This document shows positions 1 through 64,000 of a DNA stretch of 64,000 nucleotides, piece by piece. Origin of the DNA: Saururus chinensis (Eukaryota > Streptophyta > Magnoliopsida > Piperales > Saururaceae); NCBI GenBank assembly GCA_035235625.1, contig CP141141.1:22503968-22567967 (forward strand), in the 5' to 3' direction. Position 1 is the stretch's first letter, and each line of letters starts with the position of its first letter. The notes under the pieces are model-generated. The model did no database searches and had not been told where the DNA came from. It worked only from the letters and a program-made list of their open reading frames with translations. A program made the position numbers and the translations under genes.

Positions 1-3000
1 AGCACACAGACAACATCCCGCAGGAATAACCACCATGGCAAGACATAAGAAATGCTCAGCTGATTCATTATCGGCTAGCCCAAACACGGAACTTAATCCG
101 TCGAACCCTCAGGTCTCAAACTCACAACGCTATTATTAGTTTTCTCATAATTCAAGTTTGAATTAAGTATATTATGCGGTACAATTATGCCAAACCGACT
201 CACAGTCCTTGACTGATCAAACTAAAGCTGAGCCCGATCGAAACCCTAGTTCGTCGGGGCAGCAGCCTTCACTTACCCGTCCAAGTCACAACATGGCTCA
301 CCACACACAGATCCTTACGTAATCATTCATCCTCTGACATCCACCTTACGATCAGACATCTTACTTACATCGTCAAACTGAGCTCCTCAAAGCAGATCCC
401 TGTTACCCCCTTACTTACACCTCACTGATTATGCTTACTTTTCACTTATAATTTGTACGTTATGCTTGTACAATTATGCACACTCTTACTGTCTAACAAA
501 CCCCACATCAGGCTTCAAGCCTAAGTTCTCTTACTTACAGAAACCAACCCCTGACTTTGTTCCACACCAAACCGATCCAATCCGCTCCATTCTTCGTCTG
601 TCATACTTACGTTTGTCATCTTCCATCACACGCTTACCCGTCCCCATCCGACTCCATACCAAAAACCTTACCACTTTTTACCGTCCATCGCCCATACACT
701 TGCCCTCACACAGTCCACGCACATAACTAACTCATGATCGCTAGTCATCACTAGCATGTCCATAAAACACATACGTAGCATACTTACAGATTTGCTGTCG
801 CTAGCGCATACCTATTCCACATCCATAGTACGTGCATACAACTCATACATATTAAACACACTTAGCACACATATTACTCATGCATCAACCGTACTTACAG
901 CTCATATGCATGCCATATGTATCTAAACATACCATATAATCATGCTTATATGCACATCATGCAGTTCCTAGCATACTACTACTCATTCCAGCATGCTATC
1001 ATGAAATTACGAGTTCAAGCTCCCCTACCTTGTAACCATGACCATTGATGGCGAGCACACGACGGTGGCGACGTCGATGGCGGAGTTGGCGGTCAAAACC
1101 ATTGCCTAGCTGAGAGAGCTATTGTCCCGAGGGTTTTGGAAACGCCGAAACTACACACGGCCAAAAAGGGTGTCAAAGTCAACGCGATAAAATTCGCGAT
1201 CCACGGTGGCACACTGGGGCGGCTGGGACAAAGATCGTGCCAACGAATGGCAGGTGAGACCAGAATTCAAGGGTGTACTAAATGAAGGTCGGCCGACAGT
1301 TGAGAAATACTCGGCCGGCTGTAAGACGTCGAAATCGGCCATGGACAGCACCCAAACTGCGTCGATTTCGCGTTTACAAGAGCCCACATAAGGGCGGAGG
1401 GCGCGAGGCGACACTCGAGGACGGAGGAGAGGTAGTGGAGGACTCGATGTCAACTCCACATGATGACGGAACCATCCGACAGTTAGGCGGCACCAAAGCG
1501 ACACCAAAACCCTAACCTGCACGCACGGCTACTAGCACACACGGCCAAAGAGAGGGGGAGAGGGCTAGACCGTGTCGGCCCAAAGCTCGGAAGGGCAGTA
1601 GGGCCATGCCCAAGGGTGGTGAACAACATAGACGGCCTTTGTCGTTGCCTTGCCGAGGTAGGCCGACTAGAGGCCAATCAGCATTCGGCGAGGGTAAGAC
1701 GGTGGCACTCTGAATGGCGCAGTCAAACACATAACCGACAGAGGGAACACGTTGCTCATGTCGGAAAAAGAGGTGTGGTGTCACACTAGGGTGGCCAACC
1801 ATCTCTAGGCTGAGACCCGCCAAAGTATGGTGGTGTAGAGGGTGTTCGGCATCCAACGATGCTCGATGGCCCGAAACGGGTGGAAAACTCTGGGGCACAA
1901 GGGAGCAAGGGTTACTGGCCGGCTCCATCATGGCCCTAGCGGCCAGGAGGAGCTATCTCCAGCCAGAGGTGGCGACCACAATCAGCGGCGACATGCCGGA
2001 CATATGGCACAGTGAGGAGCAAAGGCTCGATTTTTGTGGACAAGCACATCAACCGGTGATCGACGGATCTCATTCCAACGGAACGGATGGGATGAGGGCT
2101 AAACTGGGCTGGGTGGAAACATCCACCATCATTGCCAGGCCGGAGAGAAGCCGAACAAAGGTGTGGTGGGTCAAATCCGGCGTTTGGCTATCGGGGGCAG
2201 CTAGTGAACTCAGACATGGCCAAAAACCGGGGAGATGAGGGACTGGCCGGGGGAAACCAGTAAGGGCGGAGCGGCCATGGGGGCGACAGAGCTGGCTGGG
2301 GGCGGTCCTACCATCGTAAGCCCAAGGTTGGTCGGCAAGAGGCGAGCTGAAGGCTAGCTCTCGCCGGCACAGCCCCGAAGTCTGTCACAGACAGAACCAG
2401 GGGAGAAGGTGGGTCTCGGTGGAGGCAGAACAGGGCAGGGAGGGGTGGCCCAAAGCCTTCGCCGGACTCAGGCAGGGCCGAGTGGAGGTGCGATCCACGA
2501 TGGCTCGCCGCCGGCAGCCACCGTTTCATTCAAACAGAGGGTCGGCGAAAAATAGGCCCAGAGAAGGGGAAGGTGAGTGGGGCGGCGGAGCAAAGGCCCA
2601 TGGGGCCGGGAGCAGTGTCCTCCCGCCGTCGCCGGCCCATGGCGGAGCCGTGGCCGGCCGGCCGGCCCTCGTCGGCCCACGGCGGCGGAATCAAATCAAA
2701 ACAGTGGGGCGGAAAAACAGAGCAGAGAGGGGGAAATGAGTGGGGTGGCAGAGGGGAGGCCCATGGGGCCGGGAGGAGTGTCCTCTCGCCGTCGCCAGCT
2801 CACAACGGAATAGTGGGCGGCCGGCCGGCCCTTGCCGGCACAAGGCGGCGGCAGAACAAGCGAAACAGAGAAAGACAGAGAAAGAGAGGGCTCACCGGGG
2901 AGGAGGCGGCGTGACCGTGGGGGCCGGGACGGTGGCCCCTTGCCGTCGCACGGTCGGGGCGGAGCCAGTGATGGTGGCCCTGCGGCCCACCGGTGGCCGG

Positions 3001-3315
3001 CGACGGCTGGGACAGAGAGAAGTCAGAGAGGGGACGGGTGTGCACTATTCCAATATTTTCTGGATCGGGCTCGGCCGAGCCCGAGTCCGTTTAATCTATA
3101 TATTTTTTTTCTTTTCTCACCTTATTTCTTCTGCAGTTCCGTTCTCTTTCAATTTTTCATGCCGGAACCCACGTCCAGGCTCATGGCCTACGATGAAACT
3201 GACACCCGATTCTACGTGTATGAATACCAACAAAATACGCCGACGCATCACAATTTCTCTCCGAAAATGATTAAAAAAATAGCAAATAATTGTAATAGAA
3301 ATTCGGGACGTTACA
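1..3315 (-). mobile_element. Family-A LTR, partial (runs off the left edge)
   Basis: Read on the minus strand, the segment begins with TGTAACGTCCCGAATTTC at 3315 and continues out of the window at position 1. Positions 1-130 match the family-A solo LTR at 23398-23530 in the same orientation (shared blocks around CCCGCAGGA, ACCATGGC and TTAATCCGTCGAAC). The first base after it starts CATAC, and the DNA beyond matches the interior of a family-B LTR, so this LTR inserted into family B right after a GGTATG. Positions 1030-3010 are GC-rich and hold tandem repeats; open frames there show no domain and are not called genes. A TATA-like stretch lies near 3095-3102 on the minus strand. The internal retroelement, if any, would lie outside the window. 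Confidence 0.75.
2573..2940. repeat. GC-rich tandem repeat inside the family-A LTR, period about 164 bp
   Basis: GAGTGGGGCGGCGGA at about 2574 recurs as GAGTGGGGTGGCAGA at about 2738. Each is followed by CCCATGGGGCCGGGAG, GTGTCCTC, CGCCGTCGCC and a GGCCGGCCGGCC block. A weaker third unit starts near 2896. The repeat explains the overlapping long open frames in this stretch. Confidence 0.7.
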
Positions 3316-4736
3316 CATACCATCCTGGATTTTCAGGGTCCACATAAATTATCAAATAATACACATATACAATTCTACTCTTCTCAAACTGGGGAGGAAA
3401 TTAGTCCTCAAAGGGATGCAAAACCCGTTTGTTAGACGTAAAACCCCGTCATTTCAGATGAAAATCAAATTAGATAAGTCTCTGATCGATTAATATGAAA
3501 ACTAATTGCATCCAATATATCAAACATAGATAATCACGATTAATCTCAATTATAACTCGTTTTCGTGATGCATGTAACATGATACATACGTGAGCAATGC
3601 TACATGAGTCCCAATACAAGAGACATGCTCCAATAAGTCTAGATGTGTGTCAAATAACATCACAAATATCTACACAAGTGTGTACATAAGTGATAGTGTC
3701 CAAGTCTAAGCTAAGACATGTGAAACATGAACAAACCATAATCAATGTTATGTACATGCATCTATAATTTTATCATAGTCCTACCCTACTGGAAGCATGA
3801 AGCAAGTGTGATGAAAACATCGAAATACAAGTTCAAGACAAGTACAACATCATGCTAGACTTAGACAAGGATAAACGACAACATACTTAAGCTAGAACAT
3901 GAAAACATGATTCACCTAAAATTAAGATAATTTGTGTAAGTATATATATACATCATCATGGTTGAACCTACTGAAATCGTCAAGAAATCATAAAGTAGTC
4001 ATCAAACACAAACTTAAGACAAGTAAAATATCATGCTAAAATTAAGCAAATATAGACTAAATCATGCTTGAGCTAAATTATAAATTCCAATATGGTCTTC
4101 ATGCAATCACAATAGCATTTATAGGCAACAATAACTCATTTTAATCATAAGGAGTTAGATTCATTGAAAGAGAATAAGAAATGACGAAAATATACAAAAA
4201 TGACAAAAGTTGTTGTTTGGCCGTTTGAACACCCTGTAGGGCCATTTGAATGTCAGACCATTAGATCGGCCAGATAGTCATTTGAATGCTTGTTGGGCTA
4301 TTCAAATGCCCTTAACAGTTTACTTTATGACGATTTCTGGTTTGTCTTCAACCTCTCAAAATCAAACCAAAAATTCTAGAACATGGTAGATCTAACAATT
4401 TTTAAGCTTAATCACAAGAAAATCAACATAATTGACATGCTTTTAATAATCCATCATTAAATCACATAAGTAAGCAACAACCCACTTTAAACCTTCAAAC
4501 ATGCAGTCCAATGCATAAAATCACCCGAGATGAAATCCCCTTCCCTCTAAGAAGTCCTTGGATCAACAATGAAGCTTTACTCCTCAAGAAACCCTACGCA
4601 AAATTAGGGTTTTAGTAAATACTTAATTAAAATCAATTAATAAGCTTAAATCCATTTTGAAAATAGATAGATCTATGATTCCCTTTACTTAAAAATGAAA
4701 ATCACCCATCTAGGGTTTGAAATTGAAATTATAAAC
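3316..4736 (-). mobile_element. Family-B LTR fragment, 3' part
   Basis: The reverse complement matches the intact family-B solo LTR at about 30900-31370 (shared GACCCTGA-AATCCAG-GGTATG, ACGTATGTA--ATGTTACATGCATCA, and the TTAATCG/GATCGATTAGATGCAATT region). The fragment ends on the left where a family-A LTR inserted (3315/3316) and is interrupted on the right by another family-A LTR at 4737. It resumes at 8187. No coding sequence is seen; this accounts for the AT-rich DNA between the two family-A copies. Confidence 0.7.
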
Positions 4737-5489
4737 TGTAATAACCTCGACTTTTATGTGGTTATTTAATTGCTTTTTGGGAATTAATTAATTGTCTTAA
4801 GCTTCTGTATTATTTTTTCTCGATAATTATGTGTTAGTGTTGTGCGTAGCCTCGATCGTAAGTAGGAAAGGTTTGTACGTTTTCAAGGGTTTAAACGCGT
4901 AAGTTAAAGTTCCGGAGCTTAAATTAAAAACTCAGTCCTTAAATTAGGGCTCTCGGATGGAAAGTAAAGTTGTTTTGGTCAGGGTGGGTTCTTAAGGGGG
5001 AGTTCATCGTGCGTCGGGAGTTCTCGCGCTTGAAGAAGTGGAGACACGCAGGGTAGAGGTGCACGATTGAAAAAAAGAAAAAAAAGAAGGGATATAACAG
5101 AGCGCAAAACGCAGAACGTGTTTTGCATTCTGCACAGTGTTTCTGCCGGCGGAAAGGAGAGAAACCCCCCCACCTCTTTTCACTGGAGCTCTGCCACGCC
5201 CCTCGCCTTCGCCAGAGTTTGACCGTCCGGTCACAGTGACACGAGCCTCGCCATCTTTGGCCGCCGTTGTGCCTCCCCTGCACAGCGATTCGCCGACTAA
5301 ATTGGGGAAGAAGCTTCATTTTGGGTGAAACGCTTCCGGAGCTGTTGAAAGCCGCCGGAGCCGTCTGAATTCGCCGGAGCAGTCGCCTAGCTGCCACGAA
5401 TTGGGAGGTACACCCCCTTTCCCCAATTTTAATTTGGTCGGCTCTTCTCCAGAAATTTGGTTTACAGACAATTTTGGGAATTTCCATTG

Positions 5490-5815
5490 TTTGGGGCCGA
5501 ACTACCACTGTAGCCGACAGAGTTTGTCGCCGTGAGCTGTTTTCGGCCGGTGACTACTCCGCCGACCCTTTGGGCTACAGTAGAACCGCCATGCACCCGG
5601 AGTCTTCACTCCGATCAACCACCTCTCACCGACCTACCCTATTTTTGGGCCGAACCGCCACTGCGGTCGGCGGGGTTGGCCGCCGTGAGCTGTTTTCCAG
5701 CCGGCGACCACTCTGCCAAGCCTATGGGTATTGTTGGGATGCCATGCAATCTGATTTTTCAATCCGATCAACGGCCTCTTGCAGGCCTACCCTGTTTTTG
5801 GGCTGAACTACTTCT
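5490..5815. repeat. Tandem repeat in family-A LTR, period about 153 bp
   Basis: TTGGGGCCGAACTACC near 5491, TTGGGCCGAACCGCC near 5645 and TTGGGCTGAACTACT near 5798 start successive units. Each contains GCCGTGAGCTGTTTTC, a CCGGCGACCACTC-like block and TCCGATCAAC. Open frames here are repeat-driven. Confidence 0.7.
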
Positions 5816-7029
5816 GGGACCGGCAAAAGTTGCCATTTTGATCCGTTTTTCGCCGGTCCCGACGCCATCTCTACCACCTCAAATCTTGATTTATCTCCTC
5901 GCATATTTTTTTTCCTCTTAAATTTTGTTTAGCAATCTCTGCATGTTCATCTACCAGAAAATTCACAAGAAGTTTGGCCAGCGACCATTCAGTCTTGCTA
6001 GCGGCTAGAGACTGCCTCCATGTCAATGCTTTACCCACACTATTGGACTGACCTAAGCTCTCTTTGGGGCGTGCAGGCATCTAAATCACCGGTGTGGGTG
6101 TTGTGAGAGACATTCTTAACCGCAGGCGTTAATTGTAGACCTGCACTACCATTTCCACCTCAAAGCCGTCTCTCGTAGTGTAAGGGTGCGTGGGCTGCTG
6201 AGTATGCATCAACGCAGCCTTCGTGGTACGCCCTGACATCAATTTTGGCCCGAACATCGAGGTAGGAGACCTTGAACCTTATAAATTCACTCTAGTGTGC
6301 TTTTCTGATAGAATGCATGCTAGGACTAAGGGGTTTAAAGGCTTAATGTTTAGATGTATATTAATGCGGAGGATGTCAAGTGCAGAGGTTAATTATAGTG
6401 GCCATATGCATGAATATTAAAATTATTTGTGTATTGGTTAGTTGATTAGTTGGACATTTACATTATGACTTACTCTTGATTTGGATAGATGGATGAGCAG
6501 AAGACCTATGTAATTAATTATAATTCTTGCTAAATGCATGAGTGTGCTTACGTAAGAATTATGTTTTCAGGCTATAAAGGTTCTAAAGCATGTTGTAAGA
6601 TGTATGTGTGGTGTATAGTTAAGAACTCTGAGTAGTTATACGTGTGCAATTGATGTACGTATGTTTGATAAGTGACGATCAGTTTCGACTGATTCAAATT
6701 TCTGAAAAGTGAGGCAAAGACTTCAAGGTTTAGCAAATAGGCAATTAGGGTTCGGGGCTTAGATATAAGCTACTAGTAAAGGTGCAATCATAATGGTACC
6801 TGCATAATGTATAAACTATAAACTTCAATATAATTAAAGTATGTAGGTTGATAATAAGAGTGAGTCCTTGGCTTGATTGACGGATTAAATTCCGTTTTGG
6901 TTGACAACTGACGGATGGTCAGTTTCATCTGTAAGATTAGCGTTGTAAGATTAACATAGTTCATACTTTTGAGGTGGTGTATGTGTAAGTTAGGATGTTT
7001 GATGCTCTGTTGAGAGCACAGTAAGTTTC

Positions 7030-7120
7030 GCGCCCAAGAGTGGCATTGTAAGTTTTCTGCCAAAAAGTGGCATTGTAAGTTTTCTGCCCAAAAGTGGCTT
7101 TGTAAGTTTTCCTGCCTTAA
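7030..7120. repeat. Minisatellite in family-A LTR (about 35-bp unit, three copies)
   Basis: Three successive units of the form (C)CCAAAAGTGGCATTGTAAG followed by TTTTCTGC. The counterpart in the inverted copy at about 23318-23355 has two units, so unit number differs between copies of this LTR. Confidence 0.7.
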
Positions 7121-8186
7121 TAGGCATTTTTAGGCCTTTCTTGGCCCTGTATGGCCCCAAGGAGTGGGCATTTGCGCGCTCAAGTAAGTAGTATCATGGA
7201 TCTACTCTTACCTGTTTGATCCTGTGCCCCATGAGCACCGGTGTACTTTGCCTTCGGAATCTTTTTAGCGCGTAGGTTCTCCCCGAAGGTCAAGGTGACG
7301 CCCTAGTGGCATTCCTTCATTTCGACATTAGAGCTAATTGAAGTTTAATTAGTTCTATTTGTCGAGTGTAAGTGTAAGATAATAAACGTAAGACTGTAAG
7401 TATAAGTAGTTTGTACGTGAGAATGAGAGTTTGATAGGATGTGATTTGTTATAAGTAAGGTGGAAAGAAAATTTGTATGAGTGGGAAGCTCAGAGGAATT
7501 GTAGTACTCTGGTTAAGTTTATATATTTATATTCTCTGGTTTTTGGTATGCTACTATCTTACAGAGCAGCTTTGGTGTGAACTTTTAAGGTTCACTGATT
7601 TTGATTCTCCTACTGGGTATGAAAATGCTCATCTTCTTTTTCTCTAATCCTCAGACACTCCAAGGACTTCCGTGGGGCCTAGCTCGAGAGCTGCTTAGCG
7701 TTTGAGGATACTCTTTTTGGATTGCAGGTCGATTTTTTATTATATTGTTCTTTCATTATTTTATGCCACGATCTGTTGTAGATAAATTTTGAAGTACATG
7801 TATTAAGTGAGGTGAGCGTTTTTACATGTATTATTTTGGACTTGTACATGGACTGTATTATTACTTTCGACTGCTATGGAACTTGTACCCATCTACGCCT
7901 GGGGAAAATATATTGAAAGCCCATGGCCATGGCAAATGTGTCTTTTGTTTGTTATTCATGCCGGGGATGAATGAACTACGGGTTTTGAATGATTTATTGT
8001 TGTTATATCTTTGTTTTGAGTTGAAAAGAAAGTATTGAGATAAATTTGATACAGATGAATGAGAATTATAAAAATGTTTTTCACAGGTTTCGTATTTTTG
8101 TCAATTTTCACCAATTTACAGCCGTTATATTGCAGAATTTTTATTTAAATTTTATGAAAATTATTTTGAAAACCCCCGGCGTGACA

Positions 8187-8810
8187 TAAACAGTATTTAT
8201 AATGAAAGAAATTAAAATTTTATTTGGGAAAAATTGAAGATAAGAGAGATTAAGGGTTAAACTGGAAGATTAGGGATGATTAAGGCTAAAAACTCACTTA
8301 AATCAGATATTTCTCATTGGCCAGTGGGGTTAGGGCGCCACCTTGCCTCCTAGCATAGTCATTTCCCATTGGGAAATGGGATAAGGTTTTCTTTAAATAG
8401 TAAGTTGTTGGGTTATGTATACAAATTATTGGGCCATAAAAATAAACTAAAATGCCCTAAGTCACTAATTAGGGTCATTTTAGATCTAAAAATAAGTTTA
8501 ATTAGTTCAAAACTCATTAATATAAAATAATTGAAGTTTAGGGTCATGTGAGTCAAATGTTGTCCAATCGTGGACGTGGGGCTCACGATGGGGTCCACAC
8601 CCATAATTTAGGAAAAATTATCATAAAATCTCTAAAAATAGGACAAATCAAGTTTGATATTAAAACTTATACATATGAAATTAAACCTTGTTAAAATCAT
8701 AATTACTAATCCTTAACCCCAAAATCAAGTCAAACCAAAAATTAAAGCAAAACCACACAATAACACATAATTAATTAGAAATTAAACCGGATTAAAGTTA
8801 GAGATCTTAC
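8187..8810 (-). mobile_element. Family-B LTR fragment, 5' part
   Basis: Continuation of the fragment at 3316-4736 after the family-A insertion. The reverse complement resembles the promoter region of the solo family-B LTR at 28890-29200 (TCCCATTTCCCAATGGGAAATG versus its CCCAATTGGGAAAGGG block, a GGACCCCA-CCCCAC motif, and TGACCCTAA). It is lost at about 8810, where copia-like DNA begins; the exact junction is uncertain. Confidence 0.55.
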
Positions 8811-8925
8811 TTTTGGTTACCATTGGTTATAGTTCCTTGATAGATGGATTATATTATCTTTATTTGCATATTTCTTTTGAATAATCTATAAAGTATGTGC
8901 AAGGTAGTGTTATGAAAAAAATTCC

Positions 8926-11690
8926 TCCATGTTATGGCACATGCGATTGGGGTATATTTCCATTGACCGCTTCAAGAGATTAGTAAGAGAAGGATAAAAC
9001 TCTAGACTTTATTGATCTTGAGACATGTATAGACTATATAAAGGGAAAACAGACTAATAAGTCTTCTAAGGGTGCTAAGAGGCATGATGAGAAATTAGGA
9101 ATTATACATACTGATATATGTGGATCGTCTAGTACACCCTGTTTGAATGGTCAAAGGTATTTCATTACCTTTATAGATGATCATACCCGATGCATGTATC
9201 TTTCTCTCTTAAATGAAAAGGCCGAAGCATTTTATGCTTACAAGACTTATAAGGAAGAGGTAGAGAAATAATCTGGCATGAGTATCAAAATTGTTAGATC
9301 AGACAAGGGAAGGGAATACTATGGTAGATACACAGAGAGTGGAACCTGGTCCATTTACGTAGTTCCTGAAAGAATATGGTATTATTGCAAATACACAGTA
9401 CCTGACACATAACAACAAAATGGTGTGGCAGAAAGAAGGAACAACACTTTAATGGACATGGTGAGGAGCATGATTAGTAACTTCTCTCTTCCTCTTAATA
9501 TGTGGAGTGAAGCCTTAAAGACAACCATGTATATTTTAAATCAAGTTCTATCTAAAGTCATTCCTAACTTCTCTCTTCCTCTTAATATGTGGAGTGAAGC
9601 CTTAAAGACAACCATGTATATTTTAAATCAAGTTCTATCTAAAGTCATTCCTAAAACACCCTTTGAGCTACAGAATAGATTGAAATTAAGTTTAAATGAT
9701 GCACACATATGAGATTGTCCTGTTGAGGTTAGGGTATATAATCCACTTAAGAAGAAGCTTGACCCTAAGACTGTTAGTGATTTTTTCATTAGCTATGCAA
9801 AAAGCTTTAAGGGTTATAGGTTTTATTGTCCATCGCACACCCCTATAGTAGTTGAAGCACGAAATGCACATTTTCTTGAGAATGACAACTTGAGAGAGTA
9901 TTTCCCCAAAACACATTATGTTTGAGGAAGTATGAGTTCCGGTTCTTTTACCCACATACGGTTGAGGATCACATGCTATATCACATATGGTGATTCCAGA
10001 GTATCCTATCCTTTCACCACCATCCCCTCAGGAATAAGTTGTTGAAGCACCTATTGTATAGGTACCTCCACCTGTGGAGTAATTATGACTTTGACAGTCC
10101 TCAAGAATAAGGAAACTTGTAGTCCTTTTTTACTATGTTGTATACCTCAAGGAGTCTGATAAGAATGTTGGACTCATTCAAGATCCTATTACGTATTCAT
10201 AGGCCATGAATGAAGATAACTCCAGTAATTATATATATGATGCCATGCAGGATGAGATCAAATCTATTGTTGATAATCAAGTCTAGGATCTCATAGAGTT
10301 ACTATAGGGTGCCAAGACTCTTATCTGCAAATGGGTCTATAAGACTAAATTAGTTCCATTTGGTAACATTAGTAAATATAAGGCCCGACTTGTTGCCAAA
10401 GGTTTTCTTTAGAAAGATGGTGTCGACTATAATGAAACCTTCTCTTCAATTTCTATGAAGGATTCATTAAGAATTATTTTGGCCCTTGTAGCTCATTTTG
10501 TCAGAGTTACATAATATGAATGTAAAGACAGATGAGGATTTTTAGGAGGAGGTGTATATGAATTACCCTAAAGGATTCACCTTAGATAATGGAAGTCATC
10601 TAGTTTGTAGACTCAAGAAGTCAATATATAGACTAAAATAAGCCTCCCAATAGTGGTATTTGAAGTTCAACTTCATGGTTTTAAGGAGAACATTGTTTAT
10701 CAATGCATATACTTTAAGGTTAGTGAGAGTTGTTACACGTTTTTGGTCTTGTATGTTGATGACATTCTACTTGCAAGCAAAGACTTAAAGATGTTGCACG
10801 AGTCTAAACAGTTTCTTTATCAGAACTTTGACATTAAAGATTTAGGAGATACATCCTATGTCATAGGGATTAAAATCTATCATGATAGATCCAGACGGAT
10901 CATTGGATTGTCTAAATATGCCTCTATCAATAAAGTTCTGAAACGGTTTAACATAGAAAATTGCTTGCCTAATGTAGCTCATATAGTGAAGGGTGACAAA
11001 TTTGGCTTATTTTAGTATTCGAAAAATTCTTTGGAATTGGAAGCATGAAAGAAATTCACTATGCATTGACAATTGGTAGTATGATGTACTTAGAGTCTGC
11101 TCAAGACCAGATATTGCCTTTGCTATGAGGATTTCGGGTAGATACAAGAAAAATTCAAGTCTGGATCATTGGAGAGTTGCAAAGAAGGTTATGATTTATC
11201 TACAAGAAATGAAGAATTACATGCTCACATATAGACATTCTAATCATTTAGAGCTGGTTGGCTATACAAATGCATACTTTACTAATTGTGTTAACTCAAA
11301 AAAGTTGTCATCTAGTTACATTTTCCTTTTGGTAGGCGATGCTGTCTCTTGGAAAGTATCAAACAATCCTTACAGTGTCATCGACTATGGAGATAGATTT
11401 TGTTGCTTATTATGAGGGCACGCCACATACTACTTGGCTGATGAACTTTATCATAGGATTTACTATTATGGATTCCATATCTACGCCGTTAAAGATGTTC
11501 TATGATAACAATGCTACTGTGTTCTTCACGAAGAGCAACACTAGTAGAAGTCGGAGTAAGCACATTGACACTATCTTGTTGTTCAGGATCATGTTAAAGA
11601 AGGGACGGTTGTTATTGAGCATATCGGTACTGAGCTGATGGTTGCTGATCCAATGACTAAGGGCTTACCCCCTTCTCTTTTTCATAGTTA
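8926..11690 (+). pseudogene. Degenerate Ty1/copia retrotransposon polyprotein (integrase, RT, RNase H)
   Basis: Broken pol polyprotein readable in shifting frames. At about 8930 a GAG-pre-integrase motif (LWHMRLGYIS) is followed by an integrase core with HTDICG near 9110, RSDKGREYYG near 9300 and a GVAERRNNTLMDM block near 9422. The reverse transcriptase has KWVYKTKL and KARLVAKGF near 10330-10410 and the YVDDILLASKD catalytic box near 10755. RNase H/tail motifs include DHWRVAKKVMIYL near 11166, GDAVSWKVS near 11335 and ADPMTKGLP near 11650. Many stops and frameshifts are present. Gag, protease and a 5' LTR are not found, so it is 5'-truncated. Motif order (integrase before RT) is that of Ty1/copia. 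It cannot make a functional polyprotein. Confidence 0.9.
9478..9651 (+). repeat. Perfect 87-bp in-frame tandem duplication in copia integrase
   Basis: The stretch starting TAACTTCTCTCTTCC at 9478 repeats identically from 9565. Each copy encodes the same 29 residues (beginning NFSLPLNMWSEALKTT). The period is a multiple of three, so the frame stays open. Confidence 0.95.
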
Positions 11691-11859
11691 AGTGGATCGT
11701 AGGGGTCTTATTAGCTCATCGTGCATTTGATTTTGCTTATATACTTTTGGACTTTTTCTTTTATCATAGCAACTACATTTTCTTTTCTCGTGCTATCTCA
11801 TTTTCTGTGCACTTAAGTATAAGACAATGTTTGGACAATGAGCGGGAGCATGCCTTCAC

Positions 11860-11970
<111 letters not shown>

Positions 11971-12229
11971 ACATATAGCACTCAAACAGAGTGGATTAGT
12001 TGCATTGTGATACATGAAAGAAAATGTTCTCCTATGAGGACATAACTGCCCTAATTCATGCAACTATGACATTTTGTAAGAGTATAAAGTTACTACTCAC
12101 CATTCAAAGGCATTGTTTTTTCCAAAATAGTATGCACGTACGAAAGTCATTTTAACTTTTCCCATTACTTTCTTGGTCATTATTTTTAACTAAAATATTT
12201 TTCTCAAATTTAGTTTAATTGAGCGAAAT

Positions 12230-12650
12230 GGGAGATTTTATTTCTATGGCTCAATTGAGAAGTTGTGCCAAGTGGGAGAATGGTGAGCTTGTTTTTAAAT
12301 TAAAACATAAGGTGGCCCAACTATCTCGATTGACACAAGTTTTGGCCTTTTAAAACTTATTTGGGTAATGGGCCTAAGTCAAAATACTCATTCAGCTATG
12401 GTTTTAGTGGTGAATCTAAACTCTTGCCTGAACTCTTGATGGAGGGTCAAGATTCTAGGGTTCTTTATAATGGTACGTTGGTTTAGTTATAAATACACCA
12501 TTAGCCATCGTAATATGGTGCCTTAAGCGATAATTACTCTAAGTCAAGTTCTAAACCAAAAATACATTGTGAGAATTTACAGAAGCTTAGTAAAGGAAAT
12601 GCTTCAGTAAATGGGATAATGTTTTGTTAAAGTTCAAATGGCTACAGGTA
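12230..12650 (+). mobile_element. Possible copia polypurine tract and LTR remnant
   Basis: GCCAAGTGGGAGAATG at about 12268 resembles the polypurine tract that precedes copia 3' LTRs. It is followed by non-coding DNA with a TATAAATA box at about 12490. This fits a 3' LTR of the element above, but no 5' LTR is present for comparison and the termini are not defined. Confidence 0.3.
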
Positions 12651-13340
12651 AGCCTAATCTCATTATGTTTTGTTCCATCAATTGCTTGTACAACTAACTT
12701 ATAGAGTGCCCAAGCCATTCTTCTCCAATCCACTTATGGATCTAGATGTTTGCACAACTCCCAAGAGGATCGCCAGGCTCCGGAGGTCGACGAGGGAGGG
12801 AGAGAGAGACCGCCTGCCCCTTTTTCTTTTTCCATTGTGCAACACGCCAAGGAGAAAGAAGGGGTGGGGAGAGAGAGAAGAAGAGGGGGCTGCTTGGTTA
12901 GGGTTTTTCTCCTCTCTTTCTTTGCTTTTATACCCCTATCCTAATTGGGCTTACGTGGATGAGCCTCCACTCTAAGTTCTACTTGATCAAACTAGAGGGT
13001 TTGACAAAACGGGAGTACGATCTATTTCTTAGAGAGCCCACAGAGGCCTAAGCACTTGCACACTGCAATGCCCGCGACAGGGTTGACCCTTCTCTAACCA
13101 CATGTCCAACCATCGGTACTAATTTAAGAGTCGGGCCCCACAAAGTGAATATGTGTACCTTAGTCACATGCCTAGTATGCATGTGTGATAGATATGGAAC
13201 CCAAGAGAATATGTGTCACGATGGTTCATGTGGGGTCGGCACAACCACCCCCACTAACCTTGGACCCCGGGCAAGTGCCAGCTAACCTGAACCGTAAACA
13301 AGAGTGGATCAAATGGGCCTGAGCCCGTACCATTGTCCAA
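12651..13340. other. Intergenic; low-complexity GA/CT-rich segment
   Basis: The CGGAGGTCGACGAGGGAGGG and AGAGAGAAGAAGAGGGGG blocks give short open frames without recognisable domains. I see no gene, RNA or clear repeat here. Confidence 0.4.
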
Positions 13341-15270
13341 CAAGACTATAGCCTATTCTAATTAGAAGTTAATTATAATATTTTAGAATAATTAAAAGTT
13401 TGTTATTGAGCTTAAATTAATGTTAGAAGTTCATTTCAATTAGAAGTTCTATTATGCTTAAGATTCTTAATTATCTATAAATATATAGGGGTTGATCCTA
13501 TTTCATAATTTAGAAATTAGATTCAAAAGCTATTTTATTTATTTTTCTCTTTCATCTATTTTTTCCCGTCATTCTCTCTAATTGCCTTGCGTAAACATCG
13601 GTCTACACAACAAGGTTTTGGTGGATTCTACATGCAAAGGTTCAAATATGGAACTCAAAACTTCAAAAGTCAAGTAAAACCCAAAATATTATCACCAATC
13701 TAAAGATAAAGAAAACTTGAAAACGAACAAGTTTGTCATCCCGTCTTGGTAATTAAAACAAGTTCAATACCTAGGGCTGGTTTAATTCGTTGGATCGGTA
13801 TCGTGCTTCTTGTAAACAACCAAACTGAATGTCAAATATATAAAATTTCCCTTAAAAGTATTTGCGAAAGTAGATGTTTACATGACGTTTTATTATAACA
13901 TATATCCATCAATCAAAATTTCATGGATTCAGTTAGGCCAATTTCTAGCTTTTACAACAAACCAAGTTCGGAACCATCTCATAGGAGAGAGATATTGTGG
14001 TTAGTTATACTTCGAAGCGTGCGTCACATGGTTAGGTTGCATCAGTAAAGATTTATAATTATAATACATTCTTTACCCTTATTGGGCAATCATTAATTAT
14101 CTACATGCACACTCTTTGAACTCAAATTAATCTGCTTCACCGGCACATTTCTCCAGCCGTTGATGAATCTGGATTGACGGCGCACATACAGAGATTGCAG
14201 AAAATCGTAGTCTGCCTAGATCGTATGTACATGTGCATGGTGGATTCGTGACCATCAATGATCAATGACTCCACCTGGAAAAGCTTTATCAGTGGATTTG
14301 AATTTCTTATCGTTTTGGCCATGCAATTCAAATTGTGTGGCCCATATAAATTGGGAGTAGGCGGGTTTTTGATTTGTCAAATTATTCATTTGATGAAGCA
14401 TGTTCAATTTGTTTGCAAGCCTTTGACTTAGCTTTAGTCCCCTCAAGGATGATATACAGGAGAATAAGTGTTCGGTGTTTGACATGTATGGCACCCGCAC
14501 CATGAAATTACATTCTGATAACATCAATTGGATCCAAAAGTTTATGTTTATCTATTATATACAGAGTAATATCATTTTTTTTTAATAATTTTGCATTAAT
14601 TTTGAGCTAAAAGTTCACTGCAACATATTAACTTTGATTAAGAATTTAGAGTAATACTAAATTTGTCGAATAAGTATAAAATGTAAAAATAATCTACAAA
14701 GCAGGAGCTGTAATTCATTGAACTGAAGAAAAGTGAACCCTCGGGGAAAAAAGCCATCTTTAGTAAATGCTACTACAATTTAATTTCGTCAATAATAAAA
14801 ATGAAAATGCTTAGTGATTGTAGTTAAATTAATTGTATCCATCTGGAAAAGATGACGGGCAAAATAATTTCGTTAAGACAATGACATATTAAATACATTA
14901 TAGAGTAGAATAACAGACACTAATACATGTACTAATGGATTGAGGACAAGAGTACGAAAGGACAACTTCCATGGCTCCTCATCCCATATTAATTGATTGA
15001 TTGTTTTTTAATAACAAGGGGTGTACGAGTGAATATGTTGGACCTGATTAGAAGGGCAAGGGAACTTGCCTCTTCGAGAATCATATCCCTGCCACCGTTC
15101 TCCTCATACGTACAAGGCCCACCCATCATATGCACTCGGTAACTAAGAATATAATTTAGAGCCGCTAGAGCGGGTGGCCAACGGAATGGGGATAAATATT
15201 CTACAAATATGTATATCCACATACTATGTACAAATACCTATAATTTATGAGCGACATGAATCTGCCATCT
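13341..15270. other. AT-rich intergenic region, nothing recognised
   Basis: AT-rich DNA with short open frames at 14137-14527 and 14989-15222 that show no family signature. A TATAAATATATAGGG stretch near 13475 is promoter-like and could belong to a decayed LTR, but no termini are visible. Confidence 0.4.
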
Positions 15271-15276
15271 AGAATA

Positions 15277-15480
15277 TGCTCCCTTTGTCAATAGTTTTAT
15301 TTAGTGAAAAAGTTTGTTCCATGTTAATAACTCCATGTTGTTTAATTTAAATGGTTAAGTACTTAAAAAAAATATTATAAATTTATTTTTCTTTCTCTTA
15401 AATGTAGGTTTTATCATTTAATAAAAATAATTATTTTTTCAAATATAGCTATTTATTTGGACAATATGAATCTCCTATCC
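15277..15480. mobile_element. Possible Stowaway/mariner-like MITE remnant
   Basis: CTCCCTTTGTCAATAGTTTT at about 15279 resembles the Stowaway terminal motif CTCCCTCCGTCCC and is followed by AT-rich non-coding DNA. The partner inverted repeat and TA duplication are not clear. Confidence 0.35.
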
Positions 15481-16183
15481 CTTCCTAAACAAGTATTTAT
15501 GTCTATAAAGCATAGTTGGAATGAGCTGGAGAAGAGAGGCTTACTTTATTCATTTAATTAACCTAAAGCAGGCCTTGTTTAAATTATGAAGTAAAAAATT
15601 GGCTAAACTCTTGTCAAGGCTGATATGATTTGAGTCCCGAGAGTTCCAAGGCTCACATTTTAGTTTTGACATACTGCACACAAATAATTACCACAATCAA
15701 ATAATTAGGCCAATGACTAGAGATACCCCTCCCAAGATTAACAGTAAAGCAAAGTTCAAACCAAAGATAAGATCAATTAATTTCAACTACAAATTATATA
15801 GTAAATAATCTATAGCACGAATGAATGATTGAGGCCAATAAGAAAACTTTTATTCAGAAAATATGTCAAATACAGAGTATCTTTTAAAGTATACAAGAAA
15901 GTGGATCATGGAATCTCTCTGTCCTCTATGTTTTCACTTCTTTTAAGAAACCTGCTTCCTCCTCATCTAGCCAATGCCCCGGCCCTTAAGTCGCCCTTTA
16001 GCAGGCTAGATCAAAAGGAACTCAAAAAGAATAAGAAGAAAAGTGAAAAGCAAGCTAAGAAAGAGCAAAAGGAGGATTGGAAAAGTGGAATAAACTCTAG
16101 CTAAATACCAAAACAGAAATCCCTCTACAGCCCTAAAGCTCATTTGCCATGTTAGTAGCAGCTTCCAGGAACTTGCTTGCTAC
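15481..16183. other. Region downstream of the PDLP gene, probably containing its 3' UTR
   Basis: AT-rich DNA. The part just below 16184 would be the PDLP 3' untranslated region on the minus strand. A Lys-rich open frame on the opposite strand (15829-16104) has no domain and is not called. No polyadenylation site could be fixed. Confidence 0.4.
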
Positions 16184-18460
16184 TCATTTGCCTTCTGCAT
16201 GAAGATATACAAATACATCAAAAGAATAAGAGAAAATGAATATTCCAAACTTTTTACAAGGGAAAAAAATGAAGTGGATCCCACCTTTTCTTCCACAAAA
16301 GCTTTTTAGGAAGGCAATGAAGATGATGATCAGGCCCACAATGGCTACTAGGCCGACTATAATAACCAGCGTCTTGGCGACCTCCTGATTGGAATCTGGT
16401 TGTAGAGCAGGGAAGAGAAAGCAGCCCAGCTTAGATTAAGGACCCTCCATAATCCAATCACATCACAATATGTGATTGTATATAAGGGAGAAGTTAACAT
16501 TATAATGGATGATTAGGTTAAGGTATTCTATCATTTGCTAGTAATTCTCATAACCTCTTCATGAGAATATGAAAATTAATATGGGCGCCATGAGCGTTGC
16601 TAACGTCATTGTTTGTGTCTTAATTATCAAAGTAATCCAGTTCTTTCGATCTCATGATTTGTTGATGATATGAACTATCTTTAAAAGTATATTTATCACC
16701 AATTCAAGAAGAAAATTTGGGTATAGACAAGAACTAATATCAATTTTGAGGGGGGATTTTGAAGAAAATCCAAATTTAAAATTGTTATTACATACATGTA
16801 AATACTTTTTGTTTCCTATTGGGGGGTGAGCGGTGAAGGAAACTTAACTTCGTTCTAGAAAATGATAATCACCCATAAATCTTCTCAACTAGGTTTTAGT
16901 TGGATAAAATATATGAGCCCAAGTAAACTTTGTGTAAAGTCCACCTGTTGGATCTCACTAAAAACTAGTTGAGAAGATTTATTGAGTAAATTGGTTAGGT
17001 GCATATCACTACCCTTTAGTTCCTTCCCCTCATTGTCAAAAGAAAATCGTTTAAATTGGACAACTTTTTGCAGTTTGAGCCAGATCAATATCTATTGCTT
17101 AGGTTTTTTTTTCTTTTTTAGCAATAATGTCTAAAACTTAGTAGACAATTCCGCGTATTGCATGCATCATAAAGAGTTTTTTTATGTTCCTATTAAATTG
17201 TTATCATTAATCATTAAGGTTGTTATACATGCAAAAAAATGTTATAAATCAAATATCTAATTAATATATAGGTAAATTTTTCAGAAATTATGGAAGACAA
17301 TTTATGTATACAAACTATATAACATTTTGTACATTATAAGCAAATCTGCTAGTAGAACAGTAACACGAGTAAGGTCCATTTTGGCATTTCATAAAGAATT
17401 TTTTTTGTATAAGATAGTACAAACTACAAATTACACACATTGATGTAAAAAAAAACAACTAACCAAAAAAGAAAGACAAGGACTAAACCAATTTCATTCA
17501 CTAATTTCACACACTTAGCACATAATTAAGGACAAAACGGTAATTAAAAAAACAAGGCTGAGCCATTTTAATCACTAATTTCACAAACACTTAGCTCATA
17601 ATTAAGGACAAAACGGTAATTTCAAGCACCCAAAATGACCCGAACCGGAAAACCCACCCAGCCTTACCATTACCCGTCCTCGACGCCGTCGTCCCCCAGC
17701 CGGAAATCTGTGCCCCGCCGGTGGAAAAACTGGCGTAGCACTTGCCCAGGTAGACCACTCCCCAGGCGCTCCCGGGGCAAACCCCGTGCAGCGCCACCCC
17801 GGCCTGCGACACGCAATCGCTACACTCGCCCACCGTCTGGTCCCCCACGCACTGCGCCACCCCCTTCACGTACGCGGCCTCTCCCTCCCTGTACAAACCC
17901 TTTCCTCCACCGCCGGATGCATCGTTTGGCTGCGCTGCCAGCTTCTCCAGCACCTCGTCCCGCCGGGCCAACATGTCTGAGCCGTACCCGTAGGAGGACG
18001 GCGGGCCACAGCGCTTGGCCATGAGGGACTTGTCGGGGGCACCGACCAAGCCGGTGGCGTTGTCGTACTTGAGATAGCAGTCGTCGAGCTGGAGGACACC
18101 CCCGGTGGCTGCGGGGCAGAGAGAGGAGGCGAGCTGAGTGATGCAGCTGCGTACGCAGTTGGCACAGGTAGCCGTGTCGACGTCAGCGCGACACTGGTAG
18201 ATGGCGGAGAGCGGGGTGGCGGGGGAATCCGGCGGGGTGAGGGAGAAGTTGTTGTAGGGAGCAAGGGAGGCTGAGTTGGCGACGGACGCCAGGAGGGAGT
18301 TGAGGGCGGCCTGGTAGGGAGATCCCTCGGCATACTTGAGCTGCGAGCAGCCGCCGTAGACGAAGGAGTCAGAGGCGGAGTCGGCGGGTCTGGTGAAGAA
18401 GGGGAAGAAGAGGCAGAAGAAGAGCAGCATGGCTGGCTGGTGGGGGGGAGGAGAGGTCAC
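16184..18460 (-). CDS. PDLP: Plasmodesmata-located protein (DUF26/Gnk2 type), three coding exons
   Basis: Spliced as 18460-17668, 16395-16285 and 16194-16184, giving 304 residues. Intron 1 (17667-16396) starts GTAAGG and ends ACCAG; intron 2 (16284-16195) starts GTGGG and ends TGCAG. Exon 1 encodes an N-terminal hydrophobic signal (about residues 10-29) and two extracellular DUF26 domains. Each domain has its C-X8-C-X2-C motif: Cys90/99/102 and Cys204/213/216. Exon 2 encodes the single membrane helix (about 273-294, KTLVIIVGLVAIVGLIIIF). Exon 3 adds only Glu-Gly-Lys-stop. Length and layout are those of PDLPs, type I proteins that sit in plasmodesmal membranes and control cell-to-cell movement through callose; that role is family knowledge. 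Met11 (18430), just before the hydrophobic core, is an alternative start. GC-rich exon 1 contrasts with AT-rich surroundings. Without splicing, exon 1 would read through and lose the membrane anchor. Confidence 0.9.
17493..17621. repeat. Imperfect tandem repeat in PDLP intron 1, period 76 bp
   Basis: CACTAATTTCACACACTTAG and CATAATTAAGGACAAAACGG recur as CACTAATTTCACAAACACTT and the same 3' block 76 bp away. The array starts about 46 bp inside the intron, close to the splice donor at 17667. Confidence 0.8.
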
Positions 18461-18477
18461 TGGTCAGGTGTCGGAGT

Positions 18478-18502
18478 GGAGCGAGGGCGAGGGCGAGGGC
18501 TT
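18478..18502. repeat. Short GAGGGC repeat upstream of PDLP start
   Basis: GCGAGGGCGAGGGCGAGGGC lies about 20-40 bp upstream of the PDLP start codon, in the presumed 5' UTR (GCCCTC on the coding strand). Confidence 0.6.
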
Positions 18503-18666
18503 ATGGGGGTGGGGTGGGGGAAAAGAATTTGAACAGGCCGGCCGGTCCGGTTCAGGTGTGTAATGGGCGGCAGTACATTCATTGCCTGATAGCTTGGCTT
18601 GAGGGGGAGTTTACGTAGAAGTCGAAGGGTATGATTTTTCTCGGAAGGTCAAAAGTACCCTTGATT

Positions 18667-18674
18667 TTTATATA
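18667..18674 (-). promoter_or_regulatory. Putative TATA box of the PDLP gene
   Basis: Minus-strand TATATAAA about 207 bp upstream of the start codon. Position suits a promoter with a 5' UTR of about 170 bp; no transcript evidence. Confidence 0.35.
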
Positions 18675-19640
18675 GGTTTATGTTCAAGATAACACACAAG
18701 ATTACTTTCTAATCATGGTTTTTGAATGATTACTGATTTGACACTTTTTTTTTTAATTGGACACTAACAAGCTGGGCTGTTGTGATGTTTTGCTAAGAAT
18801 GTGTGCGCCTGTTTGATAATGGGAATTAGTAGAAACTAAGCACGACCTCTTTGGGTGATTCCTAGGAGCAAGGTAGAGGGGTAATTTGGTAAAATAATAC
18901 AAGCATGAATCGTGTAACTGTAACAGTGAGTGACCACAACTAGAAGCTGTAACGGAGGATCTACTTTTGATGTTCTTAGTGGAGTATGAAGGGGAATAGG
19001 CACCTTTATTTATGGCACATCCGGGGAAGCTTTGCTTGAAGTTACTAAGAACGCACTTTATGTCCTCAATGTCAATGGGGCAGAATTATGGCTAAATGTT
19101 TTGGGTTTGGTTTATTTAAAAATAAAACCAAATTAGCTAGGTTTTTGGGTAGGGGTTTCATTAAATGATTAATTTTTTGGCCTGGTAGTACCACTTAAAG
19201 CTCTTTAGGAGTTCTCCCCAGCCCCTTTCAGCTGTGGGCACTCATGTGTGGCCCTATCTTGGACCAAATATTTCTCTTTTTCCTTTTTGAATTTTTTTAA
19301 ACTGAAAAGAACTTTGGCGGAATTGAAGCCGAATTATGAACTTATTGTTGGACCTAGGTACGGGCTTCATGACCTATAAGGGCTACCTTAATAATCATTC
19401 GGAAGAGCCATTAGGGTCCACGAGGTCCAAGGATAGTGGCATGGGGTGATTACGCCACCCACCCACCCCCTAGGCTTACTCCAAGAGGGACCCACATCCC
19501 TCTAATTCGCTCATATATTATACATATTAGTTGTATACATTATTGGTGAGGCCCATTAACAGAGTTTACGGTAGCGTAGTGTTTGAGGGGTCAACCTTGC
19601 CATGGGCATGGATGTGTGCATTGTGTTAGGCCTCCATGAG
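18675..19640. other. Upstream intergenic region of PDLP, nothing recognised
   Basis: No open frame, repeat or RNA gene that I can support. It presumably holds distal PDLP promoter sequence, with repeat DNA starting at about 19650. Confidence 0.4.
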
Positions 19641-19649
19641 CCCAATTCA

Positions 19650-20870
19650 TTGGGCCCATACACAAAGACTATTAGCAACACTTTTAAGTATTGCCATAAA
19701 CGTCAAAAAAAGTTTTGTCTCAAGTGCTCATTTACAACTCGTATGAAAAAAGTGTTCCTAATAATAGTGATTAGCGATGCTTTTTTTTTGTCGCAAATAA
19801 GCATTTATGACGCTTTATATTTGCAACACTTCATATTTGAATTGGTAAAATCATTTATTAAATGTCGCTAAAGGCTGAATTTGTAGTGATGTTTCATTTT
19901 TAACGTCACTAAAGTAATACTATTTAGCGACATTTTCTAAAAAACATCACTAATGATCAAGATTTTAAAGTGTCACTAATAAATATATATTAAAAAAATA
20001 CTTATTATTCTCCAATGAGAGGAGGAGAGGGGTGGTGGATTTCAAAGCCTCCTATCCTCCTTCTGCTGGCCGACAACAAGGGGAAGTCAGCGAGAGAGGG
20101 GAGTAGGAGACAGGTGGGGGAGGGGCACCCAACATTGGAAAGAGTAGTCGGCGCTCTCGAGCCCCCTTCCCCTCAAGCTAATAGCAAGGGAGGGTAGGGG
20201 AGCATAGGAGAGGGAGCCGCTACAACAAAAAGGATTATTATGGACTATTTTATTAGCGACGCAATACAAAGTGTCGCTAAAAATACTTATTTGCTATGCA
20301 TATTAAAGCGTCACAAAATTTATAACTATTAGCGATATTTTTTAAAAACTGTAACTAATAGTTTTACTAGTAGCGACACTTTTCGAAAAGTGTATCTAAT
20401 ACTAATACTATTAGTGACGCTTATTAAAAAGCGTGACTAATATTACAACTACTAGCAATGCTTTTTATAAGCGTTGCTAATACTAACAGTAGTAGCGACG
20501 CTTTTTGCAGTAGTAGTGATGCTTTAGAAAAAGGGTCGCTAATAGTTATAAACTTAAAAAAATAAAAAAAAAACCATCACAATTAGAGATATTATTAAAA
20601 GTGTCGCTAATAGTACAACTATTAGGGATGCTTTTATAAAAACATCTCTAATACTTATACTATTAGCAACGCTTTTAAACAAGTGTTGCTACTAATGAAA
20701 ATTTTTTTAAAAAATAAAAAATTTAGAACCATTTGTGATGCTTTTATAAAATCGTCCCAAATATTATAATTATTAGGGACACTTTTAAAAGTGTCCCTAA
20801 TAGTTGTACTATTGGCGACACTACTTAAAAATAGTTGTTAATAGTTTTATTATTTAACTATATAATATAT
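19650..20870. repeat. Array of short GCGACGC palindromes (CACTA-like subterminal repeats)
   Basis: Dozens of degenerate units such as TTAGCGACGCTTTTT, AAAAGCGTCGCTAATA and their inversions, 40-60 bp apart. The CACTA subterminal region is the usual home of such short direct and inverted repeats bound by transposase. The array is split at 20015-20217 by a GA-rich segment. There is no coding sequence. Confidence 0.7.
20218..20265 (+). mobile_element. Left terminal inverted repeat of a CACTA-like element
   Basis: CGCTACAACAAAAAGGATTA (consensus CACTACAA-AAAAAGG, one mismatch in CACTA) runs straight into TTAGCGACGC repeats. It pairs with the inverse end at 33785-33831. Between them lie 13.6 kb, of which about 9.6 kb are nested LTR insertions. 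Expected 3-bp duplications are AGC (left) and GGC (right), an imperfect match. Confidence 0.5.
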
Positions 20871-21010
20871 AAATAAATAAATAAAAATTTAAAAAACTTT
20901 GAAAATATATTATATTTTATTTATTATTCATATAATAAATAATAAAAAAATAAAATTTCCCTACTTTATCCCCACTCCTCCTTAGAGCTGAGGCTCATAT
21001 TGACGTGCGT

Positions 21011-21232
21011 AAGAGAGAGAGAGAGAGAGGAGAGAGAAAGAGAGGAGACAAGAGAGTGAAGAGAGAGAGGGGAAGAGAGAGAAGAGAGGAAGAGAGAGGG
21101 TAGAGAAAGAGGAGATAGAGGGTAGATAGAGGAGAGAGAAAGTAGGAGTGGGTGAGAGAGTGAAGAGAGAGGGTACAGAGAGAGGGAGGAGAGAGAGTGT
21201 AGAGAGAGAGATAAGAGAGAAAGATAGAGGGG
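21011..21232. repeat. GA-rich purine tract
   Basis: GAGAGAGAGG-type simple sequence on the plus strand with occasional T, forming a purine/pyrimidine tract of about 220 bp. Confidence 0.9.
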
Positions 21233-21299
21233 GAGAAATTAATTTAGTTTTTTTAAGATTTTTTAATTATATTATTATATTTTAAAATTAATAAAAAAA

Positions 21300-21480
21300 T
21301 TAAAATCAAATATACTAGCGACGCTTGTGAAGTTGTGTCGCTAGTATCCTAAGTATTAACGACGTATATTGCTAGTACCCTAAGTATTAACAACATACAT
21401 TGCTAGTACCCTAAGTATTTGTGACGAATATTAATATATGTTGCTAATATTTAAGGTACTAGCGACGCAATTTATTAAGT
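21300..21480. repeat. GCGACGC palindrome units
   Basis: ACTAGCGACGCTTGTGAAG, then tandem GTACCCTAAGTATTAAC units (about 40 bp) and ACTAGCGACGCAATTTATT; same family as the array at 19650-20870. Confidence 0.65.
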
Positions 21481-21537
21481 TGCTAATACATTTTATTTTA
21501 CTTTTTTTAATAATTTCATAATATAATATATAATTAC

Positions 21538-22356
21538 AGAGAGAGGGGAGAGAGACAAAGAGGGGACATAGAGAGACAAAGAAAGAATAGAGAGAGAGAG
21601 AGAAAGAAGAGAGTGAATAGAGAGAGAATGGAGAGAGAGAAAGAGGGGACATAGAGGGAGAAAGAAAGAATAGAGAGAGAGAAAGAGTGAATAGAGAGGG
21701 TGAAGAGAGAGAGAGAGAGTGCAGAGAGAGTGAAGAGAGAGGGTAGAGAGAGAGTGAAGAGAGAGAGGGTAGAGAGAGAGTGAAGAGAGTGAGTGAAGAG
21801 AGAGGGTAGAGAGATTGAAGAGAGAAAGTGAAGACATAGAGGGTAGAGAGAGAGTGGGGAGAGATTGAAGAGAGAGAGTGAAGACAAAGAGGGAAGAGAG
21901 AGTGGAGAGAAAGTGGGTAGAGAGAGAGAGAGTGAAGAGAGAGAGGGTGAAGAGAGAGAATGAGGAGAGACAGGGTGGAGAGATATTGAAGAGAGATAGT
22001 GGAGAGAGAGTGAGGAGAGAGAGGGTAGAGAGAGTGAAGAGAGAGAGAGAGAGAGAGTGAGGAGAGACTATGAAGAGAGAGAGTGTGAGAAGAAAGAGAG
22101 GGGGTAAAGATAGTTGTGAGTGAGAGTGAAGAATGTGAGGCTAGAAAGAGAGTGGAGAGAGAGTGAAGAGAGAGAGAGAGAGAGAGTAAAGAGAGAGAGG
22201 TAGGGCAGAGAGACTGGAGAGAGAGAGTGGAAAGAGAGTGAAGAGAGAAAGAGTGGAGAGAGAGTGAACAAAGAGAGTGAAGAGAGAGAGAGAGGGTAGA
22301 GAACGTGTGGAGCGAGAGAGAGAGAGAGAGAGTGGAGAGAGAGAATGAAGAGAGAG
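21538..22356. repeat. Long GA-rich purine tract, interrupted by a solo LTR
   Basis: About 820 bp of (GAGAGAGTGAAGAGAGAGGG)-like repeats on the plus strand. It resumes at 25443 beyond the LTR at 22357-25442. Open frames through it encode Ser/Leu-rich low-complexity peptides and are not genes. Confidence 0.9.
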
Positions 22357-25300
22357 TGTCACGCCCTGGGTTTTTCAATCCATTTTCCAATAAATTTTAT
22401 GAAAAAATTTTGCAATATAACAGCTGTAATTTGTGAAAATTGACGAAAATCGAAACCTGTGAAAACATTTTATATTTTTCATATCATCCATTTAAGATCA
22501 CACAAGTCCGATAACAGTCCCAATATAGACAGTCCATATACAAGTCCAAAATAATACATGCATAAGCTCGCAACTCGCCCAATATATGTATACTCAAAAA
22601 TTACCTCAGATCGTGGCATAACTAAACAAAAGAAACTGAACAGTCAAAAATTGACTTGAAGTCCGTAAGTCTGTCCTCTCCTCCAAAACTAAGTCCCGCC
22701 TACGAAGCTCTCGTGCTGGGACCCGCAGAAGTCACTGGAGGATCTGAAATTTAGTAGAGGGAAAATGAGTATTTTCATACTCAGTAGAAAATACCCAGTA
22801 GGGGATTTCTAAACAATGAATTTGTAAATCCAGACGTAGCTGCCTTCATGAAACATAACATGAAGCAGTAAAACATGAACAATCAAAGTCTCTCAAAATA
22901 TGATGCTCATAACTATACACATATCACGAACTCATGATCGTCCCATCTTACTACACAATCCTACATATATATATACACTTACTGTCTTACTCAAACTCTT
23001 ACACTTACAGTCTTGCTCTTACAGTCTTACTCAACACATACACTTACGATCGACAACTAGAGCTCATTATCAAGCTAATCAGCTCCAACGTCGACGGAAA
23101 GGAATGCCACTGGGGCGTCACCTTAACCTCCGGAGAGTACTAGACGCTATGGACTTTTCCGAAGGCAAGGTACACCTATGCTCATGGGGCACAGGATCAA
23201 ACAGGTAAGAGTAGTTCCATGATACTACTTACCTGAGCGCGCAAACATAAACGGCCACACATTAAGGCCATACAATCGCCCACACTTTAGGGGTCTTATA
23301 GTGCCAGTGCCACTCTTGGGCAGAATTCATACAGTGCCACTCTTGGGCAGAATCATACGGTGCTCTCAATAGAGCATCAACCGTCTGGGCTTAATTACAA
23401 CACACAGACAAACTCCCGCAGGATACACACCATGGCTAGACAGGAGAAATGCTTAGCCGATTAATCACCGGCTAGCTCAACCACGGAATTTAATCCGTCG
23501 AACTGCTAAAGTCTCAAACTCATAAGGTTAACATTTTAGTTTTACTTAACATTCCAGTTTGAATTAAATGCTTTATGCTTGTGTAATTTTCCTCTGAAAT
23601 CATACTATCATAAAGTCTCTCAGTAAACTCAAAACTACGTTTGTTTGCCCCGAGAACCCCGAAGCTTTCAGCTCATAGCATCAAAGCCTGATCTAATCCA
23701 AACTAATTTCAGCCCATCAAGCGTACACATATCGATGCTATCGATATAAACATCCACCATTCAGTATGTCAATCCACACACATCTAACCAAACACTACTT
23801 GCGATTTTAGCACATCCATCATGTGCATAAACCATTTCATATGCATGCAGATAAATTATCCTACTAGCATGCAAATAATTACACTGCAAACCTATACATC
23901 CATAATTTGTCAAGCCGATAACAGGTCATTTAATTAGCATTTGCATAAGCTAATATCACACTATTACACGCGATATCCATAGCATTACGCGTTATGAAGC
24001 ATGTAATTAAATTGGCCCTAGCATGCATTCTAACATACCAAGCACGCTACGATGGAATTACAAATTCAAAGCCCCCTACCTCGCTTTCCGGGCATACAGT
24101 GTTGTCGGGGCACACAACTGTAGCGGCGTCAGTGGCAAATTCGGCGAACCCAAGCGTCGCTTTCAATAAAACAAGCTGCCCCTGGGTGCGAAAGTGCCGC
24201 AAGCTTGCCGGGGGTTTACACGATGAATGGTCCGGTCCCGATTCAATGCCCGTCGAACTCCAAGCCTCCTATTGCTGCTGCCCAAGAGGCGATCATGGGT
24301 GGACACTACACCCAACTGTGCTGATTTGCAAACCCAAATCCCGTGCGACGTCTAGCTCCACACTTGATCACCCGAAGATCATGACGAACCTTCAAAAGCC
24401 GGAATTGTCTCGGGTAAAGGTCGGAAATTGTTGTTCCGGAGGCCGAAACCCACGTATAAGGGCTAGAGGGGCATGGGTTAAGGTATAGAGGTGAGGAGGA
24501 GGAGAAATAAGGCGATGGTGGCCAGCCACGGCCACCGGCAAGGCCACACAACCGCTGGACAGCAAGATTTTTGCTTCCCGGCTGTGAGCTTTTGGGTGCA
24601 AAAACAGGGGACGGGGGATGGGAGGAAGGTCGGACAGGAGAAAGGAGGGCATGGGGAGGAAGCCTCTGACTGGAGGAGGGGTGGAGAGGTGGTGGCCGGC
24701 CAGAAATGGTGCATGACGGTCGCCAAAGGAAGCCCCAAAGCTCCAACGGCCAAAAGGGTGAAAACCGAGCCAAAATCCGGTAGTGCGAGGAGGAGCAAGG
24801 AGGAGACGGCGGAAGCTCTAGTCGGTACCACCGGACTCGTGGCGGCCGGGTGAAGCGAGATCTGGCAAGAAACAATGGATTCCGACCATGGAGGAGGCGC
24901 GACGGAGGGTCCGGAAAAGCCCTCGTTTTTCCTCCTGGACTGAGATTTCTTACTGTAATTTCTGGAATGAATAGTGGTCGTGGCTGAAAAGCCACGATCC
25001 ACTATTCCTTTATATGGTTTTAATTTAATCCATATATGCTTTTCAATATATTTACACATCAGCACCTCTTTGTATACGCTGCCACTCCCGTACACGCGCC
25101 ACGCCGCCTCTAACGCGCCCAAATGCTAGTAAATACTTCGGGCCTGCCTATTTCTCACCAAAGCCTCCCTTCGCGCAGTGAAGCTTTATTTTACGCACCA
25201 ACACCTCGACTTACATGCCAAACGTATATTTTAGGTGCAAAACCACTTTTTACACGTTGAAACCCTCTCTCCACGCCAAAGGTTTAATTTACACGCAAAC

Positions 25301-25442
25301 CTCTCCACTTACTCTAAAGCTTCAAACGTAACACACGTACATATACATATACGGAACAAATATAAATTAAATATAAGGGACAACTTGATTTTTATTTTCC
25401 ACAAAAACAAGTAGAAACCGCAGAAAAATCCGGGTCATTACA
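22357..25442 (-). mobile_element. Family-A solo LTR with TSD GAGAG
   Basis: On the minus strand it begins TGTAATGACCCGGATTTTTC (25442) and ends AACCCAGGGCGTGACA (22357), 3086 bp. The flanks are GAGAG at 22352-22356 and 25443-25447; since both lie in GA repeats the duplication is consistent but not unique. It matches the LTRs at 1-3315 and 4737-8186. A minus-strand TATAAAG lies at 25008-25014, in a promoter-like position about 430 bp from the 5' end. There is no pol or gag sequence. The GC-rich part (24080-24950) holds open frames without domains. Confidence 0.85.
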
Positions 25443-25600
25443 GAGAGAGAGTGAATTGAGAGGGTAGAGAGAGAGTTGAGAGAGGGAAGAGAGTGAAGAG
25501 AGAGGAGAGAAGGAGAAGAGAGAGGGAGGTGAGAGAGAAATGGGAGAGAAAGAGAGACGATAGATAGAGAGGAGAGAGAGAGAGGAGAGAGAGAAGAAAG
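25443..25600. repeat. GA-rich purine tract (continuation)
   Basis: Continuation of the 21538-22356 tract on the other side of the LTR insertion. Confidence 0.85.
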
Positions 25601-25619
25601 ATTTTATAAAAAAATTAAA

Positions 25620-26110
25620 CATATTTGTAATGCTCAGTGGAGAGCGTCGCAAATAGTATAAATTGTAGTGACAATTATGATTTTAGTGTCGATCCTGTTT
25701 GAGCTATTTGCAACGCTTAGCATAAGCTCCGCGAATAGTATAAAACAGTTTATTTAAAATATAGTACTATTTGTGATGCTCATTAAAAAACATCACAAAT
25801 AGTATAAATTGTAGCAATAATTATGATTTAGCATCGCTCCTGTTTGTGCTATTTGCGACGCTTCGCATAAGCGGTGCAAATAGTATAAAATTAGTTTTTT
25901 TAAAAATATAGTACTATTTGCAACGCTCACTATGGAGCGTCGCAAATAATAGCGATGGTAATTATTTAGTGTTGCTCCTGTTTGTGCTATTTGTGACGCT
26001 TCACACAAGCGCCGCAAATAGTTTAAAACAGTTTTTTTAAAATATAGTACTATTTGCCACGCTCAATAAAGAGTGTCACAAATAATATAAACAGTAGTGA
26101 CACCAATGGA
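25620..26110. repeat. Tandem repeat, period about 139-147 bp, built from GCGACGC/TTTGCGACGC palindromes
   Basis: GCTATTTGCAACGCTTAGCA (25703), GCTATTTGCGACGCTTCGCA (25848) and GCTATTTGTGACGCTTCACA (25987) start successive units. Each continues into TATAGTACTATTTG-(C/G)-ACGCTCA and GTCGCAAATA. Within each unit the halves are inverted. Open frames are products of the repeat. Confidence 0.85.
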
Positions 26111-26179
26111 TTTGTATCTACGCGGGAGAAATTTTCCTACGTAGGTAAAATTATGCCCGCCTTATTTAACATTTTTCGC

Positions 26180-26595
26180 CCCCACCCTACACCCCCGGTG
26201 CGGGATGAGGAGGAGCAGCAGGGGTGGTGCCGAATCTGGCCCCTCCATAGGATTCTAGCGCAACTCCCCCTGCCCTCTTTCTCTGCTCCCACTCCATATC
26301 ACACCCCTCCTCGGCCTTCTCTGCTTCGCACCCCCGCCCCCTCCTCTACCGGAGGAGGAGGTGAAGAGGGAGCGGCGCCGGATTCGGCTCCAGCCTTGGA
26401 TTTCGGCTCAACCTACCTCCCTTTCCTCCTTCCTCTCACCCACCCCGAGCCTAATCTGCCCTTGTCCCAGTCCCCCCCCCCCGGCTTCTCTACCCCATCT
26501 TTTGTTCGCACCCCCTCCTTTACCAAAGGAGGAGGTGAAGAGGGGGCAGCGCCAGATCTGGCTCCGCCCCCAGATTCCTACACCACCCCCGTGCC
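26180..26595. repeat. GC-rich tandem repeat (about 155-175-bp unit), left part
   Basis: Units are marked by CCTCC-(T)-CTACCGGAGGAGGAGG and TGAAGAGGG-GCGGCGCCGGAT at about 26341 and 26515, with a weaker one at about 26186. The array is cut by the family-C LTR at 26596 and continues at 33127. Proline-rich open frames here follow from the repeat and lack domains. Confidence 0.7.
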
Positions 26596-29096
26596 TGTCA
26601 CGAGTCAGATTTTCAAAACCCTTTTCAATAAAGGACACACAACAAATCACGAGGAATTTTTTTTCTTTAAATCAAATCAATCGATTAAATATCCAGGTCA
26701 TGATAACTAGGGTTTGCAAATATGGATATGAGTACATATGCTATTATTACATGTCAAAATTTGATAAATAGCATGTTAACCCTCTAAGTACAAGTCTATC
26801 ATCTATCCGAAAATAAATAACCAAATAAAGTTGGCTCTCACACCAGCAATTACAATTGCTTACAAAATTTCAGAAGTATGAAACTAGATCCCACTAGTGC
26901 AATGTCACCCTCAAGTGCTCATTGATGTCCTGATCCCGCTAGTCCTCATCTAAAGAACCGGCAACCAAACAAGACCATACAACAATGAAACATCTCCTTA
27001 CATTGGAGGAGAGTTTCAAAAGAACAAAAGTATTATTTAATATTTTTTGAATCGGAACAACATCACCCAATGTTAGTTGTCTATGTACTCATCAGACATC
27101 TCCAATCTTTCCAACAAGATCGGATCGAGACGTAGTTCTGCCTAAAACTACAGTATCTAAAGAAGCATAGCACCACACGCGCAATACTTAAGTATTTTCA
27201 ACCAACCTACATTTTATGCAAGTCCTTTAATCGTTCTACTTATTCTAAGTAAACAAGCAATATCAAACAATATTATTAATTATCTCTCAAACCATTGTTT
27301 GATAATTTATATCCCCGTCTAATCCAAATGACTAACAGACTCATCAAACGTCAACCTAAGTGCCAAATGATACAACCACTATGGACAATCTTTGAAAGGG
27401 AACCATCCATAGTGCGGCCCTGGAATCCACCAAGAAGTACCACAACCCAACCTAGTCCATAAGGACTTGACCGGAGTATAAGGGAATGACCCACAACTAC
27501 ACTTGAACATAAGTGGCGGGAGAAGCCAACCAAGCAGCATGCCAACTAATCCAAATGTGTATACACTGAACAATTCTCAATAAATCAATGGTGAGCCCAA
27601 CTCACGTAGAGCTTCCTCTAACGGGTTGGTGCAACTTCACAGCCAAATCAACAGCTCCTCAATAGAGCTAAGACTCATAAAAATCATTCTAAACCCTATC
27701 CTGCTCGTCAATAAAGTAAGGATTCCAAATGACTATCCTAAACCGTAATAGTCTCATTCAGACTAGGGTTAAAACTCAAAACTGCCATCGATTCATTAAC
27801 CAAAGTAAATTGTCAGGTCAAATGCCTTGTTAACTCTATGAACTAGTCCCAGACCCCTCTGAGGGTATTTTTAGCATTTATTTTGATTAGGTATTCTCGC
27901 CCAATCCAAAGTCATCTAACCCCATTGATTAATCTTTCATTAATCTTAAGCTAGTGATAAATTACTATCACAACATCAAAATAATAAATAATATAGACCA
28001 ACACAGGTCCAAGCATATCGTAATATCAAGAACCAAACTCAATAATGATGATAAAAATGTCTGTGCTCTCTTGTCCTATCCCTCCTTGGGTTAGCTCATT
28101 AAACTTTTATGGCAATGGGTCATCATGCCCCTATGGGCATCAAGGTAATTATCCCATATTGGACATTGTCCTATCTGTTTTGGGCAAGTATTTGACCTCT
28201 CAAGAGGTTCCAGTATCAAATTGGCCCGTTAATTTTATTCACGAGAATACGGGTCGGTCCGCTCATAAGGGTATTTTTGTTATTTTATTTAGGGCTTCTC
28301 TAAACCCTAATGGGTCCAAAGCTAATCTCAGGGGTACTCTTTAACGTTATGGACCTGGGGTAATTTTCTTGCCCTTTACCCTTGAATCGACCTGATTCAC
28401 TTAATAGTTTTACCTTAACCCTAAGGGTAAAATAGTAAATTATCTATTTACTGGGATTTTTTTACAACTTGTGAGCATGTTTATAATTAGGGTACACATA
28501 CACCTATCATTGGAAATTTTTCTTAATTTTTAAACCCACTCATAAGCCCTTAAACTGGAGTCCCTGAATTGGGTCACTCAAAACTATTCTACAATTCAAC
28601 TTAGAAGGGTAAATTGGTCATTTTGCACCATCGAGATATTTCCCTAGGCTGAAACTTAGTGAAGATATCCTACATGTAAGATTCATGATCTTGAACTGGT
28701 TTATTTTATTCTATTTAATGGCTTTTGTGTGGTTTAATGCTAATTCTAATCGGTTTTGGACTAATTTTGAAATTTAAGCGGTTAACAAAGGCTTTAACCA
28801 AAATTTTCTTCACATTTCAGGTTTTGAACTTAATTTAAGTCATTTTGAATTTTTTTGGAAATTTTGAAATTTTCCCTATTTTTCCCAAAAAATTAGGGAG
28901 TGGGACCCACCTTGGGCCCCACATGCGAATTTGGGATTATTAGTCCTAAATGACCATAACATTAACCTAAGACCCTGGGTAATTATTTCAAAAATTTTAG
29001 ATATCAAATTGGGTTTCAAGTAAGCACATTTTTTCATTTTTAATATAAAATCTTATTTGCACCCCGCTAGTTAATTAGGTCTACCCCACCCTTTAC

Positions 29097-29103
29097 TATA
29101 AAA
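29097..29103 (+). promoter_or_regulatory. TATA box of family-B LTR, copy 1
   Basis: TATAAAAGG within CCACCCTTTACTATAAAAGG, in the middle of the LTR where U3 promoters sit. A second identical box lies 589 bp downstream. Confidence 0.6.
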
Positions 29104-29685
29104 GGAAAGGCCCAGTTACTTTCCCAATTGGGAAAGGGCTAAGACCTGGAGCTTAAGACCCTAATCCCCATTTTCCTAAAAGAGAAGGAGATTAAGGTAT
29201 GAATTTGCTTAATGTTTCATTAATCCATTAGGGTTTTACTTAAATCTTTTAAATCTCTTCATTTGTTTTGGATTAATCTCGATTTTTACTCAAAAACTAC
29301 TGATTTGGGTTTCTATTTCAAAACCTAATGTTTGGAATTTCATTTTTTGGTCTCATAAACCCTAGATCTACTTGTTGTTCAAAGTTTTAGGTGTTTTAAA
29401 ATTGGATTTGAGAAGTATTAATAAAAAACATGTTTTGGGTAGGTTTTGGAAGTGTTTGAAGAGCCATTTCGAATCAAAAAATTAGGGAGTGGGACCCACC
29501 TTGGGCCCCACATGCGAATTTGGGATTATTAGTCCTAAATGACCATAACATTAACCTAAGACCCTGGGTAATTATTTCAAAATTTTTAGATATCAAATTG
29601 GGTTTCAAGTAAGCACGTTTTTTCATTTTTAATATAAAATCTTATTTGCACCCCGCTAGTTAATTAGGTCTACCCCACCCTTTAC

Positions 29686-29692
29686 TATAAAA
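29686..29692 (+). promoter_or_regulatory. TATA box of family-B LTR, copy 2
   Basis: Duplicate of the box at 29097, in the same CCACCCTTTACTATAAAAGG context. Confidence 0.6.
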
Positions 29693-32600
29693 GGAAAGGC
29701 CCGGTTACTTTCCCAATTGGGAAAGGGCTGAGACCTGGAGCTTAAGACCCTAATCCCCATTTTCCTAAAAGAGAAGGAGATTAAGGTATGAATTTGCTTA
29801 ATGTTTCATTAATCCATTAGGGTTTTACTTAAATCTTTCAAATCTCTTCATTTGTTTTGGATTAATCTCGATTTTTACTCAAAAACTACTGATTTGGGTT
29901 TCTATTTCAAAACCTAATGTTTGGAATTTCGTTTTTTGGTCTCATAAACCCTAGATCTACTTGTTGTTCAAAGTTTTAGGTGTTTTAAAATTGGATTGGA
30001 GAAGTATTAATAAAAAACATGTTTTGGGTAGGTTTTGGAAGTGTTTGAAGAGCCATTTCGAATCAAGAACTAGCTGGAAGGTAAGTGTTTTGGTCTTAAA
30101 CATTGTTGTGGTTTCAAATTCAAGATTTTTTGAAGTTTTGAAATGGGTTCGATGGTTATGAGCTTTAATGGTAATTTGGGAAAGGTTTAATCTTTGATAA
30201 AATTTCTTAGGGTTTATGTTTAGTAATGGTTGGATTTGATGTTTATTAAGTATGGTGATGTTTGGGAGTAGGATTTGGGAGTTTGAATGGTTTATGAGAA
30301 GTTTCGGTGTTGAATTCGAAGTGGGGAAGACGAACCAGGAACTACTGTTGTGTTGAGCAAACGGCCTTGCAAGCCGATCGAGCGGCTAGCCATTTGAACG
30401 GCTCTGCAAGCCGATCGAACGATTATACTACAATTTTGGCCATTTTGTTTCTTTTGCTTATTTTTATACTTTTACTCTTAAATACCAATTCTTATGTTAA
30501 TATTAAGTAATTTGAGTTAGTATGAGCCACTAGAAGGACATGTTATTAATGTTAGAAATTATGAAGAGTATTTAAGTATTATATGAAATTGCATGTTGTT
30601 GGCTACACATGTAAGGATTTCTTATCTTGAATCTATGATTGGATGATTCTTTAAGTTTTAAACATGATTTTAGCAAGATTATAACATGAGAATAAACTGG
30701 TATGTCCTTATATAATGTGATTAAATTATGGGTGAATGATGGTGCCATGTCTAGATTCAAGTATGGTGTGAATATGCTTGCATAGGTTTAGCATGATGTT
30801 AAACTTGACTTGATTAATAGTTTTTGATGGTTTTAACTCATGATTTCAGTTAGGAACGATGATTAGATGTTAAAGAGCATGTGTGGTGTAATAATGAGTT
30901 ATTTACAAGGCATGTTTATATGCTTAGAGTTGAATGTTTCTATCATGTACACACCTATGTGGGGGATGATTATGATACCTCTTGATATTATGATTATGAA
31001 TGATGCATGAGGGGCTGATGGGAGAACGACTCATGAATAAGTTTCACGTTTGCTTTGCCCACGTATGTACCATATTGCATGCATCATGTAACAGATTTTC
31101 GATTGAGACTTTATCGAGATTTAATCGTGGTTGATCGATTAGATGCAATTATGTGAGATTGCGTGCCAGATTAATCGATTGTGAGCTTATCGAAAATTGG
31201 TTGGTCTGAAAGGACATGTTTTCAATTTGAGTTCCGGTGTGGAACATGGATATTCCCCGGGTTGAGTAAATTTGAATTGATGTTGAGTTGAGTTGTATGG
31301 AGACATGTTGTGTACTCATCTTGTGGTTGAGATTTCTTGAGATAGTCATCTAGACCCTGAGAATCCAGAGTGGTATGCCTTCGTGCACTGGCTACCACAT
31401 GTTCTAGGTTTCCTGTGTAGAATTCGGACTCTTCCTATTGCAGAAGATGTCCAGGACGAACAGACCTACTTTAGGTTCTTTGTTTGAGATTCTGACATCC
31501 TTGGTTAGGATTGTCCAGGGTGAGAAGGCTTAGGGGCTTACTACCCCGATCACTCTAGATTTCCTTCATGGAATTAAAACTATGTCGATAATGGGCTAAC
31601 ACCCTAGGTTCTCTGTGTGAGATTCGGACCTTTCTTTGTAGATTGTCCAGAGCGGGTGATATGATTGTATTTTTCTCCATGATGGAGACATTCACCATTT
31701 GTTGATAATGCATATCTATGAGATAATATTATGCCCAGGTTACACAGGTTGTGTAGGGATAATTGATATTATGTGACACATGTGAATATGATTTATTATA
31801 CATAATTTAGTATCATGTGATTGAGACTCTAATCATGTAGAGTGAATGATCTATAGATGAATGATATGAATATGCATTATGTGATTACGTGTTAAAGACA
31901 TGTGCTATGCAGGTTGAATATTATGAAGAAGAATAGCTTGATGTGCATGATTATGGATGTCTTCTGATTTATGCTATTATGTTTATAGAACATCTTGTAT
32001 GGATGTTTATGTTTCAGACTCGTGTGTGTCTAATGCTTTTAGACTTGTCACAGATTTTCTGATTACGAGCCATGTGTCGGCTTAGGATGATAAGTATGTG
32101 GTTTGAGAGTGAGGATTTATTTCAAAATCATTATCCTAATTTATTTTGCCTTATTTATCTTGCTCAAATGACAAAAGATGTGCAACTCCGTGTATGTGTT
32201 AAATACTTGATTAAGGGATTAAAGTCTTTAGCAATGCAATTTAGTCCCCCCCGTGTGCTTCAACTAGCCCCTAAACCGGGTTCGGCTCGGATCGGGCAAG
32301 CACCGGCCGGGGTGTGACACTACATGCTCTCACGGTCATTTGTAATTTTTTTCCAAATTTTTCTGATTATTTTAACTCATTGAACTGGATTTGGTTCAAT
32401 TGTTTTTAGTTTGGACTAGAATGGGCTTGGTTACCCGACCTAGTCCAAACGGGAACCCAACAATCCGCTTTTTGGGTCATCTTCCCCGTAGTCATCTAGA
32501 GGCCTGATGGCCTCTGGTGGCGTCGTCTCTATTCGCTGTGGTGGAGTGAGGGTTAGGCCTGGCCAAATTGCTGCCTCGCGGCAATTCAGAAGGTTCGGGC

Positions 32601-33126
32601 CTTCCATTCTCCTGTGGCTGGCCGGTGGCCAAATGACCCTTTTTTCTGCGATTTGGCCAATATGTCTATCGGTCGCCCATCATGGCCCAATGAGGGGCGG
32701 GCTCAACCCGACTGCCATCGTACGGCAAGCGGCTAGCCCAAACCTCTCAGGTGGTTCCTCCTCTTCTTCCTCCTCCCTTCGTCAAATGCTAAGATCCCAC
32801 TCTCAATAAGTCTTAAATATATTTTTAATAATCATGGAGATTAGGGTTACTAATTCCCTTACAAGTTAGACAAAACCTCCTCACTTAAGCAACCTAATTG
32901 AGCTTCTAAAAATTAATTTCTATTAGCTTAATTAATCGGGCTTGTATAGTGACTTAAACAGACAATTTACATGTCTAATTCAAGTAAACGGGCCCTACGT
33001 GATGTGTTCCAATTTGAACGGTCATAACTCCCTCATCCGAACTTCAATTCGTGCATTCTTAGTGGCTTACGAAGCTCTTTCTGTCCACTTTTTAACACAT
33101 GGGGTTCAAAAATCTGGGATATTACA

Positions 33127-33295
33127 CCGCCCCCCTCCTCCGCCAGAGGAGGAGGTGAAGAGGGGCGGCTCCGTATCTAGCTCTGCCCCTAAATTCCAGC
33201 ACCGCTCCCCGTCCCCTCCCTTCCCCCCCCCCCTCTTCCACTACCCGACCCTAGCCTGCACCCCCTCCCGTTTGCCGGAGTAGGAGAAGATGGGG
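33127..33295. repeat. GC-rich tandem repeat, right part
   Basis: CCTCCTCCGCCAGAGGAGGA followed by GGTGAAGAGGGGCGGCTCCG continues the array at 26180-26595, which shows that the family-C LTR landed inside it. Confidence 0.65.
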
Positions 33296-33299
33296 AGGT

Positions 33300-33831
33300 A
33301 TTTTAAAAAATAAAATATAGTGACACTTCAACAAGCGTCGCTTATTTTTTTAAAAATAATATATTATTAGTGACAGTTGTTTAAATTTATGTTTTTTATA
33401 TTATTAGCGACATTTTTCTAAAGTGTTGGTAAACACTTTTAGCGACAGATAAAAAATGGAAAAAATGTTTTTTATATTTTTTTAATATTATGTTAATGTA
33501 TTAGCGACACTTTGGAAAACATTGCTAATAATATATTATTAGTGATGATTTCTATGAAGCGTCACTAATATTCTCTTATTAGAGATGCTTATGACAAAGT
33601 GTCGCTAATAATAGATTATTAGTGATGCTTGTGAACTAATATTAGTGACAAAAAAATAAAATGTTGCTAATATTAGTACTATTAGCAATGCTTTTTGGTA
33701 TGCCTCGGTAATGAGTAGTTGCAATGAGACTATTATCGATGATTTTAAGCATTGGTTATAGTCATTAGCAACTCTTAAGGGACTATTAGCAACCCTTAAA
33801 AGCATCGCTAATAGTCCTTTTTTTTGTAGTG
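33300..33831 (-). mobile_element. Right end of CACTA-like element: palindrome array and terminal inverted repeat
   Basis: Multiple TAGCGACACTTT / AAGCGTCACTAATA units lead to ATCGCTAATAGTCCTTTTTT followed by TTTGTAGTG at 33831. Reverse-complemented this is CACTACAAAAAAAAGGACTA, which pairs with the left end at 20218. Confidence 0.55.
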
Positions 33832-34250
33832 GGCAGAGTAGGGGAGAGGGAGTTGGGGGGAGTAGGGGAAAATAAGGGGGTGGGGAAAGAGGGGGAGGGG
33901 AACCGGAACCAAACTCCCGCGCCCTGGAGCCCTTCCATTCCTCCTCCCCAAGCTGATAGTAGGGGAGGGGGTGTGGGATAAATGGAACTATGGCACGAGC
34001 GAAATTTCACCCACGTTGAGACTTTTTGCCATGCTTTTAACAAGTATCACAAAAAGTCAAGTATTTACAATGCTTACATTTAAACATTGCTAATAGTCCA
34101 AGCTATTAGTGATGCAAATAGAAAAAAAATGATGGCCCATTTGGGCTCAACGTATTTGTGATGTTTAATATAAAGCTTTGCGAATAAGCTACGTATTTGG
34201 ATGCTTTATATTAAACATTGCAAATACTCTAATTTATACTTAATATATAT
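33832..34250. repeat. GA-rich segment and further CACTA-type repeats
   Basis: GGGCAGAGTAGGGGAGAGGG resembles the GA-rich DNA left of 20218. It is followed by AGCATCGC/GCGATGCTT-like units at 34020-34220 (for example GTATTTGTGATGTTTAATAT). Confidence 0.5.
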
Positions 34251-34299
34251 TATATAATATGTAAATATTTGATATATAATTACAAAATATAAAATTACT

Positions 34300-35280
34300 T
34301 TATTAAGTCTTGTTTTTGTGAGACTGAGCTTATGCGTGTCAGCATGAGCCCACGCTCTGTGGGCTGTTGAATTTCGATCTTGTGATTAACATAACTTTGG
34401 GATAGGTACGTTGCATGTCCTCATCTGCCATCGGATACAAAAAAATAAATTAATTTCGTTAGTCCTGTTTGTGTGCGGCTATGTGGGACTTCAAATTTAA
34501 AAATAAAAAATAAAAATTCAATTCTGTTTACATAAGCCCCGACTATGTAGTGCTATCAGATTTTGATCCAACAACATAAATAACTTAATGGGCAGGTAGG
34601 TTGCATGCCCCTTTATGCTGTGGGATGTCAGAAAAATTTAAATAATATCTTTAGTTTCATTTGTGTGAGATGAGGCTTATGCGTGAGCTGTATGGGCCAT
34701 CAGACTTTAAAAAAATTAAATTAATATCTTCAATCCCGTTTGTGTGAGATAGGGTCACACGTCTCAAATTAATTTTATTTTTTTTTAAATCCAATGGTGC
34801 ACAGAGTTGGGGTGTGAGCCTAGTTTCATACAAACGGGACTAACGAAGTTAATTGAAAAAAATTTAATATCTAATGGTTGAAGGGGCCATGCAACCTACC
34901 TGCCGCTTGAGTTATGTTTGTCGTTGGATTGAGATTTGACAGCCCACATACCCAGGGCTCATGCTGACGCACAAGACAATAGATCGAGATCCGACAGCAT
35001 AAGGCGGCATGCAACTTGCCTTGCCTTCCCCGTGAGTTATGTACATCGTCGGATTGAGTAGCGATTTCCCACAAGGTCGGGGCACAACCTTGCACGTCTG
35101 ATCTTGTCCTCATGCAAATGAGACTATATAATTTTTTTTTAAGATCCAATGATGCAAGGGGGCATGAGCTCTCTACATCGTCAGATCGAAATTCAACTAC
35201 CCACAAGGTTAGAGCTCATGTTGAAGCGCATGAGCTCAGTCTCACATTAACGGGACGAAAGAAATTATAACCATTGCAGC
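34300..35280. repeat. Large imperfect inverted repeat, arms of about 480 bp, centre near 34790
   Basis: The left arm starts with GTGAGACTGAGCTTATGCG near 34318. The right arm ends with its inverse, CGCATGAGCTCAGTCTCAC, near 35250. Within each arm there are about three diverged units containing (C)CCCGTTTGTGTGAG, AGCATGAGCC, GTGGGCTGTTGAATTTCGAT and AGGTAGGTTGCATGCC. A run of T/A at about 34780 marks the turning point. No coding sequence. Confidence 0.75.
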
Positions 35281-35289
35281 TACATTTAA

Positions 35290-35996
35290 AATATATTTTT
35301 TTTCAAATATAAGATATTTGTGATGCTTATAACTCTAAGCATCACAACTAAGTGTATTAGTTGCGATGCTTATAACTAAACATTGCAACTAATTGTCTTA
35401 GTTGTGACAGTTAGTCATAAGCGTCACGAGTTAATTTTTTTTGCTAATATAAGTCATTTAGGATGCTTATGACTAAGCATCACAACTAAGCATATTAGTT
35501 GCAATGCTTAGTCATATGCGTTGCAACTAGTTTTTTTTTTCAAAATTTTGCTTATATAAGTTATTTGTGATGCTTTTGTATAAGTGTTTTAAATAGTAGG
35601 CAAAAAGTGGTACTATTTGTTACGCTTATACAAAACATTGCAAATATGGCTCCTATTTGCGACACTTGAAAAGAATAGTAGTTTCGACGCTTTTACTATT
35701 TGCGATGCTTATATAAAAGCGTTGCAAATATAGCTCATATTTAGTACGCCAAAGCATAAGAGTCGCAAATAGTATATAAATAAGATTTGGTTTATTTTTA
35801 TTTAAAAAAAATAGTATTTACGACACTTTTGTATGAGCATAGGAAATAGTAGTACTATTTGTGAAATGTGTACAAAAGCGTCGCGAATAGAGCTGCTATT
35901 TGCAATGCATTTTCAAGCATCGTAAAAAACCGTTATTAGCGACACTTTTAAGTGTGTCAATAATAAAAGCGTTGCAAATACTACTTTTTGTTGTAG
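35290..35996 (-). mobile_element. Second CACTA-type end: GCGATGCTT palindromes and terminal repeat
   Basis: Runs of TTGCGATGCTTATAACTAA / AGCATCACAACTAAG and TATTTGCGATGCTTATATAA units end at AAATACTACTTTTTGTTGTAGTG (35973-35995 region). Reversed, the last bases read CACTACAACAAAAAGTAG, a CACTA-style terminus. A matching outer left end was not identified. Confidence 0.5.
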
Positions 35997-35999
35997 TGA

Positions 36000-37303
36000 C
36001 CCTTCTAGAGACTCTCTAGATATTTGTTGGTTTGTAGAAATTGACAAATAGAGAAAGATAAAGTGCCTCTAATTCCCAATTACATTATAAGATATATCTT
36101 CCCTTATTAATAGAAAACTAAACTCATATTTTTATCCTATGCATAAAATTCCTATGTGTCTGGCTGAAACCTCCAAATCAAAGCAACAATCAACATGGAA
36201 GAATTTTTATTTAGAAATCCAACTCGAGAAAAACCATGGGACTCTCTGTCTAGACCAAATATGCACTATGTAAACACAAATATAGAGGTATTGGTTTTCA
36301 AAGTCACAAACCCTTCTTTTCTTCACTTGTCTAACTTCAACAGTACTATGCTAAACTCTTGTATCATTACCCTTGGTTGTTTACATCAATCAACTTAGTC
36401 TTCCCACCTTCCTTTGCTTCCAAGCTTCCAATAGATCCAGACCTTCATGGCAAGTCCCTTTAGTATTAATAACTTTTTCTTTTTGATCTTCTCAACAACT
36501 TTCTTCAGAAACACACTTAATCCCTTCAAGTATTTTTTGCTCTTACTTAGCTCAAATTACTTTTTTAATTTTTACTATAAGGTCCATGATTAAGGAGGCT
36601 AAGTCACTATTGAAATCATTAGAGAAGTTTCACTCTTTTTCTCTAGGTTTTCCTAGCTTTTCTTTTATCACTTTCACACATTTTAAGACCCTTAAGTAGT
36701 CTAAGGAGTTCTACCTAGAATAGATATCTAAATCCAATCAGAATAGCCAATTTCAGGAAACTATGTATTGAAACAATAGATCGTTCCTTGTTTTGTTTGA
36801 ATGCGGATGTGCAATTGATTGATCCTTTAAGAAAATAATCTATTGATTGGCTTACTATAGTTTTTCTTATCTAGGTGTGATCTACCCATTAAGAAGGCGA
36901 TCAATCATTAAGGTTACAAGACTCCTTCCGATTAGCATTCCATCAATCTCATCTCCAGGCGATAGATATTTCAAGTTACTAAGAAGTGCAATGAACAACA
37001 TTCAAGACCGATTGATTGTTCGATAGTACGTGATCTATTGTTGATGAACAAAAAAACTATTTTCAACCAAAATGCCTCCAAAACTCTCCTACACTATAAA
37101 ATGAAATTCCCATGATGTTGAGGTGTGTGAGTTTGATGTGTGTGCATATTTTTACTTGTTGAAACACTTCTTGAGTCTACTGCTCTGCTTCATCTTTAAC
37201 TTATGATCTTTAACAATACTGTGACTCAAAATACACACATATGATATTGTTTTGATAACCAAAATAAGTCAATACAATACATATGATCACACATGTTCTT
37301 ACA
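36000..37303 (-). mobile_element. Copia LTR, minus strand (SIRE/Maximus-like)
   Basis: On the minus strand GCCAAATGGAGAGAT (polypurine tract, 37304-37318) is followed by TGTAAGAACATGTGTGATCA, the typical start of a large copia LTR. The body contains ATTGATT/GATCGATT motifs and no coding sequence. The LTR's other end is not clear; it may be cut at the CACTA boundary near 35996-36040. Confidence 0.55.
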
Positions 37304-38150
37304 ATCTCTCCATTTGGCTATTTTGTAGCAAAACACTCCAACATGTCAATCTGAAAATGAAAATTGCAACTCAATAGTACATAAGTCAGACTGACACCGA
37401 TTATCCAACTTAACTAAGATTTTCCCTGCTTATTTATGACTCACAAATCATCCTAATGTGGTATGATTTTTGACTTGTAATCAACTTGTACATCACCAAA
37501 CAAGAACATACCCGCATAATATTGTCCAGAACAAGTAAAAATAAAATTTAAATGTCCAAGTAAAATGTTATAAGATATTTAATTCAATTTTCTCCCTATC
37601 AACAATCACACAATTCTTCTTTTTCAAGCTATCATTTAGCTATTTGTATCCTCTAATCTACATAGATTTCTTTAACTATTTCCCCCTTTTGTCATGAATA
37701 GACAAAGGTAAAATAAAGGATAGAAGAAGAAAAGAAATATAGAAGAGAAAACACCAAATTTTCTATCACATTCAAGATTCAAACAAGGAAATTTAGAGAT
37801 TTTCATAAAACTAATTCTGTTGAAATCATATAGCAATATGATGAACGAAGACAATTATTCAAAATTTATTCATACACAATATGTGTAACCCACATTGACT
37901 ACATCATATTATCATTAGCCACTCGACTAAATAATAAAAAATTCAACCAATTAATTCATAGTAATAAGATATACCAAGGTATTTTGCATAAGTAAAAAAC
38001 TATACCATGATCAGTTAAAAATACTCATTCCAATATTTCAATAGATAATATAGTAAAAAACAATTATTCCCTTTAACTACTTGATAAATGAGTCCAATGA
38101 GACAGTTGGCCAATACTTGCTCACTATTTAATTATTGATTTATATAGAAT
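37304..38150 (-). mobile_element. Internal remnant next to the copia LTR
   Basis: Contains a purine-rich GACAAAAGGGGGAAATAG near 37675 on the minus strand, as found between the pol stop and polypurine tract of SIRE-type copia elements. No protein domain readable; otherwise AT-rich non-coding DNA. Confidence 0.35.
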
Positions 38151-38245
38151 AAGAATGAGTAACAAAAACAATTCCCAAAGTGGTGTTCATTTTGGCTATG
38201 TAGGCGATAGCCAAGTGCTGGCGCCTGCGTGGCTTTTAAAAAAAA

Positions 38246-38472
38246 ATTTAGATTTCGTCCTTCCGAAGGACAAAATCAGCTTTAAGTTGATTTCATCCTT
38301 CACAAGGACAAAATGCTCTTTAGGGAGATTTCGTCCTTATGAAGGACAAAATCACCTAACTTGGTGTTTTTTGACTTTTTGGTTGAAGTGGGTTGAGTTT
38401 AAGTGGATTTCGTCCCTTGAAAGGATGAAATCAACTTAAAGCCGATTTGGTCCTTCGGAAGGATGAAATTTG
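38246..38472. repeat. Cluster of five near-palindromes around GATTTCGTCCTT/AAGGACGAAATC
   Basis: Palindromes at about 38249, 38289, 38327, 38405 and 38445 share GATTTCGTCCTT--GAAGGAC or variants. Spacing is about 40 bp, once about 78. They lie about 0.9 kb upstream of the MULE coding remnant in the same orientation and could be its subterminal repeats (inference). Confidence 0.8.
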
Positions 38473-39355
38473 TGAACTACTTCTCGCAAGTTCCCCTCCC
38501 CCTCCCCCTCCCGATCGTTCTTCATTTCTTCCGCTCGGTGATAGCACATGTTTTTTCCATCCAGTTCCACCGTCCGCCACCGAGCCTCATCCAGATCCGT
38601 CGTCTGCCACTGAGCCTCACCGTGATCCACCTTCTTCCGTGGTTTTAGGGAAGAAGCCCTTCTCCCCTCCCCTCATCCCAAACCTAGCCGCCGATTGTAA
38701 CCATCGACTAGTGCCAGCAATTTGAGAAGCCGAGGCCCGTGACAGTAGTCAATGATAATGAAAATATGCCAGCAACCTCCTTCAGGTTTGCCCCGTCTCC
38801 TCCTGTGTTGTTCGTTCATCTAGGGACTTATTTTATTTGTTCTTTTTATTTCTAATGGGTTCAAAGTTGTTTAGTTTGTTGCTTGAACAACTTATGAATA
38901 TAGATGTTTTTCGATTTCACGGTGGATGTGGATGAATTGAAATTGTGTGGAGCTATATTTTTCCATTTTGTATTTTTTGTGTAGTCTTAGTGGTAATTGA
39001 ATCTTTGCCAATGTTTTTTTTCATTCAATCGTATTTTTATTATGGGGTTTATGATTTCTATTGGAATTGTGCTATGGTGTGTGATTTTTTTTCTTGTTTT
39101 TTTTAAGTTTGTATGTTAAGTGAGTGGAATTGTGCTATGGAATTGTTCTGTGGAATTGTGCTATGATGACTTTACGTTAGGAGGTACAAATTTTGATGAA
39201 AAAAATTGGTCCAATTTTTGTTGTTTGAGTGGAATTGCTCGGTTAAGTTTGAATAATAGATTAATCTCGTATTTCATTAAGCAAAGTAGTTATTTTGAAT
39301 AATTGTTTAATGTACTATTTCTGTTATTTATTGGTTATGAATTAAGTGAATAGAG

Positions 39356-41485
39356 ATGGCAGGAGAAATGGTTAGTTTTATGCTTCACCATAAAGGGGTA
39401 ATAGAGAGATCATTCAACAAGAAACCTACTACTTATTATGAACTTGCGATGCAAGTAGCTAGTAATGTTTGGTGGGATCGAAGGAGATGGAAAATTATTA
39501 TGAAGATTCACCTTCTGATATTTGGATTGAGATCAGGACTACTACGTGTAGATGACAAGGCTTCATTTAGAGAATTGTTTCACCATTCATCTCACATATT
39601 TATATTTGAGCTATTTCTCGAAAAAGAGGCCTGAGTGCCTTGGGAAGGGCGCAGTGTAAGTAGGAGTTCACACAGGCGCTTTTAAAGAATTGTGAGTAGT
39701 GGAAGGCACATGTAAATACTAGTGGATGATAATGAAGAGGAAAGTTTATCTATGATAGTAGCATCAAACGAATGCCACAAGTCGTTTGCACCTATTGACG
39801 ATGGAAGTGGACCTAGTTGGAGGTAAGGTTTCTTAAGATGTGAATCTTTTGTGAATATTATAATTGTCAATGAAAATTAGGATATTGAATTATGAATTTT
39901 GTGTGTAATATGTAAGGTACATATCGCATGCACATGAGACATTTAGCATTGGAATGTCACAAGGTGGTGCATGGTTTGGAACTCAAAGCTCAATGGGCAT
40001 TCATTACCCCTACACATGTGTTGGACCATCCAATCCAAGGTGAAATATATATTTATAAACAAATCTAACAATTTTAGTTTTTAAACAAGTGTTTAGGTAA
40101 TATGAAATTCAATACTTGTGTGCCATTTATTTGTAGGGGAGCCCATGTCCATGATGATGACGTTGATATAAATGAGGCCAATGCAGGTGAAGATAATATT
40201 GGCGAAGCTAGTGAAGAGGAGTATGGTATGAATAAAGAAGGTGCCAAATGTGAGGAAAGTGCTCAACTGATGGTTGACGGTGCGGGGGATGATGCGGTAG
40301 GCAATGCAATTGCCGCAAACGACATGAATGTGGATGATGATGAGCCACTATATTATGACAAGGAGGAGACAATCTATGCATGTATCACAAATGAGCAAAT
40401 AGATGAGACAATTAATTGGGGTATGGATATGGAGCAATAGAACGAAGAAGAGTTATATGTTGGGCGCATCTTTGAGGATAGAGAAGAATTTATCATAGCC
40501 TTGAGGGAGTTTTCAATTGTAATCATGTCAAATATTAGGTTCTACATGCATATATGTCAGAATACACAGTTAAGTGCATTGATAGTGCTTGCCCTTGGAG
40601 AATTCTTGGATCAATAAAGAGGGGTGTACGGTACTTTAAATTGAAGACATACGGAAGTGACCGCACTTGTAGGAATGCCCAGCTTAGCACTAATCATAGG
40701 CAATGTAGTGCATCATTTGTTTTCAAGGTCATAATGCCTGCCATCCAAGCTGAATTAACTCTCACACCTAGTGATATTATTCAAAGAATGAAGGAGAGGT
40801 TCCACATTGACATTTCTTATAAAAAAGCATGGGCGGCAGGGAAATATGGCCGTAAAAGCCATTTATGAGGATTGGGCTGAATCATGTAAATTGTTGTCAA
40901 TGTACCTCAAGGCAGTACAAGATGTAAATCCCGATACCTACTACAAGTTGGAGTCTAATCTAGTGGTGGTGGCCCGTGTCAAAGATTTGGGGTGTTTATA
41001 CTTGGGTTTAGGCATTGCTTCCCATTGATTGGTGTCGATGTCACTCGCTTGTACGACAGGTATCCCGAAGCTCTTATGCCTACAATGTCTACAAAATATA
41101 GCAATGGGCTATTGCCTCTAGCATTTGGGATAATATCAAAGGAAGATTATGAAAATTGAAAATGGTTATTAAGTCAATTGAGGGAGAAAGTACATATGGA
41201 TATGAGGAATGTCGCAATCATCTTAGATCGACATAAGGTGCTTCAAAAGGTTGTGCCTGAGATTTTTCCCCCGCCATTCTTCTACCATAAATATTGCATT
41301 TGTCACATAATTTTTTTTTTTAAGAAGTTTTAAAATGATACACTGACAGACTTGATTGGGGCAGCTGCATGTGTATTGACAGTAGAACAATTTGATGGTA
41401 AAATGGACTTGATTGGTCCGAAAAGTCAAAGGGCAAAACTACTCCTCCCAAGAGAAGGATTACATCTTGAATAGTGGTCTCTTGT
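39356..41485 (+). pseudogene. MuDR/MULE transposase, degenerate and truncated
   Basis: Broken transposase frames run in order. 39356-39630 reads MVSFMLHHKGVIERS. 39918-40040 reads GMSQGGAWFG. An acidic linker (40135-40437) ends with a stop, followed by VGRIFEDREEFIIAL at about 40455. A MuDR DNA-binding-type block (YTVKCIDSACPWRILGSIKR, 40558-40720) and the DIIQRMKERFHIDISYKKAW region lead into the catalytic part (KAIYEDWAESCKLL, PLIGVD, AFGIISKEDYENWKW, near 40855-41170). Several stops and frameshifts (about 40437, 40845, 41025, 41158) break it. The 3' part is missing because a family-C LTR end starts at 41486. Non-functional; family call rests on motif order. Confidence 0.75.
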
Positions 41486-42190
41486 TGTCACGACACGGAT
41501 TTTTAAAAGCCTTTTCAAAATAGCATCAATGATCGTTACAGTTTTTTTTTCTTCTTAAATAAAAAAATAAATCATTCAATTAAATATCCAGGTCATGATA
41601 ATTGAGGTTCACAAATACGAATATCAAATCATATGATATTACTACACATCTCAAAATTCAATAAGCACAGCTCATCCATCTAAGTACAAGTCCATCATCC
41701 GTCTAAAAATATATAACTAAGTTGACTCTCATGCTAAAGATACACTACGCACCATAATTGCATAAACGAGGAACTTCATCTTGTGCTCGCCTACTGGTCT
41801 AACTTGTCGTCGGCTAGAGAATCTACAACCAACCAAAACCAAACCAAACAACCACACTAACAACAATGGAACCTCTCCGCCTTTAGGAAAAGAGCTTCCA
41901 AGGACAAAAGATTTTATTAATATTTTTCGAATCGGACCAACATCCCCCGATGTTAGTTTCCTATGTACTCATCAGACAACATCTCCAATGTTTCCAACAA
42001 GATCGGATCCAAACGTAGTTCTCCCTAAAACTACACTAAACTAAGAAGCATAACATCACACATGCAATGCTTAAGTATTTTCAAGCAACCTACATTTTAT
42101 ACAAGTCCTTTAATCATTCTACTTGTCTAATTACCAAGCAATATCAAACAATGCGATTAATTATCTCACAACCCTTTTTCAATAATTAAT
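41486..42190 (-). mobile_element. Family-C LTR, 3' end only
   Basis: Begins TGTCACGACACGGATTTTTA (minus-strand 3' terminus). It matches the inverted copy at 26596-27300 and the plus-strand end at 55560-56271 (TAAATATCCAGGTCATGATA, TTAGTACAAGTCC, GATCGGATCCAAACGTAGTT). Homology fades at about 42190, so the 5' 2 kb or more is deleted. Confidence 0.75.
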
Positions 42191-42387
42191 GCTAACATCC
42201 TACAAACAGTACAACATAAGGGTAATATACAGAGCACTAAATATAATATAGCTCAGAAACATGGCTAATCTTTAACCAATGAAGACCATCACAATGCACA
42301 AAACAGTGGACACCATTCAGGAAAGAATGCACTAATTGTTACCTGAAAATACCGACTCTCGTTCAAAGGAGTAATTGTATGCTAACA

Positions 42388-42797
42388 GAAATCCTAGCAC
42401 CTCTAGAGATCCACTTGGATCAGCCATAGGCCTAGAGATGTAGGTACCAGCTCTGCTCATGGACACACTGGCCGGAGGTAGATGAGCCTTCCATGATGCT
42501 CAAAAACCTAGTTTGCGCATTTGGAGGGATTCATCATCCCAAAGGAGCGGAGACCACAAGGGTCTGAAAGCTTACCGCCATGGCTATTATTAGAAATCCT
42601 AGCATCTCTAGAGATCCACTTGGATCAGCCATGGGCCTAGAGGTGTAGGTACCAGCTCTGCTCATGGACATACTGGCTGGAGGTAGATGAGCCTTCCATA
42701 ATGCTCAAAAACCGGGTTTGCGCATTTGCAGGGATCCATCGTCCCAAAGGAGCGGAGACCGCAAGGATCTGAAAGATTACCGCCATGGCTATTGCTG
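42388..42797. repeat. Tandem duplication, period 205 bp
   Basis: GAAATCCTAGCACCTCTAGA at 42388 recurs at 42593. The two copies share GATCCACTTGGATCAGCCAT, GTAGGTACCAGCTCTGCTCA and GAGCGGAGACC and differ at about 5 percent of sites. Non-coding. Confidence 0.9.
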
Positions 42798-43349
42798 TGA
42801 ACTAACACAATGCTGAATGGATGTATGACTTAATGCATCCAAAGATTTAATACTAATCACACCCTATCATGTATGCAATTGACTCTCATGATTTGGAAGA
42901 TAATAGGCAGACTTAGGGCTTAAGCATATGCACTAATCAACATGACAAGGACTTAGACTCATTCTAAGATGAACTAACCAATTCAGCATTATAATGAAAA
43001 GGATTTGGGGCTGAGATGAACATCTCAAGTCAGCCACCTAACATGACAAGTTCAGGCTGAAACAAGCATCAATAATCAACCTAAGGTATATCACAATCAA
43101 GGCTGAAATTCAGGGACAACATAGGCTGAAACTCATAGGCTTCTTAGGCTGAAATTGAGAGACTTAATTAGCATGGATACATCATGAACTAAGGTTCAAC
43201 ATTAAGGATTCATTCAGCAAGATTATAATCTAAATCAAAGCTAAGAATCAAGTATTAGATATGCAATAATACAACCTAAAATAGGGCTGAAATTTAGGTA
43301 TTCACTCAGCGCAATTATAACATAATTCAATGCTAAGAATTTGGTATTA

Positions 43350-43540
43350 ATTTGGCCAAAGTAGAGCCTAAAACAAGGCATCAAATCAGGGATTGAAATA
43401 GGCAAAAGTATAACCTTAATCTAGGATACAAATTAGGGATCTAGATAAGCAAAAGTAGAGCCTAAACCAAGGCTTCAAATCAGGGATTTACTTGACCAAA
43501 GTGGAGCCTAAACCAAGGCTTCATTTTGCTTAAATTACTA
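43350..43540. repeat. Short imperfect repeats (AAAGTAGAGCCTAAACCAAGG)
   Basis: AAAGTAGAGCCTAAA- at about 43357, 43452 and 43497, alternating with TCAAATCAGGGATT. The surroundings (42800-43350) also repeat GGCTGAAATTTAGG-like phrases. Confidence 0.6.
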
Positions 43541-44095
43541 ATTTCCATTGCTGCAGGTTTCAAATCTGACCCACATTCTCATAATAAAGGGGTGCAATGC
43601 ACCAACCATAACTAAAGAAGAATAAAGGCCTACCCAGAAGGAAAATCTAAATAGCCATCCATACATTGGCAGTTTTTGGAGATGTCTCCAGAAGCATTCC
43701 CTCATTTGCCTCAAGAATCATTCCAAATGTAGGCATCTGATCCACCCTTTTCTACATTATATGGATCCATTGTGATTTTTTCAGTATGCTCATTGAAGGA
43801 AAGCTTCTCGTGCACATTCCTATCTAGACCATGAACCACAGACCAAGTGAGTAAGCCCCAACCAGGAGGACTGCATGCCAATCTACCTGATGCATCTGCA
43901 CAAAGTTAATCAAAAAAGGATTGCTAAAATAAAAGCTGAAAATTAAAGAATCGAATCAGGAATACAGTGGGTAACAACAACACAAGGGATTGAACAAGAA
44001 GTAACAATCAAACATTTATCATTCCTTTCCTAGAAATAAGCTTTTAATTAGCAATTGATAAACCATTGAGATTAGCTACGAAAACATTCCAACTT
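43541..44095. other. Unassigned DNA at the left of the gene-fragment mosaic
   Basis: On the minus strand about 45 codons are open near 43720-43870 (contains NVHEKLSFNEHTEKI), which could be another captured exon, but I do not recognise it. The rest is AT-rich non-coding DNA. Confidence 0.3.
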
Positions 44096-44139
44096 GCAAA
44101 GCTCTATCTTCAATTTCCTTCAGCACGAGATTATGATTA

Positions 44140-44213
44140 GACAGTTTTACCAAGACCCATCTCATCAGCAAGAATAACATTTGTATCGTTTCTCCAACTA
44201 CAACAAAAATTAC
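44140..44213 (-). pseudogene. SNF2/CHD1 ATP-binding exon fragment
   Basis: Minus-strand NDTNVILADEMGLGKTV, the Walker A (motif I) exon of CHD1-type remodelers. It is preceded by a TTGTTGTAG splice acceptor and then runs into stops (GKTV-stop). It is the same exon as 59125-59212, cut after GKTV. Confidence 0.75.
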
Positions 44214-44334
44214 ACAATGAGAAGCACTCAAATGCTGCAAAACAAATAACTAATTGTAATATTCAGGGTTAATTGTGATGGAAACATAAAACCTACATAC
44301 CTGTTAACAAGAAAATTCAACCCTCGAAGATGAT

Positions 44335-44440
44335 ATATTCTATTCTTTTACCTCCTTTTCTTTTTCTTTTTTTCCTTTTTTACCTTTTTTTTTTCTTTTC
44401 TTTATCTTTTTTTCCTTTTTTTTTCATTTTTTCCCTCTCT
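44335..44440. repeat. Pyrimidine tract (T with C) of the mosaic
   Basis: TTTTTCTTTTTTTCCTTTTT-type run, followed by CTTGCTTCATGAATCCCAAA. The same run-plus-flank recurs at 48455-48495, 56540-56640 and 59410-59480. Confidence 0.8.
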
Positions 44441-45505
44441 TGCTTCATGAATCCCAAATTTTCAAGGACTTGTAGACATAAAAATCAGAAATTTAAACCA
44501 AATATATTTTTATTGTAATTAGCTCATTAGCTAGGCCAATGTTTATCAAAGTTGTTCTCCATATGTCTAGGTGTTGCTCAAAGAATATGTAAAACACTAA
44601 ATATGGAAATACTTCCATCCGCATAGGGAAAAAGGGTAAGTACAAATGCTTAAAATCCTTTATTCAATCACTTGCATTTCTCATGTTGAAGCTAGAACAG
44701 CAAGCTTCCAAACATGTACACATATATACATATTTCTGGTTACAATGACTTTACAAGATTCTCAAATCATTAATTTGCATTAGATAGAAACAAAAATGAA
44801 GCAGTACCTCTAAAGAATCAGAGACCCGAGAGGTGAACTCTCTTGTTGAACGCAACGAATTGACATAGTCACTCTAGTAATAAGAGGTTTGTTGAGAGGC
44901 ACACTTGGACATTATTGTGATGTGTCTCACTACTACAGAATGTTTCATTTTCTGCGGAAATTAAAAAATAAACGGTACTTCTGAGCTGCTGGAAAAAATA
45001 GCCTGCAAATCAAGAATATTTTTTCGTTTATTTTATTAACTTCATTGAAAATAAATAGAAAATATTGAAGTAACAACACACTCTCAAGTGCTCCTACAAT
45101 CTTAAAAAGAGTTTGGCGTCCAATATTTATGGAAGCACAGTAATTAGCTAGAATATCTTTTCAATATAATCAAGGGTGTGCCATATGGTTGATAAATGCA
45201 GCCAACTCCCAAAGTTAAGAACCTAAAAATATAAAATAAGGCTACTGATTAAATAAAGTTATTTGCCTAACATAGAGAGGACCTAAAGAATTTAGAATGT
45301 CATCATATGTGGTACTAGCTGTGCAGTAGTTAGTACAAGTGATATAGGGTCTCACCTCTAGGTCTAAACGAATGCATGAAGCAGAGATCATGTGGCGGAG
45401 GTGCTCGGAGAACATTGCCCAATAGGTCCAGAAGCAAAAGACATATAGAATCAGTGTGAGATCATCAGGCGGAAGGGCTGGGATATCATCACTAGCAAGA
45501 ATTTT

Positions 45506-45645
45506 TTTTCCCCTTTTTTTTCCCCTTTTTTTTCTTTTCTCATATAAGTCATATGATGGAAATTTAGTTATTTTTCCTCCATTTCATTTTTTTCCCCTCA
45601 TTCTTTTTCCTCCTTTTTTTTCCAATGTTTTTTTCCCCTCAGAGT
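45506..45645. repeat. Pyrimidine tract (T with C)
   Basis: CCCCTTTTTTTTCCCCTTTT-type run preceded by ATCACTAGCAAGAATTTTTT; counterpart at 49605-49745 and, more loosely, 62187-62356. Confidence 0.8.
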
Positions 45646-45939
45646 AACTAAATGATCTTGCTTTATGAATGCCAAATGGTCAAGCACCTGTAGACATAAA
45701 AAAGCAAAAATTTTAACCCAGTATATTTTGATAATAATTAGCTCATATTGATTTTGAAATGCAGCCTAAAAGACAAATAGATTGGACCCAACCTCATTTG
45801 TACTTATCGTGATGACAAATTAATTAACACATGACAAAGCAATAAAGGATTAATAGATTTTCAAATTAATTCGGATCTCCAGTTCCGTTTACATCTAAAA
45901 TAAAATTCAGCATCATGAATAAGATTCACTACAACAAAT

Positions 45940-46448
45940 ATAGGCAGTATGCAATAAATCACTGAAATGACCAACCTTAGGGGCTTTAATAAGACAGGCC
46001 ATGGCAATTAAAACTAATTTGATATATCATATTTTCTTTCACTTGTCTTGGCTGATTGTCTTTGACTGAAGGACTGAACCCGCAAAGCAGCTTGGATTCA
46101 AGCAGAAGCCTGGGTAGAATTCCTCACAACAACAAGGGAGCCCCTCAGAGATAACTGATCCTCAAGCATTCTATTCATAGAAAAAATGTTTTGATTGTCC
46201 ACAATCTTTGCTTCTTCATCAAGATTGAGTGTACCAGAAACACTTTCCATTGTACCAGATTTCAGCGTCATGGAAGAAAGGTGACTGGTTAGATCTGCTT
46301 CAGCCAAATAACCAGCAAGTCCTTTATCTCCACCACTTGATGCCACATTAGCCGCTGTTTTTCCAGCTGGAAATGCTGGTGTGGGCTCATCTACGGCACC
46401 ATGAGCGGCACCTAACATAATCAGAGTAATGACAGTTTCTTCTCTGTA
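45940..46448 (-). pseudogene. CAMTA: CAMTA ankyrin/IQ exon fragment, copy 1
   Basis: The minus-strand exon opens after a TTTTTGTGTACAG acceptor at about 46446. It encodes the ankyrin and linker part of a calmodulin-binding transcription activator: REETVITLIMLGAAHGAV, PAFPAGKTAANVASS, KGLAGYLAEADLTSHLSS, then RGSLVVVRNSTQ. At 46095-46097 the expected arginine codon (RIQAA) is TGA. Beyond it AALRVQSFSQRQ is readable and then deletions follow. CAMTAs are nuclear calcium-responsive factors with CG-1, TIG, ankyrin and IQ parts; only the ankyrin-IQ piece is here. Near-identical to 50424-50773. Confidence 0.88.
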
Positions 46449-47494
46449 CACAAAAAAAGGAACAGCATATTGTGAGAATTAACCTAGTTAATTAGTTATT
46501 AAATAAATAAGGCAAAAAATCGACTTGCTTGGATAAAGCTAGGGAAAGTAGTATTAGATTGCACTTCCATCTAAAAGCCAATTACAAATGCATAAATGAT
46601 AACAAACAGAACATAATGTAATTACATACAACATAGCAGGATTACTTCTTATGAGAATCCACATGAAAGAAGAGGCACTCACCAAAAGAAACACAATCTA
46701 AAATCAAAAGACCAGATGGCTAATAATTACAATTTCTAGTATCAAATAAAGAAGTATCTTTCATGTCTTGTAAATACATATCACAGCAAAATTTTAACAG
46801 CACCTCAAAATTTGAAATACAAAAGGCCACAAACAACTTCACAATGCACCTGATGCCGCATAAATTCAAAATGTGTAAAGTTAAGCCTACTAAAGCTATA
46901 TGACTTTTATGACATCTTCTGGGTATAGAATTGCGCATTACAGAAAAGGATCTATCCTAGATCCCAGATAAAAGCTTGATTACTATGGCTTCCACATATA
47001 ATTTTACTAAGAATTGATAATAAATATTGTCACACACTAGATTACACAAAGTCCGCATCAATACTAATTAATACAATAAATCTTATCATGCACTACATCA
47101 CACAAATATAGTGTCAATATTAATAAATACAATAAATTCAGTTTCAATCTTTTAACTATCCATCAAAAGTTAGATAGCATGCAAAGAAAATCAATGATCA
47201 GAAAGTAGGAAAAGAAAAACTATATGCAGAAAAGTAGAAAAAGAGAAGCTTGTTACCCATAAAAAACATACCATCATGTCAACAAACATCATCACCAACA
47301 CAAGTAAAATGATAACTGAACTTCACAAACTTCATCACAAATTACAAGAAGGATGAACATCATAAAGTATGCAAAAAGAATGTGTCAATGATAACAAAAT
47401 ATCCTCATAGAGTCACAGAATAGACAATCAATGAACCTGCACGCGATAACCAGACAAACAATAAAAATAGCTCTGGTTAAAATTAACAAGGAGC

Positions 47495-48110
47495 AGAAAG
47501 TAGGACTAACCCCTGCAACAATAATAGGATGCATTGCCCATTCATAACCAAGTAAAGCTGCCAAGTGAATAACACCATGACCTTCGTTATCCAAAATATT
47601 AGGTCCTCGCCCTTCTTCATGGATTTTGCAAACAAGCCAGTCACGTAACTCGTCCTTCAGCAATTTTTGAATCAATTCCTCCCTAGGATTTCTCTGATCT
47701 TCCCTAACCATGTTGAAAATTTTCTCAATATCACCCCATTCAATGTCAGCATCCCTAGAGAAATCAATTTGCTTTTTGAGATTGCATTTCTCACAATTCT
47801 TTGCTGAACAAGCAAACTGCTGCTTCTCCTCTGTAGTCAAATGTAACATCTTTGCCAACCGTATCTGGAGATGCATTTCCTCTTCAAGTTCAGCTATGCA
47901 TCCCTTAGAATTGGCATAAGGTCTCTCTCTGTACTCAAACTCCCTAACCTCGCTACATGCAAAGCTTGGAGCAGGTTATATAAAATGGGACGCGTCCAGG
48001 GGGATATAGTGGAGCCTGACATCGCATAGCATTATTTGGGAGAACCTCAGCTGACACCTCAACTTCGCCAAACATACAACACCATTTCACGTGACTCGGT
48101 TGCTACTTCA
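47495..48110 (-). pseudogene. CAMTA: CAMTA TIG-to-ankyrin exon fragment
   Basis: On the minus strand, CMFGEVEVSAEVLPNNAMRC and QAPLYPPGRVPFYITC (TIG domain, about 48090-47970) lead after a frameshift into ACSEVREFEYRERPY. Then follow EEEMHLQIRLAKML, CEKCNLKKQI, EELIQKLLKDELRDWL and the first ankyrin repeat (GHGVIHLAALLGYEWAMHPI, ending near 47500). This order is exactly that of plant CAMTAs. The N-terminal CG-1 DNA-binding domain is absent and the frame is broken around 47965, so it is a pseudogene fragment. It sits upstream of the 45940-46448 exon in the right order, suggesting one captured CAMTA piece. The FRDVNGWTALHWAA segment that should join the two was not found. Confidence 0.88.
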
Positions 48111-48263
48111 GACTTCCCAAAAATGTACCACAAATTAAAACCTAAAACACAAAGTTCTCAGTTACTAAAAACAAATAATCAACAAAAATTTTCCCAATTA
48201 TGAAGGTTTGTCATCATCTAGACAAGAAATGCATACCTTCAGCATGAAATTATGATTAGACAG

Positions 48264-48336
48264 TTTTACCAAGACCCAAATCATCAGCAAGAATAACAAT
48301 TTGTATTGTTTCTCCAACTACAACAAAAATTACACA
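48264..48336 (-). pseudogene. SNF2/CHD1 ATP-binding exon fragment, second copy
   Basis: Same exon as 44140-44213, ending GLGKTV-stop with an extra inserted A (frameshift in NVILADE region). Non-functional. Confidence 0.7.
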
Positions 48337-48454
48337 GTGAGAAGCACTAAAATAATAACTAATTGTAATATTCAGGGTTAATTGTGATGGAAACACAAAA
48401 CCTTCATACTTGTTAAAAATTCAACCCTTCAAGCTGATATATTCTATTCTTTTA

Positions 48455-48495
48455 CCTCCTTTTTTTCCCTTTTTTTTTTTCATTTTTTCCCTCTC
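48455..48495. repeat. Pyrimidine tract
   Basis: Shortened counterpart of 44335-44440, with the CTTGCTTCATGAATCCCAAA flank. Confidence 0.75.
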
Positions 48496-48894
48496 ATAGT
48501 AACTGATTGATCTTGCTTCATGAATCCCAAATGTTCAAGGACCTGTAGACATAAAAATCAGAAATTTAAACCAAATATAATGTTATTGTAATTAGCTCAT
48601 TAGCTAGGCCAATGTTTATCAAAATTGTTCTCCATATGTCTAGGTATTTATCAAAGAATATGTAAAACACTAAATATGGAAATACTTCCATCCGTATAGG
48701 GAAAAAGGATAAGTACAAATGCTTAAAATCCTTTATACAATCACTTGCATTTCCCATGTTGAAGCTGGAATAAAAAGCTTCCAAACATGTACACATATAT
48801 ACATATTTCTGGTTACAACTACTTTACAAGATTCTTAAATCATTATTTTGCATTAGATAGTAACAAAAATGAAGGAGTACCTCTAAAGAATCAG

Positions 48895-48962
48895 AGACCC
48901 GAGAGGTGAACTCTCTTGCTGCACGCAACGAATTGACATAGTCACTCTAGTAATAAGAGGTT
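48895..48962 (-). pseudogene. Unidentified conserved exon fragment (also at 44820-44880)
   Basis: Minus-strand DYVNSLRAAREFTSRVSDSL followed by GAG and GTAC, looking like an exon end with donor. The copy at 44820-44880 reads the same apart from two residues. I cannot name the source gene. Confidence 0.35.
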
Positions 48963-49604
48963 TGTTGAGAGGCACACTTGGACATTGTTGTGATGTGTCT
49001 CGCTCCTACAGGATGTTTCAATTTATGCGGAAATTATAAAATAAAAAGTACTTCGAGCTACTGGAAAAAATAGCTTGCAAATCAAGAATATTTTTTCGTT
49101 TATTTTATAAACTTCATTGAAAATAAATAGAAAATATTGAAGTAACAACACACTCTCAAGTGGTCCAATCATTCATAGAGTATTGATATCCATTCAGGTT
49201 AGTACAATCTTAAAAAAAGTTTGGCGTCCAATATTCATGCAAGCACAGTAATTAGCTAGAATATCTTTTCAATATAACCAAGGGTGTGTCATATGGTCAA
49301 TAAAAGCAGCCAACTCCCAAAGTTAAGAGCCTAAAAATATAAAATAAGGCTACTGATTAAATAAAGTTATTTGCCTAATATAGGGCGGACCTAAAGAATT
49401 TAGAATGTCATCATATGTGGTACTAGTTGTGCAGTAGTTAGTACAAGTGATATAGGATCTCACCTCTAGGTCTAAACAAATGCATGAAGCAGAGATCACG
49501 TGGGGGAGCGGTTGGGAGAACATTGCCCAATAGGTCTAGAAGAAAAAGACATATAGAATCACTTTGAGATCAAGAGGCGGAAGGGCTGGGAGATCATCGC
49601 TAGC

Positions 49605-49745
49605 AAGAATCTTTTTTTCCCTTTTTTTCCTTTTTTTCTTTTATCCTTTCTTTTCTTTTTTTCTTTTCTCCTATAACTTATATGATGGAAATTTTGTTCT
49701 TTTTTCTCCTTTTCATTTTTTATTCCAATGTTTTTTTTCTCTCAT
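49605..49745. repeat. Pyrimidine tract
   Basis: Counterpart of 45506-45645, preceded by ATCGCTAGCAAGAATCTTTT. Confidence 0.8.
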
Positions 49746-50168
49746 AGTAACTGAATGATCTTGCTTTATGAATGCCAAATGTTCAAGCACTTGTAGACAT
49801 AAAAAAGCAAAATTTTAAACTCAGTCTATTTGCATAATAATTAGTTCATATTGATTTTAAAATGCAGCCTAAAAGACAAATAGATTGGACCCAACCTCAT
49901 GTGTACTAGTCATGATGACAAATTAATTAACACATGACAAAGTAATAAAGGATTAATATATTTTCAAATTAATTCAGATCTCCAATTCCTTTCATATCTA
50001 AAATAGAATTCAGCATCATGAATAAGATTGATACTACATCATAAATTTACCTGCTCTTTGAAAATTCTTGCTGTCAGTAAAGTTCTATTGACAGCTTTTT
50101 TCTGCACCTTAGGACAGAAAGTAGATCCAATTCATCATGAGAGGACTTCTATATCAAATTCAAATTAA

Positions 50169-50774
50169 TTAAATAGAAAATAATACCTGAATTTTGACAA
50201 TACGGTTGCGCATCTTCAGAAACTCCCTTCTCCCTTTCCAACTACGACATTTCTGTTGGATCCTCACAGCTGTAGTATGCAATGAATCCCTGAAATGACC
50301 AACCTTAGGGGCTTTAATAAGACAGGCCATGGCAATTAACTCATTTGATATTTCAGATTTTCCTTCACTTTTCTGAGCTAATTGTCTTTGAATGAAGGAC
50401 TGAACCCACAAAGCAGCTTGGATTCAAGCAGCAGCCTGGGTAGAATTCCTCACAGCAACAAGAGAGCCCCTCAGAGATAACTGATCCTCAAGCATTCCAT
50501 TCAGAGAAATAATGTTTTGATCATCTACAATCTTTGCTTCTTCATCAAGATTGAGTGTACCAGAAACACTTTCCATTGTACCAGATTTCAGCGTCATGGA
50601 AGAAAGGTGACTGGTTAGATCTGCTTCAGCCAAATAACCAGCAAGTCCTTTATGTCCTCTACTTGATGCCACATCAGCCGCTATTTTTCCAGCTGGAAAT
50701 GCTGGTGTGGGCTCATCTACGGCACCATGAGCGGCACCTAACATAATCAGAGTAATGACAGTTTCTTCTCTATA
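50169..50774 (-). pseudogene. CAMTA: CAMTA ankyrin/IQ exons, copy 2
   Basis: 50773-50427 repeats the ankyrin-linker exon of copy 1 (REETVITLIMLGAAHGAV ... SLRGSLVAVRNSTQAAA). TGA at 50424-50426 replaces the expected arginine codon of RIQAA, as in copy 1. The frame then continues without other damage: IQAALWVQSFIQRQLAQKSE, PKVGHFRDSLHTTAVRIQQK, CRSWKGRREFLKMRNRIVKIQ. These are the two calmodulin-binding IQ motifs. A donor-like end follows at about 50186. The single stop makes this CAMTA piece a pseudogene. Confidence 0.9.
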
Positions 50775-51794
50775 CACAAAAAAAAGAACAGCATTCTGTG
50801 AGAATTAACCTAGTTAATTAGTTATTAAATAAATAAGGCAAAAACTTGACTTGCTTGGATAAAGCTAGGGAAAGTAGTATTAGATTGCATTTCCATCTAA
50901 AAGCCAATTACAAATGCATAAATGATAACAAACATAACATAATGTAATTACATACAACATAGCAGGATTACTTCTTATGAGAATCCACATGAAAGAAGAG
51001 GCACTCACCAAAAGAAGCACAATCTATAATCAAAAGACCAGACGGCTAATAACTACAATTTCTTGTATCAAATAAAGAAGTATCTTTCATGTCTTGTACA
51101 TACATATTACAGCAAAGTTTTAACAGCACCTCAAATTTTGAAATACAAAACGCCACAAACAACTTCACAATGCATCTAATGCCGCATAAATTCAAAATGT
51201 GTAAAGTTAAGCCTATTGAAGCTATATGACTTTTATGACATCTACTGGGTATAGATTTGCACATTACAGAAAAGGGTCTATCCTAGATCCTAGATAAAAG
51301 TTTGATTACTAAGGTTTCCACATAATTTTACTAAGAATTGATAATAAATATTGTCACACACTAGATTACACAAAGTCAACATCAATACTAATTAATACAA
51401 TAAAATCTTATCACGCACTACATCACACAAATATAGCGTCAATATTAATAAATACAATAAATTTGGTTTCAATCTTTTAACTATCCATCAAAAGTTGTAT
51501 AACGTGCAAAGAAAATCAATGATTAGAAAGTAGGAAAAGAAAAACTATATGCAGAAAAATAGAAAAAGAGAAGCATAAAATATATACCATCATCGCCGAC
51601 ACAAGTAAAATGATAACTGAACTTCACAAGCTACATCACAAATTACAAGAAGGATGAACATCATAAACAATGAAAAAAGAATGTGTCACTGATAACAAAA
51701 TAACCTCATAAGTCACAGAATAGACAATCAACGAACCTGCACGTGATAACCAGACAAACAATAAAAAAGCTCCTGTTAAAATTAACAAGGAAAT

Positions 51795-52440
51795 ATTGTC
51801 ACTAGAAAAGATACACCAAACATAATAGTGTATATATTAAAAGAAAATATAACAGATAAATTAGACTAAAAAAAAATAAAAGCTGCTACTGAAGGCATAC
51901 CTTCAGTCACATCTAAGAGAAGTAATAGAATCTATGATTGAAGGCTTTTTCTCTTTCAACTTTTCCTATGCAAGAAACAGAAATCATGTGAGCAGCTAAC
52001 CATATTACTAGGCAATGGTAAGAGCAAGCACAATCACCAAATATATGACAATATAAGAAGAAATCCTAGGAAATGATAAAACTCTGAGACTTAGATCTAT
52101 AAAATATTTCCATTAATATAAGCAAGTTTTCACTCTAAAATGGGGAAAAAAACTGGGCTTCCGATATTAATAAAAATATTACAACCATTTACACATAATT
52201 ATCAAACTTCATAGAGCATAAATGGTAAAATATATGCTACCATATAAAGGTGTAAACTTAGTGTACAATTATCAAACTTCTAGAGCATAACCGTTTACAC
52301 ATGCCAAAAATCAAAGTAGTAAGTAGGTGATTTGTGTGTGTCAAAAACCAGCTGCGTAGTCAGAGGCTCAGGAAAACAAAACATTAAAAAGTGTCTGGTC
52401 ATAATTGGATCACAAGGCACATCATATACAAATCTGTGTT
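51795..52440. other. AT-rich spacer, nothing recognised
   Basis: No domain or repeat boundary that I can support. A short minus-strand open stretch near 51905-51965 (KEKKPSIIDSITSLRCD) ends at a possible donor and may be another exon scrap. Confidence 0.3.
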
Positions 52441-52494
52441 AACACTCCAAATTAAAGGATGCCAAAAAAAGAAAAGAAAAGAAAAAGGAGGATG

Positions 52495-52617
52495 ACGATT
52501 GCTTGTGTTGGGGTTGGCATATGTGCCCATCCCTTTCCCATCATATACCTCTCTCCCATGATATTCTCTTTCTCTCTGTGCGGTGTTGTCCATTTGAGAA
52601 GTATTTGATGGTAATCG
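52495..52617 (-). pseudogene. 3' half of a reading frame split by the family-C solo LTR
   Basis: Minus-strand DDYHQILLKWTTPHREKENI continues to MGER near 52558, followed by a TATATGATGG stretch. With one copy of the AATCG target duplication it joins in frame to LGENVAHFFKESPTVDD at 56272-56330. The source gene is not recognised. Confidence 0.5.
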
Positions 52618-55600
52618 TGTAACATCCAGGAATGTTCTAAATTCCCGAAGTCGTCCATGGGGAAATTAGGGTGTAGGACCCCTTGATATTCTCATGCGAA
52701 TAACATGATCATCAGTTGGAATTGGTGGCTTAATTGTATATGGATGGAAAATAGACAGAAAGAGCTTCGAAACGCCACCAAGAACGTGCAAAATAGAGTT
52801 CGGATGAGGGAGATACGATTGTTCGAAGTTGAACATATCGTATAGGGCCCGTTTTCCCGAATTAAACATGCAACTGGGCCGTTTAAGTCATTTTGCGGGC
52901 CCGATTATTTAGCATTCCGAAATTATAATTTAAGTGGCCTATTTGGGGGAGTTTTGGGCAAAATTCCTCAGGGGATTAAGAGCCCTAATCCTATGCCTAT
53001 AAAGAGGAATTAATTAGGGCTTTTTGAGGGAGCTTAGGACGAGTAGGAGGAAATTCTCCAGCGAGACTCCGGCGAATCGTTTGCGGTGATGGATCGACAA
53101 CAAATCGGCAATTAAGGTAAGATCATCTAATAAACTTGATTATGTGATGAAGAGGTTTAGGCGTGTAATCGTTTCAATTCTTAATTAGAACATTAATCCT
53201 TTAATTAATTAAGAAGAGTACGTCGGAGTTATGTAACAGTAACCGGATTTGGACTCCGGCCGGCAAGCACCGCCTGTTGGCGGTGTGGACTAGGTCCCTT
53301 AGATTCGCCGCCAGGCAGCAAATTAGACAGGCCTTGCCCCCGACTCAGTTCGTGATGGTTTCTGCTCCCTCCTGCTGTTTTGCTCGCAGGCGGACGTGGA
53401 CGAAATCGGCGGATTTGATGTCAGTCGGCGGCCACTGGTTTGAAGCGAGGCTAGGCCCGTCAGATTCGCCGCTTGGAGATGATCTGACCAGGCCCGGCCT
53501 TGCTCCTGGTCATGGTGGCCGTCGTGCTCACCAGCGATCGGAAATTTTAGTTTGTCTCTGTATAAATTCTGGATCTGCGCGCATCGGCCGTGGCTTTCAA
53601 ATCCGGCCTTCTTCCGCCGGCGAAATTCTTATGATTGTGATTAGATCGCCGGGCCAGAGGCTAGAGGGCCAAGCCAGCAGCGGCTGGATTCGATCCAGCC
53701 ACCGCCTGCAGCCCTGCGGGCGTCTTCCCGGGGAAGACGACCCGCAGGCAGGTCTACGGGCCCGGCCCATTCTAGGCTGGAACTGCAGACCCGGCTCAGG
53801 TCGGTTTTAATAATAAAAAACAATAACTCCCATTGAACCGGGTCCGGTTCAGGAGGGTTTAAACTTTGAAAAAATTTTGTAAAAATCCTCAAGTACCCCA
53901 AGAAGTGTGGGAGTATTCTGAGCAAGTTTCAGGCCCGGAAAAAATCCCAGGAACTATAAAATGACCCTTTTACCCCTTATAGTTTAATTATCATGCGAAA
54001 ATCACTTACCCGATTTAGGGGCTCCGGTTCAGGAGCCTATGAGTTGATTTAATATTTGGGAAAATTCTCAGTGAGATTTTAATGCGTAAATTAACTATAG
54101 GCCAAATCGTATAGTGAGGAAAAATCCCAGTGAGGGGGTAATTGACCATTTTGTCCCTAAGTTTAATCGTAAACCGTTAAGCCAACCTGGGTCGGTTCAA
54201 GGGGTTCACGACCCCGTCACATGCCAGGAAAATTACACAGAGTCCATGAAGGCCAGTAGTACCCTTGAGTTGAATTTTGGACCCATTGGATGTAATTAAG
54301 GCCTTAAACCAAATGATAGAAATACCCCTTAGAGTGGACCCGCTCACATTCGTGTGAATGGAAGCGTGAGTCGGTCTGAGAGTGGAGCCTTGTGAGAGGT
54401 CAATGACTTAAATCAATAGATGGGCAGTAAAATGACTAGAATGACCAAGGGAGGGTATCATACCCTAGGTGGTAAAATTACCCTAACGCCTTAGGGGCAA
54501 TATATTCTATTCTGTCGAAACGGATGACATAGTGAATCAAGAGTTAGGGTACCCTATAAATAACTTCAAAAGGAAGGAGCATGACCAGTAAGTGGCACGA
54601 AGACCCTGTTGGATCGCAATGTCATGAGAAATAAGGGGTGGAACCCTAATTCTCAGGTTTAAAGCAGCGCATTTTACGTGTCTACAATCGAGTGCATCGA
54701 TCGACTAGAGTGTCACATATGTAACTCGCGGGATGCGTTAGAGTTGTTACACTCTTGGGCTTGAACTAGTTAAGCCCTAGCCCTGCAAATGAGTGCAACA
54801 GGCCTTTATTCATTCTTTACGCATTAGTGTGAATGTATGTTATTTATGTTGATTATGCCGGTGCATGTTTTTATTGTTGATACTTTAATTGATATCGGTA
54901 ACTTAAGATTAATGAGATTAATCAAGAGACATGGGTTGCTGTTGGTTTGGAGGGAGAACATCTAATCAAGATAAAGACTAAAATACCCTCAATAGGGTTT
55001 AGGACCGGTTCATGGATTTGAATGGGGCCCTGACATAGAATTTTACCTTGGTTAATGAACCAAGGATGGTTATGGGATGTTCTTTGAGTCATAGCTCAGT
55101 GGATGAGCTATTTATTGGGCCGATTCACAAGGTGAAGAGGACCCAAATGGTTGAGCGAATACTTGACTGGATAGAAATAATCTAGTCTAAGATTCAGACG
55201 TTTGGCAGAGTCAATGGTCATAAAGACCTGAGGCTTCTATGGATAATGTTGGAGATTGCGATATGCTTCTTCATCGCCACGACGGTTTGGGTATTGACCA
55301 TAGGGTCTTTACCGCGGGTCTCTCGCAGGTCTTCCCAGGACTATTTAGTACGTACGAAAAGCTGAGTTGTATGAGCATCATGGAAGGCTTGTGCTTCTCG
55401 CCAATTTGTGTCCATGAGCATAGTTGGGATCCTCTTCTTCAGATTCGTGGCAAGCTATTGAGAGCCCTGGGGATTTGGGTCAAGCTGCTGTTAAGCAGTC
55501 TACTCCAAGGTTGGAGTACTTTGTTGGGGATTTCTCGAGGGGCGAGTCATCTCTGAGTTATAGATTTGATAGTATTAATTATCGAACAAGGGATGCGAGA

Positions 55601-56271
55601 TAATTAATAACATTGTTTGTTGTTGCTTGATAATTAGACAAGTGGAACGATTAAATGACTTACTAAAATGTAGGTTAAATATACTTAAGCATTGCATGTG
55701 TGGTGCTATGTTTATTAGGATAGAGTAGTTTCTAGGCAGAACTACGTCTGGATCCGATCTTGTTGAAAACATTGGAGATGTTGTCTAATGAGTATGTAGG
55801 CAACTAACATCGAGTGATGTTAGCCCGATCCAAATAATATTAATAAAACCTTTTGTCCTTTAGAAGCTCTTCTCCTAAAGGCGAAGATGCTCCATTGTGG
55901 TTGTGGTTGTTGTTTGGTTTGCTTTGTTGCAGGTTTTCCAGGCGACAACGAGTGAGACCAAGATTGACGCGTATAGGATGAAGTTTCTTCGTGTCTGCAA
56001 CTCTGGTACGTAAGTGTACCTTTAGCGTGAGAGTCAACTTGTTATTTATTTTTAGACAGATAACGAACTTGTACTTAGATGGATGAGCTGTTCTTTATGA
56101 ATTTTTAGACGCATAATAATATTATACGATTTAATATTCGTATTTGTGAACCCCAGTTATCATGACCTGGATATTTAATCGAGTTGTTTGTTTTGTGTTT
56201 AAAGAAAAAAAAATTTCGCTACTTACCGTTTGTGCTATTTAAAAATGTTTTTGAAAACCCAGGTCGTGACA
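52618..56271 (+). mobile_element. Family-C solo LTR with TSD AATCG
   Basis: Starts TGTAACATCCAGGAATGTTC and ends AAAACCCAGGTCGTGACA; 3654 bp, flanked by AATCG at 52613-52617 and 56272-56276. It matches the inverted family-C LTRs at 26596-33126 and 41486-42190. TATAAAG at 52998-53004 is a plausible LTR promoter. A GC-rich stretch (53220-53800) has open frames with no domain. No gag or pol, hence solo. Confidence 0.88.
52998..53004 (+). promoter_or_regulatory. TATA box of family-C LTR
   Basis: TATAAAG in CCTATGCCTATAAAGAGG, about 380 bp into the LTR, equivalent in position to the family-B box relative to its LTR start. Confidence 0.5.
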
Positions 56272-56335
56272 AATCGTCCACAGTCGGGCTCTCTTTGAAG
56301 AAATGGGCCACGTTCTCGCCCAACTACAACAAAAA
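56272..56335 (-). pseudogene. 5' half of the reading frame split by the LTR, fused to an SNF2-exon flank
   Basis: Minus-strand LGENVAHFFKESPTVDD, in frame with 52495-52617 across the target site. Upstream (above 56318) it joins the TTGTTGTAGTTGG acceptor flank of the SNF2 exon module, so this piece is itself a fusion. Confidence 0.5.
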
Positions 56336-56539
56336 TTACTCAGTGAGAAGCACTGAAATGCTGCAAAACAAATAACTGATTGTAATATTCAGGTTTAATT
56401 GTGATGAAAACACAAACCTACATACTTGTTAACAAGAAAATTCAACCCTTCAAGCTGATAATCACTAAGTTTACCTCCCTTCAATCACTCAGGCCCTGTC
56501 AGCCTTTCTCATATAAGTTCTATGTTGGATATTCTATTC

Positions 56540-56640
56540 TTTTACCTCCTTTTCTTTTTCTTTTTCTTTTTTCTTTTTTTCTTTTTCTTTTCTTTTTTGT
56601 CTTTTTTTCCTTTTTTTTCATTTTTTTCCCTCTCATAGTA
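56540..56640. repeat. Pyrimidine tract
   Basis: TTTTCTTTTTCTTTTTCTTT-type run followed by CTTGCTTCATGAATCCCAAA, as at 44335 and 59410. Confidence 0.8.
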
Positions 56641-56880
56641 ACTGATTGATCTTGCTTCATGAATCCCAAATGTTCAAGGACCTGTAGACATAAAATAGCA
56701 AAAATTTAAACCCAATCTATTTTGATAATAATTAGCTCATATTGATTTTGAAATGCGGCTTAAAAGACAAACAGAGTAAAAGTAGAAAGTAAAGAGTAAT
56801 TAACAATAAAGTTATTTTTTCAGTTGTCAAGACATTTCAACAAGTAAATAAAATAGAAGAATATGATTGAGAACAAATAC

Positions 56881-56985
56881 CCTAGGACATAGATATCAGC
56901 AGGGGGAGAAGTGTGAAGCTAGTCCTCAAGATTCAAATACCTTGGAGGAGATTTCTCACCCCCATTCCATGTCGCCACAAAAACT
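56881..56985 (-). pseudogene. Type I inositol polyphosphate 5-phosphatase exon
   Basis: The minus-strand exon from an AAATCCAG acceptor to a GGGTATTTG donor reads RVFVATWNGGEKSPPRYLNLED, stop, LHTSPPADIYVLG (key motif ATWN). This is the start of the plant 5PTase catalytic region (ATWNVGGKSPP...DIYVLGFQEIVPL). The conserved Trp codon after LED is TAG. A second copy lies at 62514-62617. The enzymes remove the 5-phosphate of inositol phosphates; here only a broken exon remains. Confidence 0.8.
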
Positions 56986-57777
56986 CTGGATTTACAAAAG
57001 AAAGAAATAATGAAACAAAGAGAAACAGTCATCGTCCAGTTATTCCACATTAAAATGCAATATACTTATATAGTACCGGTGCTCTTGCACATCAATGACT
57101 TATTGCACATCTAAATCGATCAAGCCACTCTGAACTCTATGTGGATTATTGTTAACTAATCCCTTTGTAGAAAAAGGGTAAAAAAATAAAGTATTAGAGA
57201 ATTCAAGATAACGGAAAGGTTAGTAGGAATGTGGTCCGGGGGAGGAAAGAGTGTGTGATGGAAAACCTGTTTTACTTTATTTTTCTTCAGAATGCATGCT
57301 TCCCTCTCAAAGAAGCTGGTCCTTGCCCATTCAACATCACCACCTGAAAAAGATAGCCCATAAAGTTGAATAAAGCTGGTGATTAATCACTGTGGTGTGC
57401 ATCGAACCCATGATTTGATTTCTTTTTTTTTATTGTAACACAATGATTTTATTTCACACAGTGAAAAAACAGAGAGAGATAGAGAGATCAAGGGAAAGAA
57501 AGAGCAGATTGAAACCAACTAAAAGAAACAATAGAATCGATACACGAAAAAAAATCCTCTCCTTTCAAGATGAGGACTGTGGAATCAACATGCTAAAAAA
57601 TGGGTAGTCAAAATATGAAATGATGAAGAAACAAAAGACAAAAAATGTCAAGGTGAAATGATATAAAAATTTGAGAAAAGGGGATTAAAAAAATATATAC
57701 AGGGGGCGAAACAAATTGTACATGGAAAACATGAAAACACTAACAATTGTTGTAATTGGAATTTGTAGGAAAACAAA

Positions 57778-57808
57778 GGAAGAGAGAGAGGGGGGAGGAA
57801 GGGAGGGA

Positions 57809-57841
<33 letters not shown>

Positions 57842-57842
57842 T
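57778..57842. repeat. GA-rich microsatellite
   Basis: GAGAGAGAGGGGGGAGGAAG and (GA)n on the plus strand, in an intron position of the CHD1 fragment. Confidence 0.85.
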
Positions 57843-57866
57843 AAGTATAAATGAGGCAATACAAAC

Positions 57867-59212
57867 CTGATTCCGTCTAACTCCTTTGTTCAAGTCATGA
57901 AAATTGCGCTCTAAAATCCATTTATAATACCTTGTCATATACAAAATATAAATACAAGTCAATCAATATGATATGAATATATGCTATAATAAGACTACAA
58001 CAAAGTAATAAGAACTTACTGCTTCTAGAGAGGAGACATCTCGACTCGAAGAATGCACTCAATTTTTGGAGGCAAAGATTTCTCTACACCCGTCTCAGAA
58101 TATGTTTCCAAGCTAAACATGAATCAAGTAAGAATTTCAGTAGTAATCAGGCAAATAAAAATTAAAATATTCTTAAATTTCCTTACACCCACTAAAGCAA
58201 AAAAGATTGGAAGGGGGCCATCAAATATACTTCTATTTCATTAAATGAGCTCAAATTCTTGTATTTCACAGCAAAGTCATCTTTGTTCTTGAACTTTTCT
58301 GGGTCAAGAAAATGTAATAAAGCCCTATGACACAATAGGAAAAGTTATTTAGCAAACATGTGCACAAGAATTGAGCCATATTATATAAATATTTGAGCCA
58401 AGTGCAATTACCATAACTCCTCAACACTGTTTTGCAAAGGAGTATTAGTGATATGCAACTTGTTTTTGGTGCTAAATTCCTGCTTGCCTTTTTTGGTGGG
58501 AGGGGGGAACTGATTGTTAAAACAAAATCAAGTTTTGTCCTTGTAAACAAAATAACTTAATTTCCCCAAACTCTCAGTAAAATGTTGGGAGTAAAACCTA
58601 CCAAAAGAGTCGTATATAGTGAAGCTTCACAATTCTTGAGCCTATGTGCTTTGTCAACCTATGATCTTGGAAAACAAAGTTTTATCCTTCAATAATACTT
58701 CATATGTGGTCAACAAAGAATCAAACTTAGTCTGCCTGTCATTTTTCTTTTTAGAGAAAATGTCAAAAACTATTGACAGATCTGTAGCCACAACAAAATA
58801 TTAAGTCAGCTAATACTGCTAAAATAAATTCTTTAAATACATTGAACTCGGAATAGAACTTTGCACAGTTAAAAAAAAGCTACAAGCAGGACTACCTCTC
58901 CGCTGGCATAGTTGCCAACATATATATCTACATTCATTTCAGGGTGCCACTTCTTAAATTCCTTGGCCTAGTTTGACAATGTAGACAATGGTACGACAAC
59001 AAGAAATGGCCCATGCCTTTGTTGTGCATGCTGTTATTTAGATAAAGAAGAACTGTTTAAAAACTTTTTAAGATGAAAAACAAAGAATTGTCCATAATTA
59101 GTGATAAAAAAAAGGCCACAGTACTTGTAAAAAGCCCAACATGGAAACTGACTGAATAGTTTTACCAAGACCCATCTCATCAGTAAGAATAACATTTGTA
59201 TTGTTTCCCCAA
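57867..59212 (-). pseudogene. CHR5: CHD1/CHR5-type chromatin remodeler, SNF2 ATPase fragment of seven exons
   Basis: Exons in correct order on the minus strand. E1 59212-59125: WGNNTNVILTDEMGLGKTIQ, Walker A. E2 59030-58896: GPFLVVVPLSTLSN, stop for Trp, AKEFKKW. E3 about 58775-58602: KFDSLLTTYEVLLKDKTLF, then a deletion in the DEAH-box region. E4 about 58482-58412: TKNKLHITNTPLQNSVEELW. E5 about 58325-58232: LLHFLDPEKFKNKDDFAVKY. E6 about 58110-58020: HILRRV, deletion, EKSLPPKIECILRVEMSPL, stop for Gln. E7 57930-57867: YYKWILERNFHDLNKGVRRN. Splice phases still match (E6 ends CA, E7 starts G, restoring Gln). CHD1 proteins slide nucleosomes using this motor; here chromodomains and the helicase C-terminal half are missing and several exons are broken, so it is a gene fragment. 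Confidence 0.88.
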
Positions 59213-59409
59213 CTACAACAAAAATTACAGTGAGAAGCACTGATATGCTGCAAAAAAAAAACTAATTATAATATTCAGGTTTAATTGTGATGGAAACACA
59301 AAACCTACATACCTGTTAACAAGAATATTTAACCCTTCAAGCTAATAATCACGAAGTTTACCTCCCTTTAATTAGGGCCCAGTCAGCCTTTCTCATATAA
59401 GTTCCAATT

Positions 59410-59480
59410 CTATTCTTTTACCTCCTTTTCTTTTTCTTTTTTTTTCTTTCTTCTCCTTTTTTTTCCCCTCTTATAGTAAT
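59410..59480. repeat. Pyrimidine tract
   Basis: CTTTTTCTTTTTTTTTCTTT-type run with the CTTGCTTCATGAATCCCAAA flank. Confidence 0.8.
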
Positions 59481-59799
59481 TGATTGATCTTGCTTCATGA
59501 ATCCCAAATGTTCAAGGACATTTAAACCAAAAATATTTTTATTGTAATTAGCTCATTTTGATTTTCAAATGCAGCCTCAAAGACAAAGTGAGTCATCTAT
59601 AATGGTCACCATTCAGGTTGGATCCAACCCAATGTGTACTAGATGAACTCATTGAAATTGGATAAGCCAATCCTTGTGATGACAAATTAACAAATTAATT
59701 AACACATGACAAATAATAAATGATTAATAGAATTTATAAGAGGAAATAAGGAAAAACGAAAGCTAAAGAGATTGAGTTATTATACCCCACAAAAAACAC

Positions 59800-60328
59800 A
59801 ACACCAAAAAATTTATAACACAAGAATCTAGCAGTACTTGGACGAGAATTAAGGCCTTGAATTCCAAAGAAACAAGATGCCATTTCAATGTTGATGAATT
59901 ATGTTGACTGCTTGTAAGTGCAACAAAAGTTGAATACCAGCAAGTATTAAGTGTGGTATTTTCTTGTGCTCCAATGAGATGATGAAGATATGAAACACCA
60001 GCATTTAAACACCCCCTACAACTCTCCAGGGATGGAGGTGGTATTTGGCAATTTTCAGTGACTTCTTCAAATTTTGGAGTTTGCAACATTTGAGCAACAG
60101 ATGTTCTGCCTTTGCAATGATATGTCACAGGAATTTTTGTTCCAAGTCCACAAAATAAAGTTGCATTAGGACTAATTCCATAAAAAATTTAAAGTTTCTG
60201 AGATAGACGTAAGGCAAGTCTCAGATAACTTAGAAGGAACACCAAGGTTTCCCATGCACTTTCCTTGATCTCCTTGGTCGAAAATGCCAAAGTATAATTA
60301 GACCCATTCATATCCAGGGGACATTCTG
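59800..60328 (-). pseudogene. Cysteine-containing ectodomain exon, possibly SPARK-like
   Basis: After a TTTTTTGGCAG acceptor at about 60329 the minus strand reads ECPLDMNGSNYTLAFSTKEI. A frameshift follows near 60190 (TCLTSISETLNF in one frame, stop in the other). Then come YGISPNATLFCGLGTKIPVT, SVAQMLQTPKFEEVTENCQI and CRGCLNAGVSYLHHLIGAQE. The regularly spaced cysteines, CPLD start and Asn-X-Ser/Thr sites suggest an extracellular domain such as the SPARK domain of GPI-anchored proteins and receptor kinases, but this assignment is from memory of the family and is uncertain. The frameshift makes it a pseudogene fragment. Confidence 0.4.
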
Positions 60329-60334
60329 CCAAAA

Positions 60335-60970
60335 AAGAACACCCAGAATCAATAGCTAACTAAATTAAATAATTACTTTAATAGAAAATGATAAGGGTTA
60401 CTTAATGCTGAAAATTCACAATGGATACTAGGAGTGCACCTCGTGCAAGGTGAAGTCTACCAGTACTTTTAAAGAAATAGATGAATGACAGACTCCTAGG
60501 TTATATTAAATAAATATAGTTGGCACCTTAAAGCAACTTTAAAAACAAGATTTTAACAAGCAGTCCCTGCATCATATGGGGACTTCTCTTTTCTAGAGCT
60601 TTATTATCCCATATTTTGTCATGCTTATAAATACAAATGGACTTACACACCGTAATGTGCATCCCGCACGATGTCCCACAAACAATTTCCGCTCTCCCAC
60701 AGTATAAAAAAGAGCAATATCCAATAAATATGTCCCCAAATGCCAGACATTTAAAAGTACAAAATGGATGAAAGGCGTGATACTTTGTACTTAATCTTGC
60801 AAAAAGTATGTGATAGTCACAACAAAAGAGAGCTAATAAGGGGGGGCTTGAAGTTTGCTTCAAATGAGTAAAGGTCTGAATGAGTCTGCTCAGTAACTTG
60901 ATCACAGAATAAAGATGGAAGGAGAATCAGACATTGTCTCCAAGGATTTAGTGGATAGCAAAACAACAAT
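60335..60970. other. Intergenic or intronic spacer, nothing recognised
   Basis: A minus-strand open frame at 60528-60905 is Cys/Phe-rich without a family signature; not called. No repeat boundaries seen. Confidence 0.35.
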
Positions 60971-60977
60971 CTTGCAT

Positions 60978-61085
60978 ACTCCCTTCGTCCCCATTAATAG
61001 CTCCATTTAGTTTTTTAAAAGGAACTAAAATTGGTTTATTTTGGAAAAACTAAATAGAACTATTAATATTGGCAATATTTTCCAT
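60978..61085. mobile_element. Stowaway/mariner-like MITE remnant
   Basis: TACTCCCTTCGTCCCCATTAATAG carries the Stowaway terminal motif CTCCCTCCGTCCC next to TA. Then come inverted TTTAG-TTTTT / AAAAACTAAAT stretches around 61010-61055. The distal terminal repeat is not clear. Confidence 0.5.
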
Positions 61086-61192
61086 TTAACAATGATATAT
61101 CAGAACTTTGACATATTTACTGCTTTTCCCATATTACAATGATTGTAAAATACATAGATTGTGAAGAAATGTTTTCATAATCAGATATATAC

Positions 61193-61633
61193 CTAGGTTC
61201 AATCTCCTCAACACGCTCAGCAGCACAAAATTTAATTCTCCACATCCCCATATTTTCCTAGCTCCTTGTAAACAGCCCTTCAAGAAGAAAAAGAAAGAGG
61301 AATTTAACACTTCAATGGCAAGAAAGGATATATACTGCAAAAGGCTAGTAAAAAATATAAAACAGAAGTTCAGACCATATATACACACATGTTCAGTGGC
61401 ACCAATGTTAGACAAGAATAAGTTAGGCAAACACTATAATAAGTTGCAAAATCCTATGCATCAAACAAAAAGGCAGTGAACAAAGTTATTTCTATATACT
61501 TTTACCAATCACTTCAAGCCTGAAGTAAAAATCAAAATGACGCATACCTGGCATGCTTGAAATTCATTAATGCAGTGTCCCGGTCCATACCTTGCTCAAA
61601 CAACAACATCCCTTTCATATAAGAGGCATATGC
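61193..61633 (-). pseudogene. SRP68: SRP68 fragment, two exons
   Basis: Exon 61633-61548 (after CTGCACATATG-type TGTGCAG acceptor, ending CCAG/GTATG) reads AYASYMKGMLLFEQGMDRDT followed by ALMNFKHAR. Exon 61277-61193 reads RAVYKELGKYGDVEN, then stop/frameshift, CAAERVEEIEPR, donor GTATAT. The two join through a split Arg codon. This matches the part of signal recognition particle subunit SRP68 with AYASYMKG--LFEQ and CRERVEELEP. SRP68 acts in the cytosolic SRP that targets proteins to the ER; this piece is broken and cannot function. Confidence 0.72.
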
Positions 61634-61639
61634 CTGCAC

Positions 61640-62180
61640 ATATAAAGTATTATCATAAACAAATAAAAGGACCAACAATTAACATTCACAAACATAAGTA
61701 ACATAAATAAAGTCCAAAAATCCACTACTAATAAAGACATGATAAGCAGATTTCAGAACAAAGTATTCAAAGTTAATAACAATGAGAAACTAAATGAAAG
61801 AAATGATGATTAACATAATTAAAACGTACATCTATACACCATAATTTTGTATTCTAGCAAAAAATTTACAAAGTTCTACAGCATACCCACTTTTAAATAA
61901 TGCATGGGCCAATATTTAAGCATTCCCTAATGCTGGACCAATTTAAAAGCTCCTACCATATTAGCAAGGAAACCTTGATGGAAAAATAAAGGTTCTGAAA
62001 TCACCTTTGACGGTACACAAATGAGAAAAAAGTGTGGTCAATTTGATTGCATTTTTCAATCTACCGATAAAATGAACAAGTTGGCATACACTTGGACCCT
62101 CACTCCAACTGCTCCATAAACAAAAGACAAGCATAATCACTGTGAGATCATGAGGTAGAGGTGCTGGGAGAACATCTCTA
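61640..62180. other. AT-rich spacer
   Basis: No recognised coding block. 62080-62165 (minus ILVRDVLPAPLPHDLTVIML) parallels ILASDDIPALPPDDLTLI at 45430-45500 and the 49560 region, so it is another member of the mosaic's repeated flanks. Confidence 0.4.
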
Positions 62181-62186
62181 ACAAGA

Positions 62187-62356
62187 ATCTTTTTTTCCAT
62201 TTTTTTTCTTTTTTCCATTTTTTCCTTTTTCCTTTTCTTTTTTCCTTTTTCTTTTCTTTTTCTTTTTTTTCTTTTTTTCCTTTTTTTCTTTTTTTCCTTT
62301 TTTCTTTTTTTTCTTTTTTTCTTTTTTTCCTTTTTCCTTTTTTTTTCTTTTTTCAT
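62187..62356. repeat. Long pyrimidine tract
   Basis: About 170 bp of T runs broken by single or double C. On the other strand it gives Lys-rich open frames, which are artefacts. Confidence 0.9.
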
Positions 62357-62373
62357 ATAAGTCATATGAAACC

Positions 62374-62617
62374 TTTCTAGCATTTAGAGGCACAATTTCT
62401 TGAAACCTGAAAAGTAAAAAGTAAAGAGTAATTAACAATAATGTTATTTTTTTCAGTTGTCAAGACATTTCAACAAGTAAATAAAATAGAAGAATATGAT
62501 TGAGAACAAATACCCTAGGACATAGATATCTACAGGGGAAAAGTGTGAAGCCAGTCCTCAAGATTTAAATACCTTGGAGGATATTTCCCGCCCCCATTCC
62601 ATGTCGCCACAAAAACT
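62374..62617 (-). pseudogene. Type I inositol polyphosphate 5-phosphatase, two exons
   Basis: Exon 62617-62514 reads RVFVATWNGGGKYPPRYLNL then EDWLHT, with a 1-bp deletion before DIYVLG. Exon 62406-62374, after a TTTTCAG acceptor, reads GFQEIVPLNAR. The split Gly codon between them fits. Unlike the copy at 56881-56985, Trp is intact here but the acceptor and frame are damaged. After NAR the sequence changes to CATATAAG and the pyrimidine tract, so the catalytic residues further along are missing. Confidence 0.8.
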
Positions 62618-63020
62618 CTAGATTTACAAAAGAAAGAAGTAATGAAACAAAGAAAAACAGTTACCGTCCAGTTATTCCACATTAAAATGCAATATACTTA
62701 TATAGTACTGGTGCTCTTGCATATCAATGACTTGTTGCACATCTAAATCAATCAAGCCACGCTGAACTCTACATGGATTATTGTTAACTAATCCCTCTGT
62801 AGAAAAGGGTAAAAAAATAAAGTATTAGAGAATTCAAGATAACGGAATTCTTTACACCCACTAAAGCAAAAAAGTTTGGCAAGGGGGCCATTAAATATAC
62901 CTCTATTTCATTAAATGAGCTCAAATTCTTGTATTTCACAACAAAGTCATCTTTGTTCTTGAACTTTCTGGGTCAAGAAAATGTAATAAAGCCCTATGAC
63001 ACAATAAGAAAAGTTATTAA
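62410..63020. repeat. Duplicate of 56770-57210 plus 58175-58345 with the middle deleted
   Basis: 62410-62855 follows 56770-57210. At ATAACGGAA the match jumps to TTTACACCCACTAAAGCAAA (58183) and continues to about 63020 (CCCTATGACACAATA-GAAAAGTT). The piece contains a second copy of CHD1 exon E5 (LLHFLDP..FKNKDDFVVKYKN, 62985-62890) with a 1-bp deletion. Confidence 0.85.
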
Positions 63021-63515
63021 ACAACACAGACACATGCATTCCAAATATACAAATGACAAATTGTAGGAATGTGTCACCTCACCCACTCAATGCCAACTAC
63101 CATGACCTAACAAAGTAAATATAACTCTTTTGCTGAAAAATCTATGAAATTTAATATGGAAAGGGGTCAGATGAGTGTAAACTACCACTGTCCAACGCTG
63201 GCAAAACCCAGTTTTAAAACGGACATGAATGATGTGGTGACAAGAATAATGATTGACATAATTACACCACTTATCTTTGGAAGAACATGAGAAGTTTACC
63301 ATCATACCCCTACAGCCCAAAAACAAAAAAAATAGACAGGAAAGAAAAGGAAAAAAACAAGACTCTTCATTGCAACTAAAATAGATTGACGGCTTCAGAA
63401 AAAATCATACAATTTACAGGGCTCGTGAAGCTTCAAATAAACCCTGAATATCCGTCAAGTTTACAGCTAAAAAGTAGAAGTGTGGGAAAAAAAAGATAAA
63501 TGAAGTATAAGTGCT
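63021..63515. other. Spacer, nothing recognised
   Basis: No domain, repeat or RNA feature that I can support. Confidence 0.35.
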
Positions 63516-63655
63516 TACCTCTATATCCACAATTGTCCTTTTTTTTTTGCCTTGAGCTATCATATGCTTCAGCCACATTAGATCCTGTATCTTGATTAAA
63601 ATAAATAGACTGGTCCAATAAGGCCGGAATTCCAGCAAGACCTCTAAGCATTGTT
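63516..63655 (-). pseudogene. Unidentified exon fragment
   Basis: The minus strand reads LRGLAGIPALLDQSIYFNQD then TGSNVAEAYDSSRQKKK and reaches a GAGGTAAGC donor at about 63519. Open, exon-like composition and a good donor, but I do not recognise the family. Confidence 0.4.
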
Positions 63656-63829
63656 ACCTAGCCTGTTGACTGAAGGTGAAATCCCATTTGAACTGAGTGT
63701 GTTGCGGTCTTTCAAAAATTCTAGAGCATAAGAAACCTAAAAGAGATGCATTAAACAATAATGTGTCAGAATCATCCATTAGAAAAGAAAATTTAAGAGA
63801 AATAATAGACAAATGCATGAGCCAAATAG

Positions 63830-64000
63830 GCAAAGGTACTTGCTTGGTCATCAACATGTTCAAGCTAACCAGCTCAACTCCTAACTCTGGCTTATCAAAC
63901 TGAATCCTGCACTTGTTGCAGTCAACAGTCAATACATTGCTATCATGGAGTTCTATTGTCTTGGGATGCCAAGCAATAACTCGCTGTCCAACTAACAATG
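63830..64000 (-). pseudogene. ALY: ALWAYS EARLY (ALY/LIN-9-like) exon fragment
   Basis: The minus strand reads [20 protein letters not shown], then [20 protein letters not shown], ending at a GTTAGC donor-like site. This resembles the plant ALY region with VGQRVIA-HPKT-E-HDG-VLTVD and QFD-PELGVEFV. ALY proteins are LIN-9 homologues working with MYB and E2F partners on chromatin. The fragment continues beyond the right edge, so it may be more complete than it appears; disrupted neighbours make a fragment more likely. Confidence 0.6.

Follow-up and report, generated by a model that had tools for sequence, protein, structure and literature searches.

A dispersed family of single-polarity gene-fragment mosaics in Saururus chinensis, with an unproven carrier

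Background

In maize, helA Helitrons are described as holding 0-12 gene fragments taken up step by step, and the homology between related elements as fragmented (PMC3288121). The mosaic described here resembles such multi-gene-fragment Helitrons in its unrelated gene fragments, its apparently stepwise capture, the fragmented homology between its copies and the lack of terminal inverted repeats (TIRs), but differs in having no demonstrated TC/CTRR-hairpin ends, few common ends, internal tandem arrays and a larger size. With the soybean Pack-CACTA element Tgm-Express1, as outlined in PMC1947982, it shares the presence of exons and introns of unrelated genes (five in Tgm-Express1) in one insert, but it has no demonstrated paired CACTA termini around it. 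The maize NHEJ filler-DNA chimeras (PMC2686159) are similar in their templated filler at a join and their chimeric gene structure, whereas the fillers cited there reach about 130 bases and the mosaic consists of kilobase blocks at many loci.

Gene-fragment mosaics supply material from which chimeric genes and small RNAs can arise, and they are a cause of annotation error in the form of false CAMTA, CHR5 or SRP68 paralogues. Because the present family is large, its joins are readable and a source gene is known, it can show how mosaics form and keep their polarity.

Composition of the mosaic

The window is a 64,000-nucleotide stretch of the S. chinensis genome. A same-strand patchwork of gene fragments occupies its positions 43,521-64,000, adjoining a retroelement-like stretch on the left and reaching 64,422 in the genome, beyond the window (Table 1). 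The genes represented are CAMTA, a CHD1/CHR5-like remodeller, an inositol 5-phosphatase, SRP68, a SPARK protein and an ALY-like gene. A first-pass annotation, whose overall interpretation is partly supported, had read this region as a minus-strand mosaic of unrelated host gene fragments, and Pfam matches, the CAMTA source gene and likely sources elsewhere confirm that reading. Its exon array stands for the mosaic itself and fails at 52,618-56,271, which is a solo LTR and not exons; copies at C5, C6 and C2:27.46 Mb are continuous across the site of this insertion. Intact splice sites had also been claimed, and AG or GT lies at or within 1 base of 23 of 24 exon edges (motifs picked by eye and not blind), the exception being the ALY edge at 63,866. 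With up to 3 mismatches allowed, the flank said to recur, CTTGCTTCATGAATCCCAAA, is present at six places in the window, whereas 100 shuffles gave 0.02 on average. Positions 44,117-47,492 are directly duplicated in tandem at 48,236-51,791, with 87-93% identity in gapped pieces. The exons of the window copy carry stops and frameshifts, and this copy looks non-coding.

Table 1. Features of the mosaic and its left boundary, in window coordinates
Position	Strand	Feature	Remarks
41485..43520	-	Retroelement-like stretch, left boundary of mosaic	LTR-related to ~42,197; tandem repeats to 43,523
43521..44148	-	CAMTA fragment, exon and intron	94.6% to C2:59,091,767-59,092,390; K2P 0.052
44134..44335	-	CHR5-like exons LNFLVN and GLGKT, intron between; in-exon join to CAMTA	
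44340..44434	-	A/G-rich tract, purine on coding strand	
44438..44527	-	Recurring flank; looks like exon (gene unnamed) and intron end	
45944..46744	-	CAMTA exons and intron, tandem copy 1	94.1% to C2:59,088,947-59,089,747; exon 92.8-94.5%, intron 95.7%
46743..47198	-	CAMTA fragment, parental order broken	92.8% to C2:59,093,321-59,093,762
47496..48239	-	CAMTA exon	94.8% to C2:59,090,532-59,091,277
48253..48439	-	CHR5-like exon/intron fragment	
50109..51070	-	CAMTA exons and intron, tandem copy 2	93.5% to C2:59,088,760-59,089,747; exon 95.9-96.3%, intron 95.3%
51069..51524	-	CAMTA fragment	91.7% to C2:59,093,321-59,093,763
51525..52617	-	Gene X fragment	Longer in C4:39.78 Mb and C10 copies
52618..56271	.	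Solo LTR, later insertion	TGTAACATCC...GTCGTGACA ends; 5-bp target duplication AATCG, 52,613-52,617 and 56,272-56,276
56320..56600	-	CHR5-like fragment and A/G-rich tract	
56778..57216	-	Inositol 5-phosphatase fragment, copy 1	94% to 62,410-62,847
57850..59371	-	CHR5-like remodeller fragment, ~8 exons and introns (exons read by eye)	89% to C2:53,185,438-53,187,014; SNF2
59372..59520	-	A/G-rich tract and recurring flank	
59763..60360	-	SPARK-protein fragment	PF19160 1.3e-5; isolated relative C1:29.88 Mb
61066..61758	-	SRP68 fragment, introns kept	PF16969 0.0022, below Pfam cut-off; 29 genome matches
62180..62370	-	A/G-rich tract joined to 5-phosphatase exon	
62410..62847	-	Inositol 5-phosphatase fragment, copy 2	Isolated relative C8:548,885-549,312, 93%
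62848..63028	-	CHR5-like exon, second copy	94% to 58,179-58,358
63480..64000	-	ALY-like fragment	33 genome matches; mosaic goes on to 64,422 beyond window

Identity and sources of the fragments

The CAMTA exons of the mosaic gave no CAMTA domain in the Pfam search, and we identify them as CAMTA because their source gene, at C2:59.09 Mb, shows matches to CG-1 further upstream in the same orientation. A parent-gene search and intron comparison had been proposed in the first-pass annotation. The mosaic resembles the exons of this source gene as closely as its introns, which means that the copying was from DNA. mRNA retroposition, which had already been excluded, is rejected because the introns are present, at parental identity.

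The remodeller fragments, whose subtype we take to be CHD1/CHR5, include an SNF2 domain (PF00176, 1.5e-7) on the minus strand at 59,101-59,265. Their isolated relative on C2 has no A/G-rich tract, and the tract was rejected as a part of CHR5, this relative matching the query only from position 110, past the tract. A 5-phosphatase peptide assembled from exons of both window copies matched PF22669 at 9.2e-5, below the cut-off, and OCRL-1 in the PDB at 5.4e-5. The fragment at the right end, presumably from an ALY gene, had no match in the Pfam or PDB searches.

The 5-phosphatase, SPARK and CHR5 relatives (C8:0.55, C1:29.9 and C2:53.19 Mb) are likely source loci. With these lying elsewhere than the CAMTA source, the genes are not neighbours, in agreement with the first-pass annotation.

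Copies elsewhere in the genome

The mosaic is a member of a dispersed family of gene-fragment mosaics. Joined mosaic blocks were found on seven contigs, and seven copies beyond that of the window were read; one more copy, on C8, was detected in searches alone. Three of the seven (C5, C6 and C2:27.46 Mb) have long runs of block order in common, and one match between the window and C5 spans 4,872 bp at 94%. Polarity is single at each of eight loci (the CAMTA source and the seven copies read) for all 422 matches at E<=1e-10, and all 52 matches inside the window's extended region are direct, the trivial self-match included. Genomic pieces of unrelated genes have been copied as DNA, with exons and introns in the case tested, CAMTA, and the joined pieces, all of one polarity, have undergone tandem duplication and internal deletion. 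Mean divergence is 0.051 from parent to copy (10 copies) and 0.067 between copies (45 pairs), a nearly star-like pattern.

Origin of the mosaic

The carrier of the mosaic is unproven. Our tentative preference, with a probability of about 0.4, is for a dispersed family produced by Helitron-like rolling-circle capture and later broken up by repair. Assembly and spread would have used a copy-type process that keeps polarity, most likely rolling-circle transposition of Helitron type in which genes were captured step by step, and the termini of the copies would since have been lost through end-joining repair and later insertions. We count for this reading the shared blocks, the equal exon and intron identity, the one polarity, the near star-like divergence, the scattered sources and what is reported of the maize helA Helitrons. 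A Helitron with internal tandem duplications, or one longer than 20 kb, would be unusual, which counts against this reading.

Also counted against it is the absence of a common 3' end. A scan for perfect stems of at least 6 in nine merged regions, which stop short of the longest copies' outer flanks, found no hairpin-CTRR-T end common to copies at a block edge. A candidate, TGCCACTGGTGGCA...CTAA|T in the C4 and C2:27.46 Mb copies, was rejected: the likeness of the sequences continues past the motif, at 78,303 of the home (window) locus as well. The AG/GCACGCGTGC arrays were likewise rejected as common termini, gene-like sequence coming after them in C6 and C4. The 5' edge is A|TC in C5 as read, and in C1 and C4:39.78 Mb if the join is moved 3 and 1 bases earlier, respectively; the edges of C10 (the same edge as C4:39.78 Mb), home and C4:35.48 Mb are not A|TC. 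With neither such a 3' end nor fitting inverted repeats, the earlier proposal of Helitron or Pack-MULE/Pack-CACTA capture was not borne out.

The mostly differing edges and the C1 copy, an internal 6.6-kb mosaic piece inside (TA)n, also count against a Helitron-like origin, and they favour a transposon-free one that we regard as a serious possibility, short of even odds: serial segmental duplication via double-strand-break repair (microhomology or polymerase-theta end joining, or template switching), with unequal crossing-over giving the tandem arrays. Ten edges were read, six 5' and four 3', and one alone is common to two copies (C4:39.78 Mb and C10), an exception to the unshared ends expected of break repair; the window and C10 copies end 14 bases apart within CAMTA. 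The CAMTA 13,082|10,402 join contains some 11-13 bp of filler copying ACTCATCATGG from just upstream, and such filler has been described at breaks in plant DNA (PMC2686159). Short shared letters occur at the CHR5|CAMTA, CHR5|gene X and 64,422 joins, a handful read with no statistical control. Random joining should, however, produce inversions, of which the matches above contain none, and six source genes would fall on one strand with a chance of 1/32 if orientations were independent.

Polarity could also be kept without a transposon by a chain of insertions made by template-switching synthesis on the coding strand of transcribed genes, the sense-oriented chain being re-copied to many sites in one burst and the A/G-rich coding-strand tracts acting as switch points. 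We consider this improbable.

There is a similarly slim chance that the mosaic was carried within a large CACTA element, of which the right end remains at home 66,895, beyond the AG-rich array adjoining the mosaic. Home 66,632-66,895 holds a CACTACAACAAAA terminus and TAGCGACGC-type repeats, a damaged left end lies near 20,219 beside similar repeats, and a soybean CACTA with five gene fragments and their introns is on record (PMC1947982). However, the 94 kb read contains no intact left end, the end near 20,219 is not a proven partner of that at 66,895, and the bases beside the two do not match as a target duplication. The other copies read have no exact CACTA terminus and no subterminal repeats, with a few matches at two mismatches.

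Inverted repeats with arms of at least 18 bases around the mosaic are absent from six of eight copies (the window's and seven others), almost no left flank being covered at C2:27.46 Mb. Those of C1 are (TA)n only, and C10 has four flanking repeat pairs, whose left arms lie 2.5-5.4 kb beyond one edge and whose right arms lie 0.3 or 5.4 kb beyond the other. Paired TIRs of Pack-CACTA or Pack-MULE type were not found around the fragments in the sequence read, which stops short of the longest copies' outer flanks, and a TIR carrier was rejected for lack of fitting repeats. A Pack-MULE or other TIR element, which what we take to be a transposase-like reading at 39.4-41.4 kb might suggest, is thus very unlikely; the inverted pairs at 41.5-42.1 and 55.7-56.3 kb are LTR-related (41,485-42,197 matches 55,567-56,272, inverted, at 81%), with one arm in the later solo LTR.

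Ordinary neighbouring genes or misassembly can hardly account for the mosaic, since 5.9 Mb separate the CAMTA source from the CHR5 relative, the 20 kb surrounding that source match nothing of the mosaic but its CAMTA pieces, and seven other copies carry the blocks, so that the arrangement in the window is no chance misassembly.

Composition of the mosaic

The first-pass annotation had described a minus-strand mosaic of unrelated gene fragments, and this description was borne out across 43,521-64,000, a solo LTR apart. Family tests backed the assignments to SNF2, SPARK, SRP68 and 5-phosphatase, with SRP68 and 5-phosphatase scoring below Pfam's own cut-offs, and no Pfam match to a CAMTA domain was obtained from the mosaic's CAMTA exons. 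The names ALY and CHR5 are putative assignments. The flank CTTGCTTCATGAATCCCAAA was matched six times at three or fewer mismatches, against 0.02 expected. The LTR interval was considered as a part of the mosaic and rejected, being instead a solo LTR with the same five bases on either side. The sequences flanking it run uninterrupted in the C5, C6 and C2:27.46 Mb copies (by blast; C5 and C6 were also read letter by letter).

Fragments of the mosaic in the window, and loci elsewhere that share its blocks (C1, C2 and so on are contigs; gene X is a gene-like block)
Feature	Location	Strand	Remarks
ALY-like exons	to 63,480, highest-coordinate member	minus	putative name
CHR5-like exon, then 5-phosphatase exons	next below ALY-like exons	minus	descending coordinates
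First A/G-rich tract	below 5-phosphatase exons, above SRP68 exons	minus	
SRP68 exons, then SPARK exons	below first A/G-rich tract	minus	Pfam
Second A/G-rich tract, then about eight CHR5-like exons	below SPARK exons	minus	
Second set of 5-phosphatase exons, then third A/G-rich tract and CHR5-like fragment	below eight-exon CHR5-like block	minus	
Gene X	below third tract and CHR5-like fragment	minus	
CAMTA pieces in two tandem runs, plus additional CHR5-like exons and tracts	lowest part, down to 43,521	minus	
Solo LTR, 3,654 bp	52,618-56,271		AATCG at each side
Multi-source copy	C1:6.68 Mb		read in part
Multi-source copy	C2:27.45-27.47 Mb		read in part
Multi-source copy	C4:35.48 Mb		read in part
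Multi-source copy	C4:39.78-39.80 Mb		read in part
Multi-source copy	C5:45.87-45.89 Mb		read in part
Multi-source copy	C6 near start, about 20-49 kb		read in part
Multi-source copy	C10:6.74 Mb		read in part
Multi-source copy	C8 near start, about 5-82 kb		known from searches alone

Copies elsewhere in the genome

The mosaic recurs. The searched genome comprises 516 Mb in 11 contigs, its genes and transposons look like those of a plant, and the window occupies C2:22,503,968-22,567,967. In this genome there were at least 14 matches to a CAMTA exon, 29 to SRP68, 13 to 5-phosphatase, 33 to ALY and 27 to SPARK, and at least 24 or 66 to CHR5-like sequence with a short or a long query; all are lower bounds that count the window itself. 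We examined 230 kb beyond the window, made up of the 30 kb to its right and stretches at eight other places, including the CAMTA source. Block order is common over long runs to the window, C5, C6 and C2:27.46 Mb, and the remaining copies share shorter parts or tandem repeats of these. The C6 copy (L021, about 5,300-8,150) has a further same-strand fragment, of exportin-1 (CRM1 repeat, 8.3e-4, below cut-off), together with what is presumably a STRUBBELIG-like kinase end on the same strand, the C5 version of which had no Pfam match. The dense copies on C6 and C8 lie less than 100 kb from the contig starts and are perhaps subtelomeric.

Source genes

The search for parent genes succeeded for CAMTA and gave candidates for four others. 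The CAMTA pieces are 91.7-94.8% identical (blast) to C2:59,088,760-59,093,763, where long open stretches are still present and where CG-1 matches lie upstream on the same strand (C2:59,094,882-59,096,148). Identity to this source is 92.4-96.3% in stretches marked as exon and 95.0-96.5% in the remainder; because the two are alike, CAMTA was copied at the DNA level and shows no visible constraint. The earlier claim that introns were kept, excluding retroposition of mRNA, thus holds for the gene on which it was tested.

The CHR5-like block (query 110-1,631) matches C2:53,185,438-53,187,014 at 89% identity. Nine listed matches, one of them the window's own, exceed 1,100 bases; this is the sole one among them to lack the A/G tract, and it is taken as the candidate source. 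Isolated matches suggest putative sources for 5-phosphatase at C8:548,885-549,312 (93%) and for SPARK at C1:29,884,838-29,885,584 (84%), and C8:21.648-21.651 Mb is a possible source of ALY. For SRP68, no source was found among the at least 29 matches of the whole-genome search.

Divergence and age

K2P distances are 0.041-0.052 to the CAMTA source (four pieces), 0.047 between the window and C5 (2,585 sites), and 0.054 between the window's two tandem units. If sites are assumed to change at 6.5e-9 to 1.3e-8 per year, these correspond to some 1.6-4.2 million years. The tree, built from the CAMTA source and ten copies with six shorter matches left out, had very short inner branches and supports of 0.63-0.93. 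The source fell within the tree, next to C5, and the window's two units paired with each other. Given these distances and this tree shape, capture and dispersal may have occurred within a single short period.

Polarity, ends and the candidate carrier

Once the solo LTR had been masked, 422 matches to the mosaic (E<=1e-10) lay in eight places, including the CAMTA source, and another 52 lay in the extended region of the window itself; inside each place they have a single orientation. These matches overlap and repeat and hence are not independent events; the independent number is that of the source genes, six in the window, for which a common direction has a chance of 1 in 32. Single polarity and copy-type spread favor a rolling-circle element. 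The Helitron ends that the first-pass annotation proposed were sought, and no 3' end common to the copies held up in the regions scanned.

Mostly unshared ends, a (TA)n setting and templated filler favor break repair. Six 5' and four 3' edges were read. One 5' edge is common to C4:39.78 Mb and C10, and the window and C10 ends are 14 bases apart within CAMTA; the other edges are unlike. The C1 copy (C1:6,676,294-6,682,932; L022, L023) is a 6.6-kb internal mosaic piece embedded in a (TA)n microsatellite, which flanks it left and right. At the CAMTA 13,082|10,402 join of the C4 and C10 copies, filler repeats ACTCATCATGG from immediately upstream. The CHR5-like/CAMTA exon junction lies at AAAA(C)TGTC, that of the CHR5-like intron with gene X at TGGG, and the right mosaic edge, 64,422, joins an AG-rich array at GCATG.

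Pack-type capture was also proposed earlier. Inverted repeats around the mosaic were absent from six of the eight copies tested and were (TA)n in C1 and flanking repeats in C10, the inverted pairs in the window (41.5-42.1 and 55.7-56.3 kb) are LTR-related, and a CACTA right end at 66,895, outside the window, had no intact left partner in the region read.

The analysis establishes the mosaic, its origin by DNA copying (in the CAMTA case), its recurrence and its single polarity, and any carrier is a candidate. The two favored processes may combine: an element would capture gene pieces and spread copies, and repair would then break the copies up. Set beside PMC3288121, PMC1947982 and the review PMC13317346, the mosaic falls into a class of plant genome feature that is already known, as a large and readable example of it, and is no new kind.

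Neighboring features

CACTA right termini of the CACTACAACAAAA type occur at 33,831 (one mismatch), 35,998 and 66,895, with subterminal repeats TAGCGACGC, and a damaged left end lies near 20,219. AGAGAG arrays alternating with GCACGCGTGC-like palindromes are found to the right of the mosaic, beyond the window (64,415-66,580, 82,500-84,000 and 87,800-90,900), and beside or inside the C5, C4:39.8 Mb, C6 and C10 mosaics. Remnants at 8,900-11,700 and 39,380-41,480 are presumably of a Copia retroelement and a MuDR-type transposase. A minus-strand open frame of 290 aa at 17,591-18,463 is one that we take to resemble a DUF26/Gnk2 cysteine-rich protein. Also beyond the window, gene-like fragments on the plus strand, adjoined by another AG-rich array, occupy 77,234-82,500 (L009, L010) and include what we assume to be a PHD-finger-like repeat; those at 77,234-78,882 are common to C2:27.46 and C4:39.8 Mb.
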